Below, piece after piece: positions 1-64,000 of a DNA stretch of 64,000 bases. Origin of the DNA: Paramacrobiotus metropolitanus (Eukaryota; Tardigrada; Eutardigrada; Parachela; Macrobiotidae); contig NW_026570462.1 of the NCBI RefSeq assembly GCF_019649055.1, positions 38,849 to 102,848 of the forward strand, written 5' to 3'. The translations under genes and the position numbers were made by a program. Below the pieces are notes generated by a model. That model was not told the DNA's origin. It worked only from the letters and a program-made list of their open reading frames with translations, and made no database searches. The first letter of the stretch is position 1, and the number at the start of each line of letters is the position of its first letter.

Positions 1-16
1 ATGCAACAGTATGTAT

Positions 17-358
17 CGGGAACACCGTAATAGTGGCAACAGATACGTGTTGTCAGTAGTCCGATCCTTCTAAAAATTCTTCTGAAAATTACTGCTATTA
101 ATAATCGAGAACAACTTAACAAAAGTTGTGAAGCTAGTGATTAGTGATAATGCGTTTTGTATTTGCGCCAACACTCATGACGTATGATACTACGTATATC
201 GCGGGGCTTATTCTTATTTTCCAATACAAACTAGCACAGTACTACATAATTCTTCTCGATAATTTGCACAGTAATTTTTAGAAGGATCTGACTTTGATCA
301 CACGTATTGGTCACAAACCTCTGACATTGTACGGTACACTATTTCGGTATTCCCAGTA
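17..358. repeat. Foldback (inverted-repeat) element
   Basis: Two arms of about 100 bp, roughly 17-116 and 252-358, are imperfect inverted copies. The left arm reads CGGGAACACCGTAATAGTG and later GATCCTTCTAAAAATT and AATAATCGAGAA. The reverse complement of the right arm gives GGGAATACCGAAATAGTG, GATCCTTCTAAAAATT and AATTATCGAGAA in the same order. The 135-bp spacer has no long ORF. I infer a decayed MITE or foldback transposon. I could not find a clean target-site duplication, and the left end may lie outside the window. Confidence 0.6.
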
Positions 359-531
359 AATAGTGCTGTATGTATTAATGCACTGGAATTAAATGTTGCC
401 ACGCCCACTTAACCGTCGCCGATGAAAATACCTTTTATGAGTATACCCAAAAATTATTCTGTCTTCCTGCAAAAAACGAAATTTTTCGGGGCCGGTGACC
501 GGGGCTTGGTAAGTCACGCTCCGGTCTGCCA

Positions 532-912
532 ATGCACGCTAACGTGCATTTTTCTAGTACACCACAAGTTTTAACGCAAATACGGCCACAGTTGCAAGTG
601 CAACCGCCCCCGGCGTTTTGGAAGGAGACTGGCTTAAAACCAGCTGTAATCAGATTCCCTACTCCGATGGGAGTGGTACAAGCACCGGTCGAACACCAGC
701 AAATAGCTGGAACTCTTAAACGGGGTCCGAACCCGGTACGAATTAAGGAAGAACTGAGTTACATTATCCCGAAATTAACGGGATCGCGAACGCCGTCGCC
801 AGCCGTTAGTGTTAGTGCAATATCCAGTAAGACGCGTCCTTATCGCGTGCAAAGCACGCCCTCGCCAGGGGAAGAGGAAAAGAAGCGTATAAGTGATCAA
901 ATTCACGACTGA
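532..912 (+). CDS. Element A ORF 1: proline-rich, function unknown
   Basis: A 126-codon ORF beginning ATG. The product is rich in Pro, Ser, Thr and Gln, with no recognised fold; it resembles the low-complexity stretch that precedes the winged-helix region in the giant element's 453-aa ORF (28874-30235). Its end overlaps the start of the next reading frame (open from about 897), which has no ATG of its own near its start. The two may therefore be one protein joined by a frameshift, an intron or a mutation. Several short hairpins lie within it: 6-bp arms ATCCCG at 766-771 and 779-784 around a 7-nt loop, and 8-bp arms AATGCACG at 531-550 that include the start codon. The sequence GCGTATAAGTGATCA near its end recurs at about 1003, inside the next ORF. 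Confidence 0.4.
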   Translation: MHANVHFSSTPQVLTQIRPQLQVQPPPAFWKETGLKPAVIRFPTPMGVVQAPVEHQQIAGTLKRGPNPVRIKEELSYIIPKLTGSRTPSPAVSVSAISSKTRPYRVQSTPSPGEEEKKRISDQIHD

Positions 913-914
913 TC

Positions 915-1421
915 GTGTTTGCCTTATTGGCACAGCCGTCACGTAATGAATTGGCAATCGCCATATACAAAATTGAACAGAGAGGGGAAAATCCCACAGC
1001 GCAGCGTATAAGTGATCATTTTGGCACTTATCAACCATACGCTGTGCAGTCTATGATTCGTACAATGTACGAGGATGCGCAAATAACCCGCCGTTATAAC
1101 GGCGAAACTTCGCCGTCTTATTATTTCGGCCGTAAGGGATTATCTTTTCTGCAAAGAGTGCAGTTCGATAAAGTTCCCCAGTGGGATGAAATCGTTGTAA
1201 AAACGATCGCAGAAATTGGTGATCCTTCGGGATCGTCACCTGACGAAATCATACAATATATTAGGACTGTATGTCCAGCAATAGCTGAACAAGTAGACGA
1301 TGCCGTAACTTTGGCGATAAGTCGCTTAATTACTGATCCGAGAATTATCGGATTAAACGATCCACACCGCGGGATGGTTTTATCCGTAGTGTTAGATCAC
1401 GTTAGCGAGGAAGATAATTAA
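915..1421 (+). CDS. Element A ORF 2: tandem winged-helix-like protein
   Basis: The frame is open from about 897 to the stop at 1421, about 168 residues, and has no early ATG, so the true start is unresolved. The first half (ELAIAIYKIEQRG... RISDHFGTYQPYAV... QITRRYNG...SYYFGRKGL) has the helix-helix-helix-wing pattern of a winged-helix domain. The second half (TIAEIGDPSGSSPDEIIQYI...) looks like another. The wing strand 'QITRRYNGETSPSYYF' resembles 'KIIRTYTSSKRMYYEF' in the giant element's 453-aa ORF, and both sit just upstream of a zinc-ribbon ORF. A DNA-binding role is inferred from the fold pattern only. Long perfect hairpins lie in the coding sequence: 7-bp arms ACGGCGA at 1099-1116 and 6-bp arms ATCCGA at 1336-1353. 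Confidence 0.5.
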   Translation: MFALLAQPSRNELAIAIYKIEQRGENPTAQRISDHFGTYQPYAVQSMIRTMYEDAQITRRYNGETSPSYYFGRKGLSFLQRVQFDKVPQWDEIVVKTIAEIGDPSGSSPDEIIQYIRTVCPAIAEQVDDAVTLAISRLITDPRIIGLNDPHRGMVLSVVLDHVSEEDN

Positions 1422-1519
1422 AAGCAGTATCTCCGAGGTGGTGAATGCATATAATATGCAATAAGATAAATGCCGTAGTTGCAGAATAATTTAATTAATT
1501 TAAATTATTTGCAGAAGGA

Positions 1520-4066
1520 ATGGAGGAATTACCGTACGCCTATGCGCCAATGCGCTCCTGCAGGCGATGCCAACATAACACTAATAATCGGAAATGTGTG
1601 GAATGCACACTGGGGCCGAATTTCCGATCGGAAAATCCGCAGGTTACCGTATCTCGTCTGTATGACGAAGTGCTGCTACGCAGCTTGGATGCCTACCGCA
1701 CTATCACATTGCCAGAATACTGGACAATAGTCTGCGCCACGCCGTATTATTATCGTGGCGTTTTTGACAGCGCGGTGCAGTTTATCGGCGAGGGCACCGA
1801 TGAGTGGTCCTATGCGATTCACCCGGAAAATTTCGGGCGATGCACAGTGGATTTGATGAAGCGCGTAACTGCGCCACCGAATCAGGTAAATTTACCGGTA
1901 ATCAGCGATTGTGGAAATTTTGAGATATTTCCCTTGAATCAAGATATTCAGTACTTGCCGGGCAGGGATAATTCCCATAATTTGCAGAATTATCCGACGA
2001 ATGTCGGCGGACAGCAAATGCCGTCCCAGCAACCAGCATATGGCCAACGGCAGCCGGCAGTTATGTTTTCACCGCAGCAGCCATACCAGCAGCAAAGTCT
2101 GCCATCAATGGGATATCAGCAGCAACAGCCAGTTCGGTATACGAATATGGCATTACAAATACCGCCGGGTGCTTTGCCACCGGAGCATATTGCTCATTTG
2201 CAGCAGAGTCTTCCCAGCGGAAGCTATCAATACGACCCGGAGACGAAAACGATAACTCCGTGTCCATGGCCGGCTGGAACAGCACCGAAAGAGCCACAAC
2301 AACGGCAAGCTAATCCGTTGTTAGCGAATCTTCCGCCACTGACCAGGAAACCGCCAGTGAATCAACAAACGCCTTTAGAGTTGCTGCGAGTGCAGCCTGC
2401 GTCTGTAAGTGAACCAGTTTTGGAATCTGAGCCGAACTCAGGCGCTAGTTATTCTAGCAACACTAGCAATGCTAGTGGTAAAACTCGACAGAAAATTACT
2501 TATAACTTACCGAATGTGGGGAAAACTCCAAATAATTCTTTTGTAGAAGGCGATATTATGCCCGGCAAGCTAAATTCAGCAGCTGTTAAATTTCAGAGAA
2601 AGAAAACGCCGAACTGGAATGTCCGCGCAACGCGCGGTGAGCCGGTTAAATACCAACCAGACGCATCTGTATTGTTGATGCCAGAACGACAGACGCATCC
2701 ACAGTACATCCGCCGTGATATCGACGTTATTCGTCGAGACCTAGATCAGTATATTGATCGCGTTGTGTCAGTAATTGGCACCGTTAATGCCGAACAGAGA
2801 ACCGAAATTGGCAAAGCCATAACAGATACTCTGGATCTGTTGCGTATTATTGGATACGATATTCGTATCAAGAACTCGATCAATATGTATAAAATTGATC
2901 TGTTCCGCCAGATGGAAATCAGGCGATATGAAACGCCGCGCCGTCATGGACTGCGTAGTGCGCTGGATATTTCCCAGCTAAAAGGAAAACTTATTGAAAT
3001 TACCGTTGTAGATTGGGAATTATTTTCCCAGTTTAAAATCCTATATACCGAACAACCGGAGGAATTCCTCTTACAGTTCATCTTACCGGACACGGATCCA
3101 GCAAAGTTCTGGTTCTTTTGCCGTGCCGCATGTGCGATGCAGCAAAAAATTGCTCCCATGAAAATTACATGGGATACAATCCCTATCGGATGGGGATTAA
3201 AGAAGTACATTCTGGTTATCCTCTCAGCATTAATGGGCAATTGCCACGCTCATCACTGGGCCCGGACATACCGACAAGAGGAACAGAATCGCCGATTAAA
3301 AAGCTACGTTAATCGCCTGGGTGAACCTCTAAATGAGGAACAACAAGCGAAAGTCTTAAATGACATTCTGAGTGTCATGCAAATCGATGCATTGAAGACC
3401 GAAGCTATCCATAATGGACATTATGATGGAATTTACGATCTCGTTAAACGATTTGCTGAACGTCAGGGCCAAGGAAAGCGCAAAGTCGCCCCAAATTCCC
3501 CTGACACTCCGTCGACTAGTAAGACGGTTCAACCCGAACCGAAGAAAACGGTAGTGTCAATGGACACTGAAGAAACTGCTGAAACGCCGGCGACAGCTAC
3601 TGCTGCACCAGTAGTCGCAGATAACACTGCAACCGTACCGCCGACTGTGAGTACCGAATCTGCAGTGATCACTGCGCCACCTAGCGAAATTCCGCGAACG
3701 GATGTCGTGGCGTCAGTGGAATCACTGACGATTTCAGGGAATGCGCAGAAACTGCTGGAAGAAGCAGTAATGGAGACGGACGAGAAGCCGTCCATAGAGA
3801 ATAATTTTCTCTATCCATCCAGACAAGCCCTGCGGGATAGACAATGCGAACTGGAAGCAATGGGCCAGGATTCGACTTTCACCGATGTGGACCATCTTAT
3901 TTTTGCGGTACCCATCCCGGATAACGATACCGACCCGTTGTACTATCCAGGAGGCAACGGAGGAGTGGATATGCTGGACGGTAGTGCCGACATCAAGACT
4001 ACGTCTGTCGTACTGAGCAACGCTCTTAACGTACTAAATGCCGAACCGCAGATGGAAATGCCGTAA
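1520..4066 (+). CDS. Element A ORF 3: zinc ribbon + helical domain (848 aa)
   Basis: An 848-residue ORF from an ATG just after a splice-acceptor-like TTATTTGCAG (1506-1514). Residues 14-29 hold a CX2CX8CX2C zinc ribbon (CRRCQHNTNNRKCVEC). Residues about 120-270 are Gln/Pro-rich and disordered. Residues about 390-660 are predominantly helical. Residues about 515-590 contain QFILPDTDPA, RAA and an 'LKKYI...CHAHHWAR' segment that align with the giant element's ORF at 30894-32624 (QFVITDAHPA, RAA, 'LRYV...CHYTLWGAR'). The C-terminal quarter is acidic, Ala/Thr/Glu-rich and ends at the TAA inside the loop of a hairpin (4057-4073). The fold and function are unrecognised. The DNA carries an unusual number of perfect short hairpins (see findings). 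This is probably a mobile-element or domesticated-element gene rather than a standard host gene. Confidence 0.6.
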   Translation: MEELPYAYAPMRSCRRCQHNTNNRKCVECTLGPNFRSENPQVTVSRLYDEVLLRSLDAYRTITLPEYWTIVCATPYYYRGVFDSAVQFIGEGTDEWSYAIHPENFGRCTVDLMKRVTAPPNQVNLPVISDCGNFEIFPLNQDIQYLPGRDNSHNLQNYPTNVGGQQMPSQQPAYGQRQPAVMFSPQQPYQQQSLPSMGYQQQQPVRYTNMALQIPPGALPPEHIAHLQQSLPSGSYQYDPETKTITPCPWPAGTAPKEPQQRQANPLLANLPPLTRKPPVNQQTPLELLRVQPASVSEPVLESEPNSGASYSSNTSNASGKTRQKITYNLPNVGKTPNNSFVEGDIMPGKLNSAAVKFQRKKTPNWNVRATRGEPVKYQPDASVLLMPERQTHPQYIRRDIDVIRRDLDQYIDRVVSVIGTVNAEQRTEIGKAITDTLDLLRIIGYDIRIKNSINMYKIDLFRQMEIRRYETPRRHGLRSALDISQLKGKLIEITVVDWELFSQFKILYTEQPEEFLLQFILPDTDPAKFWFFCRAACAMQQKIAPMKITWDTIPIGWGLKKYILVILSALMGNCHAHHWARTYRQEEQNRRLKSYVNRLGEPLNEEQQAKVLNDILSVMQIDALKTEAIHNGHYDGIYDLVKRFAERQGQGKRKVAPNSPDTPSTSKTVQPEPKKTVVSMDTEETAETPATATAAPVVADNTATVPPTVSTESAVITAPPSEIPRTDVVASVESLTISGNAQKLLEEAVMETDEKPSIENNFLYPSRQALRDRQCELEAMGQDSTFTDVDHLIFAVPIPDNDTDPLYYPGGNGGVDMLDGSADIKTTSVVLSNALNVLNAEPQMEMP

Positions 4067-4760
4067 AAGCATTAAATGCTAAAAAATTAAATCGCCGTAG
4101 TACACTGTGTGTATACCGGAATTTAATCGCCGTATAAGCCCAACGAGTGCATCAAAAATCGAATTTATTTCGATCAATTCTAAACAAAAAATTGAAAAGC
4201 CGTAGACGCACAAATCTGTCCACAATACTTGGTTAACGAATTGCCGTAGTGCATTAATTGCATAACAGATGAACAAAATTGCCGAAGATGCACAAAGCTG
4301 CATAAATGTCGTGGATCGACGCAACAATGCGTATGATTGGAGGAAAACTCCGGAATGGATTGGAAAACCTGCAACATAACAGGGATTAATGCAGGATTGG
4401 ATTTAACTGGAATGGGATTTTACCGGAATAATTACCGGATTTTTGTTACGAGTTTAGAACTCGTTTTGATTAATTTTACGCCGCATTTTGCAGCGTGTGT
4501 TCTCACTAACCTGTGATGGAATAATTGGCACAATTTTTTAATAAAACCTGCTCATTATGTTGCATTTAACATGCATTTCCTTGTTTTTCTCATTCCTGTT
4601 TTTGAGCCTCAAGGGGCCTCGGCATCCCGTCCCGTGGCATGTCAGAGTGTTGTGCGTATAGCACAGGGATATTGGCACGGACGCCTCACCATCATTGGCC
4701 CGGCTCACCATCTGCCAGCTTTCCAAACACGACTGATCGTGTTTGCCATTCGAGTGCCAG
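4067..4760. other. Element A 3' non-coding region with GCCGTA-type hairpins
   Basis: No credible ORF. The motif GCCGTA recurs about every 60-80 bp (near 4061, 4093, 4129, 4199, 4242; a variant GCCGAAGA near 4281), often with short complementary flanks, for example TGC before and GCA after a 7-nt loop. A 20-bp sequence containing CACGA-CTGA-TCGTG and TTTGCC occurs both here (about 4730-4749) and at 904-923. This layout, a hairpin-bearing 3' region after the last ORF, matches the giant LTR element further right. No LTR is visible at this end. Confidence 0.4.
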
Positions 4761-5641
4761 CATCGGAATCGACAACATCGATTCCTTCTTAGCCTTCTGA
4801 TTTCATGCCCTTTTCCCCATTAGATTTTGTTTTTGAGGATGTTTTAGCATTTATTTCTATGAAATAAAGCGATCATTTCGAGGAGATGTTGTTTCCGTTG
4901 TCGTTTCTCTGTACAGCGTAGACGCTTCTCCGAGACGAGTATAATTAATGTGGCAATCAAATTTTGTGGGGCGGTCGGACTCGGTAGTAGTGGAAGATGA
5001 CATGAACCAACTATTCGTAGCAAAACTGCCGCTCTTCGATAACTGAAATTCAAAATAAACAGATCGCATTTTCTGGCAGCATGGCAGTGCTGCAGCTGCT
5101 GATATACTCTGTGCTGAGCAACAGGAACATAATATCAAATAGGCAGAAGAACGATGAAATAATGATTAGAGCGTTATTAAACATAGGGGCGTCACCCGGG
5201 CGTGGCAATGAAGAGATGTGAATTTTGTATGCTGGCTGTAATCTACCGTTATCACTCGTATCTTTGACGGTTTGACCTTTTACCAATAACGTGCTACCGC
5301 TGTGAGGGGTTGAAGGGACTGGCGGACTGCACAACGGTCGGCTACATCAGCACTCTCGCATATTTGTACAGAAAGGACGGCAGCCGCCCTCTTGTGTATG
5401 CGAAAGTGATGACGTCAAGCAGTTGGTAGTCCCTTTCACACTACTTGTATCGTAAATAGTTGCTTTTACAAAGCGAGTTTGAATTTTAACTGCTTCGTTG
5501 TGCCTTTGACCACTGGTTTTCTTTCGTCTACGACAGAGCGGTCTGCTGACGGATTCGGAATTGTCCTGCTTGTTTGTGTACCAGAATGCCGCAGTTAAGC
5601 CTGATGTCCCGTTTCCCACACAGCGTCGAACGGGTCAAAGG
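4761..5641. other. Intergenic, nothing recognised
   Basis: I see no gene, RNA gene or clear repeat here. The reading frames present on both strands are short and lack domain-like content or supporting splice sites. Confidence 0.4.
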
Positions 5642-5983
5642 ATGTTGAGTACGGGAGATGAGGTGTTTGTGCACAGCCCTGGCACAAACTACTGGTCTGC
5701 AGCCAAGTTGACCGCGGTGCAGAAGGAGTTTGTCTTGTTCACCTGGTGCTCCAGCGGCAAGGAAGGCATTGAATGGGCAGACAAGGTGATTCGTGCTCTG
5801 GACATCGTCGTAAAAGATCAGCGAGTGTGTATCGACGCGTTTGGAACATATGGGAAATACGTCCGTCTCGAGAAGGATGGACGGCATCGGGTTGATTTGG
5901 GCGGAGGAGATCGGTTGGTTGCGTTTGCTGATCTGATGCTGGCTGATCGTCATGTAGCCGCATGGATTGCTGACCGTGAATAA
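5642..5983 (+). CDS. Small Tudor-like protein (113 aa)
   Basis: The ORF is open from 5561, but the ATG at 5642 gives the compact product beginning MLSTGDEVFV. Two consecutive beta-barrel-like segments are visible: 'GDEVFVHSPGTNYWSAAKLT...' and 'DQRVCIDAFGTYGKYVRL...HRVDLGGG'. The spacing of 'G-D-x-V-x-V ... W-x-A-x-L' is typical of Tudor, Agenet or chromo-barrel folds, and the two segments suggest a tandem pair. The same style of N-terminal module occurs in the larger genes at 8451, 38497, 42937 and, on the minus strand, 62310. It may be a solo member or a truncated copy of that family; no F-box exon is visible downstream. The domain call is from pattern only. Confidence 0.5.
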   Translation: MLSTGDEVFVHSPGTNYWSAAKLTAVQKEFVLFTWCSSGKEGIEWADKVIRALDIVVKDQRVCIDAFGTYGKYVRLEKDGRHRVDLGGGDRLVAFADLMLADRHVAAWIADRE

Positions 5984-6995
5984 TGAACCGGACAGCCCTG
6001 TTCTAATGAAACTACGACATATTACGCACTACACAGCACATCAAGAATGATTTGGCCAGCGCCTAATTGGTGTCGGCTTGCAGTTGCGACTTCATGTACA
6101 CGCCTGTGAAGAAATCTTTGATTTTTAACCTTCTGCATTTTTTCGGTCTCTGTCGGTTGGTGTTTTGTGGTCAAGCTGGCAGCATCCGTAGATTTCATAA
6201 ACTGTCGACCACTTGCATTTACTCCAGTTGAACTAAGAAAATGTGCGAATCGGTACGGAGGTTAAGGAATGCTGCTCGCGACAACACGAAGCTTGAGATG
6301 AAACTTACGCGACATTACTAGCACTGTATCACATGTACTTGTATTGTATGACTATAGAGCTGCTGTAATCGTCACATGTTGCAAAATTAATTGCTTGATG
6401 GGCAATGTTCTTCGTCAAGTTGGAATGTATGGTAATCAAACATGGCAAATCCTTTCTATAACGATAAAATTTATTGTTATGGTAAAGAACCTTTTCAATC
6501 GGTTTCAATTTGGCACCGAGATGTTTTTCGTAGCGCTGCAAGTAGCGAGCGAAACGCAGTGACTAGGTCCTCTAATTGTTCCGTAATTTTCCTGTCTACT
6601 ACGGAACACCGATGACCTTGTTAGTAACTTTCCCCTATCATGTCACCCTGTTTTCTAAGATAGTGATTGACCTTTATAAAGTAAAAGGTGTAATCACTTA
6701 CATATTCCAATCTATTTGGTCAAGTATGGATTCAGCCTTTTTCGTGCAAGCTGCATAATTAAATCCGTAGACTGTAAATTCATAAATTACTGATGTTCTT
6801 TTTACATGGATGCATAAAGTTCATTTGAATAAATGCATAAAATTTATTTTCCGTACATGTATAAGCTCGTGCATAAATCAGCAACACACTATTAGGTTTC
6901 TTTGTAATGTGTAAATGCGTGAGGAAATAAATGCACCAAAGCTAAAATAAGTGAACCCATTATCTGTAATCGTCTTACGCGCAAATGAAAATCCA
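5984..6995. other. Intergenic, nothing recognised
   Basis: AT-rich DNA with only short ORFs in several frames. I see no splice-supported exon, repeat array or RNA gene. Confidence 0.4.
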
Positions 6996-7202
6996 CTAAG
7001 AAAATGCACAGAAGTTTTCATTCACTTCATTTCTTACTGGCAGACGGATTTTTAAAAGCAGCCTCTGCAGTGTGTGATACAATAGGTATTCCCGTTTTAC
7101 CATGACGGACTTTTCGCTTTGTGTAGGTAATATGCGTTCATTAATAACGAACCCTTGCAGTTCAATTTTCACTGGTTCACTTATGTTGTACGTACAGTAC
7201 AT
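6996..7202 (-). CDS. Candidate exon of an unknown minus-strand gene
   Basis: A minus-strand frame of 68 residues with a natural-looking composition (SEPVKIELQGFVINERIL...). On the minus strand it follows an acceptor-like ACATAAG at about 7180 and contains a donor-like GTAAGA at about 7036, so the real exon may be about 7037-7180. No neighbouring exon was identified and the family is not recognised. Confidence 0.25.
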   Translation of the reverse strand: MYCTYNISEPVKIELQGFVINERILPTQSEKSVMVKREYLLYHTLQRLLLKIRLPVRNEVNENFCAFS

Positions 7203-8450
7203 GGCAGATGCGTTGTACCATGAGCAGAAATTTAAAAATGCGCCGATGAGTATGTCAGTATTAGATCAATAAAAAAAATCAATAAGACCTTCGGAGCCGG
7301 TTTGCCCCACTTTCGTGCAATACAACAAATACTACTCTCAGCGTACGCAGACCTGTTAGAAGCAATCCCGTTGGAAGTACAGGGGAGAGAGCGAAAAAGT
7401 ATTGATCGGGCTGTGAGTTAACATTACCAGACCGCAACTGCCGTGAGAGCCTGGTTACTCTGTTGAACACTATCCGGAAACAATTTCACAATATGTGCGA
7501 GTACGTAAGTATTGTATAATTACAACTGTCAAATTTACCACGTATTGGGATTCAGATGCGAATTGTATCTAGGTCAAAACGCTCGAATGCGCTCCAACTC
7601 ACGCACTGATTTGTGAGTCAGACAGATTCACTGATAATGCTGCGCGCATTGGTCAGATGGAGAATCAGTTGCTGAATTATAAAACCGAGCTGTTGAGCTC
7701 GGTTTTATAATTCGTGGCCACATTGGCACATTCACGACCGCACATCAACTCGTTAAAGTTATCCTGAGCTGCTTATAAATGTTCGTGATGATTCCGTGCT
7801 GCATTAAACTGTATGAAATTACGCTGTAGTCCGTAATTAATTGTTGAGAGAATATGGTTTAATTAACTTAATTATTAATTACTAATTAAGCAAAACTTTG
7901 ATGAACAGTTATAACTAGAATCATTTACGCCTTATTAGGGTATTTAGCACCTAATTAATTAGCAAATTTTGCACCTAATTAGTAATTTTGCACCTGAATT
8001 TTTAGCACCTGTTTAGCAAATTTTGCCCACATGAAGAAAAACTTAATTATTGCATGTCATTAAGCTTAAATTATTTTTCTCATTAAGTTTGCACTTGTGT
8101 TGCGTTGATCATGGCAGTAAACGGCAATGAAGGCTGATTTATTGCAGAATTCACGGTGCTCTCAGATATGCTATTTATTTCCACTCGTGTATCCGTTATC
8201 ACTGGTGGGAACATATTTCAATTTTTTTCTCTTAGTCATAGAAGAAAGATGAGTAACAGATACGTGCGCAGCAGTCGTGTCGCAGATACAAGCGGGCTGC
8301 TGATATTTGACAGTTGCTAGTGTGTATAGGCCGATACGCGCTGAGGTTGAATGAATATTAAGGTATTAAGAATGATTCTTTGGAGTCTGCGTTTTTCTGT
8401 TTTCAACACTTACCGAATGATTAGGACTGCAAATTATCTCAGCATCCGCC
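7203..8450. other. AT-rich intergenic DNA with short repeats
   Basis: Contains the hairpin at 7674-7713 and a cluster at about 7925-8035 in which TTTTGCACCTAATTAG and TTAGCACCT variants repeat five to six times with irregular spacing. No gene is supported. The stretch just before 8451 is the likely promoter of the next gene, but no TATA box stands out. Confidence 0.45.
7674..7713. repeat. Perfect hairpin, 18-bp arms, 4-nt loop
   Basis: The left arm GAATTATAAAACCGAGCT (7674-7691) is followed by GTTG and its exact complement. It has no T-tract or neighbouring gene end that would make it a terminator. It resembles the other isolated near-perfect palindromes at 57460, 61359 and 61686. Confidence 0.85.
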
Positions 8451-10918
8451 ATGGAAAACCTTCTTATCTACCGTATACACACCCGACCAAATATATCGGG
8501 GCTGTATTCTCAGTTTTTTGTAGATGTTCAAGGAGATGACGGTAATGTTTATCGTGGATACGTTTACGGCGCTGTTGAAAATGGTCTGTTAGTAAGAATC
8601 GGCTCGATACAGAAAGAACAGCTGGTTCCTTTTGAACGAATTCGGCTAATCGACAGGAAGAGCGCTGACCCTTTTGGTGATTGCGGGGACGACAGCATTT
8701 GCCCAGAAGTTGACGTGCTAATTAGCACCTGTTCCAAGCAGCCAGAATCGTGGCAGCCGGCTCGCATGAATAACTGGAAGGAATTCGATAACCGGTATCA
8801 TCTCGTGAATCTGGATGTTTTTCTGTCGGACGGTGTCACCGCACGCTATGCTGTCATCCATAGAATGTACAGTGAGGAGATGCAGTTACTCCGCAAACGT
8901 AATAATCTTGGCCCCACCGTTACCGACAAAATGTATCGCAACTTCACAATCCCGGCATCCACATCATCGTTTTGGGATACCCGCGCACGCCTGGCTCACT
9001 GGAAGATGGCCCACACGGAAACAGGATTTCGTAGTTTCTGGCTGTTACAAACGGGAACAATGATTGTGGATTTCCATGATAATGAAGTGGAAGTTTTTGC
9101 TTTGACGTGCCAGGTTCCAGTTTTTACGGAACTGGTAGAACAGGGCACTATTTTCACGGATGCGATGACATTTCTAGAATCTTGCGATGAGAAACTGAAT
9201 AACCAACTGTCTGAATTAATGCAGGACTTGGTTGTTGCTGTTATGGAGCAATCAGGTAAGACTGCCTTTTTTGTGAAGCGATGAATTATTACTAAATTAC
9301 GTATGCTATTTTGATCGCAATAAACGTAGACATTCGTTTTTTTTACAAAAAATAAAAGACCAGACATCATAACAGGAACAAGAGCATTGATTAAGCGTAA
9401 ATTATCGTATATCTGAGTCGGCAGTAAACAAGTCGCAGCTTTTTTATACTTTTGCCGCTAAATACTTAATTATCACAGATGTCACATACCATTGCAAGCG
9501 ATATTCAGCAGTCACAGCTGCAAGTACTTATTTATGCAAGTTCCTATGACAGTGTAAAGGTCATGTACTGTCACTGGAGAATTTAGCGTCTTGTCGGTTC
9601 ACACGTGTGTTATTGGGGTTTGAATTCATAATTATATGATTATTTTTTTATCAGTTCATGATTTTTCTTAACTGATTTTCTTTTCAGACAGAAAGCAGGA
9701 TGACTTGCGCATTTATGACTTGCCTTTGGATGTACACCTGACCGTATGCTCACATTTGGATGTCTATAACCAAGGGTCACTTAAGAGGTAGCACTACTAT
9801 TTTGCAACTACTTAATATTACTAACGGCGTAATATTTTAGCAAGTTTCTAGGTAGTACGATCCAATTTAAAATGCATTGGACAATGGCCAAGACAATTCC
9901 TGCGCCATCGAATCTTAACGTTGCGAAGTCGTCAAGTTTACTTTATACAACTCTTCTTTAGGGTGTCCAGTTTTTTCCATAAAATTCTAACTTCTCCTGT
10001 GATCCAGTCCAGTGTGATCCTACCTCGGAATTCTAATTGCGTCGCTGCTATGCTGGAATCACTGCAGTTGACGACAGTTATTATATCGCTCGCCCAACTG
10101 GTAGCTCGATCAGTCACTAAGATCATCAAAGTGGTTTATTTAACCGGAAACTGGCGGAATTGTCTGCTGTTCCTTACTGATTTGCTGGCCATGGTTGAGA
10201 TAAAACCTGACTGGCTGATTATTGCCAATAACCGAAAGCTACAGTTCAACGATTTTTTTCAATTTCCCAAAGGAGGATTCAGTCACATAATTGTCACACC
10301 GGACGATGCTCCGACACTTGCCGGGCGGAACATATTACCTGCTCCGGTTTATGGCAATATGTGTCACAATCTTTTACTGAAGAACTGCTCCTTCAACAGC
10401 CATAAATCTATTTGCTTTGGAACAGGTATACAGAATCATTTTGTTAGCTGGCCGTTAGAATTGCGGTGCTGTACGGATCCGTTTATCATCCGGGTTCCTT
10501 GTTGGCATTTCACTTTTTCCCGTTCAACGGAAAATTTTGCTACTGCAATCGAAGCCATGCTTATCGAATTTTGCGAACCTTTGAACGAAGAAAAAATGAA
10601 ATGCCTCTCCGGTTGGTTGGGCTCCCTATGTGCCGAGGACGAAAAGTTTTTTTGGCCGTTTGTTATCCTATCATTTGGAATGTAAGTATAAAAACTAAAA
10701 TCTTCTTAAAACCGAGTACTCTGTATATCTTAAAAAACAAAAAATAATGGTCGTCTCTTTTTATGTAAACACCAGACAAAGTCATGGAACGTATGATGTC
10801 TTGCAGGTGGAATGTAGACCCACCGGAAGATGTAGAGCATCTTCGGCAAATGGTTTCCGGGACAATTTCCCGACGGAGTTTACTATTGCTTACTATTGCG
10901 CTTATGGTACCTGTATGA
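8451..10918 (+). CDS. Intact Tudor-like/F-box family gene, four exons (578 aa)
   Basis: Exons by GT-AG signals and continuous frame: 8451-9255, 9688-9787, 9962-10681 and 10807-10918, coding for 578 residues plus a TGA stop. Exon 1 has an N-terminal Tudor-like stretch and a second beta segment ending ESWQPARMNNW. Exon 2 plus the start of exon 3 encode an F-box-like motif, LPLDVHLTVCSHLDVYNQ followed by KRVSSFFHKIL, which fits the F-box pattern LPxxxLxxIxxxLDxxxxxRLRxVCxxWxxLL. The rest may be a substrate-binding region. F-box proteins recruit substrates to SCF ubiquitin ligases through SKP1; that role here is inference. The intron positions match those of the copies at 38497 and 42937. It is the only copy in the window that I can read without a break. 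A poly(A) signal lies at 11057. Confidence 0.7.
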
Positions 10919-11056
10919 CTCCTGCAGAATGCTAAGTTTACGTGATTCTTGTCCTTCTAATTTACTCCCCTGTTTCTAACCGTTGTTATGTCTTCTGAGC
11001 AGCTTCTGTTTTTTGTTACGAGTTTCGTTTTGTTCGGTTTAATTCCCTAACCTTTA

Positions 11057-11062
11057 AATAAA
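11057..11062 (+). promoter_or_regulatory. Poly(A) signal AATAAA of the gene at 8451
   Basis: AATAAA about 140 bases after the stop codon at 10918, the first canonical signal downstream on that strand. Confidence 0.5.
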
Positions 11063-11540
11063 GCTACAACATCAAAATGCTTGTTAAAAACATGACAATT
11101 TTAGCTCGACGTTTTGCGCTTCTGTGGCCACTGATTTGCTTTTTGCTTGGTGAGCGCTAGCATTACCTTCGGCTATGTACCTGCACATTCTACGCCCTGT
11201 ATTTGCAATTCGCATTGGATAGTGCATTAAATTTCGGGCGTTGTTTTTTGTTCCGTTTGCTACATTTGGCACTACATTTCGTTCGGCGCTGGGCGCAGTA
11301 TCATAAGCGAAAGTTTGAATACGCAAACATCGAAATTGCCTACTGAGCTCCTCCGTATGGATTCACATCAAATCACGATCCTATTCACCTTTTTAATAAA
11401 TATGAGTAACAAATAAACTAGAATACGCAAACTAAACACAGCAGTCATGCGCTCATAGCATAGTTGTCAACTTGTCATGCATACAGATACATTGCACCTT
11501 TGATATAATTATCATCATTCTAAACAGGCCAGATTTCAGT

Positions 11541-11981
11541 TGTTAGAGGCACGACAGCCTGCGTGATAGATACGCCACTTTGCGTATGCGTATCACTGCA
11601 CACATGCTGATTCGCCCTCTCTTGTACGTACGTGAGTGGCTGCACTGCACTCTCCGCCTAGCGGATACACCGCGGGCGCACTCACTGAGCATACTTGCTC
11701 TCGCTCCTCTCTCTCGCTGTATGACTCAGCGCATATACGCTCGCGTTGGATACGAGTCCAGTCTGCGCACTCACATTCCATGTGTCTGGACTGCGTGACG
11801 CCGTTGCCGCCAGCACATTTCTTTCTCTACATTTCATTACGCTCTAGAACTAGCTCGCAGCAACTTGACTTGCTGATTTCTGCCAGACACTGGCCTTTGT
11901 TGTGTTTTCCCCCGCATTCACGCGGCATTTGCTCCACTTTATTTGTACAATAAAGTCATCTGTGAGCTCTCTGTGCTTGCC
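11541..11981 (+). repeat. 5' long terminal repeat
   Basis: A 441-bp sequence matched by 36591-37033. It starts TGTTAG and contains an AATAAA at about 11949. The shared part ends ...GTGCTTGCC. Here seven more bases (TGTCACA, to 11988) precede a TGG that could open the primer-binding site; TGT...ACA would be canonical LTR ends, which suggests the true LTR is 448 bp and the 3' copy has lost its last bases. Confidence 0.85.
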
Positions 11982-11988
11982 TGTCACA

Positions 11989-12007
11989 TGGTAAGCAGAT
12001 CGTCTGG
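11989..12007 (+). other. Possible tRNA primer-binding site
   Basis: TGGTAAGCAGATCGTCTGG follows directly after TGTCACA, the likely LTR end. Primer-binding sites usually start with TGG, complementary to the CCA end of a tRNA, within a few bases of the LTR. I cannot name the tRNA. Confidence 0.4.
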
Positions 12008-13215
12008 TTTTTCGTTCTACCGGATCCTTTGAGGAGACGGTAAAGGCATAATTTCGCGGAGAACTTTGGAGAACCCACGGTTGAAATCAGATTGACTGCG
12101 GACGCAGCCTCTGTTTCGACCTGCTCTTTGCTGTCTAGCGACTGTGGTAGCAACAGGTTGATCGCAAAAGCGATCCCTGCCACCTTCGCTTGCCCTATCT
12201 TTTGGCTCTTCCACACAAGGAGAGCACTTCGGCTGACTGCCCCAGACGGACGAACGGGAACTACCCCACCGCAACTGACGGAACAAGCTCAGAAGAAAGC
12301 CTGCAGCGCGCAAGGATCCTCACAACAATCGGGGACCTTCTCCTTGAACGGAGACCCGCAACTTTAACGGCGGAATTCGACCTCCCAACAGCGGATCACC
12401 GACCTCCACGGACACCGTAACGAACCGGTAAAGTCCTGGTTACAGGTCAATACTAGGTAGAATTCCTAGTTTATAACGGCTAAAAGTAATTTCTAACAAA
12501 GAAATTTTACTTTCCTACGGAAAAAACTTAATTTTCGTCGGAGAAACCGACCTAAAAAGTTACTTTTACCGACCTAACGGACCACTGTGTAACTGACCAC
12601 AGGTCGGTCATACTCTTACTTTGTTGATTTGACGGATTTTCCACCGTCGGAAAAATATCTAAAGAACCTAGAAATTATTTCTAACGGTTAGAAATTAAAA
12701 TTTCGACCAGAAAACATCTCTGATCGACCTCGAAAATAATTTGTTTTTCCGCGAAAATAAGCGTGAAAATCCTTGAATTTCCTTGTGACGTCAGAACGCT
12801 CGATTTTCAGTACTTTGAGGCTAGCCAATCAGCGTGCAGGGGAAACTTCCCATACGCTTAACATAGGCGTGAATCATCAATTTTTTTAAATTTTGCACGC
12901 GGCTCGCATTCTGTGACGTAGGCAGTGAAGTGCAAGACCACTTAGCCCTGTGACGTCATACTGGTCAGCACAGTAGTATAGGACGTACTCTACTGTAGTA
13001 CCTTATCGTACTGTACTGCACCATAGTACTGTATTGTAACGTTGTGTACTGAGTCATACACAGACACATCAACACAACAACAACAACAACAAGTCGGACC
13101 ATCCTGACCCTCGGAAGTTCCTGAACCCAAAGACGTTCCTGATTTCACTGAACATCCCCACATAAGGGATTGTTCAATTTACTGTACAACAGTACAAGTC
13201 TCTCGTTGGTTCCAC
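12008..13215. other. Long 5' leader of the giant element, hairpin-rich
   Basis: About 1.2 kb without a convincing ORF. Between about 12430 and 12780 are many short inverted repeats: 6-bp arms ACTAGG at 12452-12470 around a 7-nt loop, 7-bp arms AATTTCT at 12488-12506 extending into a longer imperfect stem to about 12514, and TAGAAA around a 3-nt loop near 12671. The motif CCGACC or GGTCGG that dominates the rest of the element first appears here. A hairpin with a CACATAA loop sits at 13149-13176, 40 bases before the first ORF. Confidence 0.55.
13149..13176. repeat. CACATAA-loop hairpin before the first ORF
   Basis: The 7-nt loop CACATAA (13159-13165) is closed by ATCCC/GGGAT and then, past a single bulged T, by TGAAC/GTTCA, giving a 10-bp stem. 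One of at least five hairpins in the element with this exact loop and different stems. Confidence 0.75.
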
Positions 13216-16200
13216 TTGAACCGACCTAACCCGACAACAATGTCGAACCCGAAGGAAAACGAATACGCCCGAAAGTTCAACACGGACTATTCGCGGCGCC
13301 TGACTTCCAACGCGCCGTATGCACTACGGCACTCCGGTCAGGATAAAAGTCAGCCGTCATCAACGGACTCAACGAAGTCGGCTGAGGCACGGGAGAAGCG
13401 CAACGAGCGGATCCTCCTCGCCGATTCCAACCCAACGTCCGATGACAGCTTCGAGGACGCCCACGACAAGACGTTCCTCGAGCCCCGAGCTGGCTTAGCA
13501 GCCCCGTCCCACCCGACCGGGGGGGAATCGGAGAAGCTGCAGGCTGAGACCACATTGTCTCATGCCGAGGCGGAACACCCACATGGTGTACCGACCTCCA
13601 CGGACCCAACAGAAGGACTTCAACTGAGCTCACAGAAAGCTCAGGAGTCGGTAACGACTACGAAAGTCACCGACGCCGGACACACATCACCCAACCAGAC
13701 GGATGACGTGAAGAGGTCGACATCGCCCAACTCGGGTAGAGCGACTTCACCGACCTCGAAGGTCGGAGAGAAGCAACCGATAACGGAAATCGGTCAAGTC
13801 CAACCGACCACAGAAGTCGGTAGGGCTTCACCAACCTCTAAGGACGGTCAACGGAAACCGACCTCGGAGGTCGGTTACCCTCAACCGGAGGTCGGACCTC
13901 ATCTGACAACACAAGTCGGAATTGAGGTCGGAAGACTACAGCAATCACCAACCAAGGAAGTTGGCCAAGTCCAACCGACAACAGAAGTCGGGAGGATTTC
14001 GCCGACCAAGACGGATGGAAGTCCACCGACCAAGGAGATTAATCAACAGAAGCCGCCTACCGAGGTCGGACCTCACCCGACAACACAAGTCGGAACCGAG
14101 GTTGGACCACTTTCACCGACCAAGGTTGGTCAACAAAGGAAGACCATGGAGGTCGGACCTCGTCCGACAACACAAGTCGGAACCGAGGTCGAACAACTCC
14201 CACCAACTTCAAGGATCGGACAACAGCAGGTCGGTAAAGTCCAACCGACCTCCCTGGAACGGAAGCCAGCGGATAACAGGTCGGATATGGACATCCAGTG
14301 GCCTAAACTACCGGCCAAAACGGGAGAAACTGAGGCCCCGCCACGAAGCGGACCTCACCCGGCTGGATCACCGACCAATATACCGATGCCTAACGAAAAG
14401 GCTATCTCACCGCTAAGTCGACCTTCGCCAACGGAAGGCAGGTCGACCCAAGCAACAGAGAAGTCCGACAAGTCGCCAACAAGTCGACCTGTCGACCTAC
14501 TGAAGAAGAAGTCGCCACTCATGTTTGAACTTGGCGACTCGGGTAGTGGAACACCACCACCCATGGACGACGTATTTGACACGACACAAGTGTCACGTCC
14601 CAGCAGCCGGGATGGATTCTTCCGAACGCCAGTGGCACCCCACTTGGGTAACCACAGGTACCAAGCAAGCACGCTTGAGTACACGGCACGGAAGTGGATT
14701 GCATCCACACCTCCAGAAAAGATCGAAGACATCGATCGACTCCGGAAACGATGCCAGGATTTGATAACACAAATCGTCCTGGCCGACCAAATCGTTAACT
14801 CCACAGAAAATCAGATGTCGCGATCGGAGGACACCCATAAGCTCGAACGGAAGCGATGGGAGAAGGAACCAGCCGAGGCCAACAATGGCATAGCTGCGCA
14901 ACAGCGCCGCATTGAACACTTGGAGAGTCACCTCAAGAGGTCCGACAATCCATGTCGGTATGACTTCGAGGAGATTGAACGTCTTCAAAGTACACTTGCA
15001 ACGTCAGTGGAGTCGGTCTTCGAACTGAAGAGACGCCTTGCCACCGTAGAAAAAGACCTGGCTGACACACAAACAGCCTTGGTCGAATCGGAACTGGCAG
15101 CAGGGACGTTCCACCAACAGCTGAAGCAGGCCAATGAAGAGGCCGAAGTGTACCGGAACGAGGTCGACAGATACATCGTCGAACTCAAGCAGGCCGACGA
15201 CGAGGTCGACCGGCAGAAATATCGAATCGAACAACTCGAAAGGGAGATGGAAACTCTCCTGGTCAGGGCAGGACGACAGCTAATGGCTCACTACGGCCAG
15301 CAACCTGCCTCACCCGACCGAAGTAGAGCCACCACCGACCTGGAACAAGCAAACGCCCAATTGGCCGACCAGGTCTACGGACTCAATGATGCGCTGAAGG
15401 AGGAACAACGACTCCGAGCACAGCTGGAACACAGCCTGGCAGAAGCCCAGAAGGTGTACGAAGCGCAACAGAACCGCATCGCACACTTGGAAGTCCGCGA
15501 AAACGACCTGTACAACTACGGTCTGGACGCGGATAAATATATCGATGACTTAAATCGATATATTGACGAGATGACCACGTATACCGACGACTTGGATACG
15601 GAGGTACGCTGTCTCCAGGAGGAAACGAAACACTTGGAACAATCCAGGACGGAGCCTCCATCCTACAGGACTTCGATGGCAACGGATTTCCACTTTGAAC
15701 CGTCGCAAACAGTTCGAGAAATCCTGTGGGACATCAAACCCAAAGAGGAGAAGAAGGAACAGAACTTCTTCGTGGGCGTGGTGACAACTAACCCGCTCAT
15801 CGGAACTCCTCCGCAGCAACAGCCTCTGCCCCACCGTCCAGAACCGGAACGGAATACGTCGACTGCGGCACCACATGTGCCAACGTCAAACGTGCCGACA
15901 ACGACGACGGCCACGTCAGGTACCTATACTAGTACCACGTATGCAACACACACATCGATGCATGCGCCAGCGCCCACCACGTCCCACCCGAATGGACCAG
16001 CGCCTAATCAATGGGGCGCAGGACGGCGACTAGGAGAGCGAACAAGCTCACATCCCAACATGGATGACTTCGGCCGCTTGACGATAAGCGACTCGACTAT
16101 CGCCGTGAACGAGCTAGGTCATATAATAACGACCTACCTCCAGGAGGACGAAGCGGACAACAGAATCCGGAACGCCCTCCCGCCGATTACCCACAAGACT

Positions 16201-16281
16201 CGCAGAACGTGCCTCGGTTCCGACCAACAGAAGGTCGGGCACCACCGAGAAGGCCGTTCAGAAGTCAGCATGGAAGGGTGA
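13216..16281 (+). CDS. Giant element ORF 1: repeat-rich N-terminus and coiled coil (1021 aa)
   Basis: A 1021-codon ORF upstream of gag, where ordinary gypsy elements carry nothing. The first listed codon is TTG; ATGs at 13231 (frame check needed) and 13241 are alternatives. Residues about 180-350 are low complexity with many copies of PTTEVG, PTSxVG and TTQVGTEVG, the translation of the element's CCGAC...GTCGG DNA hairpin. Residues about 500-825 are strongly heptad-like and charged, consistent with a long coiled coil. An 11-bp-arm hairpin with a 7-nt loop lies in the DNA at 15536-15564 and encodes DKYIDDLNRYID. The C-terminus overlaps the gag frame. A structural role is possible; the function is unknown. 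Confidence 0.65.
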   Translation: MNRPNPTTMSNPKENEYARKFNTDYSRRLTSNAPYALRHSGQDKSQPSSTDSTKSAEAREKRNERILLADSNPTSDDSFEDAHDKTFLEPRAGLAAPSHPTGGESEKLQAETTLSHAEAEHPHGVPTSTDPTEGLQLSSQKAQESVTTTKVTDAGHTSPNQTDDVKRSTSPNSGRATSPTSKVGEKQPITEIGQVQPTTEVGRASPTSKDGQRKPTSEVGYPQPEVGPHLTTQVGIEVGRLQQSPTKEVGQVQPTTEVGRISPTKTDGSPPTKEINQQKPPTEVGPHPTTQVGTEVGPLSPTKVGQQRKTMEVGPRPTTQVGTEVEQLPPTSRIGQQQVGKVQPTSLERKPADNRSDMDIQWPKLPAKTGETEAPPRSGPHPAGSPTNIPMPNEKAISPLSRPSPTEGRSTQATEKSDKSPTSRPVDLLKKKSPLMFELGDSGSGTPPPMDDVFDTTQVSRPSSRDGFFRTPVAPHLGNHRYQASTLEYTARKWIASTPPEKIEDIDRLRKRCQDLITQIVLADQIVNSTENQMSRSEDTHKLERKRWEKEPAEANNGIAAQQRRIEHLESHLKRSDNPCRYDFEEIERLQSTLATSVESVFELKRRLATVEKDLADTQTALVESELAAGTFHQQLKQANEEAEVYRNEVDRYIVELKQADDEVDRQKYRIEQLEREMETLLVRAGRQLMAHYGQQPASPDRSRATTDLEQANAQLADQVYGLNDALKEEQRLRAQLEHSLAEAQKVYEAQQNRIAHLEVRENDLYNYGLDADKYIDDLNRYIDEMTTYTDDLDTEVRCLQEETKHLEQSRTEPPSYRTSMATDFHFEPSQTVREILWDIKPKEEKKEQNFFVGVVTTNPLIGTPPQQQPLPHRPEPERNTSTAAPHVPTSNVPTTTTATSGTYTSTTYATHTSMHAPAPTTSHPNGPAPNQWGAGRRLGERTSSHPNMDDFGRLTISDSTIAVNELGHIITTYLQEDEADNRIRNALPPITHKTRRTCLGSDQQKVGHHREGRSEVSMEG

Positions 16282-18071
16282 ACGACCTTCCACCGGGATT
16301 CTACCAACAGCCACAACGGCCCCCACGAGCACCAGCTCCTCAACCGGAACATTACCCGGCTGGATACCCAGACCAACAAGGTCAGGGATATCAAGATCAA
16401 CAGGGTCGGGGATATCCACAGCAACAGAACTACGGATATCCGGACCAACAGAATCAGTATTACCCAGACCAACAAGGTCGGGGATACCACGCGGATCAAG
16501 GTTGGGAAGCAAACCCTCCCCCACCACCCTATGCCGCGGACGCCCAACAAGCGGCTACCCGGGCATTCCAGGAAACAATGATACGCGTATGTGCCCGCGG
16601 ACGCACACAGAAGCTACCGGAATTCGATGGGGACCATAACAAACTTGAAGGATGGTTAAAACAAATCCGTCGATTCTACGCGGAAGCACAGGAATGGCAT
16701 GAATCGGACCACACGTTCATGACCGACCTCATCTCACGACTCGAAGGCCAAGCCGCCCAATGGCACCGGGACACAGCCGGAGCCGAACCTGACGGAGGAT
16801 GGCCAGTCAACGTGTGGTTGACTAAATTCGAAGAGCGGTTCGGAGATAAGAACAAGGAAATTAACGCCGTAACCGCCATGGCTAAACGAAAGTACCGTTT
16901 CGGACAAGAGACACCGGAACAGTACTATGACGCCATGATGAATATCAAGTCCCGATGTGACACCATCACGGACCAGATGGCACTTTTCCATCTGAAGGAC
17001 AACATTCACGAACCCAAGCTACGAGAAGCCTTGGAGATTCGTATGCCGGCGACTCCGGTAGAACTGCGTGACTACATACGTCAGTTCGTGAACGGAAAGG
17101 AGATGTACGATGTGGTGAAGGGATCACGGGATACAGACTATGCCCGGGTCCGAGCAACAACGCCGACACCAGCTCCTTTACCGCAGGCACCAGTACAAAC
17201 AGTGTACCAGCCGTACATGATGCCGGGATATCAAAGCCCATCGGCAACATACGTGCAACCGACCACACCGATAACGCCACCAGCGCAAATGATGCCGGTC
17301 CAGCAACCGACCTGGGCAGGAGTGGCAGCTGTCAACTTGGCAGCACCCCAACCAGCAGCCGGAGCCCCAGTAAACAACTACGGAGGCCAAAGTCCTGGCT
17401 CTGGAAGCAACCAGAACAACGGAAGTTCTGGGTACAACCAAAACCCAAACCAGGGATACTCCGCATACGGTCAGAGTCCGACACAAGGATTCGGCGGCGG
17501 AGGCTACGGTCGCGGAAGAGGACGTGGCGGCGGAAATCGCGGCCGCGGTAACTTTAACCGCGGCGGAGGCGGAAACCAACAGGGTAACCGACCTTCCCAA
17601 GCACAACAAGGTGCTCGGCAGTTTACGACTTATGCGGATAAGATGGAACAACTGTTCCTTCAGTGGACGCTGGCGGACAGCTTTACTTGCCACTTCTGCA
17701 AGTTCGGGAACCATCCCCAGGCACGCTGCGCGTTCATCGGCACTCGGGTACAAGACAACCCGAATCGCCGTTGGTACGAGGATTGGCATACGCGATACCT
17801 GACGGGAGGACCGTTGGGTTCGGCCAACCCGAACTCGGCACAGATCGTGCCACCCCCGCGCCAACGCCAACAAGGAGGAGGCTCGGGCGGTGCTGGTAAC
17901 GGAAACCAGCAGACCGGCTCAGGGAATGGGTCGGGCGGAAACCGCGGGAATAGCGGTGGAGGTCAACAGGGATCTCCGGAACAGCGGCAAATGCTACCGC
18001 CACATCAGCCCTTTGGCTCGCCGTCACCCAACAATGGGCCGGCTCGGGGAAACTCCTCGGGAAACGCCTAA
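16209..18071 (+). CDS. gag: Gag-like protein with CCHC zinc knuckle
   Basis: About 620 codons. Residues about 135-300 (PEFDGDHNKLEGWLKQIRRF ... WLTKFEERFG ... YRFGQETPEQYYDAMM) match the retrotransposon Gag capsid pattern of Ty3/gypsy elements. A Gly/Arg RGG-type tract (about 435-465) is followed by a knuckle C494-X2-C-X4-H-X4-C507, which binds nucleic acid in this family. The tail is Gly/Asn/Gln-rich. The frame has no ATG near its start; the first Met in frame is about residue 124 (near 16579). The frame is open well upstream inside ORF 1 in the -1 phase, so expression by -1 frameshifting from ORF 1 or by splicing is plausible. The stop at 18071 lies five bases before the ATG of the next ORF. 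Confidence 0.85.
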   Translation: MPRFRPTEGRAPPRRPFRSQHGRVNDLPPGFYQQPQRPPRAPAPQPEHYPAGYPDQQGQGYQDQQGRGYPQQQNYGYPDQQNQYYPDQQGRGYHADQGWEANPPPPPYAADAQQAATRAFQETMIRVCARGRTQKLPEFDGDHNKLEGWLKQIRRFYAEAQEWHESDHTFMTDLISRLEGQAAQWHRDTAGAEPDGGWPVNVWLTKFEERFGDKNKEINAVTAMAKRKYRFGQETPEQYYDAMMNIKSRCDTITDQMALFHLKDNIHEPKLREALEIRMPATPVELRDYIRQFVNGKEMYDVVKGSRDTDYARVRATTPTPAPLPQAPVQTVYQPYMMPGYQSPSATYVQPTTPITPPAQMMPVQQPTWAGVAAVNLAAPQPAAGAPVNNYGGQSPGSGSNQNNGSSGYNQNPNQGYSAYGQSPTQGFGGGGYGRGRGRGGGNRGRGNFNRGGGGNQQGNRPSQAQQGARQFTTYADKMEQLFLQWTLADSFTCHFCKFGNHPQARCAFIGTRVQDNPNRRWYEDWHTRYLTGGPLGSANPNSAQIVPPPRQRQQGGGSGGAGNGNQQTGSGNGSGGNRGNSGGGQQGSPEQRQMLPPHQPFGSPSPNNGPARGNSSGNA

Positions 18072-18076
18072 GGTCG

Positions 18077-21000
18077 ATGAGCCCCGGTGACTCATTCGAC
18101 CTGCGACATCCCACCGAACCACCGGACAAGGATAACCCCACTAACCAACCGCACTTTAACCGGAGAGAACCACCTGTCCCCACAACAGAAGGGGAAGTCA
18201 TCCAACAGATTGATGCATTGGTCAGACAACTAGGTCTGGACCATAACAGTACAGAAGAAGAATTCGTGAACGCATTGTTGGCTCCAACAGAAGAAGCCAC
18301 AATGGCCAGAACAATGGCAGAACGACTTGGAATTTTTGTCAACAATGGCAAAATCGAGATCCGGACCAGAACGCAACGAATGCCCGACTCACCCGACCCA
18401 GCGCATCAACTCGGCGTTGGAACGTCGGAGGCCGGAACGCAGGGATTGCCCGGACCGACCGACCCAATACCTCAACTTGGCATTGGAACGTCGGAGGTCG
18501 GAACGCAAGAAAGGCCCGACCTACGCAGCACGAACAATGTGACTGCGCCGCCCGCCACAGAAAGTGACGCAGGACGGACCGGCCACGAAAGCTGGACCGG
18601 ACTGCCGGTGAGAAGAAACTCAACCGAGCAGCCCAGACAAGGGCCAAGACGCGGAGGACCGGGACGCCGATTCACGCAAAGGGGCAACAGAAACTTCCCC
18701 AATGTATCATCCGGACGCGCAACGGATAGATACGCTGCAACAATGGCAGCTATCGACCTCACCGAAGAATCGGAAGGAGAAGTCGAAATATGGGAAACAT
18801 TCCCTCTGGAAGTACAGGCACCCGCTCACTGGCTGCAGCAGGAGTCGGACCTCTCCCAGCAACAACCTCAACCGGCTAGAACAGTAGCCGGATCTCGGAC
18901 GTTCGTCAACCTTGACTACATATGGTCGCAAGTGAGGCCAACGGAAACCTCGATAGAAGAACGGATACGAGAACAAACACGACGGTTCGAAACTCCCACC
19001 GATGTGCTGGAGGGCGGAGTAGCTAACCGACCTCGGGCACATGAAGTGGTCGTAACCGAAGTGGAACCAATCCAAGGTACGCTGACGCCAACAGAAGGCG
19101 GATCAGTCTCCTTAATTCCCGTCACACCGACTGTACGGGAAGTGACCTTCGAAAAAGGGACTCACAAGAAACCGAAGACGGTCAGAGCCTGGACACACGA
19201 AATCCGGATCGGACCGACGCCCACAATGGCGATGCTCGACACAGGAGCAGAGACTTCGCTGATCGAACAACGATTCTGCGAACAAAACGACCTGCCTATG
19301 CAACCCCTTGGCCATTACACTCGGATACTTGGCGTAGGCGGACAAGTTGCCTTCACCGTAACCCACTGCTGCACCGTACCGGTAACGCTGCAGGGATTTA
19401 CGAGCCATCATACATTCCACGTTCAACCGAACAACGCGGATATCCCAGTGTTACTTGGATGCGACTACCTTCATTCCAAGTTCACCTTTGTGTTAACACC
19501 CATTCCTAACCCGGAACGACCTGGAGGAATGACGGTAGTGCAGTCTATCCCGATACCAGAGGCATCGGGCACGGTAACAAATGAAGCAAGGATAAGTCGG
19601 CTTGATCACCCGTCAAACCCCTTGCCCAACATTTGCCGTGACTGCCGGGATACCAACCGGACTCTGATCGAGGAAATGCAACTGCACAACTCCATTGAAG
19701 CGTACGAAGAACGGATACGGACTGGAAAACTACATCCGAAGAAACGTATACTGAAGACGGCAGTAAAGTCTATCCCGATACCAGAGGCATCCGCAACGGA
19801 AGCGGATGCCATCTTAGAAGTCCAACAAAAGTACCGGACTTGGTTTACGGGAACACAACACTTTCTCGACCGACGGACGTTGGAGATGTTGGCCACTCTG
19901 CAACAGAACGGAGCGGTGACTACGGACCAGATACAGGAAGCACAACGGACATGCGAACCTGTATTGGCTCTCGCCGAAGACATCGACGATGAAGCTTGGG
20001 AATGGGAAGACGAACGAGTCCCAATTCATCGGCAGTACATGGAATACGGACTTCCAGTACCACGCCCTCTGGAGATACCCTGCCAAGAACTAGGCGGAGC
20101 ACTCTTCAGTTATATGCGACAAGTACAGTTGTACGGAGAATCGACTACAACTGCGTTTTGGAAACGGTACGGCGAGGACACCTCAATAACAAGGAAGATC
20201 CCCGACCCGTTACCGCCAATCACGGAACACTTTCCGAAGGAAGTCAAATTCGTTAACGACCTGAAGAAGCCAACTGAGCACACGCAAATTGGCGAAACTG
20301 ACCGACCTGATCGCTGCATAATCTGCAACGATAACATTGATGGAGTCGTCCGGACGCTGAAGACTCACCATGACTTGACATGGATTGACGGCAGACCGTC
20401 GTCACCAGCCCCTCCGCAACCAGAACGGAAGGTAAACTCAAGCCGGAAGACCAAGTCGGTAGTTAACCAATGGCTGAGCAACATAAGCTCACAGCCACCC
20501 GACCTGGAGAAACAGGACGAAGAGAGTCGACCGACCCAACCGAAGGAAACGGTCGACCAGGGAGTACCGACCACGGAAGTCGGAGAAGGTAGTGCGCCAC
20601 CGACCACAGAAGTCGGACATGGCGACACACCTGACGCTAACCCTGAAGACGAGCAAGAATCCGAGGAATATAACTCGGACGTCTCGGACGTACAAAGTTC
20701 GAGCGATTCACCGGACACAGACTCCGATAACCAACCTTCGGAAGAATCCGAGGAAGAGGATGATGATGAGGAATTCGACCCGTCAGTACGAAACTGCAGG
20801 TCAGATAAACCGCGGAATGACGACTCGGACGACTCATCCGAGGAGGACGAAGAACCGACCTACGACGTCCGGCTGACAAAAGCTTTGCGGTCCGTCATCC
20901 ACACTGAATTCATAGTCGACCTTCCCCCGGAACAAACCGGACAGGAAAAGCCAGTCGATGTCGAACAACAGGCGGAACTTGAACAACTTCAAATTTTACG

Positions 21001-22507
21001 GGAATTTGGAGGAGGCCAACCGGAGGAACACGACCTCCGACCTCCAACCATAGTAGTCCAGCAGTTGTCAACCGAACAACCGACCTCGGTTAACTTAACT
21101 GACCAACAGAAGTCGGAGCAACCGCGCCCACAGAAGGTTCGGATTGCAAAAGTCAACTCGATTACGGAGCTGAACTTGGGCAACAAGCACCCACAAGTTC
21201 ACCATCTGGCATTGGACCCGTTTATCGACTCGAAGCCGCTAGACCGACAAGTTGTCTTCAACAGCGAGCGAGTCTCTCTCCCACCTTACTCAACGTGTTC
21301 TATCAAGGTACGGACGGCCAAACCAATGGACCCGATGAGACCCATCTACTTCTACACTTTACGGCGGAAGCACCGACCTATCCGACCGATAGAAGCTAAG
21401 ATTGAGATCCGACCTCAGATAGACGCGGCCTGGATAAACATCCAGAACATGACCCACCAACCAAGGATATTGAAGAAGGGCATAAAACTTGGCCATATGC
21501 AATACAGCGACATGTTCGAACCGGACATCGACAACCAGTACGTCGAATGGGAACTCCCACTTGGAATTGCCAAGACTTGGCCACCCAAGCCGGAACCAAA
21601 GCCATCGCCGAAATTTGAAATTTTCGAGGCGACAGGAGTTACAGCTCAACGGAAAGTGAAACTCCTACCTCGGGCGATAACCCAAGTGCATGTCGTAATG
21701 GATGTTGCAGTAGCCACCGGACAGAAACTTACGTACCTTGGTGGATCCGACCCCCAACGAGACGGAGTCGAAATGATGGACGGCGTAACCAAACATGATG
21801 GGAGACGATTTACCATCATGGTAGCTAACCACACCCACCGCGAGGTCACCTTACGAAAAGGTGCACCCATGGGTCGAGTCGAACCGTTCCAAATGATGAC
21901 GGACGACCAGAGAATCGAAGAAGCGAGAATACGCTCGGCTCAAGTAGAGGAAGAAGACGCGGAATCCCAAGAGGAGCGACGAAGAATCATCGACTCCATG
22001 AACTTCGGTAAGAACTTAACCGATGAGCAACTTGCCCAACTTAAGGCAGTCGCCTGGGAATACCGGACCGTCTTCCCGACCTCGAAGAAACCATACGGAG
22101 ATGTCAAAGGTGTAACACACACCATCGACGTCCAAGGTGCACAGCCGATTAAGATGAACCCCACCAGAACAAGCTGGAAAGGAAGGGAATTCATCCAGAA
22201 ACATGTGCAGGAGATGCTCGACCAAGGAGTCATCGAACCCTCATCGGCAGCATGGAGCTTCCCCGTCGTCTTAGCCGCGAAACGGAACGGAGACGGCACG
22301 GTTGGAACTCGCTTCTGCATCAACTACATAAAGTTGAATGCAGTAACGAAGAAAAATAATTACCCATTACCGAACCCTTGGAGGAACTCCGACAACAACG
22401 AGAAGACGCGTGGAACGAAACGGTTGAACTCAGACAGACGCTACATAAGCTGTCTACTGAACAACCCGATAACCATGCTGCATGGAAAGAGGTCATGGAC
22501 CAACTAA
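18077..22507 (+). CDS. pol: Protease + long linker + truncated reverse transcriptase (1476 aa)
   Basis: Starts at an ATG five bases after the gag stop. A retropepsin-type aspartic protease is clear: MLDTGAETSLIEQ with catalytic D388, and the later PVLLGCDYL about 70 residues on. Residues about 755-775 hold a CX2C...HH zinc-finger-like motif (CIICNDNIDG...KTHH). An acidic tract follows (about 880-945), then beta-rich segments typical of the region between protease and RT. From about residue 1347 the gypsy RT fingers begin (IKMNPTRTSWKGREFIQK ... VIEPSSAAWSFPVVLAAK ... RFCINYIKLNAVTKK), but the homology stops at NYPLPNP. The final 41 residues are unrelated, and the YxDD palm, RNase H and integrase are absent. 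A 25-bp sequence encoding SIPIPEAS is repeated at about 19544 and 19770. Confidence 0.85.
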   Translation: MSPGDSFDLRHPTEPPDKDNPTNQPHFNRREPPVPTTEGEVIQQIDALVRQLGLDHNSTEEEFVNALLAPTEEATMARTMAERLGIFVNNGKIEIRTRTQRMPDSPDPAHQLGVGTSEAGTQGLPGPTDPIPQLGIGTSEVGTQERPDLRSTNNVTAPPATESDAGRTGHESWTGLPVRRNSTEQPRQGPRRGGPGRRFTQRGNRNFPNVSSGRATDRYAATMAAIDLTEESEGEVEIWETFPLEVQAPAHWLQQESDLSQQQPQPARTVAGSRTFVNLDYIWSQVRPTETSIEERIREQTRRFETPTDVLEGGVANRPRAHEVVVTEVEPIQGTLTPTEGGSVSLIPVTPTVREVTFEKGTHKKPKTVRAWTHEIRIGPTPTMAMLDTGAETSLIEQRFCEQNDLPMQPLGHYTRILGVGGQVAFTVTHCCTVPVTLQGFTSHHTFHVQPNNADIPVLLGCDYLHSKFTFVLTPIPNPERPGGMTVVQSIPIPEASGTVTNEARISRLDHPSNPLPNICRDCRDTNRTLIEEMQLHNSIEAYEERIRTGKLHPKKRILKTAVKSIPIPEASATEADAILEVQQKYRTWFTGTQHFLDRRTLEMLATLQQNGAVTTDQIQEAQRTCEPVLALAEDIDDEAWEWEDERVPIHRQYMEYGLPVPRPLEIPCQELGGALFSYMRQVQLYGESTTTAFWKRYGEDTSITRKIPDPLPPITEHFPKEVKFVNDLKKPTEHTQIGETDRPDRCIICNDNIDGVVRTLKTHHDLTWIDGRPSSPAPPQPERKVNSSRKTKSVVNQWLSNISSQPPDLEKQDEESRPTQPKETVDQGVPTTEVGEGSAPPTTEVGHGDTPDANPEDEQESEEYNSDVSDVQSSSDSPDTDSDNQPSEESEEEDDDEEFDPSVRNCRSDKPRNDDSDDSSEEDEEPTYDVRLTKALRSVIHTEFIVDLPPEQTGQEKPVDVEQQAELEQLQILREFGGGQPEEHDLRPPTIVVQQLSTEQPTSVNLTDQQKSEQPRPQKVRIAKVNSITELNLGNKHPQVHHLALDPFIDSKPLDRQVVFNSERVSLPPYSTCSIKVRTAKPMDPMRPIYFYTLRRKHRPIRPIEAKIEIRPQIDAAWINIQNMTHQPRILKKGIKLGHMQYSDMFEPDIDNQYVEWELPLGIAKTWPPKPEPKPSPKFEIFEATGVTAQRKVKLLPRAITQVHVVMDVAVATGQKLTYLGGSDPQRDGVEMMDGVTKHDGRRFTIMVANHTHREVTLRKGAPMGRVEPFQMMTDDQRIEEARIRSAQVEEEDAESQEERRRIIDSMNFGKNLTDEQLAQLKAVAWEYRTVFPTSKKPYGDVKGVTHTIDVQGAQPIKMNPTRTSWKGREFIQKHVQEMLDQGVIEPSSAAWSFPVVLAAKRNGDGTVGTRFCINYIKLNAVTKKNNYPLPNPWRNSDNNEKTRGTKRLNSDRRYISCLLNNPITMLHGKRSWTN

Positions 22508-25197
22508 TTGGTTGGGACCATTACATGAGGGATATGGATGAACAAATCGAGAAAGAGGGAACACCGCTTCCGGAACTCGCCATTGTCCCCCCGACTCAGC
22601 AGATACAACCGGTTCAGCCGAGTCCGACCTCGCCAGCTACGGTACCCAATATGCCGAACGTGCAACCTCAACCAACACCAAACCCACCGGCCCAACAGGA
22701 GGCGGTAGTAGATCCGATTATACAGGAACTACAGTACCTCCAGCGGGTATCAGACATAATGATGACCCGAATGGAGGCGGTCGGACAAGATCGGAGACTC
22801 GAACTGCACGAGTCAACCCGACTGGGAAGGGACTCCCAAGATATTAAGAAAACCAATGCCCAGATCCAACACGTGATCAAGAACGGCATCTCCAAGGAAC
22901 AACTGCCCTTAGCGACTTTCCACCAAAAGATAGCTCACCTTCGGCAGTTAATGGACCAGTACCCCCAGTACTCCCAAAACTTAGAAGAGTCAGAAGGGCG
23001 ATCCGAACAACTACGGATACCCGACCCTGTGGCCATCGCTTCCACGCTGAACGAGGCCAGACGACTTCGCCAGGTATGGACCATGGATGAACACATTATG
23101 GACTTAGGCGAGGTAATCGGCAACGCACAACGACTTGCCGACCTAGACAGAGCCATCTACTCGGCAGAACGCCTCAGCAGCCGAGGTCGACCAACAACGG
23201 ACGACGAAGCTCAACGGCTCATTAACATCCTGGAGCGATTAAAAACTCTGATCCAGAACGAACCTTTAATGGCGGAACAACAAGTTCCCCAAAACCGGGA
23301 TAGGAAGTACCAAGCAATGGCACTCCAAACGGAGGAGTCCAAGCAGAACGAAGCAGCTTGGAGAGCCATTCTCGAAGGTAAAGAAACGCTTCGGACAATC
23401 TACGAACGCGTCTTGCCGGGCACCGAACCAAGGGCCTTGACCAAAATTGCCGACCTCCGAGCTTACATAAAACTCGCAGAGGGCCTGGTTAAGAAAGACC
23501 CGTCAACTGCAACGGTGCAGGAGAAACACCAGCTTCGGATGGCGGTCGAGTGGATTGAGAGACAAAATCTCTTTGAAAAGAACCCTCCATCCCAGATACC
23601 CCTACCGAACAGGAATTATGTGGTATCCCCGGACTTCTACACACAGTCAGCAAGTCCAGTGACGTCGCCGAGGACGGCCCTGCACAACAAAGTACAGGAA
23701 GACCGCCAAACCCGGATATCCACCCACATCTCGGATGGATGGGATCGGCTTGACGACCTTCAACGGGCATATGTACACCTAACACCCACGGATCCAGACG
23801 CCATTAGAACGGCGCGTCAGAAGATCGACACCCTGGCTGCTTACTTAAAGCAAGCCCAGGACCTCTTCGATAAGGTCGATCCGAACGACACTGAAAGCCG
23901 ACAACTCAGGTCGGTAGTTGAAAGGATCGTAGAAATCCTTGACTCAGAATCGTCGTGCACTCGGATTGCCACACCATTACCTCCTCAACGGCCAGCACCG
24001 ACCACAACAGCAGTAATGACGTTGGTACGAACAACGCCGATACCGGACGTCTTGAAGCACGTGGAGACAATTGCCCACGCAGGTCGGGACTTGGCCGAAA
24101 TTTACAATTACCAGCTGAATCGACCGATGTCACCAACGAAAGTGACTGACCTCGAACGAACGGATCGACACTTGCGGATCGAGCTGGATTTCGCTGAAAC
24201 ACTCAGCGAATGGGGAATCCCAACATGTGGCCAACCTAGAGAACGGTTGGAGGAAGCCCTTCGGTCGATAATCGACCATGTTAAACGGTATCAGCCGGTG
24301 CCAACACAAGCACCAGCCAGAGAGGCAACGCCACCTGAAGCGGAACCCTCTCCAGCCATATCACCGGCACCAGCCGACGGACTTGAATTCGCTGAAGACA
24401 CCAGAGACCAACAGGAGGTCGACCTGGATGAAGTCGAAAATCAGTACCGAGAAGCTGTAGATACGCTGGAGAATCTAGCCAAACAGCTTCGTGACCTCAA
24501 CTCAGCAGACAAGTCAGAGGAACGCCTGAAGGTAGCGCTGGAACAACAGCATACCATTTGCTCCAGACGAGTTGATGACTTATGGAAGATGTTGGAGGCG
24601 AATCCACGCTTCAAAACACAAGGCGAACTTGACCGGGAGGAAATGAAGAGGTTGAAGACGGACTTCGCCCGGGCAGAACAGATAGCTGCCAACCTCCAGG
24701 CCCAGATCAACAAGATGGAAGGCCACGACCCAACAATGGCCAACGTGAAGAGAGCACTGCAGGATCAACTTAGATTCTCGCAGATACGCGTCGCTGACCT
24801 CCAAAACAAAATCGATAAACTACGTACTGAAGGTCACCGTAGAATGATGACTCGGATAGCAGCAAAGCAGAGCCCGACCTCAACGGCAGGACCGGCTCAG
24901 CCGAAGCCACCGGTACAGGATCTGGCTACGTTAAGAAGCGCCCTAAGTTACGCGGAAGAAATCGTCGTCAACATGACAGTGCGACTCGCCGGCATGGATG
25001 ACAATGATCCAGCCCAAGCAGCCGACAAGAAGGCCGCTGAAGACCGACTGACGTCCTCGCAACAACGAGTCCGCGAACTAACGGCAGAAATTGCCGCGCT
25101 TCAAAGTCAGCAGTCAGCACCGACCTCGACTAGCTCGACTCAGCCGACCTCTACAACAGGACCGGCTCCACCGACCTCAACAGTAGGAACGACTTAG
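22363..25197 (+). CDS. Accessory ORF a: long coiled-coil protein (~939 aa)
   Basis: The frame opens after a stop at about 22358 and runs to 25197. It overlaps the last ~145 bases of the pol ORF in the -1 phase, exactly where RT homology ends, so the junction between the broken RT and foreign coding DNA lies near 22365-22380. The first in-frame ATG is near 22495 (VMDQLIGW). The protein is almost wholly charged, Gln- and Leu-rich helix with heptad-like spacing, broken by Pro/Thr/Ala linkers such as APTSTSSTQPTSTTGPAPPT. I see no enzyme motif. It could be a fusion made with the RT stub by -1 frameshifting, or be translated independently. The function is unknown. Confidence 0.6.
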   Translation, partial: PITEPLEELRQQREDAWNETVELRQTLHKLSTEQPDNHAAWKEVMDQLIGWDHYMRDMDEQIEKEGTPLPELAIVPPTQQIQPVQPSPTSPATVPNMPNVQPQPTPNPPAQQEAVVDPIIQELQYLQRVSDIMMTRMEAVGQDRRLELHESTRLGRDSQDIKKTNAQIQHVIKNGISKEQLPLATFHQKIAHLRQLMDQYPQYSQNLEESEGRSEQLRIPDPVAIASTLNEARRLRQVWTMDEHIMDLGEVIGNAQRLADLDRAIYSAERLSSRGRPTTDDEAQRLINILERLKTLIQNEPLMAEQQVPQNRDRKYQAMALQTEESKQNEAAWRAILEGKETLRTIYERVLPGTEPRALTKIADLRAYIKLAEGLVKKDPSTATVQEKHQLRMAVEWIERQNLFEKNPPSQIPLPNRNYVVSPDFYTQSASPVTSPRTALHNKVQEDRQTRISTHISDGWDRLDDLQRAYVHLTPTDPDAIRTARQKIDTLAAYLKQAQDLFDKVDPNDTESRQLRSVVERIVEILDSESSCTRIATPLPPQRPAPTTTAVMTLVRTTPIPDVLKHVETIAHAGRDLAEIYNYQLNRPMSPTKVTDLERTDRHLRIELDFAETLSEWGIPTCGQPRERLEEALRSIIDHVKRYQPVPTQAPAREATPPEAEPSPAISPAPADGLEFAEDTRDQQEVDLDEVENQYREAVDTLENLAKQLRDLNSADKSEERLKVALEQQHTICSRRVDDLWKMLEANPRFKTQGELDREEMKRLKTDFARAEQIAANLQAQINKMEGHDPTMANVKRALQDQLRFSQIRVADLQNKIDKLRTEGHRRMMTRIAAKQSPTSTAGPAQPKPPVQDLATLRSALSYAEEIVVNMTVRLAGMDDNDPAQAADKKAAEDRLTSSQQRVRELTAEIAALQSQQSAPTSTSSTQPTSTTGPAPPTSTVGTT

Positions 25198-25227
25198 CCT
25201 AGGCCAGCGGACATTAGCGACCGACCT

Positions 25228-26385
25228 ATGTCCCCGGTTACTGAAGCTAGAATAATGTCAGCAATACCGGACCCAGGAACGATGCCAACAAGCGCACCAC
25301 CTCACTTGGTTAACCTGGTGAATCAGACGATGGAACTCATTACAGAAATGAGAGCCCGTCGAATCTTTTGTGATTCCAACAGCCGGTTAGCACAAGACTT
25401 GGACCGTGATATTTTGGCCTGGGGAACTAACGTAAAGTTCCTCCGCCAACTCCACCATCCAGACGCGCCGAAGACTCCCGGCATAAGAGGCCATATAATA
25501 AGGACCTCTTCCTGGTTGGAGACGCGAGTCCGAGATTACATTGAAGAACGGGACCGTGACCAACAACGAAAGGAAACCTCTGAAGCATCGCTGCGGACTG
25601 CAGCAACGGATCGTCGAGCTCGGATCACACAAATCCAGTCGACACGTAACCCGACGGACCCTTTCGCGGTTCCACAATCCATACCGGATGACGAAATCCA
25701 GTTGACTCTGCAGACCGCGGACAGATTGATTGGTGAACTTTACCAATTACGGGACTCAACCGACCCGCAGACTCCGCAGTACTGCCAAATCGACATCAAC
25801 CTAGGCCACTTGGAGAACAATACCAAGGAGGTCCGATTCATTCTCCGACCTGAGACGCAACGGACCGTCAAGAATCAGGATCGGTTACGGATTCTTAAAG
25901 TCAAAATTGACAGCTTCGCGGAAGACTTCTACAAACGCAAACAACAGGAAGCAGAACGCAAGCTGAAAACTCCCGCGAAGAAGATTAAGGCGACACTTAA
26001 GCCACCGGTCCAACCTGTCAAACCATTAGAGGTTCAACAAGATGAACCAATGGATGAAGTACCGCCACTCGGGAACGAACTCGAGGTCGGAGCATTTGAA
26101 CAGGTGGACATGGATACTTCCGAAACACCAACAACACCGCAGGGTGGCCAACCGAAGCCAACCGCTCGACTCACTCGACCAACAACTTTTCCGGGACTCT
26201 CACATAAAGAGCCCATAGCAGATGATAAAGGTCCGAGGAGACGCCTATTCTCACCTCCACCGGTCCGAACAAAGGAACAACTGTTGGAAATCCTGAAAAA
26301 GACTCCAATGGACGAAACACAACCGGGTCAGTCACAGAAACCGACCTCGGTAACGAAGTCAGTGTTCACCCCCCGGAGTCCATAA
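25228..26385 (+). CDS. Accessory ORF b: charged helical protein (385 aa)
   Basis: ATG start 31 bases after the previous stop. Mainly helical, with similar composition to the preceding ORF (ETRVRDYIEERDRDQQRKET, LIGELYQLRDS), then a basic stretch and a Pro/Thr-rich tail. A CACATAA-loop hairpin with stem GGGaCTCT/AGAGCCC is embedded in the coding DNA at 26193-26214. The end overlaps an open +1 frame that leads into the next ORF across a run of six C (about 26370). The function is unknown. Confidence 0.6.
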   Translation: MSPVTEARIMSAIPDPGTMPTSAPPHLVNLVNQTMELITEMRARRIFCDSNSRLAQDLDRDILAWGTNVKFLRQLHHPDAPKTPGIRGHIIRTSSWLETRVRDYIEERDRDQQRKETSEASLRTAATDRRARITQIQSTRNPTDPFAVPQSIPDDEIQLTLQTADRLIGELYQLRDSTDPQTPQYCQIDINLGHLENNTKEVRFILRPETQRTVKNQDRLRILKVKIDSFAEDFYKRKQQEAERKLKTPAKKIKATLKPPVQPVKPLEVQQDEPMDEVPPLGNELEVGAFEQVDMDTSETPTTPQGGQPKPTARLTRPTTFPGLSHKEPIADDKGPRRRLFSPPPVRTKEQLLEILKKTPMDETQPGQSQKPTSVTKSVFTPRSP

Positions 26386-28852
26386 GAAGTTAGTCCGACA
26401 GGCTAAGAACTATGACCTGGAACGGATCCTCAACGAAGCCCACCTAACAGAGGGACTGAGGCTAGGAAAGCTATCCACTGACGAGCAACAAGCACTCGGC
26501 CAGCGGATATACGCGTTGATCCAGGACAGGGATAAGGCTCTACGCCGACTGATGTTTGTGAGGTGCGGAAGACAGGCACTACGACAGCTTCCGTTGGACG
26601 CGGCCATTATTAAGCCAGCCCAACTACTCCGACACCCTCGCATCAACCCTGCAGCCTACACGTTGGAGATGCCTCCTCAACCCGGTCAACAGGTTACCGA
26701 GAAGATTCGATGCATCATGTCCGACAGTAGCGACGAATCTGACCACAACTACAGAAAGGGTGCTCAGATCGAAGATGACCCGACCTATGACGACGACTTA
26801 ACCTGGCAAGAGACCCTGCTGATGGATGCACAGACAAGCTCCAGGTCGTCATATGGATCTCGACCGGCAGAATCAACGCCGAGAAGGAGTAGGTCCCCGG
26901 TGAAACAGATCTCACCGAACCGGGCAGCGTCTCAACCGGCAACGATGCCGAGTCAACCTCCGAAGGAACAGCCACGTAGGTTTACGCCCCGGAATACTCC
27001 AACCAAACCAAAGCAAACCCCGGAGGAGATGGACACGACGTCTCCAAAGGAGGTCGGACCTGAATCACAGAATGAATCGACCTCGGAACCAGCCAAGTTG
27101 GTCATAGACGAATCTCGGACAGATGAACCGGCAACAGCTCCGGGTAAGAGAAGTAAAAAGAAGCAGCAACCGGCTGATGACTTCTCGCGAGAATACCACG
27201 ACGACCCAGCCTTAAAGCACGTTCAGGACCTGACCAGGTCGGAACAGGATGCGAGTGTGGACACTGCGTTCCCAGAGGACAAAGAACTCTGGAACTCACT
27301 GAAGTCACGCCGTGCTAGCCTCGTTGGAAACACCGACGCGGTCCGTAAGGAACACGAACGACTTACGCAAAGGATGGCTGAGGTCATGAAAAGAATGGGA
27401 GAACGATTCCGTGCGGAGAAGGTCCGACCTGCGGCACAACAACAGGCCGCTACGACTCGACCGAAACTCTTTGCACCGGACCCGAAGTCGACCTCCACGA
27501 CAACACGTCAATTGGTGGTCAAGATGAAGAACCCTCAACCAGTAAGGGAACCTTCCGTGCAGATCCAGGACGAATTACTGGATTCAAAGGTGATCAACTC
27601 GGCTAACTCGGCTAAGTTGTCACGGAGAGAGAAGAAAAAGGCTAAGAAAGAAGCCAGAAAGGAAGCTGAAAAAAAGGCGACCAAACAACCTCCAAAGGAA
27701 CCGACTAAACCGAGGTCGGACCTTTCAATTAAGACGCCGAAACCTAACCCGGCCAAACGGCATAAGTCCTCCGACGACCTTGATACCTCAGACGCTGGCC
27801 CACAGAAGCCGGACAAAAAGGGGAACGCCAAGGAGGAATTTGACTACGACGCAGCCAAACAGCGGATGCGAGAACTGATCGCCAGAGCAGGTACTGCGGC
27901 GACCAAAACGGAGGCCGAAAGACCACACGAAAGGTCTAAGCCGACGCCTAAGCCACCACCCAAGCAACCGAAACCTTCTACGTCCAAGAAAGACTCGGAC
28001 GATGAATCAGAGAAACCCTCGGAACCCGACGATGAGATCTCCGACCATGGAGAAGCCGATCCATACGAAGGATTTAAAGGCGATCGGAATGAAGAATGGA
28101 GTCACGAAGAAGACACTGACGCTTCTGAATGGCCAGCCCCTGATGACGTACGTCAGCGGCTACCCGACGCTCAACCTGGCGACCGACCAGTCGGATTTCA
28201 TACGGTTCGACTTCACGTCGAAATAGTCCGAAGCGTCAGGAACGCCCGAAACGAAGGCAGAGATGTGTACCAGTCATTGGTGCGCGACCTCTCGACCAAC
28301 TTAAGGATCGTAGGTCGGACCTCACCCTGGCTCACACAGAAACTTATGATGGCTATAGTGGCATGGGCCTTGGACTTCGGATTAGCCGTAGCGGTCCACC
28401 GACAATGGGGACGGACCGCCGAGTTAATCGCACCAGACATTATTCAAAAGCTCAAAAGTGCCGCTGCCAGAGCACTGGACGACCCGCCGACGAGAATCGT
28501 CAGATGCATCGGATACGCAAGAAACCCTCGCGGATCCTCCTTACTACACATCGCCCGTATATACAACGTTATGTACGAGAACAGCCAGGGCAATATTGAC
28601 GTCATAATGGATCTTCTAAGACCTGTCATCGCAACGATGGTGGCAGAGTTTTCCCTCCAAACGACCAACGCGGAACGCGATTTACCACTTCGGTACACAG
28701 TACCTCGGTTCATACCGGAGCAGCAACGACGCGATTTCAAACTCCGGATGTCCTTTATTAACCTACAGTCCTCTCCCGAAGGTACCGAAATGATCGTCGA
28801 GGAGTACAGTGAGTCGGATGAACAACCATCCGGCGAGGCGGCGGACATGTAG
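26353..28852 (+). CDS. Accessory ORF c: disordered linker + helical C-terminal domain (~778 aa)
   Basis: The frame is open from about 26353 with no ATG until about 26552, and overlaps the previous ORF in the +1 phase, so it may be the second half of a frameshifted fusion. The first part (KNYDLERILNEAHLTEGLRLG...) is helical. The middle is long, charged and low-complexity (KKKAKKEARKEAEKKATKQP and similar). The last about 220 residues form a compact-looking helical domain (HTVRLHVEIVRSVRNARNEG ... SPWLTQKLMMAIVAWALDFG). This domain is of a similar style to that in the ORF at 30894, but I could not align the two with confidence. The function is unknown. Confidence 0.55.
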
Positions 28853-28873
28853 AACATCGCACGGGCGTCAGGT

Positions 28874-30235
28874 ATGTCGTCACAGAAACGACTACCAACC
28901 AACCGACCTCGGGCACCGTTTGAACCGGTAACATATGTCAACACCGCCTCAGCACCAGCAAGAGCAAGCGCAACTAAGCCAGATCGGACCACAACCGGAC
29001 GTTTTGCGGCGAAAGACACGCAATCTCTTCCACCGACCTCACCCATGGAAACTTCACCGGCCCCGGAAGGTAAGACTCCACGGAAGAGTCAACCTAAACC
29101 GGCGAAATCAACAAAGAGGTCGGCGAAGACCAAGGAGAAAACGCCCTCCGAGGAAGAGGACGAAGACGAAGAAGAAGAAGACGAGGAAGATGACGACACC
29201 TATCAAACACCAGAAGGGTCGGAGGATGACGATAACGATGACGACGACCAACCTCCACCAGCTTCGGCACCACAACAACAGGGTGAACCGGAGATTTCTG
29301 ACAATCAGAACGAACCACCGGCCAACAACGGCAACGAAGCTGACGAGCCGATGGAGGAAGATAGTGGTGACGTCTATGTTCCTCAGAATTACCGTCAACA
29401 AGTACGGTTAACACCTGATTCCGACCCGAATCAACTCCTCCAGGAATGGAACGAGGATACCCAGGAAGTCCTACCGTTACAGATTCCTAGCCTACCGAAG
29501 GTAAACGTCAAACACCCGACGGTGGCCATTAAACGTGCTCATACTCTACCCCCACGCGTCTCGGAATACGACCCGGGATGGATGTACACCTTCGCGGCCT
29601 TGAAGGCCCTGGCGACCTGTGGACCGAAGTTTGCGACACCGAAGATCGCATTCCAGCTCCTCAGGCACCATAAGATCGGTGACATCGGTGGAGGTTGGAG
29701 GCAACTAAGCCAGAGCAACGTATACCGGTACTGTAACCTTGGGTACAACGAAAGTAAAATCATACGGACATACACCAGCAGCAAGCGGATGTATTACGAG
29801 TTCCCACCGGAGAAACGAGATCCGGCGCCGACCACTTACGAAGGTTGGGTACATGCCATCGAAGCGTGTATGGAAATGTCGTGGCACCCGGAAGGACTGA
29901 CCCGCGGCGAAGTTCTACATCAGCTGGTAGCTAGGTTCGAATTTGAATGGGAAGCCAGAAAACCCCAGCTAGTCGACCCGAAGTACAAGCCCACGAACAG
30001 AGTGAAAGGAGGCGAAAAGTACATGTTGGGTGACGACTTGGACTTCGTCCTGAGCAAGGGATTCTTCCAAAAGAGATTTGGCATCAACCAGACTCGGGAA
30101 GGAGAACGATACGAAGCCCTTAAGCCATCAACACACCGACACGGACACTTACCGAAGCATCCACCGACCTCGGAGCAACAGAATGAGTCAACCGACTCTC
30201 TCCAGGTGAACCGGGTGGAATCGACTAACGGATGA
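28874..30235 (+). CDS. Accessory ORF d: acidic N-terminus + two winged-helix-like domains (453 aa)
   Basis: ATG at 28874, whose first codons form a CACAGAA-loop hairpin (28876-28892). Residues about 80-165 are Glu/Asp-rich and disordered. Residues about 235-320 (YTFAALKALATCGPKFATPK ... NESKIIRTYTSSKRMYYEFP) and about 325-425 look like two winged-helix domains; the first ends in the wing strand shared with element A's ORF at 915-1421. This suggests DNA or chromatin binding, by inference. It is followed by about 240 non-coding bases with two CACATAA-loop hairpins, then the zinc-ribbon ORF, the same order as in element A. Confidence 0.6.
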   Translation: MSSQKRLPTNRPRAPFEPVTYVNTASAPARASATKPDRTTTGRFAAKDTQSLPPTSPMETSPAPEGKTPRKSQPKPAKSTKRSAKTKEKTPSEEEDEDEEEEDEEDDDTYQTPEGSEDDDNDDDDQPPPASAPQQQGEPEISDNQNEPPANNGNEADEPMEEDSGDVYVPQNYRQQVRLTPDSDPNQLLQEWNEDTQEVLPLQIPSLPKVNVKHPTVAIKRAHTLPPRVSEYDPGWMYTFAALKALATCGPKFATPKIAFQLLRHHKIGDIGGGWRQLSQSNVYRYCNLGYNESKIIRTYTSSKRMYYEFPPEKRDPAPTTYEGWVHAIEACMEMSWHPEGLTRGEVLHQLVARFEFEWEARKPQLVDPKYKPTNRVKGGEKYMLGDDLDFVLSKGFFQKRFGINQTREGERYEALKPSTHRHGHLPKHPPTSEQQNESTDSLQVNRVESTNG

Positions 30236-30283
30236 GGAGACATGGAATACGTCGGAGGAGTCGTAGAATCGACCTCCTTCATG

Positions 30284-30300
30284 AGTACCACATAAGTACT
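30284..30300. repeat. CACATAA-loop hairpin
   Basis: Loop CACATAA at 30289-30295, arms AGTAC/GTACT. It lies between ORF d and the zinc-ribbon ORF, 49 bases after the stop. Confidence 0.75.
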
Positions 30301-30353
30301 TGTGACTACCGACCTCCTCTCGGACACAACAGAATGTCCCGACCTACCTCATT

Positions 30354-30372
30354 AGGCACCACATAAGTGCCT
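30354..30372. repeat. CACATAA-loop hairpin
   Basis: Loop CACATAA at 30360-30366, arms AGGCAC/GTGCCT. A related hairpin GGACA/TGTCC with loop CAACAGAA lies just upstream at 30322-30339. Confidence 0.8.
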
Positions 30373-30475
30373 TGGACCAGCTCGAGAACCGACCCGGCCC
30401 GACCGTTGTAATTATAGGGTGTAACATTTATAGGCTAACGAATCCGAGAAACGGATCGTTTAACTTTTCTTTTGA

Positions 30476-30925
30476 CAGCCGCGAACGGAGGCGTACACGG
30501 CGGACTGCCGACATTGCAGAGAGAACTCAACTCCGCAGGGCAACAGACTCCCATGCGCGGACTGCATCATTTCCTTCTCGGATGAACATACCCCACAAGT
30601 CGGACGTCGTGACGCGATGCAAGCAGCGGCGTTGTACATAAACGTCGTCGCTGGGAACATCAGCGCATACCGACGTTTAGCCCGCAGCGAACGCCTGATT
30701 AACCAGTTACGGGCCTACGAACAGGATCATTTGTCGGAAATCCAACGCAACCGCGCTTCCGACCCCGGATGGACTCACACAGTGCCACCGACCCTGACCC
30801 ATCGACTCTTGGAATATCGTCAGCAACAGGACCTGCGACGCCAGGAGGAGGACCGTGCAAAACTTAAAGGCAGTCAACGAAAGAATTGCCACCATGAAGG
30901 TCCATCCACCACCAACGAAGCATGA
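30476..30925 (+). CDS. Accessory ORF e: zinc-ribbon protein, homologous to element A ORF 3 N-terminus
   Basis: Open from just after TGA at 30473, which is part of a good splice-acceptor context (TTTTCTTTTGACAG, ending 30478), to TGA at 30925; about 149 codons. The first in-frame ATG is at 30617, but the zinc ribbon lies before it: C-X2-C at 30506-30517 and C-X2-C at 30554-30565 (CRHCRENST ... PCADC). Element A ORF 3 starts with CRRCQHNTN...CVEC, also right after an acceptor-like TTTGCAG. I infer that the zinc-ribbon coding is reached by splicing. Downstream it overlaps the start of the next ORF in a different phase, whereas in element A the two parts are one ORF. Confidence 0.5.
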   Translation, partial: QPRTEAYTADCRHCRENSTPQGNRLPCADCIISFSDEHTPQVGRRDAMQAAALYINVVAGNISAYRRLARSERLINQLRAYEQDHLSEIQRNRASDPGWTHTVPPTLTHRLLEYRQQQDLRRQEEDRAKLKGSQRKNCHHEGPSTTNEA

Positions 30926-32624
30926 ACCACAAATCACTGTTCACCTACAGCAGCCCACACAAGGCCGCTCAGAGTCGGAACAGGTGCTTCATGACGTGAG
31001 AGAAGTGATAGTCGGAGACATTCACCGACCTCTTCAGTCCGCATCAATCCAAATGATGATGCGACAGGACGACGGAACCATGAAAATGGTCACTCTTTAC
31101 CCTGCAACGGCGGAGCAGATGGCAACGATCCCACAAAAGGTCGTTCCAGTGGTCACACAAACCCAGCCATCTATTCCCCAGGAGATTCCTCAACCTGGAT
31201 CCTCGGCACAACCAGTTGCCGCGTCGTCGACTCAACAGCAGCGCCGACCTGCCAAACCATTGGCCGGACACGACCTTCGACATAGGCTCGGACACGACGC
31301 TCGACACAGAATCGAGGAACGACGAGCCTCTGCCGGACACGGCAATAGTGAAGCAACCCGACCTTCACCTGGTAAACGGTCAAGTCCGGAGAAGACGAGC
31401 ATGGGACTGGTCGTCGACTCAACCAGTAAGTCGAAACGGAACTTCGTCCCACCTGAACACCAACCAGAACCGGAAGCCCACATGGCGGAACCGGCAGACA
31501 AACCCGAAGAAATGGATGTGGATGTGGCAAATCAGATGGCCTCGATGCCAACAGTGCAAGTTCCAAGCCAGGACGACCCCCGTTATGACAACGCCCGACG
31601 ACAGGGAGTTGAGGTCGTCATGCCACATCCGACCGAAAGGACGAATTACATCATGAACACCCTGGGATACGAGGAACGCCACCGACCACACATTTGGCGG
31701 ATGGTAGAAAACCTGCGTCAGTTCCTCATCCGATCCGGATTCCAGACCAGATTCCAATTGAATAACTGGATGGGCGAGTTCAACATGAACGACCACCCCA
31801 ACGTGGAACACCCGATCAATCGAGCAAACGCTTTGCCTTCGGTGCATGATCCGGCACTGTTGGACGTACCTTTGTCCACACCGGAGAGGACGAGTCTAAG
31901 TCAGCTCGGACCTCAGGAGTACTCACGCGATCAACTGGAAAGCGTGGCTCAATTCGTCATCACCGACGCCCACCCGGCCTTCATCATCGCAGCGGCTCGA
32001 GCGGCCCTGGACTTACTGCAGTACTTGCCGGAAGAAGAACCAGGACCAGAAGATCGAAATGCAACCATTTTGCGGTACGTCTTCGCAGCAAGGCTAGGCA
32101 ACTACTTTTGCCACTACACGCTGTGGGGAGCACGTCGCACGGCACATATCCCACCAGAACTGGATACGATCGTCGCACAACTTGGCTCACCCATGCGAAG
32201 TATCATCTTGGCAGTTTGGTTACGCGACCTCCTTTACATACAGGAACGGCACGCGGCCAGATACGCCTTCCGCAAGGACTTCAAAGATCCAGACGACGAT
32301 GCGGCCGAATTCGTGAAGTGGTACCGCGAAGAAAAAGCGTTACCTAGCGGATTCACCTCTAGACCATACGGAGAAGGGATGTCGGACGACTTGGCTCCCG
32401 GCGCAGTACCTAACGCGCATAAGCTCCGTAGGAAGGTCCAGAAAGCCAAGAAGGCGCGGGCGGAACAACCTGGCCAGGAAGACACCCCACAACAAGATGG
32501 GCAACCACCAGCAACATGTAAGCCTGACGTCTTCCGGCGCCTTGGTCGACCACCACCTAAATCTGACGATGACGAGGAAGATTACTTCGGCGGCGACCCG
32601 CCGATCTCAGTCCCCCTGGGATAA
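30894..32624 (+). CDS. Accessory ORF f: helical-domain protein (576 aa), homologous to element A ORF 3
   Basis: The frame is open from 30855, but ATG 30894 has a near-ideal context (GCCACCATGAAGG), giving 576 residues. The N-terminal third is Pro/Gln-rich. Residues about 240-520 are helical and contain QFVITDAHPA, RAALDLLQYL and 'LRYVFAARLGNYFCHYTLWGAR', which align with QFILPDTDPA, RAACAMQQKI and 'LKKYI...CHAHHWAR' in element A ORF 3. The tail is basic then acidic. A CACAGAA-loop hairpin lies in the coding DNA at 31300-31316. The TAA stop directly abuts the strongest CACATAA-loop hairpin of the element (32624-32648). The function is unknown; the fold is shared by at least two diverged elements. 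Confidence 0.65.
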   Translation: MKVHPPPTKHEPQITVHLQQPTQGRSESEQVLHDVREVIVGDIHRPLQSASIQMMMRQDDGTMKMVTLYPATAEQMATIPQKVVPVVTQTQPSIPQEIPQPGSSAQPVAASSTQQQRRPAKPLAGHDLRHRLGHDARHRIEERRASAGHGNSEATRPSPGKRSSPEKTSMGLVVDSTSKSKRNFVPPEHQPEPEAHMAEPADKPEEMDVDVANQMASMPTVQVPSQDDPRYDNARRQGVEVVMPHPTERTNYIMNTLGYEERHRPHIWRMVENLRQFLIRSGFQTRFQLNNWMGEFNMNDHPNVEHPINRANALPSVHDPALLDVPLSTPERTSLSQLGPQEYSRDQLESVAQFVITDAHPAFIIAAARAALDLLQYLPEEEPGPEDRNATILRYVFAARLGNYFCHYTLWGARRTAHIPPELDTIVAQLGSPMRSIILAVWLRDLLYIQERHAARYAFRKDFKDPDDDAAEFVKWYREEKALPSGFTSRPYGEGMSDDLAPGAVPNAHKLRRKVQKAKKARAEQPGQEDTPQQDGQPPATCKPDVFRRLGRPPPKSDDDEEDYFGGDPPISVPLG

Positions 32625-32648
32625 CAGGTTCCCACATAAGGAACCTGT
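32624..32648. repeat. CACATAA-loop hairpin at the end of the last ORF
   Basis: Perfect 9-bp arms, ACAGGTTCC (32624-32632) and GGAACCTGT (32640-32648), close the loop CACATAA. The left arm begins with the last base of the stop codon. Confidence 0.85.
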
Positions 32649-32831
32649 GGTCCCACTTCAACAGTAAGGAAGGGACATCGAGCTGAGAAACAGCGAAGTC
32701 GAGAACCGACCTGGCGGAGAACCTGCCCGGCTGAGAAACAGCCACGTCGAGAAACGACATGGAAAACATGGAACGCATACTTTTCTTTTATGGACCCTAA
32801 AGCAGACGTGAACCACGAATAGGCCAGAAGC

Positions 32832-32850
32832 GCCAACCACATAAGTTGGC
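32832..32850. repeat. CACATAA-loop hairpin
   Basis: Loop CACATAA at 32838-32844, arms GCCAAC/GTTGGC, in the non-coding 3' region. Confidence 0.8.
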
Positions 32851-33137
32851 CGGATTCTTTGGTCGGACCCGGAAACGTGTGGTCAGACCTGGGTATTTCG
32901 GTTCTTTCACCGTACCGTTACGTCCTCCAAGGAATCCCCTGGAAAGAACTGGGCAACTGACCTCAGTTCCCCAGCATGGCATTAGCAGATTGCGAACGAG
33001 ATCAGAACCACATCTGCTACACCGGAGCCAACAGACGCCCCGGCTTGCTAACATAGCATATCGTGAACCACGTTCTGCTACCGAAGAAAATTACTCCGGC
33101 CAACCGACTCTGGAGAACAGACCGAGAGGATTACGCT

Positions 33138-33179
33138 AACATGGTGTCGAAAACGTTGTCACGTTCTCGACACCATGTT
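33138..33179. repeat. Long hairpin, 13-bp perfect arms
   Basis: AACATGGTGTCGA (33138-33150) and its exact complement (33167-33179) flank a 16-nt spacer that itself contains AACG...CGTT. An imperfect relative with arms of about 16 bp lies at about 33726-33775 (AGCATGGCCCGGAACAC). Confidence 0.85.
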
Positions 33180-33284
33180 CGCCTGGCACCCGTGGCCGAC
33201 TTTGGGACCGGGTAACCGACCAGTAACTTTCATCACCGCAGACAGTGGTATCCTCATCGGCCCGCAATGTCACATGGTTCGGAA

Positions 33285-35784
33285 TTGACCACAGAAGTCA
33301 AAACCGACCTGTTACGACATGACGCATTGAATTAACCGAAGGCAGGAACGAAGAACCGGACTCCCGCCCAGAGACCTAACTTCGCAGACCGCGACCTCAA
33401 CCGTGCCCCGTTACCTCAGTCAACCACAGAAGTTGACCATTTCCGAGGTAGCTAAAGGAAGTGACGCAGACCGTGTCACAGAACCACGATCCACTACCTT
33501 TGTTGACCACGGAAGTCAGCCAATTTTAAGGTAGAACTTGGACCTTCTCTAATCACGACTCGGATAACTTAGCCGACCACAGAAGTCGGTGAAGTTTCAA
33601 CCTTACATCCGAAGAACACCTGGTATAGAAGGGCACCCAACGCAGACCGTGTTGGTTAATTACGATCTACGACATCAACACTCCGGCAACCGGACTCCGG
33701 AGTACAAACCAGCGAGGATTCCGCTAGCATGGCCCGGAACACAGCACTGCGGTGTGTTCAGGACCATGCTTGCTAAGGCACCCACGGTTAACTCCGAGAA
33801 ACGGACGGCCGATAGGATAACAAGTCCCTAAATAACACGGAATCAATCGGACCGCAACGGAACGGACAGTGTCAACTATGACCCGCTACCTAGAATCGAC
33901 CACAGAAGTCGATTTGCCAACGGTAGCCGACCTTCGAAACATTGACCAACCGACGTCGACCTGACGGAAGCATATGGAAATTACAAACGGGATGGCTTTA
34001 TCGCAGTCTTTACTGACTACAGAAGTCGGTAAAGGTGACCGCAAACCGCGACACCTGACTACGATTTTAGTCTGGACGGATTCTCCGTTTGAACCCGGAT
34101 CTACAGGCTCTCAACCAGGAACCTGTACCTGGAGTCCAACCGCAGTCTCCCCCGGCGGATATCGGATAAACCAACCGATTCACCGGTGACCACGACTACG
34201 CGCGGCTTGACCGTGCTGCCATTACCTGAAGAGGAACAGCGACGGTGATTTGGCTACTGACGTACCAACGACTCCGCCGCGACCTGCTTCCCCATGTCTC
34301 AATGGAACATCTTAGGCAAACCGTGTTAGGACACACGGCTTGCACCCCTATACAGATCCCTACGGACGTGTGATGTCTTTCCCCAACAGAAGTGGCAAGG
34401 CGTCACAGGTTCGCGGAACCGAACGAAGGAACTCCAAACCAGGGGAATGAAGTGATCTGATTTTACCTCAGTTTGCATGTTGTATGGGGATGGGAACGGG
34501 CAGTCTGACATAAGTCGGGGCCCGACGCACAACTCTGCCGAGGCGCGAGAACCTTACGCCGGTTTGAAACCAAAGAGTCTGTCTTGTGGAGTGGGACCAC
34601 AGAAGTCCCTTGACGCCACAAGCGACCTGGATTGCATGCTGAATGGCCAACAGACGCCATGGGACTGCCGAACTTGACGGAACTCGGACCCGTCCAGAGG
34701 CAAAACCATCGACCCGAACCAGGGCATGTTGGAGGCATGAAAGAGACCATCGCTTCAAACAAACCTCGCAGAGATCGGATGAGTGCCCAGAGGCTTAAAC
34801 CGACCTCCTGACATACGGAACCGACCTGGATGAAGAATCACCGACCTCGGGTTGGATAACACTATGTCCAACCTCAGGTCGGATAAAATGGAAACCGACA
34901 ACAGGTCGGTTATGAGGATGATTCCACCGAAATAGACTTGTACGGCTCCACTTTGAGCCTGCATACTGTAACTCACTTCAGTTGAACACGGAACCAAGGA
35001 ATCACCGACCTCAGGTCGGATAACGTTGTAACCGACCTCGGGTCGGACACCTGAAGTAACCGACAACAGGTCGGTGGATGGAGACGCCATCCAAGACGTT
35101 CACGGAAAACGACTTCCGGACGCAAGGAATCGACCTTAATCGACCTGGGACTTGGAGTAACCGACCTCCAGTCGGATAACATTATCACCGACCTCAGGTC
35201 GGAGAACCGGTCCAACCGACCACAGAAGTCGGTTAGGAACGCCGGATTGTTCGGATTCGCTTGGAACACCAGCGGATTAGCCGAAATACGACCTTCGAAC
35301 GGACCCGTCACGTGGTAACCGACCTCAGGCCGTATAACATAACCACCGACCACGGGTTGGATAACATCATACCCGACCTCAAGTCGGACATCAGAAGCCA
35401 CCGATAACAGGTCGGTGAAGCATCATTAAATTGCAGAACGGAATTGGAAACGACCACCAAGTGGACGAATCCGACCTAACGGGACTTGTTTGGCTCCACA
35501 TGGGCCTAAATCACACAAGTTACCGAGGTCGACCATGGAGGTGCGTTATCACCGACCTCAGGCCGGATAACATTGCGACCGACCTCAGGTCGAATATCCA
35601 TCCCAACCGACAACAGGTCGGATGACAACAGTGAATCATCAGTGGATGGACGGAGCAACAAATTCCGACCGGACCTTCGAGCCAGTTCGTATCGGAAGTC
35701 ACACCCAGGCTCGTGGTAGCAGATTTAATGGTTTTAACCGACCACATTCCATCGGCATTACCACTTGGCGACCACAGAAGTCGC
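33285..35784. repeat. Dispersed CACAGAA-loop hairpins with covarying stems
   Basis: Loop CACAGAA or a one-base variant with stems: TTGAC/GTCAA (33285-33301), GTCAAC/GTTGAC (33419-33437), TGAC/GTCA with loop CACGGAA (33504-33518), CCGAC/GTCGG (33573-33589), AATCGAC/GTCGATT (33894-33914), CTTTACTGAC/GTCGGTAAAG with one G-T pair and loop TACAGAA (34008-34034), GGGAC/GTCCC (34593-34609), AACCGAC/GTCGGTT (35214-35234), GCGAC/GTCGC (35768-35784). The inner GAC/GTC is usually kept; the outer pairs change together. Confidence 0.8.
34839..35622. repeat. Five blocks of palindromic CCGACCTCAGGTCGG motifs
   Basis: Blocks begin near 34839, 35003, 35158, 35318 and 35551, so four of them are about 160 bp apart. 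Each holds two (or nearly two) copies of CCGACCTCAGGTCGG followed by ATAAC, then one hairpin, mostly CCGACAACAGGTCGG. The palindromes are 7 bp either side of a central C. Sequence between blocks is not conserved. Confidence 0.7.
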
Positions 35785-36590
35785 ATGACACAAGTACGGT
35801 TTTGTCCGACCTGACTTTCTGGAATTCGGGACTTAGCCGAACTCCCTTGCCGCCGGTTAACTTACCAGTAGGCCGACCTTGGTCCGACGACCTTGGTCCA
35901 TCCCCCCTAATCAGAGAGGATGCTTCGGCATTCGCAACAGCGACAGTGCCTCTCACTCCGGAACGGATGAACACGAGTCGGATGTAAGTGTCAGCCGTGC
36001 TTACCCGACCTCGTACGGATTTACCGGTTACGTTAGGTAACCCGGGAACCGACGCCCCGGACCTGACACACCGGACTGCATTTAGACAGGAGACCCCGTG
36101 GAAACTCAAGACCCGTGGACGTCATCCTAGTCGGAATAAGCCCCCCGGACAGATCTCTTTTTTTAGTATTTTTGTACATTTTCTAACAAACGGAATTGTA
36201 TTTTACTTAGAATCTCTAACCAGATCTGTTTTGCATTTACTTTTTGCTCACTGGAATTGTGATTAAACTTTATTACTTTTTACTTCGCGCTGTTTAACCG
36301 TCATTACTTTTCTTTTACTTTCTCCGCGAGCCAACAGAAGCAAGATGCCAGGCCAACAGAAGCAATACCGGTCCAACAACGAACCCCGAGCGGCTTCCAG
36401 ATTTGCGGCCGTGAGTTGCTTGCCTCTCATGGATCTGGAAGTGAAGGATGGGACGGTCAACAGACACCCGACTCCCACTGGAAGAGGACGCGTACCGGCG
36501 ACCCCACATGGGTCGACCGGAGAGGTGCGACGCTGGTGCGGTACTGAGTCTGAGCATCCTCGCAGGAGCTCGGATTCCCGCCCAGAGGCA

Positions 36591-37033
36591 TGTTAGAGGC
36601 ACGACAGCCTGCGTGATAGATACGCCACTTTGCGTATGCGTATCACTGCACACATGCTGATTCGCCCTCTCTTGTACGTACGTGAGTGGCTGCACTGCAC
36701 TCTCCGCCTAGCGGATACACCGCGGGCGCACTCACTGAGCATACTTGCTCTCTCGCTCCTCTCTCTCGCTGTATGACTCAGCGCATATACGCTCGCGTTG
36801 GATACGAGTCCAGTCTGCGCACTCACATTCCATGTGTCTGGACTGCGTGACGCCGTTGCCGCCAGCACATTTCTTTCTCTACATTTCATTACGCTCTAGA
36901 ACTAGCTCGCAGCAACTTGACTTGCTGATTTCTGCCAGACACTGGCCTTTGTTGTGTTTTCCCCCGCATTCACGCGGCATTTGCTCCACTTTATTTGTAC
37001 AATAAAGTCATCTGTGAGCTCTCTGTGCTTGCC
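36591..37033 (+). repeat. 3' long terminal repeat
   Basis: 443 bp matching 11541-11981; the only difference I see is one extra TC in a CT-rich run. AATAAA lies at about 37001. It ends at ...GCTTGCC and is followed by ACCAATCGAC, lacking the TGTCACA that follows the 5' copy. Confidence 0.85.
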
Positions 37034-37103
37034 ACCAATCGACAAAATTTTGAAGCGATATCTGCACGAAATGGTAAACACAGAGTTTTGTTAATTTTTG
37101 CAG

Positions 37104-37239
37104 TTACAATGGATTTCGGGCAGATGATGGCGGAGCAGGGTGGGTGGCTGTTGATCTGCGCACTCTGGATTTCTATTCATTTACCAAGCTGGCAATGTGG
37201 AGTATTGCCGCCACCTTCAAAAGTTTAGAAAATTATTGA
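37104..37239 (+). pseudogene. Orphan last exon of the Tudor/F-box family
   Basis: It follows an acceptor TTTTTGCAG (ending 37103). It encodes NGFRADDGGAGWVAVDLRTL and later FTKLAMWSIAATF, and stops at TGA 37237. This matches the last exons at 40506 (NGFRSDDDGESWEEAEL...SKLAMWSIAALF) and 44889. No exons 1-3 of this copy exist upstream: only 70 bases separate it from the giant element's 3' LTR, and the left flank of the element carries a different, complete gene. I infer that the rest of the gene was lost when or after the element arrived. Confidence 0.7.
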
Positions 37240-38496
37240 CGTCTTTTCGCGACTGTTTCTGTAATCTATCATATCTAACATAAAGGCAACAGCGTGTTCG
37301 AATAAAGTGTTAAAAATTTTTGAATTAACTCGATAACTTTGACTTTTACATGAACTTCGATTACTGTACAGTAAATCAAATATATTACTTTCACATCTAC
37401 TTTGTATTAGCTTTAGATAAACTCGCACTTCGAATATGAGTTTTACGTGCATAATTTACTTTGATATAAAGAATGATATGTATCAGTTTTGACTGGTTCT
37501 ATGCCGTAGGATAGGTACTTTCAAATTTCAGGTTGTGAACAAGTTAAGATTATTTTACGAACTTGCTACGGGATGGCCATGATGCCCAAAATTGACACTG
37601 TCGGTTTGCGTATGTTTTAGGAAATTCACTGCTTGTTCCACGTTTCGGACGGCTGTGTCTCGAACGAACTGGCAGTGACAAAAATACCCACAAAAAACCG
37701 CGTGAATGTTATTGTGTATAACGCACACCGTAGCACCATCTTCGAAGCACCAAAAACGCACCACCTGGTCGACGCTGCACGAACAACAGAAGGGTTGTAT
37801 GACTTATATCGACCAAAAACTGCATGATTGAGAACCCATAACCAGCTATATCATAAATGCAGCGAATACTAGACTGCGGACAAACAGCGGTTGCCGGCAC
37901 GATAACAGACGAATAATATCCAATAATTATTCCCGGTCGTAAGGCTCTTAACCAAGTGACCTACTGGGTGGTAGGACCAACGGCGCGATGTGCTGCGCTG
38001 CTCATAATGTTAGATTATTTGTCCTTGTGACCTGCTTTTCACAAAGCGCCTTTAGCAATCTTTTGCTAGTCTGGTGCGTATCCTGCAGACTGTCAGCTAC
38101 TTTGTGCCTAACTGAGCACTGATAAACGAACAGGGAGGAACACATGAAACTTTCAGTGCAGGAACAGAACCAACAGAATTACCAGCATGCGCACAAACTT
38201 GCAATCATCTCTGCGTAGGTTCGCCAGTAACATGTCTCTTAATCTTATGCGCTGCTGCATTAATGAAGCAACAGCATTTTGCAACAGTACATAAAGTGAT
38301 AAGTACCTAGTATATCGAAAGAGGCAGTCGTCGGCGTCTTTACACATACTCGTTCATAATTGCTATTTGTGAACCTGCTTCTTAACGGGCTCGTTTTCGT
38401 TTGCGCTCAAGAGCTGAGCCGTTGGAACTGCACGTTTTGTCGCTTTTGGAAATCTAACGTCTTATATTCACAGTCTTCCCCTCGCGAGCATTTGCA
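37240..38496. other. Intergenic and promoter region of the next family copy
   Basis: No gene seen. The last about 480 bases (from about 38020, GACCTGCTTTTCACAAAGCGCCTTTA) are a degenerate copy of 42520-42936, upstream of the paralogue, and so probably include the family's promoter. Confidence 0.5.
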
Positions 38497-40629
38497 ATGG
38501 ATACGTATGCGTATCCATTCCGAAGACCGAAAAGTGGACCGTGGGAGTTCAACAACGGTACCACGGTAATGGTTTACTGCGAACCCGGTGAATGGTGGTT
38601 GGGATATGTTCAGGACATCGAGGGAGACGAGATGCTCATTGATTTCGATTCCACCGACGCACCCGCAGACTGGGTGCATTCGCGACACATTTGGGCTCAC
38701 CGGCATCTGGATGGTTACACGCAGCAGCAAAACATGGATAATAAAATTAAAAAAGAAGGCAGCGTTGCCGTCCAGGTGGCGCTACGCCGTGGCATGAACG
38801 GACCGTATATTTTTCAACCCGCCCGGATTATTGTACCGACTGTCCAGTTGGGAATGGTTTACGTTGCGCTGGACCACGCGGATGCTTCTCAGGCGCGCAT
38901 GGCTGTCCATTTCTGGCAGGTGGTTGAAAATTCGGCGTTTGATTATTCATCACTTTTCCAGTCTAATGGTAAAGCATTGTATTACCGTAAATACGTCATC
39001 AACATAAAGGATGCCAGTCGCCTGGAACGCTTGGACCTAAAAGCCCTAAGATTGTTTATAAATTCGGCTGCAAATGGTCGGATTGAGAACATAATATACA
39101 GAGACGAGATTACAGAACGTTATTTTGTGAGGCTCCGTGCGAATACGCTTGAGTTTATCTGTGCTCAGCACGAAATTTACAGCGGAAGCTGTTACGACGG
39201 TTCGTCTTGTTGGGAGGCAGATGACTTGATCAACGCGTTTGAGAAGCCGTTGAAGTGGTCCGATGACGATCCTGCACCCGAGCGATTGCTATGGAGAGCC
39301 ATCCTGCCTATAAGAGACGCTGTGCATGAAGAGAGAATCTTCAGATCAGGTATCCGCTACATATTACGTTTTTCTTCTCGTTGCATTATAATGATCTGAG
39401 TCTGTCAAATTGCAGACACGAGAATCGCTCATTTGGCCCATCCTGTGTTAGCTGAAGCGCTGCTCTTTGTGGATGTGCACTCAAAAGCCAGGGCCAAAAG
39501 GTGAATGCGAATTATAAATTATTGCACAAAAATTGCATTAAATAGAATAGCGACGTTACGCACGTTCCTTGTGCAAGAAGTTATCGGTTTAGTTTTGGTT
39601 TTTTCATAACTAGTTTTGTTCGGTAGCAGATTTTTTTATGCGCCGACCGCAGCGCGATCATGTTGAAATCGTGTTGAAATGTGCCCGTTGTGCCGCCATG
39701 TACTAACCGTCTTTTTTTTAAAGGGTCTGTCATTTATGGAAGCAGATTTTATCTGCGACCACAGCTACCCATCACATTGTCATCAGCAGCTATGTGGCCT
39801 TATCATGTCGATATTATCAAGCCTACGGACGAATCTACCAGTTCGCCTGATGTCTAGATCGCGCCGTGACCGCGCATACGAAGAGCAGCTTCACCGATTT
39901 TACTCCCAACACCAGATTCAACTGGATTTCTAAAGTTCTAACGGAAGTGATGATGGTTAGAAAACTTTCGATTCGTGTGATCCACATTCGGGGTGGCTGT
40001 ACATTAACCGGCATGACCATCTGCGAGCACACGAGCGATAAGAACTACGATACAATTGGCCTTGAGGATGATATGAATTATGAATCGGCTGCTTAACGTT
40101 TGTCAGCAGCTGGTAATCAGCGATTATACGATCTACGACATTTCCGCACGATGGACGACATATGCAATTTATATTACATTCCTGAGAAGGTAATGTAAGG
40201 CCAAAATTCCGGATTATAATTCCTCGTCTGGCCTTTCGTTCAAAGGAGACGAGTAACCAGATAATTGAGCGCTTCCTAATTACCGCTGATGATAACAGTC
40301 CGGAAGTCACTCCGGCAATTTATGACACAGTCCAGACTATTTATCAACGATGGGTTGCGACTCTTGCGTATCCGAATGAATGGTTTGCTATCCGCGGTTG
40401 TTTAAAAGTGTAAGTTACGCTGTAATCCAGCCTGATTTTGGCACTTCTTATACATATTCGTATCGCCATTTGTTGCTGGACAATGTCTTCGCTCTCTTTG
40501 TGCAGCTTCAATGGATTTCGATCGGATGATGACGGAGAATCATGGGAAGAAGCTGAATTGCGGAATGTGGGTTTACGTTCGTTTAGCAAGTTGGCTATGT
40601 GGAGTATTGCTGCACTATTTGGAAGTTGA
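38497..40629 (+). pseudogene. Tudor/F-box family copy with premature stop
   Basis: Four exons by conserved splice sites: 38497-39349, 39416-39500, 39724-40409 and 40506-40629. Exon 1 is intact (284 codons) with the Tudor-like N-terminus (GTTVMVYCEPGEWWLGYVQD ... ADWVHSRHIWAH). The F-box spans exons 2-3 (HPVLAEALLFVDVHS then KRVCHLWKQIL). In exon 3 an in-frame TGA at 39848-39850 stands where the paralogue has TGG (Trp), and a further frame disruption lies near 40075-40095. The predicted product would stop just after the F-box. It is either a pseudogene or a truncated Tudor/F-box protein without the C-terminal region. It is a tandem duplicate of the copy at 42937, with exon 1 very similar at DNA level. 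Confidence 0.65.
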
Positions 40630-42936
40630 TGTAAAGAAACATAACGTCTTTCGGCGCTAGTTTCTGCTTAATTCTTTTGGGTGCCCTACTTGCTGCTTAA
40701 TTGTTCTCCTTGTAAGCCGGCAACATGTTTGTATCAACCGTTTTGGGTTGACTGGTTTAGGGTTTAAGTCCTGCTTTTGGCTCGGAATTTTTAAAAATAC
40801 GTGATGATCTCCCGCCGAGGGAGTGCAGCCAGATGCCTGCTGCCACACCAACAAAGTCATCCGGACGATGGCCGGCGGTATTGGTTGAATCAGAGAACTG
40901 CGAACTTGAGTTAAGCATACAGTCTTTCTACCACTGAAATCATATTTCTGTATTCTCATCAAACAGACTTGAGGATTGAAACGTCCAGAAAACGGCTATA
41001 GTCCTGAAAAACATGAGAGCAAATCAAACAGGCCGTTTCCGTGTGGAATTTATGCTTGTTGATTAAAGACCACATGATTAAAGGTCATGGTACCACATAC
41101 CAAAGGCCAAAAACACACAATCGTAGCGCCAAATAAAGTGCTGCAGATCATTAATGCCGCAGGGGAAATCCAGCTGGCAAGCCACCGAAAAAGGCATGTA
41201 CCGCGGTACAATGATACGCCGCATGCGTTGCGCAGACATCTCATGGTATCGGATTGCCGGTTTAGGAAACATCCAGTACTTCCCCAGCAGGCTCCACGCT
41301 TCCATCCCGTTTGCTGACAGCGTTGCAGGCACTCGAATTTGTTCCACGCCGCATAGGCAATATCCAGCAGAAGAGGGGTGTTGCCGTCGATGCGGCTGCA
41401 TTGAAGCCGGACTTTAGGGTCGGGAGGATGCCCAGAGAATTCAGACAGCCTGTCGGGATTCTTCTTCGCGTGCATTTATACCGCATCTACGATCAGGCGC
41501 CAAGCTGCAGGCATAACATGAACTGCAATGAATATTTTAATGTTTGAAATTAATAAATAATCAAAAACCTGCTTCAACCGAAACTGATTCTTGATATTGT
41601 TGAATGCTTCAACCAAAACTGATTCTTGATATTGTTATCGCGTTTTTGGAAATAAAAAGACACACATCAAAAACCTATTAATAAGCAATACATCAATACT
41701 GCTTTTATCTGTTGTAAGCGCATAAAGGAGTGCATGCACACCGCCAGATTCAACGTGTTACGATGCCAGCATCCTGGAGTGTACTTTGGACCAGCGTGTG
41801 GATCGGACAAGTTCGGTGCCTGTGTGAATGGACCCTTTACGGCGTGTGTGATTAGTGGAGTATTGCCTGTGTATTGTGGCTTGTTTATGTTAAAGACGTT
41901 GCTCTGTGCTGTGCATGACTGAGAATGATTGATTACTCTATTTTGTTGCACTTCTGTCTGTCTTTAGCCGATCGCATCTTGTTATTGTAGCCAATGTCCA
42001 TTCGGAATATTCCTGTTGTTCTCTTGTTCTATGTAGACTATGTTGTGGTTAGTATATATAGAGCGCGGAGCTGTAAGAAAGTCAGTTCAATAAACGATTA
42101 TTCGTTTTCCTTAGCGTGCGTCTGCGCAGCGTATGTTAGGGTTATATCAAACGTAAGGCCAATAAAATAATTCCGACGATGGAAACACTAATGAAATTTT
42201 CAGACAAAAGTTACTCATAGTCATATCGGTAGTGTTCGTGACTGAGCTGATTTCTTGCATAACAGTTTCTGCCTTCAAAAAGGAAACTGTGTACCATGTT
42301 ACGGCTGCATTTATCACTGATTTTTTCAAGCGTTGTTTGCATGGGTATGAGTGACATGCTTTGTAACCAACAAAATTTTCTGTAACAATGACCCTATATT
42401 AATATTACGGTGCATAGATTGTCAAGCATTTTTACGATTAAGGTTGTTGAAAACTTCGTGTCATCGTCATTTTCGCAGAGTTTTACTGTGCTACTTATAA
42501 TGTCAAATCGTTTGACCTCCTGACCTGTTTTTCACAAAGCGCCTTTAACATTCTCTTTTTCTGTCTCGAGTCTTCAGCAGACTGTCAGCTTTAAGAACCA
42601 ACATTGCATGCGCACACACTTGCAGTCATCCGTGCGCAGATTCGTGAGTAACAGGGATCTTTTTCTGATGCGCTGCAGCAGAACTCGCTGCAGAAGTGGA
42701 GCAACAACATTTTTGAAACACCCAGCTGGAGAGCAGCAACGGAAACCAGTCGGAATACAGCAACTGTGGAGTGCGTCGGTGTCTCATCATACTGATAAAT
42801 ATTTGTAAATTTAATTTTTTACGAGCTCGTTTGCTGTTCATGAGTTCAGCCGTTGGAACTGCAACTTCTGTGGCTTTCGCAGATCTAAACGTTTCCCATT
42901 CAATATTCACAGTTTTCGTTCTCGCGAGCATTTGCA
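40630..42936. other. Intergenic; degenerate repeats and gene fragments
   Basis: The start (to about 41065) is part of the duplicated unit shared with 45013-45320. At about 40950-41065 is a repeat also seen at 45270-45320 and 63817-63925 (a variant of GTGTTCTCATCGAACA, then AAATCAAACAGGCCGTTTCCGTG). At 41080-41480 the minus strand has a frame-broken, protein-like stretch with an ankyrin-like DGNTPLLLDIAYAAWN; its DNA recurs in pieces at 46386-46500 and 47090-47170. A 34-bp direct repeat lies at 41571-41638. Confidence 0.45.
41930..42150 (+). other. Possible solo LTR / promoter with TATA box
   Basis: TATATATAGAGCGCGGAGC at about 42053 is followed 40 bases later by AATAAA (about 42090), the compact TATA-to-poly(A) spacing typical of short retroelement LTRs. 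I cannot define its ends or a target duplication, so this is only a suggestion. Confidence 0.25.
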
Positions 42937-45320
42937 ATGGCATTGGAAACGTATGCGTATCCATTCCGAAGACCGAAAAGTGGGCCTTGGGAGTTCAACA
43001 ACGGCACAACGGTAATGGTTTACTGCGAACCCGGCGAGTGGTGGTTGGGATATATTCAGGACATCGAGGGAGACGAGATGCTCATTGATTTCGATTCCAC
43101 CGACGCACCCGCAGTCTGGGTTCATTCGCGGCATATTTGGGCTCACCGGCATCTGGATGGTTACACGCAGCAGCAAAACATTGATAGCGAAATCCGAGAA
43201 AATGGTAGCGTTGCCGTCCAAGTGGCGCTACGCCGTGACATAAATGGACCGTATATTTTTCAACCCGCCGGGATAATTGTTCCGACTGTCAAGTTGGGAA
43301 TGGTTTACGTTGAGCTGGACCACGCGGATGCTTCTCAGGCGCGCTTGGCTGTGCATTTTTGGCAGGTTGTCGAGAATTCGGCATTTGATTATGCACCACT
43401 CTTTGAATCAAATGGTACAGCGTTGTATTTTCGAAAATTCGTTATCCCAATACAGAATTCCAGTCGCCTCGTATGCCTGGACCTAAAATCTGTGAGATTG
43501 CTTATTAATTCGGCTGCATATGGTCGGATGGAAGACAACGTGTACACCGACGAGATTACTGGACGTTATTTTGTGAGGCTCCGTGGGAATACGCTGATGT
43601 TTATGTGTGCTCAGCATGAACTGTGCAGCGGAAGCTGTTATGGCGGTGCGTCTAGCTGGGAGAAAGTCGACATGATCAACGCTTTTGAGAAATGGTGGCA
43701 GTGGTCTCATGACGACGCTGCAGCCGGGCGTCTGTTATGGGGGGCTTCGCTGTATATAAAAGATGCTGTTCATGAAGAAAGGATGTTTACAACAGGTAAC
43801 CCGTATAAATTACGTTTGTTTTCTCATTGGACCGTTCTGATACAAATCTCTCAAACTGCAGATGCGAGAATCGCTCACTTGGCACAACCCGTGCTAGCTG
43901 AAACTCTGCTCTTTCTGGATGTACATTCCCAAGCCAGGATTAAAATGTGAATGCAAATTAAATGTTAGTCCAAGAAAATCACAGTAGGAGTTGTGGAATT
44001 ATACGCGTTGTGCATACAGTTCTCGATTAAGGTCTCGTTTTTTTCTTACTACAGTATTATCTTTTGTTTCCAGGGTCTGCCATTTTTGGAGGCAGCTGTT
44101 ATCCACGGCCACAGCCAGCTACCATATTATCATCAGCAGCTACAGTATATGGCCTTGTCAAGCCAATTTGATCACCCCGGTTACGGTCGGGTCTATCAGT
44201 TCGCTTGGTGTCTAGATCATGCTGTGACCGCGCAGACACAGAGCATCAGCTTTACCGATTTTACTCGTAATACCAGATTCCATTTGATCAGTAACATGCT
44301 GACCGAACTAATGATCGTTAGAAAAACTCAGCTTCGTGTCATCCACATTCGGGGTGGTTGGTCGCACACCGGCCTGACCATTCGCCAAAGGACGGTCGAT
44401 AGTAACTATGATACTATCGGCCTTGACGATGATTTGTACCGCCTCCTTAATGTTTGTCAGGAGCTTGTTATTAGCGAGTTTACAATTGTCGACATTTCCA
44501 GCACGATGGACGACATATGCAACATGTACGACCTTTCGCAGAAGGCGGGCCGTGGGAACGGGTCCGAACTCCAGGTTATAATTTCCCGTTTGGTCTTCCG
44601 CTCAACCGAGACTGTTTACCAGATATTTGTGCGTTTCCTGATTACCGCTGACGATAACTGTCCTGATGTCACTCCAACGGTTCATGACACTTTCCAGGCT
44701 ATTTATCGACGATGGATTGCGAGTTTAGCGTATCCAAACGAATGGTTTGCTATCCGTGGTTGCTTGAAAGTGTATGCTACATATATCTACCACCTGATTT
44801 CTGCACATCGTAATTCATAAACATATTCGATAAATTTTGAATCGAAAATTGTCGCGAAACGGTTCACACTGTTTACGCTGTATTTTAGTTTTAATGGATT
44901 TCGATCGGATAATGGCGGAGAAGCATGGGAGGAAGCCGATCTGCGGAAAGTGGATTTACATTCGTTTAGCAAGTTGGCAATGTGGAGTATTGCTGCACTG
45001 TTCGGAAGTTAATGTAACGTGTTAGCGTCGTTGTGCTAACTTTTGCAGTTCACTGTTTTTCTCATTCGCCGGCATTATGTTTGTATCCAGTGTTAGCAAG
45101 TTCTGGATTGATTAGGTTCTTGTGTTCAAGTCCAATTTTTCGCTCTGAATTTTTAAAATACACACAGGGGTGAGTGCAGACAGGCGTTTGCTCTTGGACC
45201 AATAAAATAAATCCGACGATGGCCGGCGAGCTGAATCAGAGAATTTGTACTTTTAAAACTAAATTCTTATTCCAGTGTTCTCGTCAAACAGTTGTAAGAA
45301 TTGAAACCGCCTGAAAAACA
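42500..45320. repeat. Tandem segmental duplication (second copy of 38020-41065)
   Basis: The family copies at 38497 and 42937 share upstream DNA (TTTTCACAAAGCGCCTTTA), all introns by position, and about 400 bp of downstream DNA (GCCGGC...ATGTTTGTATC, CGATGGCCGGCG). This shows one duplication of a unit of about 3 kb, separated now by about 1.5 kb of other sequence. Confidence 0.65.
42937..45012 (+). pseudogene. Tudor/F-box family copy with frameshift in exon 3
   Basis: Exons 42937-43795, 43862-43946, 44074-44771 and 44889-45012, same splice positions and lengths as the copy at 38497. Exon 1 has the Tudor-like module and a second beta segment (VALRRDINGPYIFQPAG). The F-box reads HPVLAE-like 'QPVLAETLLFLDVHSQ' then MVCHFWRQLL. 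In the spliced frame exon 3 stops at TAG 44213-44215. Relative to the other copy it has an 8-base length difference near 44130-44190; from there another frame is open to the end of exon 3 and joins exon 4 in phase. The gene is therefore one frameshift from intact, either a young pseudogene, a sequencing error or a truncated protein. Confidence 0.65.
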
Positions 45321-48300
45321 AGAATAATTCCAAATTTATGTACGTTGCAAAAATTCCTGCTTTCCCGCACTTGCAAACAGTTGCCTGCATTATTTTATGA
45401 CATCGTGTAGCCAAACGATTCGTTTATACTGGCGGGAAAACCGTTTGTGCGCGCAGCGTCCGACTGGAGAGTTATGCCAGAAAATTCCGAAAGTTTAAAA
45501 GCACTCAGGTGTGCTAAAAGCCTCGTTATGGACTGATCTTCTTCGAATTGTAGCGTTTCAAAATTTGGTATTTTTTCTAATTCCTAAGCAAAGATTTTTA
45601 AGTATAAGTGGGACTTACAATGAAACTTACCACACCGCCACACACTCGAGTCCACTAAAAAAGGTTGCGTATTTGATGTCGCCGCCCTTATACAGCTGTT
45701 TGCGATTACACTTTGAAATCCAATTTATCGTTAGCTTTTCACTGGGATCTTGTGCGCCAAACTGTTTTCACACCAATGTATAAAAGTAAGTCACTTGGGT
45801 GCAAAATGCCATTTTTTGCTTCCGTAACGGCCAGACAGACATATGGTACGTACAATTTTTACTGTAACTTCGCCTGAATTAGAAGACTTTCACTGCTCTA
45901 TGGTCGACAATAAGAAACTAGTAGCAATCGTTCATATAAAATCTCCGCAATCGACAATTACCGATTAAAAACTATATCCATTCACAGGAGCTTCTTGTGA
46001 AATCAACAAAAGGACTAATTCTAACTACACCATCTGAATTATATTAATACGGAACACATGGTAAGGCAGTTTACTATATCTGTGGTTCTGTCTCGTGGTT
46101 ATCCGGAAAAGAGGAAACTATCTCTAAACTGCGCGGAAGTGGGGGTGAACTTACAACAACCGCTTTACGGTTTCGGAGCGCGCCCATCGCTCCAACTGGC
46201 CGCCGGTTTGCTCCGCCAGGGCACTTGAAGCGTCAGCGTACAGCGTGGAGGCGCAGTACTAGAGGCCGTCAGAGCTGGTTATTTTCGTGGTGTTGGTGTG
46301 GATCATCAGTGTCAACCGGTAGGTGTGAATTCAGGACGATGCCGGGTGTCCGGGACCAGAAGACGCCGTCTTAGCGTCAGATAAAGTGCTGTTGAAGGAT
46401 CAGGGCCGCACGGAAAATCCAGCTGACAATGTACCGCGGCACTTTAACACGCGGCATGCGATGCGCAAACACCTTGTGGCATCTGGTCGCCTCGGGCTGC
46501 CGCCGCTCTCTCGGCCCTCTTCCGACCCTTCAGGTCATATACTATAACGATCCAGCCTGAACGAGACGATAAGCCGGGCGTCTATGGCCGGCCTGACGCA
46601 GCCGAATAATGTCGTGTGGAAACACCAAGGTCACCTGTTAGCCGCCTTAGAGAGAGCTATCTTAAGTCAATATTGTAGCCGTACAAATAAGATCTGTAGT
46701 GTTACAGTAATGATGATGAGCATTTCATTGGTGCTAGTTGAAGCGGAAAACATCTGAATGTGTACTTGTACGAATCTTCACTTTTATCGTGGATTTCTAG
46801 ACTGGTTTGGGAAATGTCTAACTGATCTAAAATCATTCTTGCTCTTGCCCTTGCCCCGTTCTTCCATTGTTTTCAGCTGAATAAAATGTGTGCGTACGCG
46901 TTGACAATGTGTTCCGTTGCCGGCTTTCGTTAAGAGTTAATTACATAAGCGATCTTAAAGTAATTCGTTAACACCACCAGAACTTCCGATCGTGGTACGG
47001 GTGGATTAACCCAATCCACTAGAGACAGCTTAGAAGTTGTCATTGCAATAAAGCCGCAATATCATGACCTTCAGTTCGAATGCTTGCGGCGCTGTCCGCA
47101 AGGCGGGATGGAAGCGTGGTGTCTGCTGGAGAGCACTGGGTGTTTCATAAACGGGATTCTTCTTCTTGTGCATTAATACCCATCTAAGCTGCAGGCGTAA
47201 CGGTAACACGCACTTTAATACATATTCTAATGCTTTGAATTCATAGATTATCATTGATAAACTCGTCGATAACAAAAAAAGCAAAATGTGATCATTTATC
47301 TACATTATGGGGAGGATACAGTTATGATTCTTTTGGCGCAAAATGCTTCCCCCAGTTTGCAGAGGGGGTTGCACTTGTGCCAGAAAACTGGAAAGTGTTA
47401 CATAAGATAAACTAGGAAAAACAATTAGAAACCTACTATCACAGATTTCGTTGTTCCTTAACATTCCGATCTGCAAGAAAAGACAGCTGTTGTTCTACTG
47501 GAATCAGTGCATTATTTCAATTATTAGTGCTGCCGTATTACACATTCTTCGTCAAAGCGCGTTTGTCCGGTACAACATTCGAGTTAATGTTATCTTGGGA
47601 TAAGATTTCCGTCTTTTAGAAAATTTTTTGCATGTTTAGTAATGCAGGCAGCAGACTGAAGACTGCAGAAAGGCCCTTACAAGGGCTACATTGTTAAAAT
47701 CCAAGCTGAAAACTGTAGAAATAAGTGCATAAGTAAGGCTTTCTTGAGCATATATACCAGTTAATCGCGCAGATATCCTTAGGGTAATAATGAACGGAAA
47801 CTGATCTATGATTTACACCAAAACCGCAGTAACAACAGCAGCCAGATGTGGGGCGGGCCTTGTGGGCCTTACAATTTGCCTGAAATGCATGCACTCTGCA
47901 TGCATATGCCGGCGAAAATGCCGGCTACGGTGCATCAATTCGTGTTATCGTTTAACCGGAACTTTCCAAAAGTCGGTGCGGTTTATATTAATTTTGTAGT
48001 CTCTAGGATCGCTGACTTTGAATGGTCGTTATACCAACTACACCGTCTGTCACTCGTGCTTCGGGAAGCGGAATATTAACGAAAATCAATAACTGAATCA
48101 ATCTGTTTTAATTACCAACACTTCTGTCAAATACAGATGCTATTCGATTCGGAGAATATATGGCATATCAAGGCGTAATAACAGTATATCACCACTAGGC
48201 AGAATGATTGTTTCATGTTTACATTCTGTTTAAGTGCCGGCTCAGCATAATTTAGTGACATTTGCTTAGGTGCACTCCGTCAGTTCGTTTGACACTGCAG

Positions 48301-49377
48301 TTTACCCCTTTAGGGGAGCGTGCCGGCCCACTGCCGGTACAGTACATATATGGTACCGAATTACGAAAAATCATGTACGAAAGCTTGTAGCGTTTTGCAC
48401 TCAACCAGGTGTCTACCATGTTTTTGAAATGAAGTCTATTTAAAATTAATCAAGGGTGTTTATAAACTTTAGAAAATAATTTTAAAATTTTAGTTTCAAT
48501 TTGCAAAATAAGTGTTTGGGAATGCAAGAAAGCGAAAGTTTTGGAACGTGCACCATTGCAGTAAAATTTGGTATCATGTACCGGCCCACTTCCCTTGACA
48601 ATGGCCATTCCCACTTCTCTTGACAATGGCTACCCGGCATGCTGCGACGGCACCGGACAGCTGCAGCTAGGTCCCCACTGGCTACCGGTACATGCACTTG
48701 TCCATGCTTCGGAAAGAGTACGCGCCTGTATCGCTGTCCTTTAAGGAACTGAATACAGAGCAAGTGCACCCACCGTACGACATCCCCTAAGGATGGAGCG
48801 TTGGTTTGACACCACCCATTTCAGTGACTTCACCATACATAAAAAATGGCGATCCGGCGCGAAAGATTCTGCATCAAGAAGCGTTCACACATACTGCCGT
48901 CAGAGATACAAAATCTTGAAAATAAAAATCAATAACATGTCGGGCCCGGCTAGCTGATACTCACTTAGAACATTTCCTTACTCCCGCACGACTATGTCTT
49001 TCTCTGTTTGCTAGTTAAACCGTAATACAAACACTTTAAAGCGAGCCGAAACACAAAATTGATTTTCTCCCGGGAAACACAATCCTATCAAAGCGTTCCA
49101 ACTGAAAAACTTTCAGCTTGATATAAAACATACACTGCCAGAACAGACTGATTTCCTGTGCCATTTCCCCGGCTTCAGTCTTTTTATTGCCCTTTCGACG
49201 ATGCTCTCTAAGATTGCTAATGATAGAAGCACTTTCATCTAGATGCAAGCACTTTCATCTGTAGATACAATTGTTTTTTTTATTAGAAATTTTTGGGTGG
49301 AGTTTTTCCTCCATCTGCGCCAAAAACGAGAATAGTCGCAATACGATTTGGAAAGATGACGACGTCTACACGATGCC
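45321..49377. other. Gene-poor region; degenerate repeats only
   Basis: No splice-supported gene found. 46386-46500 and 47090-47230 are diverged copies (the second partly inverted) of pieces of 41080-41560. At 48586-48637 CCCACTTCCCTTGACAATGGC is tandemly duplicated with one change. The frame at 47900-48079 (ending SLYQLHRLSLVLREAEY) looks protein-like but lacks support. The rest shows nothing I can name. Confidence 0.4.
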
Positions 49378-49665
49378 ATGCAATACGCAGTTATGGATAA
49401 AATTGTCGCATTGGAATTGCAGTTCGATGATTTTGTCCATGACCGTGTGTTGCGTGGCTGCCGTGGCATGGTACCGCCTCATATCGTTAGCATTTTTCGT
49501 TCGACTTGTCCTTGGCCTTCGGGCCGTTCCAAGCATGAGCTAGGTGCCGAAGATTTTGGCGGCCTTTGGAAACGTCTTCGCGGCAAAACGAGGTCAGCAG
49601 CCTCCAACTGGCCGTCAAATCGGAAACGGAAGAGATCGTGTATAAAGGAGGCTCTCCATTACTGA
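49378..49665 (+). CDS. Hypothetical 95-aa ORF
   Basis: ATG ORF with a plausible helical start (AVMDKIVALELQFDDFVHD) and a basic end (NRKRKRSCIKEALHY). No family is recognised. A minus-strand ORF of similar length overlaps it, so chance is not excluded. Confidence 0.2.
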   Translation: MQYAVMDKIVALELQFDDFVHDRVLRGCRGMVPPHIVSIFRSTCPWPSGRSKHELGAEDFGGLWKRLRGKTRSAASNWPSNRKRKRSCIKEALHY

Positions 49666-49745
49666 ATCGAAAATCTGATTACAGTGCTTGCTGAGCACAG
49701 TGCTCTCTGCTTCTCAGTCACCGGATGCTCGATTGCCACCGCAAA

Positions 49746-49847
49746 GATTTCATACAATTATATGATTAAATATAATTATATGAAATCTTTTATGCTCTTT
49801 TCCCACAATATGGTCCAAGCTTATAAGCTTGGACAATATTTTGGAAA
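49746..49847. repeat. Two adjacent AT-rich hairpins
   Basis: AGATTTCATACAATTATATG faces its near-complement CATATAATTATATTTAATC-type arm ending GAAATCT (about 49746-49789). About 24 bases on, GGTCCAAGCTTATAAGCTTGGAC (about 49817-49839) is another palindrome flanked by AATAT/AATATT. Confidence 0.6.
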
Positions 49848-49965
49848 ACGAGCAACTGCTTCCAACGGATGCTTGAAAAAATGCAGAAAAAAGCAAAGTA
49901 AGTGGAACTATGTTTTTAATATGATTAAGTGCAAGGGACGATAATAATGTTGTAAATTTTTTATA

Positions 49966-50060
49966 TATTCATTTTTTTACAATTGTTATTTTTTTACAAT
50001 TGTACAGTAATTTTTTTTACAATTGTCATTTTTTACCATTGATTTTTTACAATTGTCTTT
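49966..50060. repeat. Low-complexity TTTTTTACAATTGT repeats
   Basis: Five to six irregular copies of a T-run followed by ACAATTGT. Not associated with a gene. Confidence 0.7.
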
Positions 50061-50768
50061 TGCGGTATAATAATTGTCTTAAACATTCTACCGGTTCCGA
50101 AAAGCCTTATTTTTAAGATAGGATTCTTAGATAAATAAGACCCGCTTCCTTCTTACTTAATCCGTGCACATTGCCTATGCAGGTCCCATAGGCTGCCCTT
50201 AACTGGTTTAAATTTTCGTACGAATCACTGCTAAAATTGGAACCCTGTTTTTTTACGAACGCTATCCGACGTGAGTGCAGCAGAAGTAAAGCGCAGGCCA
50301 TGTGGGAGCGCGAGGGAGATGTTAGAGAAGCATTGTTTGGGTATTATGCAGAGCCAAAACAAATGCAATCTTACTACTAATTGTCACAAAAACCAATGAA
50401 AGCGGCATATAAAAAACATACACTGTCGCGCTTTTTGTACTGCTGTTTAACACTGAAAATATAATATATATTTAATCTATCATGATTTTATTCAAGAAAA
50501 ATACAAAATCAAATAATACCAGTTCAAGACAGCCGTCGTAATGACATCAGTTAAATCATAACATCATGTAACATCATAACATCGAGAGGAAAAATTTGTA
50601 TTGTAATTATAACTATAAGTACTCCACAAAATCAATTCGATAACATTAACCACCACTATAATACAAGAAGCGGAATCGCATTGCTCTCTAATTAAAGCGA
50701 TATCGGGCGCAACAATCAACATACTATTTAATAAAACAAAAGAAAATTACCAGATTCGGATAGAAACA

Positions 50769-52460
50769 TTAGTTAACGAAAGAAGCGAAAACGCGTTTAA
50801 TCAGGAAATCACCAAGAAAGGCCGTGCTTTGTAGCATAGTTTTTAACGTAAGCGAAGTTTGAGCGAGTTGCTTAAGAAATGAATCTTCGAGTCCTGCTTC
50901 AGCGATACTCTCGCTTTTGCGGCTTGTGGCAGCTGGAAAAAATCTCAACTTAAAAACCGTCAAGCCACAATAATAAACAGTGAAAATAAATACCTCGTTG
51001 CGAATTTGCGGTAACAGGTTGGCCGGTGTTAGTTGGTCGACTGTCATCAGAATCCGCGATATCGCTTTGTCCTGAAAATCAGAATAATTTATTAACGAAT
51101 TATTAGGTATACAGGCAGTGCCTTTGTACCAGCAGCCCGCTTAGATGGTGAGGGCGGAGGGACTGCCACGCAGGAGGTGAAAACACTTCCACCGCCAAGC
51201 TGATTGGACGAGAAGAGCGGACGCGTCTCGCTTTTTCCTTCAGTCAACCTTAAAAATCATGTTTTAAATGGCACGCTTTGCACACAAGCGAGATCGCAAA
51301 TTTCGATTTACTCATTGGGTAAAATTGTTACCCCTAATCGCGCTTTTTGAGAGTGGATACACTCTCGGTGCATTGGCTAAAGTAGAGTAGTTAAATAGGT
51401 TTTTGAACAAACGCGATCCGCTTAAAAATGAGTACTTACTTGGTCGCTTTTCCGCACCTGCATTGGACGCCGATGGAACCATTGTATTTGCTGAAATTGT
51501 TCAAAAATCAAGTATTAAATTTCACCGTGACAATTTTCAAACAATACCCATGAGCGAAGTCGCTTGCCGCAGGTGCAGCCGCATTCTTATGAGCATGATC
51601 GAGATCGTCTGGCCCTTTAACTACTTCATACGAGTGAGTATCTGCTGTTTTTAAATATAAATTGCAAAGACTTTAGAGGGGAACATAAACAGAAATCTAA
51701 AATTTACATCAAAATACCTGAATAGTAACCAATAGAAGGATGTGCACTGTCGTTTTTAAAATAAAAAATTTGCAAAATGAGTTGTAAAAAATTTCAAAAT
51801 TTCTTACCGTCTAAAACGATTTCGTTTAACGAAATTCTGGAGATCCGCTGACAGTTGCTTCTGGGCCTTCTTCTGCGAGCTCGCATTTCCGACTGCTGAA
51901 CCTTTTTTCTGAAGCTAAAACATCGTTCGAGTAAGACTAAGAGCAAGACACGCAGCCCGCTGCTGTTCGCTCAGTTTCCAAAAGTTGTTTAATTAGGGCA
52001 ATATTGCTTAGAACTCAGTACACCAGACACATCGTTGCAAATGCCGTACAGGCTTTCGCTATGCAAAACCCTGTTTTGTACCTGGTCCTGCTGTTGGTAA
52101 TTAACTTACGAAGCGAAGTCGCGTACTGCCTTGCATCCCATATTGCGGACGATCTTATATCCAAGCTCCTCGAATGCGTCCGGTAGGATGAGGTACTCTT
52201 CGCTGTACCTAAATGGCCCACAAAATAAAGCGAGATCGCGTTCGTGTTGGCGATGTTTCTACCCACACATAAATATACCCCAGAATCTGCAGTCCCAGCA
52301 GATCAATGCGACTGACGCTTTTCTCCTTCATCACTATGAATTGGACTTCTTCTCGGCCAGGCATCCACGGAATAACTTCGGGCAATACTGCTTCACAATC
52401 CGGAGAGGAAGAAAGATGACAGTGAACGGCTGCGGGAGCCCTGCTGTTTGAATGCGATAT
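50769..52460 (-). CDS. Candidate multi-exon minus-strand gene, product unknown
   Basis: A series of minus-strand segments with good acceptor and donor signals and protein-like composition. Approximate exons, 5' to 3': 52258-52460 (DCEAVLPEVIPWMPGREEVQ...), 52110-52208 (EEYLILPDAFEELGYKIVRN), 51808-51914, 51548-51644 (YEVVKGPDDLDHAHKNAAAP), about 51425-51480, 51130-51245 (LFSSNQLGGGSVFTSCV), about 50990-51073, and a last exon 50769-50938 ending KRVFASFVN and a stop. Several neighbouring joins keep frame (52110 to 51914, 51808 to 51644, and the last three), but not all could be reconciled, and the start is not defined. Ser/Ala/Pro-rich middle. No family is recognised. The 105-bp satellite begins just upstream. 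Confidence 0.45.
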
Positions 52461-52617
52461 CGCAATTTGCGGTTGTCAATACAGCATTCCCTGCAACAGT
52501 AAACTCGTCATCGGAATACCAAACTGTATCCATTTGAATTTTGAGGATGGATTTGCCAAAAAACCCTAAAATTTATATCTATTTTTTTAATCGACCGAAG
52601 CGTAGCGAAGGTCCTCT

Positions 52618-53600
52618 ATGTTCAGCGTTCATGAAAAATGTGGTGTCTGTCGGTCACCGCCACCTAATGCACACATGCGCGGCCTTCGCACTATCAAATG
52701 CACACATGCGCGCTGGCCGTATATACTCAAGGCGCTTGCAAACTGTGGTGTCTGTCGGTCACCGCCACCTAATGCTCACATGCGCGGCCTTCCTACTATC
52801 AAATGCACACATGCGCGCTGGCCGTATATACTCAAGGGGCTTGCAAACTGTGGTTTCTGTCGGTCACCGCCACCTAATGCTCACATGCGCGGCCTTCCTA
52901 CTACCGAATGCACACATGCGCGCTGGCCGTATATACTCAAGGCGCTTGAAAACTGTGGTTTCTGTCGGTCACCGCCACCTAATGCTCACATGCGCGGCCT
53001 TCCTACTATCAAATGCACACATGCGCGCTGGCCGTATATACTCAACGGGCTTGCAAACTGTGGTTTCTGTCGGTCACCGCCACCTAATGCTCACATGCGC
53101 GGCCTTCCTACTACCGAATGCACACATGCGCGCTGGCCGTATATACTCAAGGGGCTTGCAAACTGTGGTTTCTGTCGGTCACCGCCACCTAATGCTCACA
53201 TGCGCGGCCTTCCTACTACCGAATGCACACATGCGCGCTGGCCGTATATACTCAAGGCGCTTGCAAACTGTGGTGTCTGTCGGTCGCCGCCACCTAATGC
53301 TCACATGCGCGGCCTTCCTACTATCGAATTCACACATGCGCGCTGGCTGTATATGCTCAAGGCGCTTGCAAACTGTGGTTTCTGTCGGTCACCGCCACCT
53401 AATGCTCCCATGCGCGGCCTTCCTACTACCGAATGCGCACATGCGCGCTGGCCGTATATACTCAAGGCGTTTGCAAACTGTGGTGTCTGTCGGTCACCGC
53501 TACCTAATGCACACATGCGCGACCTCCCTACTATCAAATGCACCCACGCGAGCATACAGGCATACTCAAGGCGCTTGCAGACCGCGGTGTCCGTCGGTGA
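52618..53600. repeat. 105-bp satellite, about nine copies
   Basis: The motif CGGTCACCGCC recurs at 52651, 52756, 52861, 52966, 53071, 53176, 53281 (one change), 53386 and 53491, exactly every 105 bp, with a decayed tenth copy near 53596. Each unit contains CACATGCGCG twice and GGCCGTATATACTCAAGG. Because 105 is a multiple of 3 and the unit has no stop in two frames, it creates apparent 346- and 370-codon ORFs made of repeated 35-residue units; these have no other support as genes. Confidence 0.9.
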
Positions 53601-54779
53601 ACGCCACGAGCGTCGGTGTTGCCTACTGTCGTTTCAGAGATATACTTCTTTGATATAATTCTAGGTTTTGCGTTCCTATCTTTTACACACCATACCGGTC
53701 CATACGTAAACGATTGCATTTACTCATCGGTCACCACCACCTTACTCGAAAACGTAAAAGGCGCAAGTCAGTTTATACTTGTGGCTTGCGACAACCATGA
53801 GTGCTTTTTTGGTTACTTATACGGCGGTTTCCTTCTACCATTACACAATTTGCTGCTAAAATAACTCTGAATGCTTGAACCGCTCCATGAATTTGAATAC
53901 AAAGCCCGGAAGTACGGTAACAACTGCTCAGTGGGACAAGCGCAATACCGGCATGGACAAGCTATCAAACCGCATTTAACAATCACTTAATGTAGAAAAT
54001 GAGCAAGTATTTCGTCGAAAAGTTACCGTCATCTACTCGAATGGTAACCGGGTAAAACAAACATGACTAGAAGATACCCGATTCGTCAAAGATGAAATTT
54101 GAAAACTGCATTAAATATTGTACAGAAAACGTCTACAGATGATGAACTCATGCATCCTCCGGCAGTTGCCGTAACTGAGACAGCAATAATTTTCCTCGAA
54201 GTAGACTTTGGAGAAATTTTTCAATAAACCCGGCAAAAATGACTCATCCGAAATTTTTGCCATGTTCCGAGAACAGCGGAATATTTATATGTATGGGAAT
54301 AACCTCACCGGTTGCATGATTTATCTTTGCATACTTCATAATCGTATAAATTTACCGCTACGCTTCGGTCATGCAGTGCCCGCCAGAAGCGAGTGCACTT
54401 TCCTAGTATAAGTCAAATCAAAACAGCAGTCACGTCAAAACATCTGCATGCAGCAAGAATGGAACTCAAAACTGAAAATATGGGTCTCCACGTTCTGAAT
54501 TTGCGAGTTCGTGATTGTCGGTGTCAATCGCACAGGAAGCTTCACGTAGCAGCTACAGCAAAATCATAGGCGACCGACAAGCTTGAACATTTTGGCCCTA
54601 CTAGCCTGCGGTTTGTTCCGGAGCGGACACATGCGCAGCCGCACGAGCAGCAGCTTAGCTGCTTTTACACAATTCTCCCCAAATTGGGGAGTCAATCGGC
54701 CCACAAACGATAATTCTCACAGCTGCTGTGGGAACCGGGGATCTGTCATCCATTACATGCGCTATTACTTATTTAAATT
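53601..54779. other. Intergenic, nothing firm
   Basis: The ORFs at 53616-53864 and 54208-54411 are short and unsupported. No RNA gene or repeat stands out. Confidence 0.35.
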
Positions 54780-54935
54780 GTCAAACTTTCGCAGCCGACG
54801 CTTTTCGCCCGCATTTGAAGGCATTCGTGCTGACTGCTAAGTTTTTGTGCGTTTCCTTATTACCACTGATGATACGAGTAACTGTGTTGCTATCACTCCG
54901 ATAGTTTATAACACCGTCCAGACTATAAGCGAATC
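54780..54935 (+). pseudogene. Fragment of Tudor/F-box family exon 3
   Basis: The translation around 54843-54935, FVRFLITTDDTSNCVAITPI then VYNTVQTI, matches FVRFLITADDNCPDVTPTVH then DTFQAIY in exon 3 of the copy at 42937. A stop precedes it and no flanking exons are seen. A relic. Confidence 0.6.
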
Positions 54936-55035
54936 TGAACAAGTATTACAGTCTCAATGCGCTTCTCCGTGAATTCAATCCTTACTGTGGCTTACTTATT
55001 TCAAACTGGTAAAATACTCGTAACATTCGTTGAAG

Positions 55036-56010
55036 ATGGACAGAAAAATCTTACAAAGCTGGCAGAGCAAACTTGCATCCTCCGCCGCCTACTTGGCATC
55101 GGCTTCCTCGTTGCGCCCTGTGGTCTCCCGGCTTTGCCCGACGCTGACAGCAACGGAAGTGACCTCACCAACGCGCGCCAGGAAAATACTGGCCAACACG
55201 GAAGAACTTCCGACCGAGGCGTTACGCCACGTTCAAAAAGCCTGGGATACCCTCATGACCCTGTAGGCATTATCGAGGTTGGCAGCACTTCGGGTCACTA
55301 AAGAGGAAGTCGCTCACCTGAAGGCCGTATCAGCCCCTGAATCCGCTGTGTGGATCCATGCGTTACCGGCAGCATGTCTCGGTAACGCTTTCCGTATGAA
55401 TGTTGCACTGCGCATAGGAGTACCCGTCGTTACCCCTCACGTGTGCGTTTGTGGCGGGCCATGGTCGACGACCTAGGCCCGCACGGGTTGTGTTGCAAAC
55501 GGTCAGCCGGAAGACTGCCGCAGCATAACGGTATTAGTGGTGAGTTTACTCGTGCCCTGAAGACGGCAGATTTTCCATCCAGGAAGGGGACGAAAGGCCT
55601 GTTTGTGAAAGATCACAAAAGGCCAGATGTGCAGTAATTACTCTTTCTCCATGGGAGCGTGGAAAACCACTGGCTGTGGATGTAACTTGTGTGGACACAC
55701 TCGCTGCATCATTGTATATCGACCGCGCCTATGTAAACGTTGGAGGAACAGCCGAGCACGCGGAGAGCAAAATTGCCAAAACAAGACTGGCTGCAACTAC
55801 GTTAGCACTTGCCTGCTGCAGCCTTTGAAATTTATGGACCATGGAGCCCGGAATTAAAAACCTGGTGGAGAAGGTTGTAAACGGCATTGCCGCTGCCACA
55901 GGCCAGAAACAGCCGAAAGAGTTTTTTAAACAACAGTTATCTATTCAGATGCAACGGGGAAACGTGATTTGCGTGATGGGCACTATCCCCGACCAGATTA
56001 GCATAGATGA
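55036..56010 (+). pseudogene. Frameshifted C-terminal part of a metazoan retroelement ORF
   Basis: Pieces in changing frames read VSAPESAVWIHALPAACLG, VALRIGVPVVTPHVCVCGGP, DDLGPHGLCCKRSAGRLPQH, KDHKRPD, PWERGKPLAVDVTCVDTLAA and FKQQLSIQMQRGNVICVMGT. This order matches the C-terminal region, widespread in animal genomes, found with reverse-transcriptase ORFs (W-HALP...G-P...C-CG...G-HGL-C--SAGR...KRPDG...W--G--L--D-T--DTLA). At least three frame changes and stops (for example TGA after ALACCSL near 55830) make it a dead copy. The RT domain itself is not here. Confidence 0.7.
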
Positions 56011-56060
56011 AGTGTTGCATTCTGCTATAGTACTCAGTTTTTTACTTACGTGTGAAACTT

Positions 56061-56715
56061 ATTAAAGACCTTAATCCAGAAAAAAATCTTACAAAGGCTT
56101 GTTTAAACTGATTGGCAAGCCAGTAAAGAATATACCACAACGTAAAAACCATCATTACTGCATGTCAATTCAGTTAACGGAAGAAATCTGATGAACATGG
56201 TACTGCTAATTGTAAGTAGAAGAAGTCCACTTTGGTTGCACATCAGTGCAACGACTGCCTTAAAATTGTAGATTAATACTGTTTGATTTCATCCACAATA
56301 TTAAATTATGTTACCAAAACGAAAGAAGTGTTGAACACAATCTGTAATTAGCAAGTTGATTTCGTAATAATACCAACACGCGTTGTTGTTTTTCTCTTCA
56401 TAAAACTCAGCATCGCAGTTGACCAAGGGACAGATCTCTGTGCTGTTGCAGGAAATGCAGAATATATCGACTCAAGGGAAGGCTATCGAAATCGCGCAGG
56501 TCCAGATTCTCCCAAAAGCTAGTCGACGTCTGCTTTGCATCAAATGTGTGCCTGAAAAAACACACTGCTACATTAAGCACATTAAGTGATTAACTACGTA
56601 TAATGGAACGGGTGACCTTTCAAGAGCTGTATAAACTTGCTGTCAATATCTTCGAAACGTGAGAATTAAAATTTAATCTAAATTTCTGATCTAGCATAAC
56701 ACCAGAAAATTTACG
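56061..56715. other. Intergenic, nothing recognised
   Basis: AT-rich, short ORFs only. Confidence 0.4.
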
Positions 56716-57999
56716 TTACTTTCCGAGATTTATCAGTTTCTTTTGCAAAAAGTACATCTCTGACCATTGTAAAAATTTCCGAAAACCCTGCCAGTCTGAG
56801 GGATAGGACCACGTGTCAACCATTGCAGTGTGTTGTTGTCGCAGTTGATCCATATCCCACTCCGCCAACGGCAGCTCGTTGTCTACGTGATGGCCAAAAC
56901 TTCTCACTGCGCCCTCCAAATCGTCGGAATATCCGTCGGAAGATGGAAATCGCGCACCAAAACCCCTCGTGGAAGGGGCTGCCGGTTTTTTCACAAGCAC
57001 TGCGGAGCCGTCAAACAACATCTTTGGAATCAACAGCGGAAATTCTTCCGGTCGTGTGGCTTGTTCGTTGACCATATGATGGAAAGTGCCTGGAACATGT
57101 CCAGTGGTTTACCAACCGTCCAACATGTACACATAAAGCCACTGTAAGACTTCATTAAATAATTTAATAATTAGTACTAGACATTAATTTACCTGCAGTT
57201 TGCACTATGACTGTTTTCGACAAAGGCTACGAATTCAAGCACACCAGTGAGCTCAGTAGCGATGACGGCGTATGATGGACGGAAACAGTAAAAGTGCACA
57301 GTTCACGGTTATCTTTCCCCAGATCATGGGATTACGCCCAAATGCAAGAATTATAATTATTACCGGCTTGTGAGTACCCTGACTAGCAAAAAATAACCAT
57401 GAGTCCGCACCACATACGCCCATCATAATGTGGTAAACTGTATACTGTATGAATCGTAATACAGTATGCATCATACAATACGATAATCGTATTGTATGAT
57501 GCATACTGTAGTAAAATTAATTGCATGTATTCTGTACGCTTGTTTTCCCTAATGTACAGTTTATCAGAGTTGTCTGAACAGTGCTCTCTTTACGGGTACA
57601 TAAAATAACCATGATATTGTTGCACTTCCTCGACTTACAGCAGTCACATAAAGGGTATCGAATGGCGTAATTGCTGACAAGGAGCTTTCGGCAAGATGGC
57701 ATTAGCACGTCAAGGTTCTGCAGTCTATGGTGCCCACCAAGAGTATATAATTCAAAGGTCACAGCGCAGTCCTTAATCTGTATTATCGGTAAACGGATGC
57801 TTTTGAATTTCAGCAAAGAAGCCACCGCCTGCATCGTGCTTCGAACTGCTCCACGACGGTCCATATTAGCCAGAACCAGAACTTTGGTTAGGTTACCGAC
57901 GTGGCGATCCACTAAGTAACTAGCAAGATAGCACTCATGTTCCCGGAGGCCTGACGCCTCTGTGCTGACACACTGGAAGTCCACCGTGAAGCAGGCCAA
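56716..57999 (-). pseudogene. Tudor/F-box family exon 3-4 region, broken
   Basis: The minus-strand stretch 57999-57517 encodes LVDRHVGNLTKVLVLANMDR and later LLKFKSIRLPIIQIKD, which follows the pattern of the intact gene's exon 3 (LVARSVTKIIKVVYLTGNWR ... VEIKPDWLIIANN). The stretch 57075-56716 contains DTWSYPSDWQGFRKFLQ, matching ASLAYPNEWFAIRGCLK near the end of exon 3. Between them the frame changes and a 51-bp palindrome (57460-57510) sits in the would-be coding sequence. The first exon at 61687-62310 on the same strand may belong to the same broken gene. Confidence 0.5.
57460..57510. repeat. Near-perfect palindrome, 25-bp arms, 1-nt spacer
   Basis: Arms 57460-57484 and 57486-57510 are exact complements (TACAGTATGCATCATACAAT... 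on the left) around a single A at 57485. It lies inside the decayed family gene on the minus strand. Confidence 0.9.
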
Positions 58000-58906
58000 T
58001 GGAGAAGATTGCGTTAGTAGTTCGTTCCACAGATGACAGGTGCTGTATCACATGTTAAAAGTTATATCACACATACTGCAAAAATCATTTATTTCTCAGT
58101 TATAGTCTAAACCAGGAATTTCATAATGATTTACGACAGAACCGTGGTTTTATGTTTTAAATTATGGTTTGACCAATTCAGCTTCCCCAGGTGTGTAATA
58201 TTAAAAATCTCTTAAATATTCAATCTGGAATCGGTTAAGGTGTCATCCAGAAACAACTGCGAATTATTTTAGTTATTTTCTTCTTATGACCGCTTCAGCT
58301 TTTGAGCTATCATGGAATACTTTTGAGCTATCATCAGCTATCCTTTTCGAGGGGAAATCGTTTTCTCGTGCCGTGGGAAAAGGATGTTCATTCTCTAAGA
58401 AAAATCTATGATTATGGATATCAAGCCTAACAGTGCACCCATGTACACATTGTAACTACAGATACGCATCTGCAACACAGTACGCACACAGGTACAATCA
58501 CCAGGGCACATTTTCCCCCTCCAAACCCAAAATATTCTCACGTTTTGAAAAATGGTAGTGTACAAGCCCGTCCGGATGATGAGCACAATAGAGAACAGCG
58601 AAAAATGTAAATTCATGTGTTACGCCAAACAAGATACTACGCCACGCCACGCCATAGGGTTGAACCACGTAACATGCGTTTGGCTGGCGGGTGGCCTGGA
58701 GCACGCCATATATTTCAATGGGAATAATCGTAGTTGCCTGGCGGAAGGTGGTCAGAAAATGGTCGGTGCAGTAAGGGACAATCTAACTGCGGAGCGCATT
58801 TACGCATGGTGGCAAACGTAGTGCAGTGGCCATCATGCTAAGCGCTAACATCGCGCTTAATATGCGTTAGCTGTACCTTTACGTGCTCATTATCCGGACG
58901 GGCTTG
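58000..58906. other. Intergenic with a short inverted repeat
   Basis: TACAAGCCCGTCCGGATGATGAGCAC at about 58560-58585 is inverted at about 58884-58908, directly beside the MITE. These could be the ends of a second, 350-bp foldback element. The 89-codon ORF between them (58552-58821) is unrecognised. Confidence 0.4.
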
Positions 58907-59517
58907 TACTATTGTAGTATGCTTAAAATATTTTTATCTGCCATCGTCCAGGGGGCGTGGCCAGACAACAATTAAAAGTTTGCGTACTATCACATTATTC
59001 ACATACTGTCTAACATTGCAGTGCATTACAAGTTCGTAATTATTATGTTAACTTTTTCCTGCAGCACCGTGGACTTTTGCAGCTGTCGAGCAATGATGTA
59101 AAGAAGCCCACGTGCGTCGGCTGCCTTGTTCACACTGCTGCCTGTGTGCACATTTTCGAAAAATTTTCATCGATGGGTGCTATAAACAATAAGTTGTACA
59201 AAAACCTTTGCGCAAACCTTTTTCTGCTAATAAACAGATACGTGCTGTACTTCATAACAAATTTGCGAAAATGTTCACACCGGCAGCAACGGTGCGAGCT
59301 GGCGCGCGTGGGCCTCTTTTACATCATAACTCGACAGCTGCAAAAGTCCGCGGTGCTGCAGGAGAAAGTTACTGTAACATAATAATAATATTACGAGTAA
59401 CTTATACTGCACTGCATTACACAGTATGCGATAGTAAGCAAACTTTTTAGTTGTTATCTAGCCACGCCCCCTTGACGGTGGCAGAAAAAATATATTTTTA
59501 AGCATACTACAATAGTA
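58907..59517. mobile_element. Foldback MITE, 607 bp, TA-flanked
   Basis: The element runs CTATTGTAGTATGC (from 58909) to GCATACTACAATAG (to 59515), flanked on both sides by TA (58907-58908 and 59516-59517), the target duplication of Tc1/mariner-type transposons. The arms are about 230 bp each: the left GGGGGCGTGGCCAGA, TTTGCGTACTATC, CCTGCAGCACCGTGG and ACTTTTGCAGCTGTCGAG all recur inverted in the right arm. There is no transposase ORF. Confidence 0.8.
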
Positions 59518-60130
59518 AACTACCATTTTTTAAAACATGAGAATTTATTGAATTTGGAGGGAGAAAATCTGCCCTGATCAGTTGGCATCATTCTAATATA
59601 CTCCTTGAAATTTCGTAACTTTTGGAATAAACCCGTACGGTAAGCACATACCTTACAAAAAGTGAAAGTTCAGTTGGAATCCAGAAGCTACTTTAATAAA
59701 GCAACTCTGCTTAAAATTAGCAACACCGAATGCCATGTGTCATGAATTAATACGGTGATTCTAGCCGATTATACGTAGCGTGTTTTTTAAGGAACAGACT
59801 GTACAAAAAACGCGAGTAACCCTCCCTTTGGCCACCGGGAGAATTTCGTGCGCAGAAGCCGTTGCTAGACAGTTTACAAAAAAAATCGATCTGGAGTGGC
59901 TGCAAGATGTTTCCGGAAAGCACTCCGCGCGCGGTCTGTAAAGTATCTAAACCCTCACCGTTTTGCTTTAGCTTGAGAGTGAATATCCAAATACAGTAGG
60001 ATTTCTGTTAGGATTTCCAGTATAAATTTCCCCGTAATCGATTCACCATTTTCTATATAAAAAAATGCGAGCTTATACGCCACTGTACGTTCACGTTTCG
60101 TAAGAGGGTTAATGTATCACTGGTATTTAT
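59518..60130. other. Intergenic, nothing recognised
   Basis: No ORF, repeat or RNA gene that I can support. Confidence 0.4.
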
Positions 60131-60565
60131 TAACGGAGTGGCTATTTTGCCGCAGTATCAGCGGCCAGTTAGCTAGTTGGCTATTTTGCCGCACACTGCG
60201 GGTTTTCAGCTGGTTCGCTATTTTACCGCAGTATGTTTGATGGATTTCTTAGGTTTCTTAGTTTTCTTAGGTTTTCCTTAAGTTGTACTTATGTTATTCT
60301 TAGACTTACGCTTAGGCGATTCTGAAGTTTTTCTTAGGTAATTCTATTGTTTTTTTGTTTCTTAGGTTCTTCTTATGATATTCCTAGATCTCATTCTTAG
60401 GTTATTGATATTCAAATTAGTTGTTTGCTCCAAGAACTGCTAGCCAAAGAGCGATATCGCTGCAAAAAATTGCCAAGCATCCATAAGAAAACATCAGCTT
60501 AATTAGAATGATATAACCTATGGCTACTGTGCGCGGCAAAATAGTTAACCAGCTAACTTGCCGCT
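60131..60565. repeat. Repeats of GGCTATTTTGCCGCA and a TTCTTAGG tract
   Basis: GGCTATTTTGCCGCA-type motifs occur at about 60139, 60178 and 60218 in one orientation and at about 60530, 60817 and 60866 inverted, suggesting a foldback element with its centre near 60240-60520. That centre holds a degenerate run of TTCTTAGG/TTTCTTAG units (about 60241-60415). Confidence 0.55.
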
Positions 60566-60575
60566 GGCACTGCGG

Positions 60576-60797
60576 GCACGGGGGTACCTGGTAAAATGAG
60601 AGGTGCTGCATATTGAACAGTGCACCAACTAATGAATACACAATCGTGGTAATGCCACTATAAGGTATAACAGATAAACAAAAATCAAATCAGTCAAAAT
60701 CGATGACCCTTGATCCGGCTTAGTACCGTAGGTGGTAGGTGAGCGGTTGAAGGGCAAAGAAAGAGGCTGAAAGTTCAGGTGCACGTTTATCAACCGG
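60576..60797. repeat. 222-bp direct repeat, copy 1
   Basis: From GCACGGGGGTACCTGG to TTTATCAACCGG. It appears identical to 61128-61349, 552 bp away. It contains, on the minus strand, a polypyrimidine and splice acceptor (CTCTCATTTTACCAG). Confidence 0.85.
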
Positions 60798-60935
60798 CTA
60801 TGGCTACTGAGCCGCAGTGTGCGGCAAAATAGCCAACCTGCTATATTGCCGCATATTGTTCTTACTGCGGCAAAATAGCCTAAGCCATTTATTAACGTTT
60901 AAATGGCTTATTAACTGATGCCCATAGGCACTTAC

Positions 60936-61139
60936 TGGGACAAGTTGGACACTCGATATCTGGAAGGATAGCAGGATGCAGACAAGCCGGTTTGTATGGA
61001 CAAGACAGTTGCGTACATTCTTTATCGGCATTCCGGCATTGACACGACGTGAATTTTTCTTTGCCAAAAGGTTGAGGAAACAGATCTTTTTCTCTGCCGC
61101 AAACCTCTCTTCCCATGGGGAACTTGTGCACGGGGGTAC
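60936..61139 (-). CDS. Exon with a VWC-like cysteine pattern
   Basis: Minus-strand exon of 204 bases between an acceptor CTCATTTTACCAG (ends at 61140) and a perfect donor GTAAGT (60935-60930), with the same phase at both ends, as expected of a shuffled domain exon. The product ends FTSCQCRNADKECTQLSCPY followed by KPACLHPAILPDIECPTCP. The order C-x-C-x6-C-x2-L-x-C-P...C-x-H-P...C-x2-C-P fits the second half of von Willebrand factor C domains of secreted proteins. Other exons of the gene are not identified. Confidence is limited to the exon. Confidence 0.5.
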
Positions 61140-61349
61140 CTGGTAAAATGAGAGGTGCTGCATATTGAACAGTGCACCAACTAATGAATACACAATCGTG
61201 GTAATGCCACTATAAGGTATAACAGATAAACAAAAATCAAATCAGTCAAAATCGATGACCCTTGATCCGGCTTAGTACCGTAGGTGGTAGGTGAGCGGTT
61301 GAAGGGCAAAGAAAGAGGCTGAAAGTTCAGGTGCACGTTTATCAACCGG
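61128..61349. repeat. 222-bp direct repeat, copy 2
   Basis: Second copy of 60576-60797; it supplies the acceptor and first 12 bases of the VWC-like exon. In copy 1 the same acceptor is followed by unrelated sequence. Confidence 0.85.
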
Positions 61350-61358
61350 TTTTTCCAA

Positions 61359-61400
61359 GGACAGTATATAACGGGTACCCGTTATATAGATATACTGTCC
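61359..61400. repeat. Imperfect palindrome
   Basis: GGACAGTATATAACGGGT on the left meets ACCCGTTATATAGATATACT and GTCC on the right; the arms differ by a 6-base insertion. Confidence 0.75.
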
Positions 61401-61685
61401 CTGTTTCTCAGACCAGAGAAATCTTTGCCATTAACGGTTTTTGAAATCAAAGTTTTTTGGCTTTTGTCAATCTCGCTGAAACAGTTTTTCTTTTACAGTG
61501 GAATATACCACGCAAAGATGGTAACAAGGTACTAGCGGAAGGCGGTACGCAAAATGGAAAAGATGTTTTCGGCTGCGGTTCTATGGAAGATTATCTGTCT
61601 TTTCTTAAAAACTAAAAATATTTTGTAATGCTTCTCTCTGTTGAAATGCTCCTCACCTTTTGCATGTTTCTTAATGTTTATGTTT

Positions 61686-61714
61686 TTCATACATGACGAG
61701 TCGTCATGTATGAA
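61686..61714. repeat. Perfect palindrome, 14-bp arms, 1-nt spacer
   Basis: TTCATACATGACGA (61686-61699), G, then its complement (61701-61714). It sits at the end of the truncated family exon on the minus strand and provides its stop codon. Confidence 0.9.
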
Positions 61715-62310
61715 GCAAAAAATCGATCGAACCCTTCGTATGACTTTACAAATCCGGCTCCCCACAGAGCAAGTTCCATCAATTTCAAAATGTTAAACTC
61801 GCTCAGCTGAGAAAATACCGTGATATTGTCCAGCAGACTCGAGCGTATTTCCAGTCTGTTAAAGGGATGATAGAAGCGCTGGTCGTGCAGTGACGGCTGA
61901 TCAGGCGGCAGCTTCGCTGCGACTTGCCAAAGGTGAACAACCTGGGCGGCGGTGGGTTCGTCGTGATGGTATAGTCCGTTTGGTTCAAGTGCAACATAGA
62001 AAACCTTCCCGAAGCATGTGCCCAAAATTTTTGCCGGACGGAAGACGAGAGGTGCATCATAACCCTCCCGCAAAGCGACGTTAACCTTGGCATTAGATGA
62101 CGATCCGTAATAATATTCATGCTGCCAGACGCGATTAGAATCGACCCAGCAAGGCGCAATCTGCGAGCTATCCCAGTTAATGAAAACCTTGGTCAGGTTA
62201 AGGCCTTGAACATATCCCAAATGCCATACACCATCATCGTGATTTATCAGGACGGTGTTGCCCAGGTTCTTCTCGTATTTGTTACGCCGGCATGGTCGAA
62301 AATAAGCCAT
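61687..62310 (-). pseudogene. Truncated first exon of a Tudor/F-box family gene
   Basis: A 207-codon minus-strand ORF from ATG at 62310. It has the family N-terminus (NTVLINHDDGVWHLGYVQGL ... APCWVDSNRVWQHEY) and second beta segment (VNVALREGYDAPLVFRPAK, VVHLWQVAAK). These match VWVHSRHIWAHRHL and VALRRGMNGPYIFQPAR in the plus-strand copies. Exon 1 in those copies is about 285 codons; here it ends early, where a palindrome is inserted, and no donor is visible. The remaining exons may be the broken ones at 56716-57999. Confidence 0.6.
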
Positions 62311-63928
62311 TCTGTGTCTTAGTTGCCGGTTGCAACGAAGGGTTAAAACTTGGGAAAAAATTTAACTTTCAAACACTTGGCACAACCATGGCCCTTTTCT
62401 TAGCGTTAGCATACAGCATGTACGGCACTGTGCAGACACTAAAGCAAAAATCGGTAAAGCATCGTGCTACATAAATGGTACACATGCATATTTGAAGTGA
62501 AAAGGCAAAAATCGGAAAGCAGATCCGCAGCAGCGACAAGTTTTTTTTAGAGAAGACTGGAGTGTGCGCAAGTCTGACCGACATAAGCATTCTCTTGCTC
62601 TGTCACGGAAATAGGGCAATAGTTGATCAGAGCGAAGCTGACGAATGACGATGCGAAGCAACCAGCATACAGCAGTGTACACTGAACTGTACTCATTATC
62701 ATTATGCTGTATTTAATCACATTCGTTTCATATCAGTTCAAAGTTCAAGTGAGGAAACATAACATGCAGCGAGCGAAAAAGGGGAATTACAATTTTTGTG
62801 GTTGATATAATTACACACATAAAGACATGTACAAAAATTTGATGTTGTTGCAGTACTTATATAGCCATTTTTGTTGCTCTGTACTGGCAGAAATTGCCGA
62901 AAGATATACGAGTAGGTTATTTACCACTTATTAGTACTATATGTTGTGCTATGGAAGCTTATAGTAAGCATGTAGCTAAGAAAAAATTGATCTAGGTGAA
63001 CCTGTGCACACAAGGTCTGTCTTCCGTTATGTGTTGCAAAAATGCGTACATTATGTGTTATGTTTTATGATTATGATTATGTGAATCTTACCTAGCCGTA
63101 CATTTGACCTTATCAAACGGATCGAATAACAACAGCTCATAAAGCATCCATTATAGAAACCAAACAGCGCAGAATATTGCAGTAAGATATGAAGTAAAGC
63201 CTGCGAACCAAAGGGCAATGGGAAATTTGTCCTGTTCAGTCAGTAGGTAGTAAGTAATTAAACATCATTTTCGATATATACCGTATACTCTCAACACTCA
63301 CTAATCGATTACATATTTTATGATTAGATACGAACAGCTACTTGAATCAGAAAGCATACTTATTATAACGGTTAAACTTAAGAATGCTTTACTTGAATTT
63401 GTTCAAGGCGCATAAGGCATGGTGTGTACGAAGAAACGTGTACCATCCGGTGACGAGTGCATTTTCCATCACGATGAACTCCCGTAGGTCAAAAACGGTT
63501 TCTTTCTACGAGTACCTGGACTCTAACGGTGAGCCAACTTCTACGCAAAACTAATGCGCTACTGTGCGTGTGTAAATCAAGTAAATTTGGATTCATATCA
63601 ATCATATGGAAGTGACAAATACTCGAATCAAAAACAAAACCGTCAAAAATTGGTCGAGTAACTGGCAATTCGCATCATTCGTTCTTGAATGCCATGCCGT
63701 GACTATTGCAGTAAGAAATGATTGGCCCTGGGCTTGCTGATACTGTCGCGGAGTTTGCGGGTATGGATCAGTGGGGAGAGCAGGCACCGGGCATCCCTTC
63801 TAATTCTGGATGAATACTCCAGTGTTCTCATCGAACACTCCTAAGCTCTAAAACCGTCTTCGAAACATGAGACTAAATCAAATAGGCCGTTTCCGTGCTG
63901 TATTTACTTAATACTTGTTAATTTACAG
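62311..63928. other. Intergenic, nothing firm
   Basis: No supported gene. 63817-63925 is a diverged copy of a repeat also found at 40950-41065 and 45270-45320. Confidence 0.4.
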
Positions 63929-64000
63929 GCAGCAGCTGGACTGCTGAAGTTCTATCCGCAAGTTGAAAATGTAATGACGATTCGAGTAGTGGCCACTGAT
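63929..64000 (+). CDS. Partial exon running off the window
   Basis: After an acceptor TTAATTTACAG (ending 63928), 24 codons stay open to the end: AAAGLLKFYPQVENVMTIRV... . Too short to assign. Confidence 0.3.

Follow-up and report, generated by a model that had tools for sequence, protein, structure and literature searches.

The window analysed here, a stretch of 64,000 nucleotides, contains a giant element in which many small hairpins share one loop while their stems differ, and it raises the question of whether these hairpins are kept for their structure and, if so, what reads them. Based on protein matches, the host of the element is the tardigrade Paramacrobiotus metropolitanus; a nematode host was rejected, no exact SL1 having been found. 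Two long terminal repeats (LTRs) of nearly the same sequence bound the element (Table 1), and at least 40 LTR matches were scored in the genome. In the window copy, protease was the only one of protease, reverse transcriptase (RT), RNase H and integrase detected by Pfam; no RT-to-integrase domains were found, and most of RT and integrase is missing there. A copy of a sister family in the same genome (family B, copy L040) has RT, RNase H and integrase, in the protease-RT-RNase H-integrase order of Ty3/gypsy elements. The LTRs and this order are shared with giant Ty3/gypsy elements; the difference from them lies in an additional long frame, which reaches 2385 aa in a family B copy where part of ORF4 through ORF7 forms a single frame, and in further ORFs without a Pfam match above the cut-off. 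A target-site duplication is usual, but not defining, for Ty3/gypsy LTR retrotransposons; none was found at the window copy, where the bases flanking the two LTRs differ by eye, and recombination between copies could explain its absence. The Gag frame is conserved across six sequences of families A (that of the window), B and C; its Pfam Retrotrans_gag match lies below the Pfam cut-off, and none of the 7988 scored candidates in a protein database matched it at E 0.001.

We scanned the element for the heptamer [ACT]AC[AG][GT]AA as a loop closed by at least five perfect pairs. On the sense strand, 28 of 87 such heptamers are loops of this kind, with 23 different inner stems, confirming the constant-loop family that a sequence-only reading of this DNA had described; all eight stems quoted in that reading are present, and those it located lie where it placed them. 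The narrower loop MACAKAA alone is closed in 20 of 49 sense heptamers. CACAGAA (12) is the commonest heptaloop string among the perfect hairpins of the element, and the set also includes the loops AACGGAA (4) and AACGTAA (1), which the earlier list lacked. The stems are 5-9 bp long, and the hairpins span some 22.6 kb (13154-35784). Folding predictions in a context of ±100 nt gave a stem probability >0.5 for 25/28 hairpins in family A, 29/29 in family B and 34/35 in family C.

Table 1. Features of the window copy; hairpins are given as 5' arm/loop/3' arm.
Feature	Position	Strand	Remark
5' LTR	11541..11981	+	nearly same sequence as 36591-37033
3' LTR	36591..37033	+	partner of 5' LTR
ORF1	13216..16281	+	open frame, 1021 aa; relatives in examined B and C copies
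Gag open frame	16209..18071	+	CX2CX4HX4C stretch, identified by eye as a zinc knuckle
Aspartic protease frame	18077..22507	+	Pfam gag-asp_proteas; end resembles first part of RT
ORF4-ORF7	22378..30235	+	separate frames in window copy
ORF8	30855..32624	+	open frame
ATCCC/CACATAA/GGGAT	13154..13170	+	paired changes to ATCTC/GAGAT and ATCCT/AGGAT; precedes ORF1
CTGAGCT/CACAGAA/AGCTCAG	13624..13644	+	loop not conserved in family B pieces
ACCGAT/AACGGAA/ATCGGT	13776..13794	+	element scan, copy comparison
ACCGAC/CACAGAA/GTCGGT	13803..13821	+	element scan, copy comparison
CCGAC/AACAGAA/GTCGG	13975..13991	+	element scan, copy comparison
CCGACC/AACAGAA/GGTCGG	16220..16238	+	element scan, copy comparison
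CCAGAAC/AACGGAA/GTTCTGG	17411..17431	+	paired changes to CCAGAAT/ATTCTGG and CCAAAAC/GTTTTGG
TGCTGGT/AACGGAA/ACCAGCA	17891..17911	+	inner paired change in CGCCGGT/ACCGGCA; present in family B too
GGCATCCGC/AACGGAA/GCGGATGCC	19786..19810	+	element scan, copy comparison
TGAGC/AACATAA/GCTCA	20475..20491	+	element scan
CCGAC/CACGGAA/GTCGG	20567..20583	+	element scan
CCGAC/CACAGAA/GTCGG	20600..20616	+	element scan
CTCAT/TACAGAA/ATGAG	25336..25352	+	element scan
GGAACT/AACGTAA/AGTTCC	25423..25441	+	element scan
GTCGT/CACAGAA/ACGAC	28876..28892	+	first base is the G of the ORF7 ATG
GACTC/CACGGAA/GAGTC	29074..29090	+	element scan
AGTAC/CACATAA/GTACT	30284..30300	+	GACAC/GTGTC in L083, AACAC/GTGTT in L077; between ORF7 and ORF8
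AGGCAC/CACATAA/GTGCCT	30354..30372	+	element scan, copy comparison; between ORF7 and ORF8
CTCGA/CACAGAA/TCGAG	31300..31316	+	paired change to TTCGA/TCGAA
ACAGGTTCC/CACATAA/GGAACCTGT	32624..32648	+	first base is the final base of the ORF8 stop codon
GCCAAC/CACATAA/GTTGGC	32832..32850	+	element scan
TTGAC/CACAGAA/GTCAA	33285..33301	+	copy comparison
GTCAAC/CACAGAA/GTTGAC	33419..33437	+	paired changes to GTCGAC/GTCGAC and GTTGAC/GTCAAC
CCGAC/CACAGAA/GTCGG	33573..33589	+	copy comparison
AATCGAC/CACAGAA/GTCGATT	33894..33914	+	copy comparison
GGGAC/CACAGAA/GTCCC	34593..34609	+	element scan, copy comparison
AACCGAC/CACAGAA/GTCGGTT	35214..35234	+	element scan, copy comparison
GCGAC/CACAGAA/GTCGC	35768..35784	+	element scan, copy comparison

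Sequence of equal composition does not reach the observed count: 1000 dinucleotide shuffles gave a mean of 0.033 hairpins and a maximum of 2, ruling out a chance origin, and 300 shuffles within 500-base blocks gave a maximum of 1. In the flanking host DNA (38.5 kb, both strands), 0/108 such heptamers have even 3 pairs. Neither of the two outcomes that the sequence-only reading had named as refuting it was seen: the shuffles fall short of the count, and the genomic copies show compensatory change (below). Six of the 28 hairpins have the inner stem CCGAC, so the 28 are not all independent. PTTEVG repeats are encoded by four of these six, the remaining two being located outside ORFs, and a fifth coding case, the hairpin at 13776, encodes the related PITEIG. 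It is extremely improbable that the hairpins as a whole are a by-product of such repeated peptides: each of the remaining 22 inner stems is found a single time, the 16 hairpins inside ORFs occupy every one of the three codon phases, and 12 lie outside ORFs. The peptide explanation is thus refuted as a general one, with the PTTEVG subset excepted.

A known RNA family was rejected after 0 matches to Rfam 15 at E up to 1 in 11541-37033, and a search with bacterial settings found no tRNA in the window. The likeness to a tRNA anticodon arm that had been pointed out extends to the geometry of family A (5-bp stem, 7-nt loop) and ends there: the anticodon arm has U at loop position 2 (U33), whereas the enriched loop strings, among them CACAGAA, CACATAA and AACGGAA, have A, which is also fixed in the scanned motif, and sister families B and C have loops of 6 and 5 nt.

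The hairpins all face one way. On the antisense strand of the element, 0/8 heptamers of the scanned motif form such hairpins, a weak zero given that just eight such heptamers occur there; with the wider loop NACNNAR, the counts are 37/384 sense and 0/86 antisense. This orientation points to sense RNA, or else to some oriented function of a single strand, and of the two substrates left open by the sequence-only reading (DNA or RNA), the one recognized is likely sense RNA.

Copies of the element elsewhere in the genome show compensatory change in the stems. Among stem pairs in which both bases had changed, 29/30 were Watson-Crick, compared with 425/1061 in control pairs; hairpins 32624 and 32832, without a homologous piece among those compared, fall outside this comparison. 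Compensatory changes occur in family C too. Together with the excess over shuffles and the orientation, they make selection on structure, as previously proposed, well supported. The wobble test gave RNA no such support: mismatches had no excess of G.U over A.C (34 vs 57; control 1830 vs 2687), so RNA-type wobble tolerance was not seen, although many of these mismatches may be post-insertion decay. Among variants common to at least two loci, pairs 1-3 have 4 G.U and 1 A.C, and pairs 4 and beyond have 1 and 6, respectively.

Paired changes would likewise arise without any function if reverse transcriptase folded back at certain loops and copied one arm from the other, making or repairing small palindromes. 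Such copying would act on DNA and RNA alike, matching the missing G.U preference; however, one specific loop would have to recur with 23 different inner stems and another loop in family C, the stems of the 28 measure just 5-9 bp, and single-change intermediates, G.T included, exist among the copies. We regard it as improbable.

The loop differs between families within this one genome. Counts of hairpins with stems of at least 5 bp and the loops NACRKAA, AACANN, ACAMA and CAAYA, in that order, are 28, 2, 0 and 0 in family A and 4, 16, 9 and 0 in family B; in family C they are 0, 0, 1 and 13 (C110), 0, 1, 0 and 14 (C68), and 0, 0, 1 and 8 (C4). The antisense counts of all four loop types are 0 in all five. 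Family B thus mixes AACANN and ACAMA loops with some A-type loops, which occur in 20/61 distinct heptaloop hairpins of its pooled pieces, so the loops draw no clean line between A and B; family C has CAAYA loops and zero A-type loops. A fourth hairpin-bearing family, D, is suggested by an exploratory 6 kb with 7 tetraloop [CT]A[AC]C hairpins (shuffle maximum 2 of 500) and 3 pentaloop CAACC hairpins. A further 2.2 kb of family D, for which both hairpin types had been predicted in advance, had 1 such tetraloop hairpin, a count reached in 26/500 shuffles, and 0 CAACC loops.

Because different loops coexist in one host, a reader encoded by the family itself is favoured over a single host reader, and so is the earlier suggestion that the hairpins serve a protein of the element or packaging. 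A host RNA-binding or RNA-modifying protein is a poor candidate: for a METTL16-type methyltransferase, whose substrates have an ACAGA-containing loop, ACAGA does occur in 15/28 loops (12 CACAGAA, 2 AACAGAA, 1 TACAGAA) but is missing from 13/28. Family C, which shares this host, has CAAYA loops and no NACRKAA hairpin, and host DNA beside the element has no such hairpins. Our best guess for a reader encoded by the lineage is Gag, in which case the hairpins would be dispersed packaging signals. Residues of the Gag knuckle differ between families (CKF..QARC in A/B, C[ML]W..QASC in C; six sequences). The knuckles of A and B are nearly the same, yet their loops partly differ, so the knuckle alone cannot set specificity. 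This, the overlap of A and B loops, the lack of G.U preference and the outcome of the family D prediction count against packaging by Gag. For the winged-helix protein, another binder considered earlier, no support was found. ORF6 was ruled out as an A/B-specific accessory reader, being present in families C and D as well. ORF4 and ORF7 had no tblastn match in the family C stretches examined, which are possibly incomplete, and the structure that AlphaFold predicted for ORF7, with a mean pLDDT of 37.2, could not be used.

A protein of the element might instead read the hairpins so that a long multi-ORF RNA is translated, exported from the nucleus, stabilized or processed, rather than packaged. 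Genomic copies have several long frames each, and several hairpins sit at or between ORF borders: the one at 13154 precedes ORF1, 28876 is on the start codon of ORF7, 30284 and 30354 fall in the gap that separates ORF7 from ORF8, and 32624 is at the stop of ORF8. We consider this reading unlikely, given that 16/28 hairpins lie inside ORFs and 9/28 within the 3.6 kb downstream of ORF8, with irregular spacing.

Dispersed RNA packaging signals, reportedly also present in satellite tobacco necrosis virus and parechovirus, are the closest known parallel. In MS2 and hepatitis B virus, several stem-loops with a common short loop motif are described along one genomic RNA (PMC6281560), those of hepatitis B virus having -RGAG- loops (PMC7612645). 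Shared with the element are many stem-loops over one genomic RNA, a common loop motif on variable stems, and structure kept among relatives. In contrast to the viral cases, the hairpins here belong to LTR retrotransposons; their loop motif is near-strict and visible, with covariation, from the sequence itself, and a co-resident sister family has a different loop. Retroviral and Ty1 packaging signals (Psi) share with the element its replication class and Gag as the likely reader, as outlined for retroviruses (PMC8396678) and for MMTV (PMC8096270). However, the classical retroviral signals are placed near the 5' end (PMC8396678), whereas the hairpins here are spread over the whole RNA, which speaks against packaging by Gag.

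Our preferred reading, in which we place about even confidence, is that a giant Ty3/gypsy element carries the hairpins as recognition sites dispersed over its sense genomic RNA. The constant loop would be read by a protein of the same lineage, most likely Gag via its CCHC knuckle; the stem would need only to present the loop and could therefore drift by paired changes. Many such sites on an RNA of 25-30 kb would select and condense that RNA at particle assembly. Since the resident lineages A/B and C differ in loop, the loops could also stop them from packaging each other's RNA. More tentatively, the A/B and C loop codes, repeated dozens of times per RNA, may each coevolve with the RNA-binding protein of that lineage and serve as a barcode by which RNAs of up to ~30 kb are recognized as self and packaged.

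We found no earlier report of such hairpins in retrotransposons among titles and abstract beginnings of the open-licence literature, and no paper there on retrotransposons in Paramacrobiotus. The case for dispersed packaging signals has so far been made mostly with degenerate motifs and with experiments on assembly. Here, the sequence itself shows the sites, which covary between copies in the genome and occur in natural loop variants between families of one genome. The choice by Gag of its own RNA among close relatives can thus be tested with purified proteins on short RNAs, and the hairpins suggest a way in which retroelement RNAs of great length might be collected into particles.

On the sense strand of the giant LTR retrotransposon (the family A copy), 28 of the 87 heptamers [ACT]AC[AG][GT]AA are flanked by at least 5 perfect pairs, and on the antisense strand none of the 8 is. 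The same search yielded a mean of 0.033 hairpins and a maximum of 2 in 1000 dinucleotide shuffles of the element, a maximum of 1 in 300 block shuffles, and 0 of 108 such heptamers with at least 3 pairs in the host flanks. When the motif letters were permuted (400 samples), the mean was 0.48, and the five permutations that reached 17-21 were all variants overlapping the motif. The heptamer is also enriched in its own right, as shuffled sequence holds a mean of only 32.9. The 28 hairpins have 23 distinct inner stems, with CCGAC used 6 times, and folding in ±100 nt of context predicted a stem probability >0.5 for 25 of them. Sixteen lie inside ORFs, in all three phases, and 12 outside the ORFs listed; a wider set of 37 hairpins with the loop NACNNAR has 23 in ORFs (phases 7, 6, 10) and 14 outside, with C-G as the closing pair in 26 and A-T as the adjacent pair in 23. 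That the hairpins all face one way points to a use in sense RNA, or else to some other oriented or single-stranded role.

We compared the stems with 60 pieces of ~1 kb from other genomic copies and five later pieces. In the hairpin starting at 33419, GTCAAC/GTTGAC is replaced by GTCGAC/GTCGAC and by GTTGAC/GTCAAC; in 13154, ATCCC/GGGAT by ATCTC/GAGAT and ATCCT/AGGAT; in 30284, AGTAC/GTACT by GACAC/GTGTC; in 31300, CTCGA/TCGAG by TTCGA/TCGAA; and in 17411, CCAGAAC/GTTCTGG by CCAGAAT/ATTCTGG and CCAAAAC/GTTTTGG. Pair changes were tallied as distinct variants for 33 hairpins (loop NACRNAR, at least 5 bp), 30 of which have at least one other locus; pieces from the window's own copy (L001, L002 and L013) were left out. 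Double changes remained Watson-Crick in 29 cases and did not in 1, counts that are not independent events as the variants share descent, vs 425 of 1061 double changes for 3000 control pairs from the same alignments. The tally also holds 758 unchanged cells, 21 gaps, and single changes comprising 34 G.T, 57 A.C and 41 other; many of these single changes may reflect decay after insertion. With A.C mismatches at least as common as G.T, this wobble test lends RNA no support.

Run on an alignment of 21 sequences covering 33200-34100, RNAalifold recovered the heptaloop hairpins of that region unprompted, and three column shuffles of this alignment gave almost no energy. Covariation contributed little (-0.94 sense, +0.81 antisense), and antisense had the lower energy (-86.9 vs -69.2 sense), so this analysis shows no sense-strand preference. 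Inspection by eye showed an outer complementary pair around each of three heptaloop hairpins (TACCTC/GAGGTA, CTACCTT/AAGGTAG, CTACC/GGTAG), an arrangement that suggests a larger repeated RNA domain.

With Gag as the query, 150 scored candidates showed copies with 88-100% amino-acid identity, family B with ~60-71% and family C with ~45-50%, and a search with ORF6, another frame of the element, added a more distant group D (~37%); these family limits were set by protein matching rather than by a tree. Long stretches were scanned from one B copy (contig C60), three C copies (contigs C110, C68 and C4) and 8.2 kb of D. The B copy has 16 AACANN hexaloop, 9 ACAMA pentaloop, 4 A-type heptaloop and 0 CAAYA hairpins; family A has 2 AACANN, 0 ACAMA and 0 CAAYA. 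In C110, C68 and C4, whose homologous regions overlap and whose sites are not all independent finds, CAAYA pentaloop hairpins number 13, 14 and 8, AACANN 0, 1 and 0, ACAMA 1, 0 and 1, and A-type 0 in all. Antisense hairpins number 0 for every loop motif compared in A, B and C. Across the family motifs, counts in the sets of 100 shuffles stayed at 2 or below, a comparison that is post hoc for B and C, whose motifs were picked after the hairpin lists were viewed. Any one loop string (4-8 nt) recurs at most 3 times in the 38.5 kb of flanks, and the maxima for A, C110, C68, B and C4 are 12, 12, 9, 7 and 6. Family C stems also covary (GGCCCC/GGGGCC vs GGCTCC/GGAGCC; GGGCC/GGCCC vs GGACC/GGTCC, with a G.T intermediate present).

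Separation from family C by loop is clean, with 5 pairs around 0 of 588 sense NACNNAR heptamers in that family. No such clean line divides families A and B, as 20 of 61 distinct heptaloop hairpins in pooled B pieces carry the A-type loop. At A sites 13154, 13975 and 30354, family B has CACAMAG, in which C1 and G7 are able to pair, where A has CACAKAA or AACAGAA; in B the A-type loop core persists at 31300 and 17891, and neither loop is present at 13624. Across B heptaloops, from related pieces, G/T at position 5 occurs with A7 in 27 and A/C with G7 in 27, and the crossed kinds number 3 and 4. Pieces L113 and L114 of group D (G000:C6) have tetraloops CAAC and TACC on differing stems, a possible but unproven further loop code. 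The D loops were noted in 6 kb, predicted beforehand and then checked on 2.2 kb, which held 1 tetraloop hairpin, a count matched by 26 of 500 shuffles, and 0 hairpins with the predicted CAACC loop.

The assembly is eukaryotic (169.8 Mb), and the protease of the element matches Pfam gag-asp_proteas (E 1.5e-8). In L040, from a family B sister copy, RT, RNase H, H2C2 and integrase domains occur in Ty3/gypsy order. Marker regions 19700 and 25300 are 5.6 kb apart in the window copy vs ~10.2-10.4 kb in copies on contigs C25, C3, C126, C23 and C33, so the window copy probably lacks ~4.7 kb of pol present in those five; the spacing deviates in two further copies (~14.9 kb on C280, ~7.8 kb in one C5 copy). 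Full length of the longer copies would be ~30 kb. No target-site duplication was seen: the bases immediately outside the LTRs (11541, 37033) differ, though the LTRs are near-identical. Downstream of pol in a family B copy (L041:415-7572), a 2385-aa frame has no Pfam match above cut-off and two database relatives, annotated "uncharacterized protein" and "titin homolog." The duplicated stretches at 37993-45017 probably represent host genes in tandem.

Features located in the window
Feature	Position	Details
LTR element	11541-37033	Two near-identical LTRs, each ~442 bases; Gag frame; aspartic protease
Second loop string GCAGACCGT (9 nt)	33466-33474, 33642-33650, 20391-20399	Three different 5-bp stems (GTGAC, CCAAC, TGACG); 3 of 3 element occurrences in hairpins
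Outer-paired heptaloop hairpins	about 33413-33451, 33494-33534, 33888-33926	By eye
Array of 27-nt spaced units	34835-35623	CCGAC/GTCGG stems; 5-nt loops CTCAG, CTCGG, AACAG
Duplicated stretches	37993-45017	~4.4 kb apart, 75-91% alike
Tandem array, 105-bp units	52500-53639	Mostly ~90% alike; within open frame of 346-370 aa
Perfect 222-bp direct repeat	60576-60797 and 61128-61349	Starts 552 bases apart; host flank

A constant loop with a stem free to vary marks a site as one recognized through the loop. Loops differ among families within one host, which argues for a reader belonging to the family itself. Gag, which has to select its RNA and carries a CCHC knuckle, is the natural candidate to consider first. 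In six aligned sequences, the knuckle residues differ between A/B and C; however, A and B have a nearly identical knuckle, yet their loops are partly different, so regions elsewhere in Gag, or a different ORF, may have a part in reading the loop. Many such sites would package the 25-30 kb RNA, which would match the dispersed packaging signals described for ssRNA viruses and hepatitis B virus in passages of two sources (PMC6281560, PMC7612645). According to a passage in the former, repurposed Gag-like proteins may use similar assembly mechanisms (PMC6281560).
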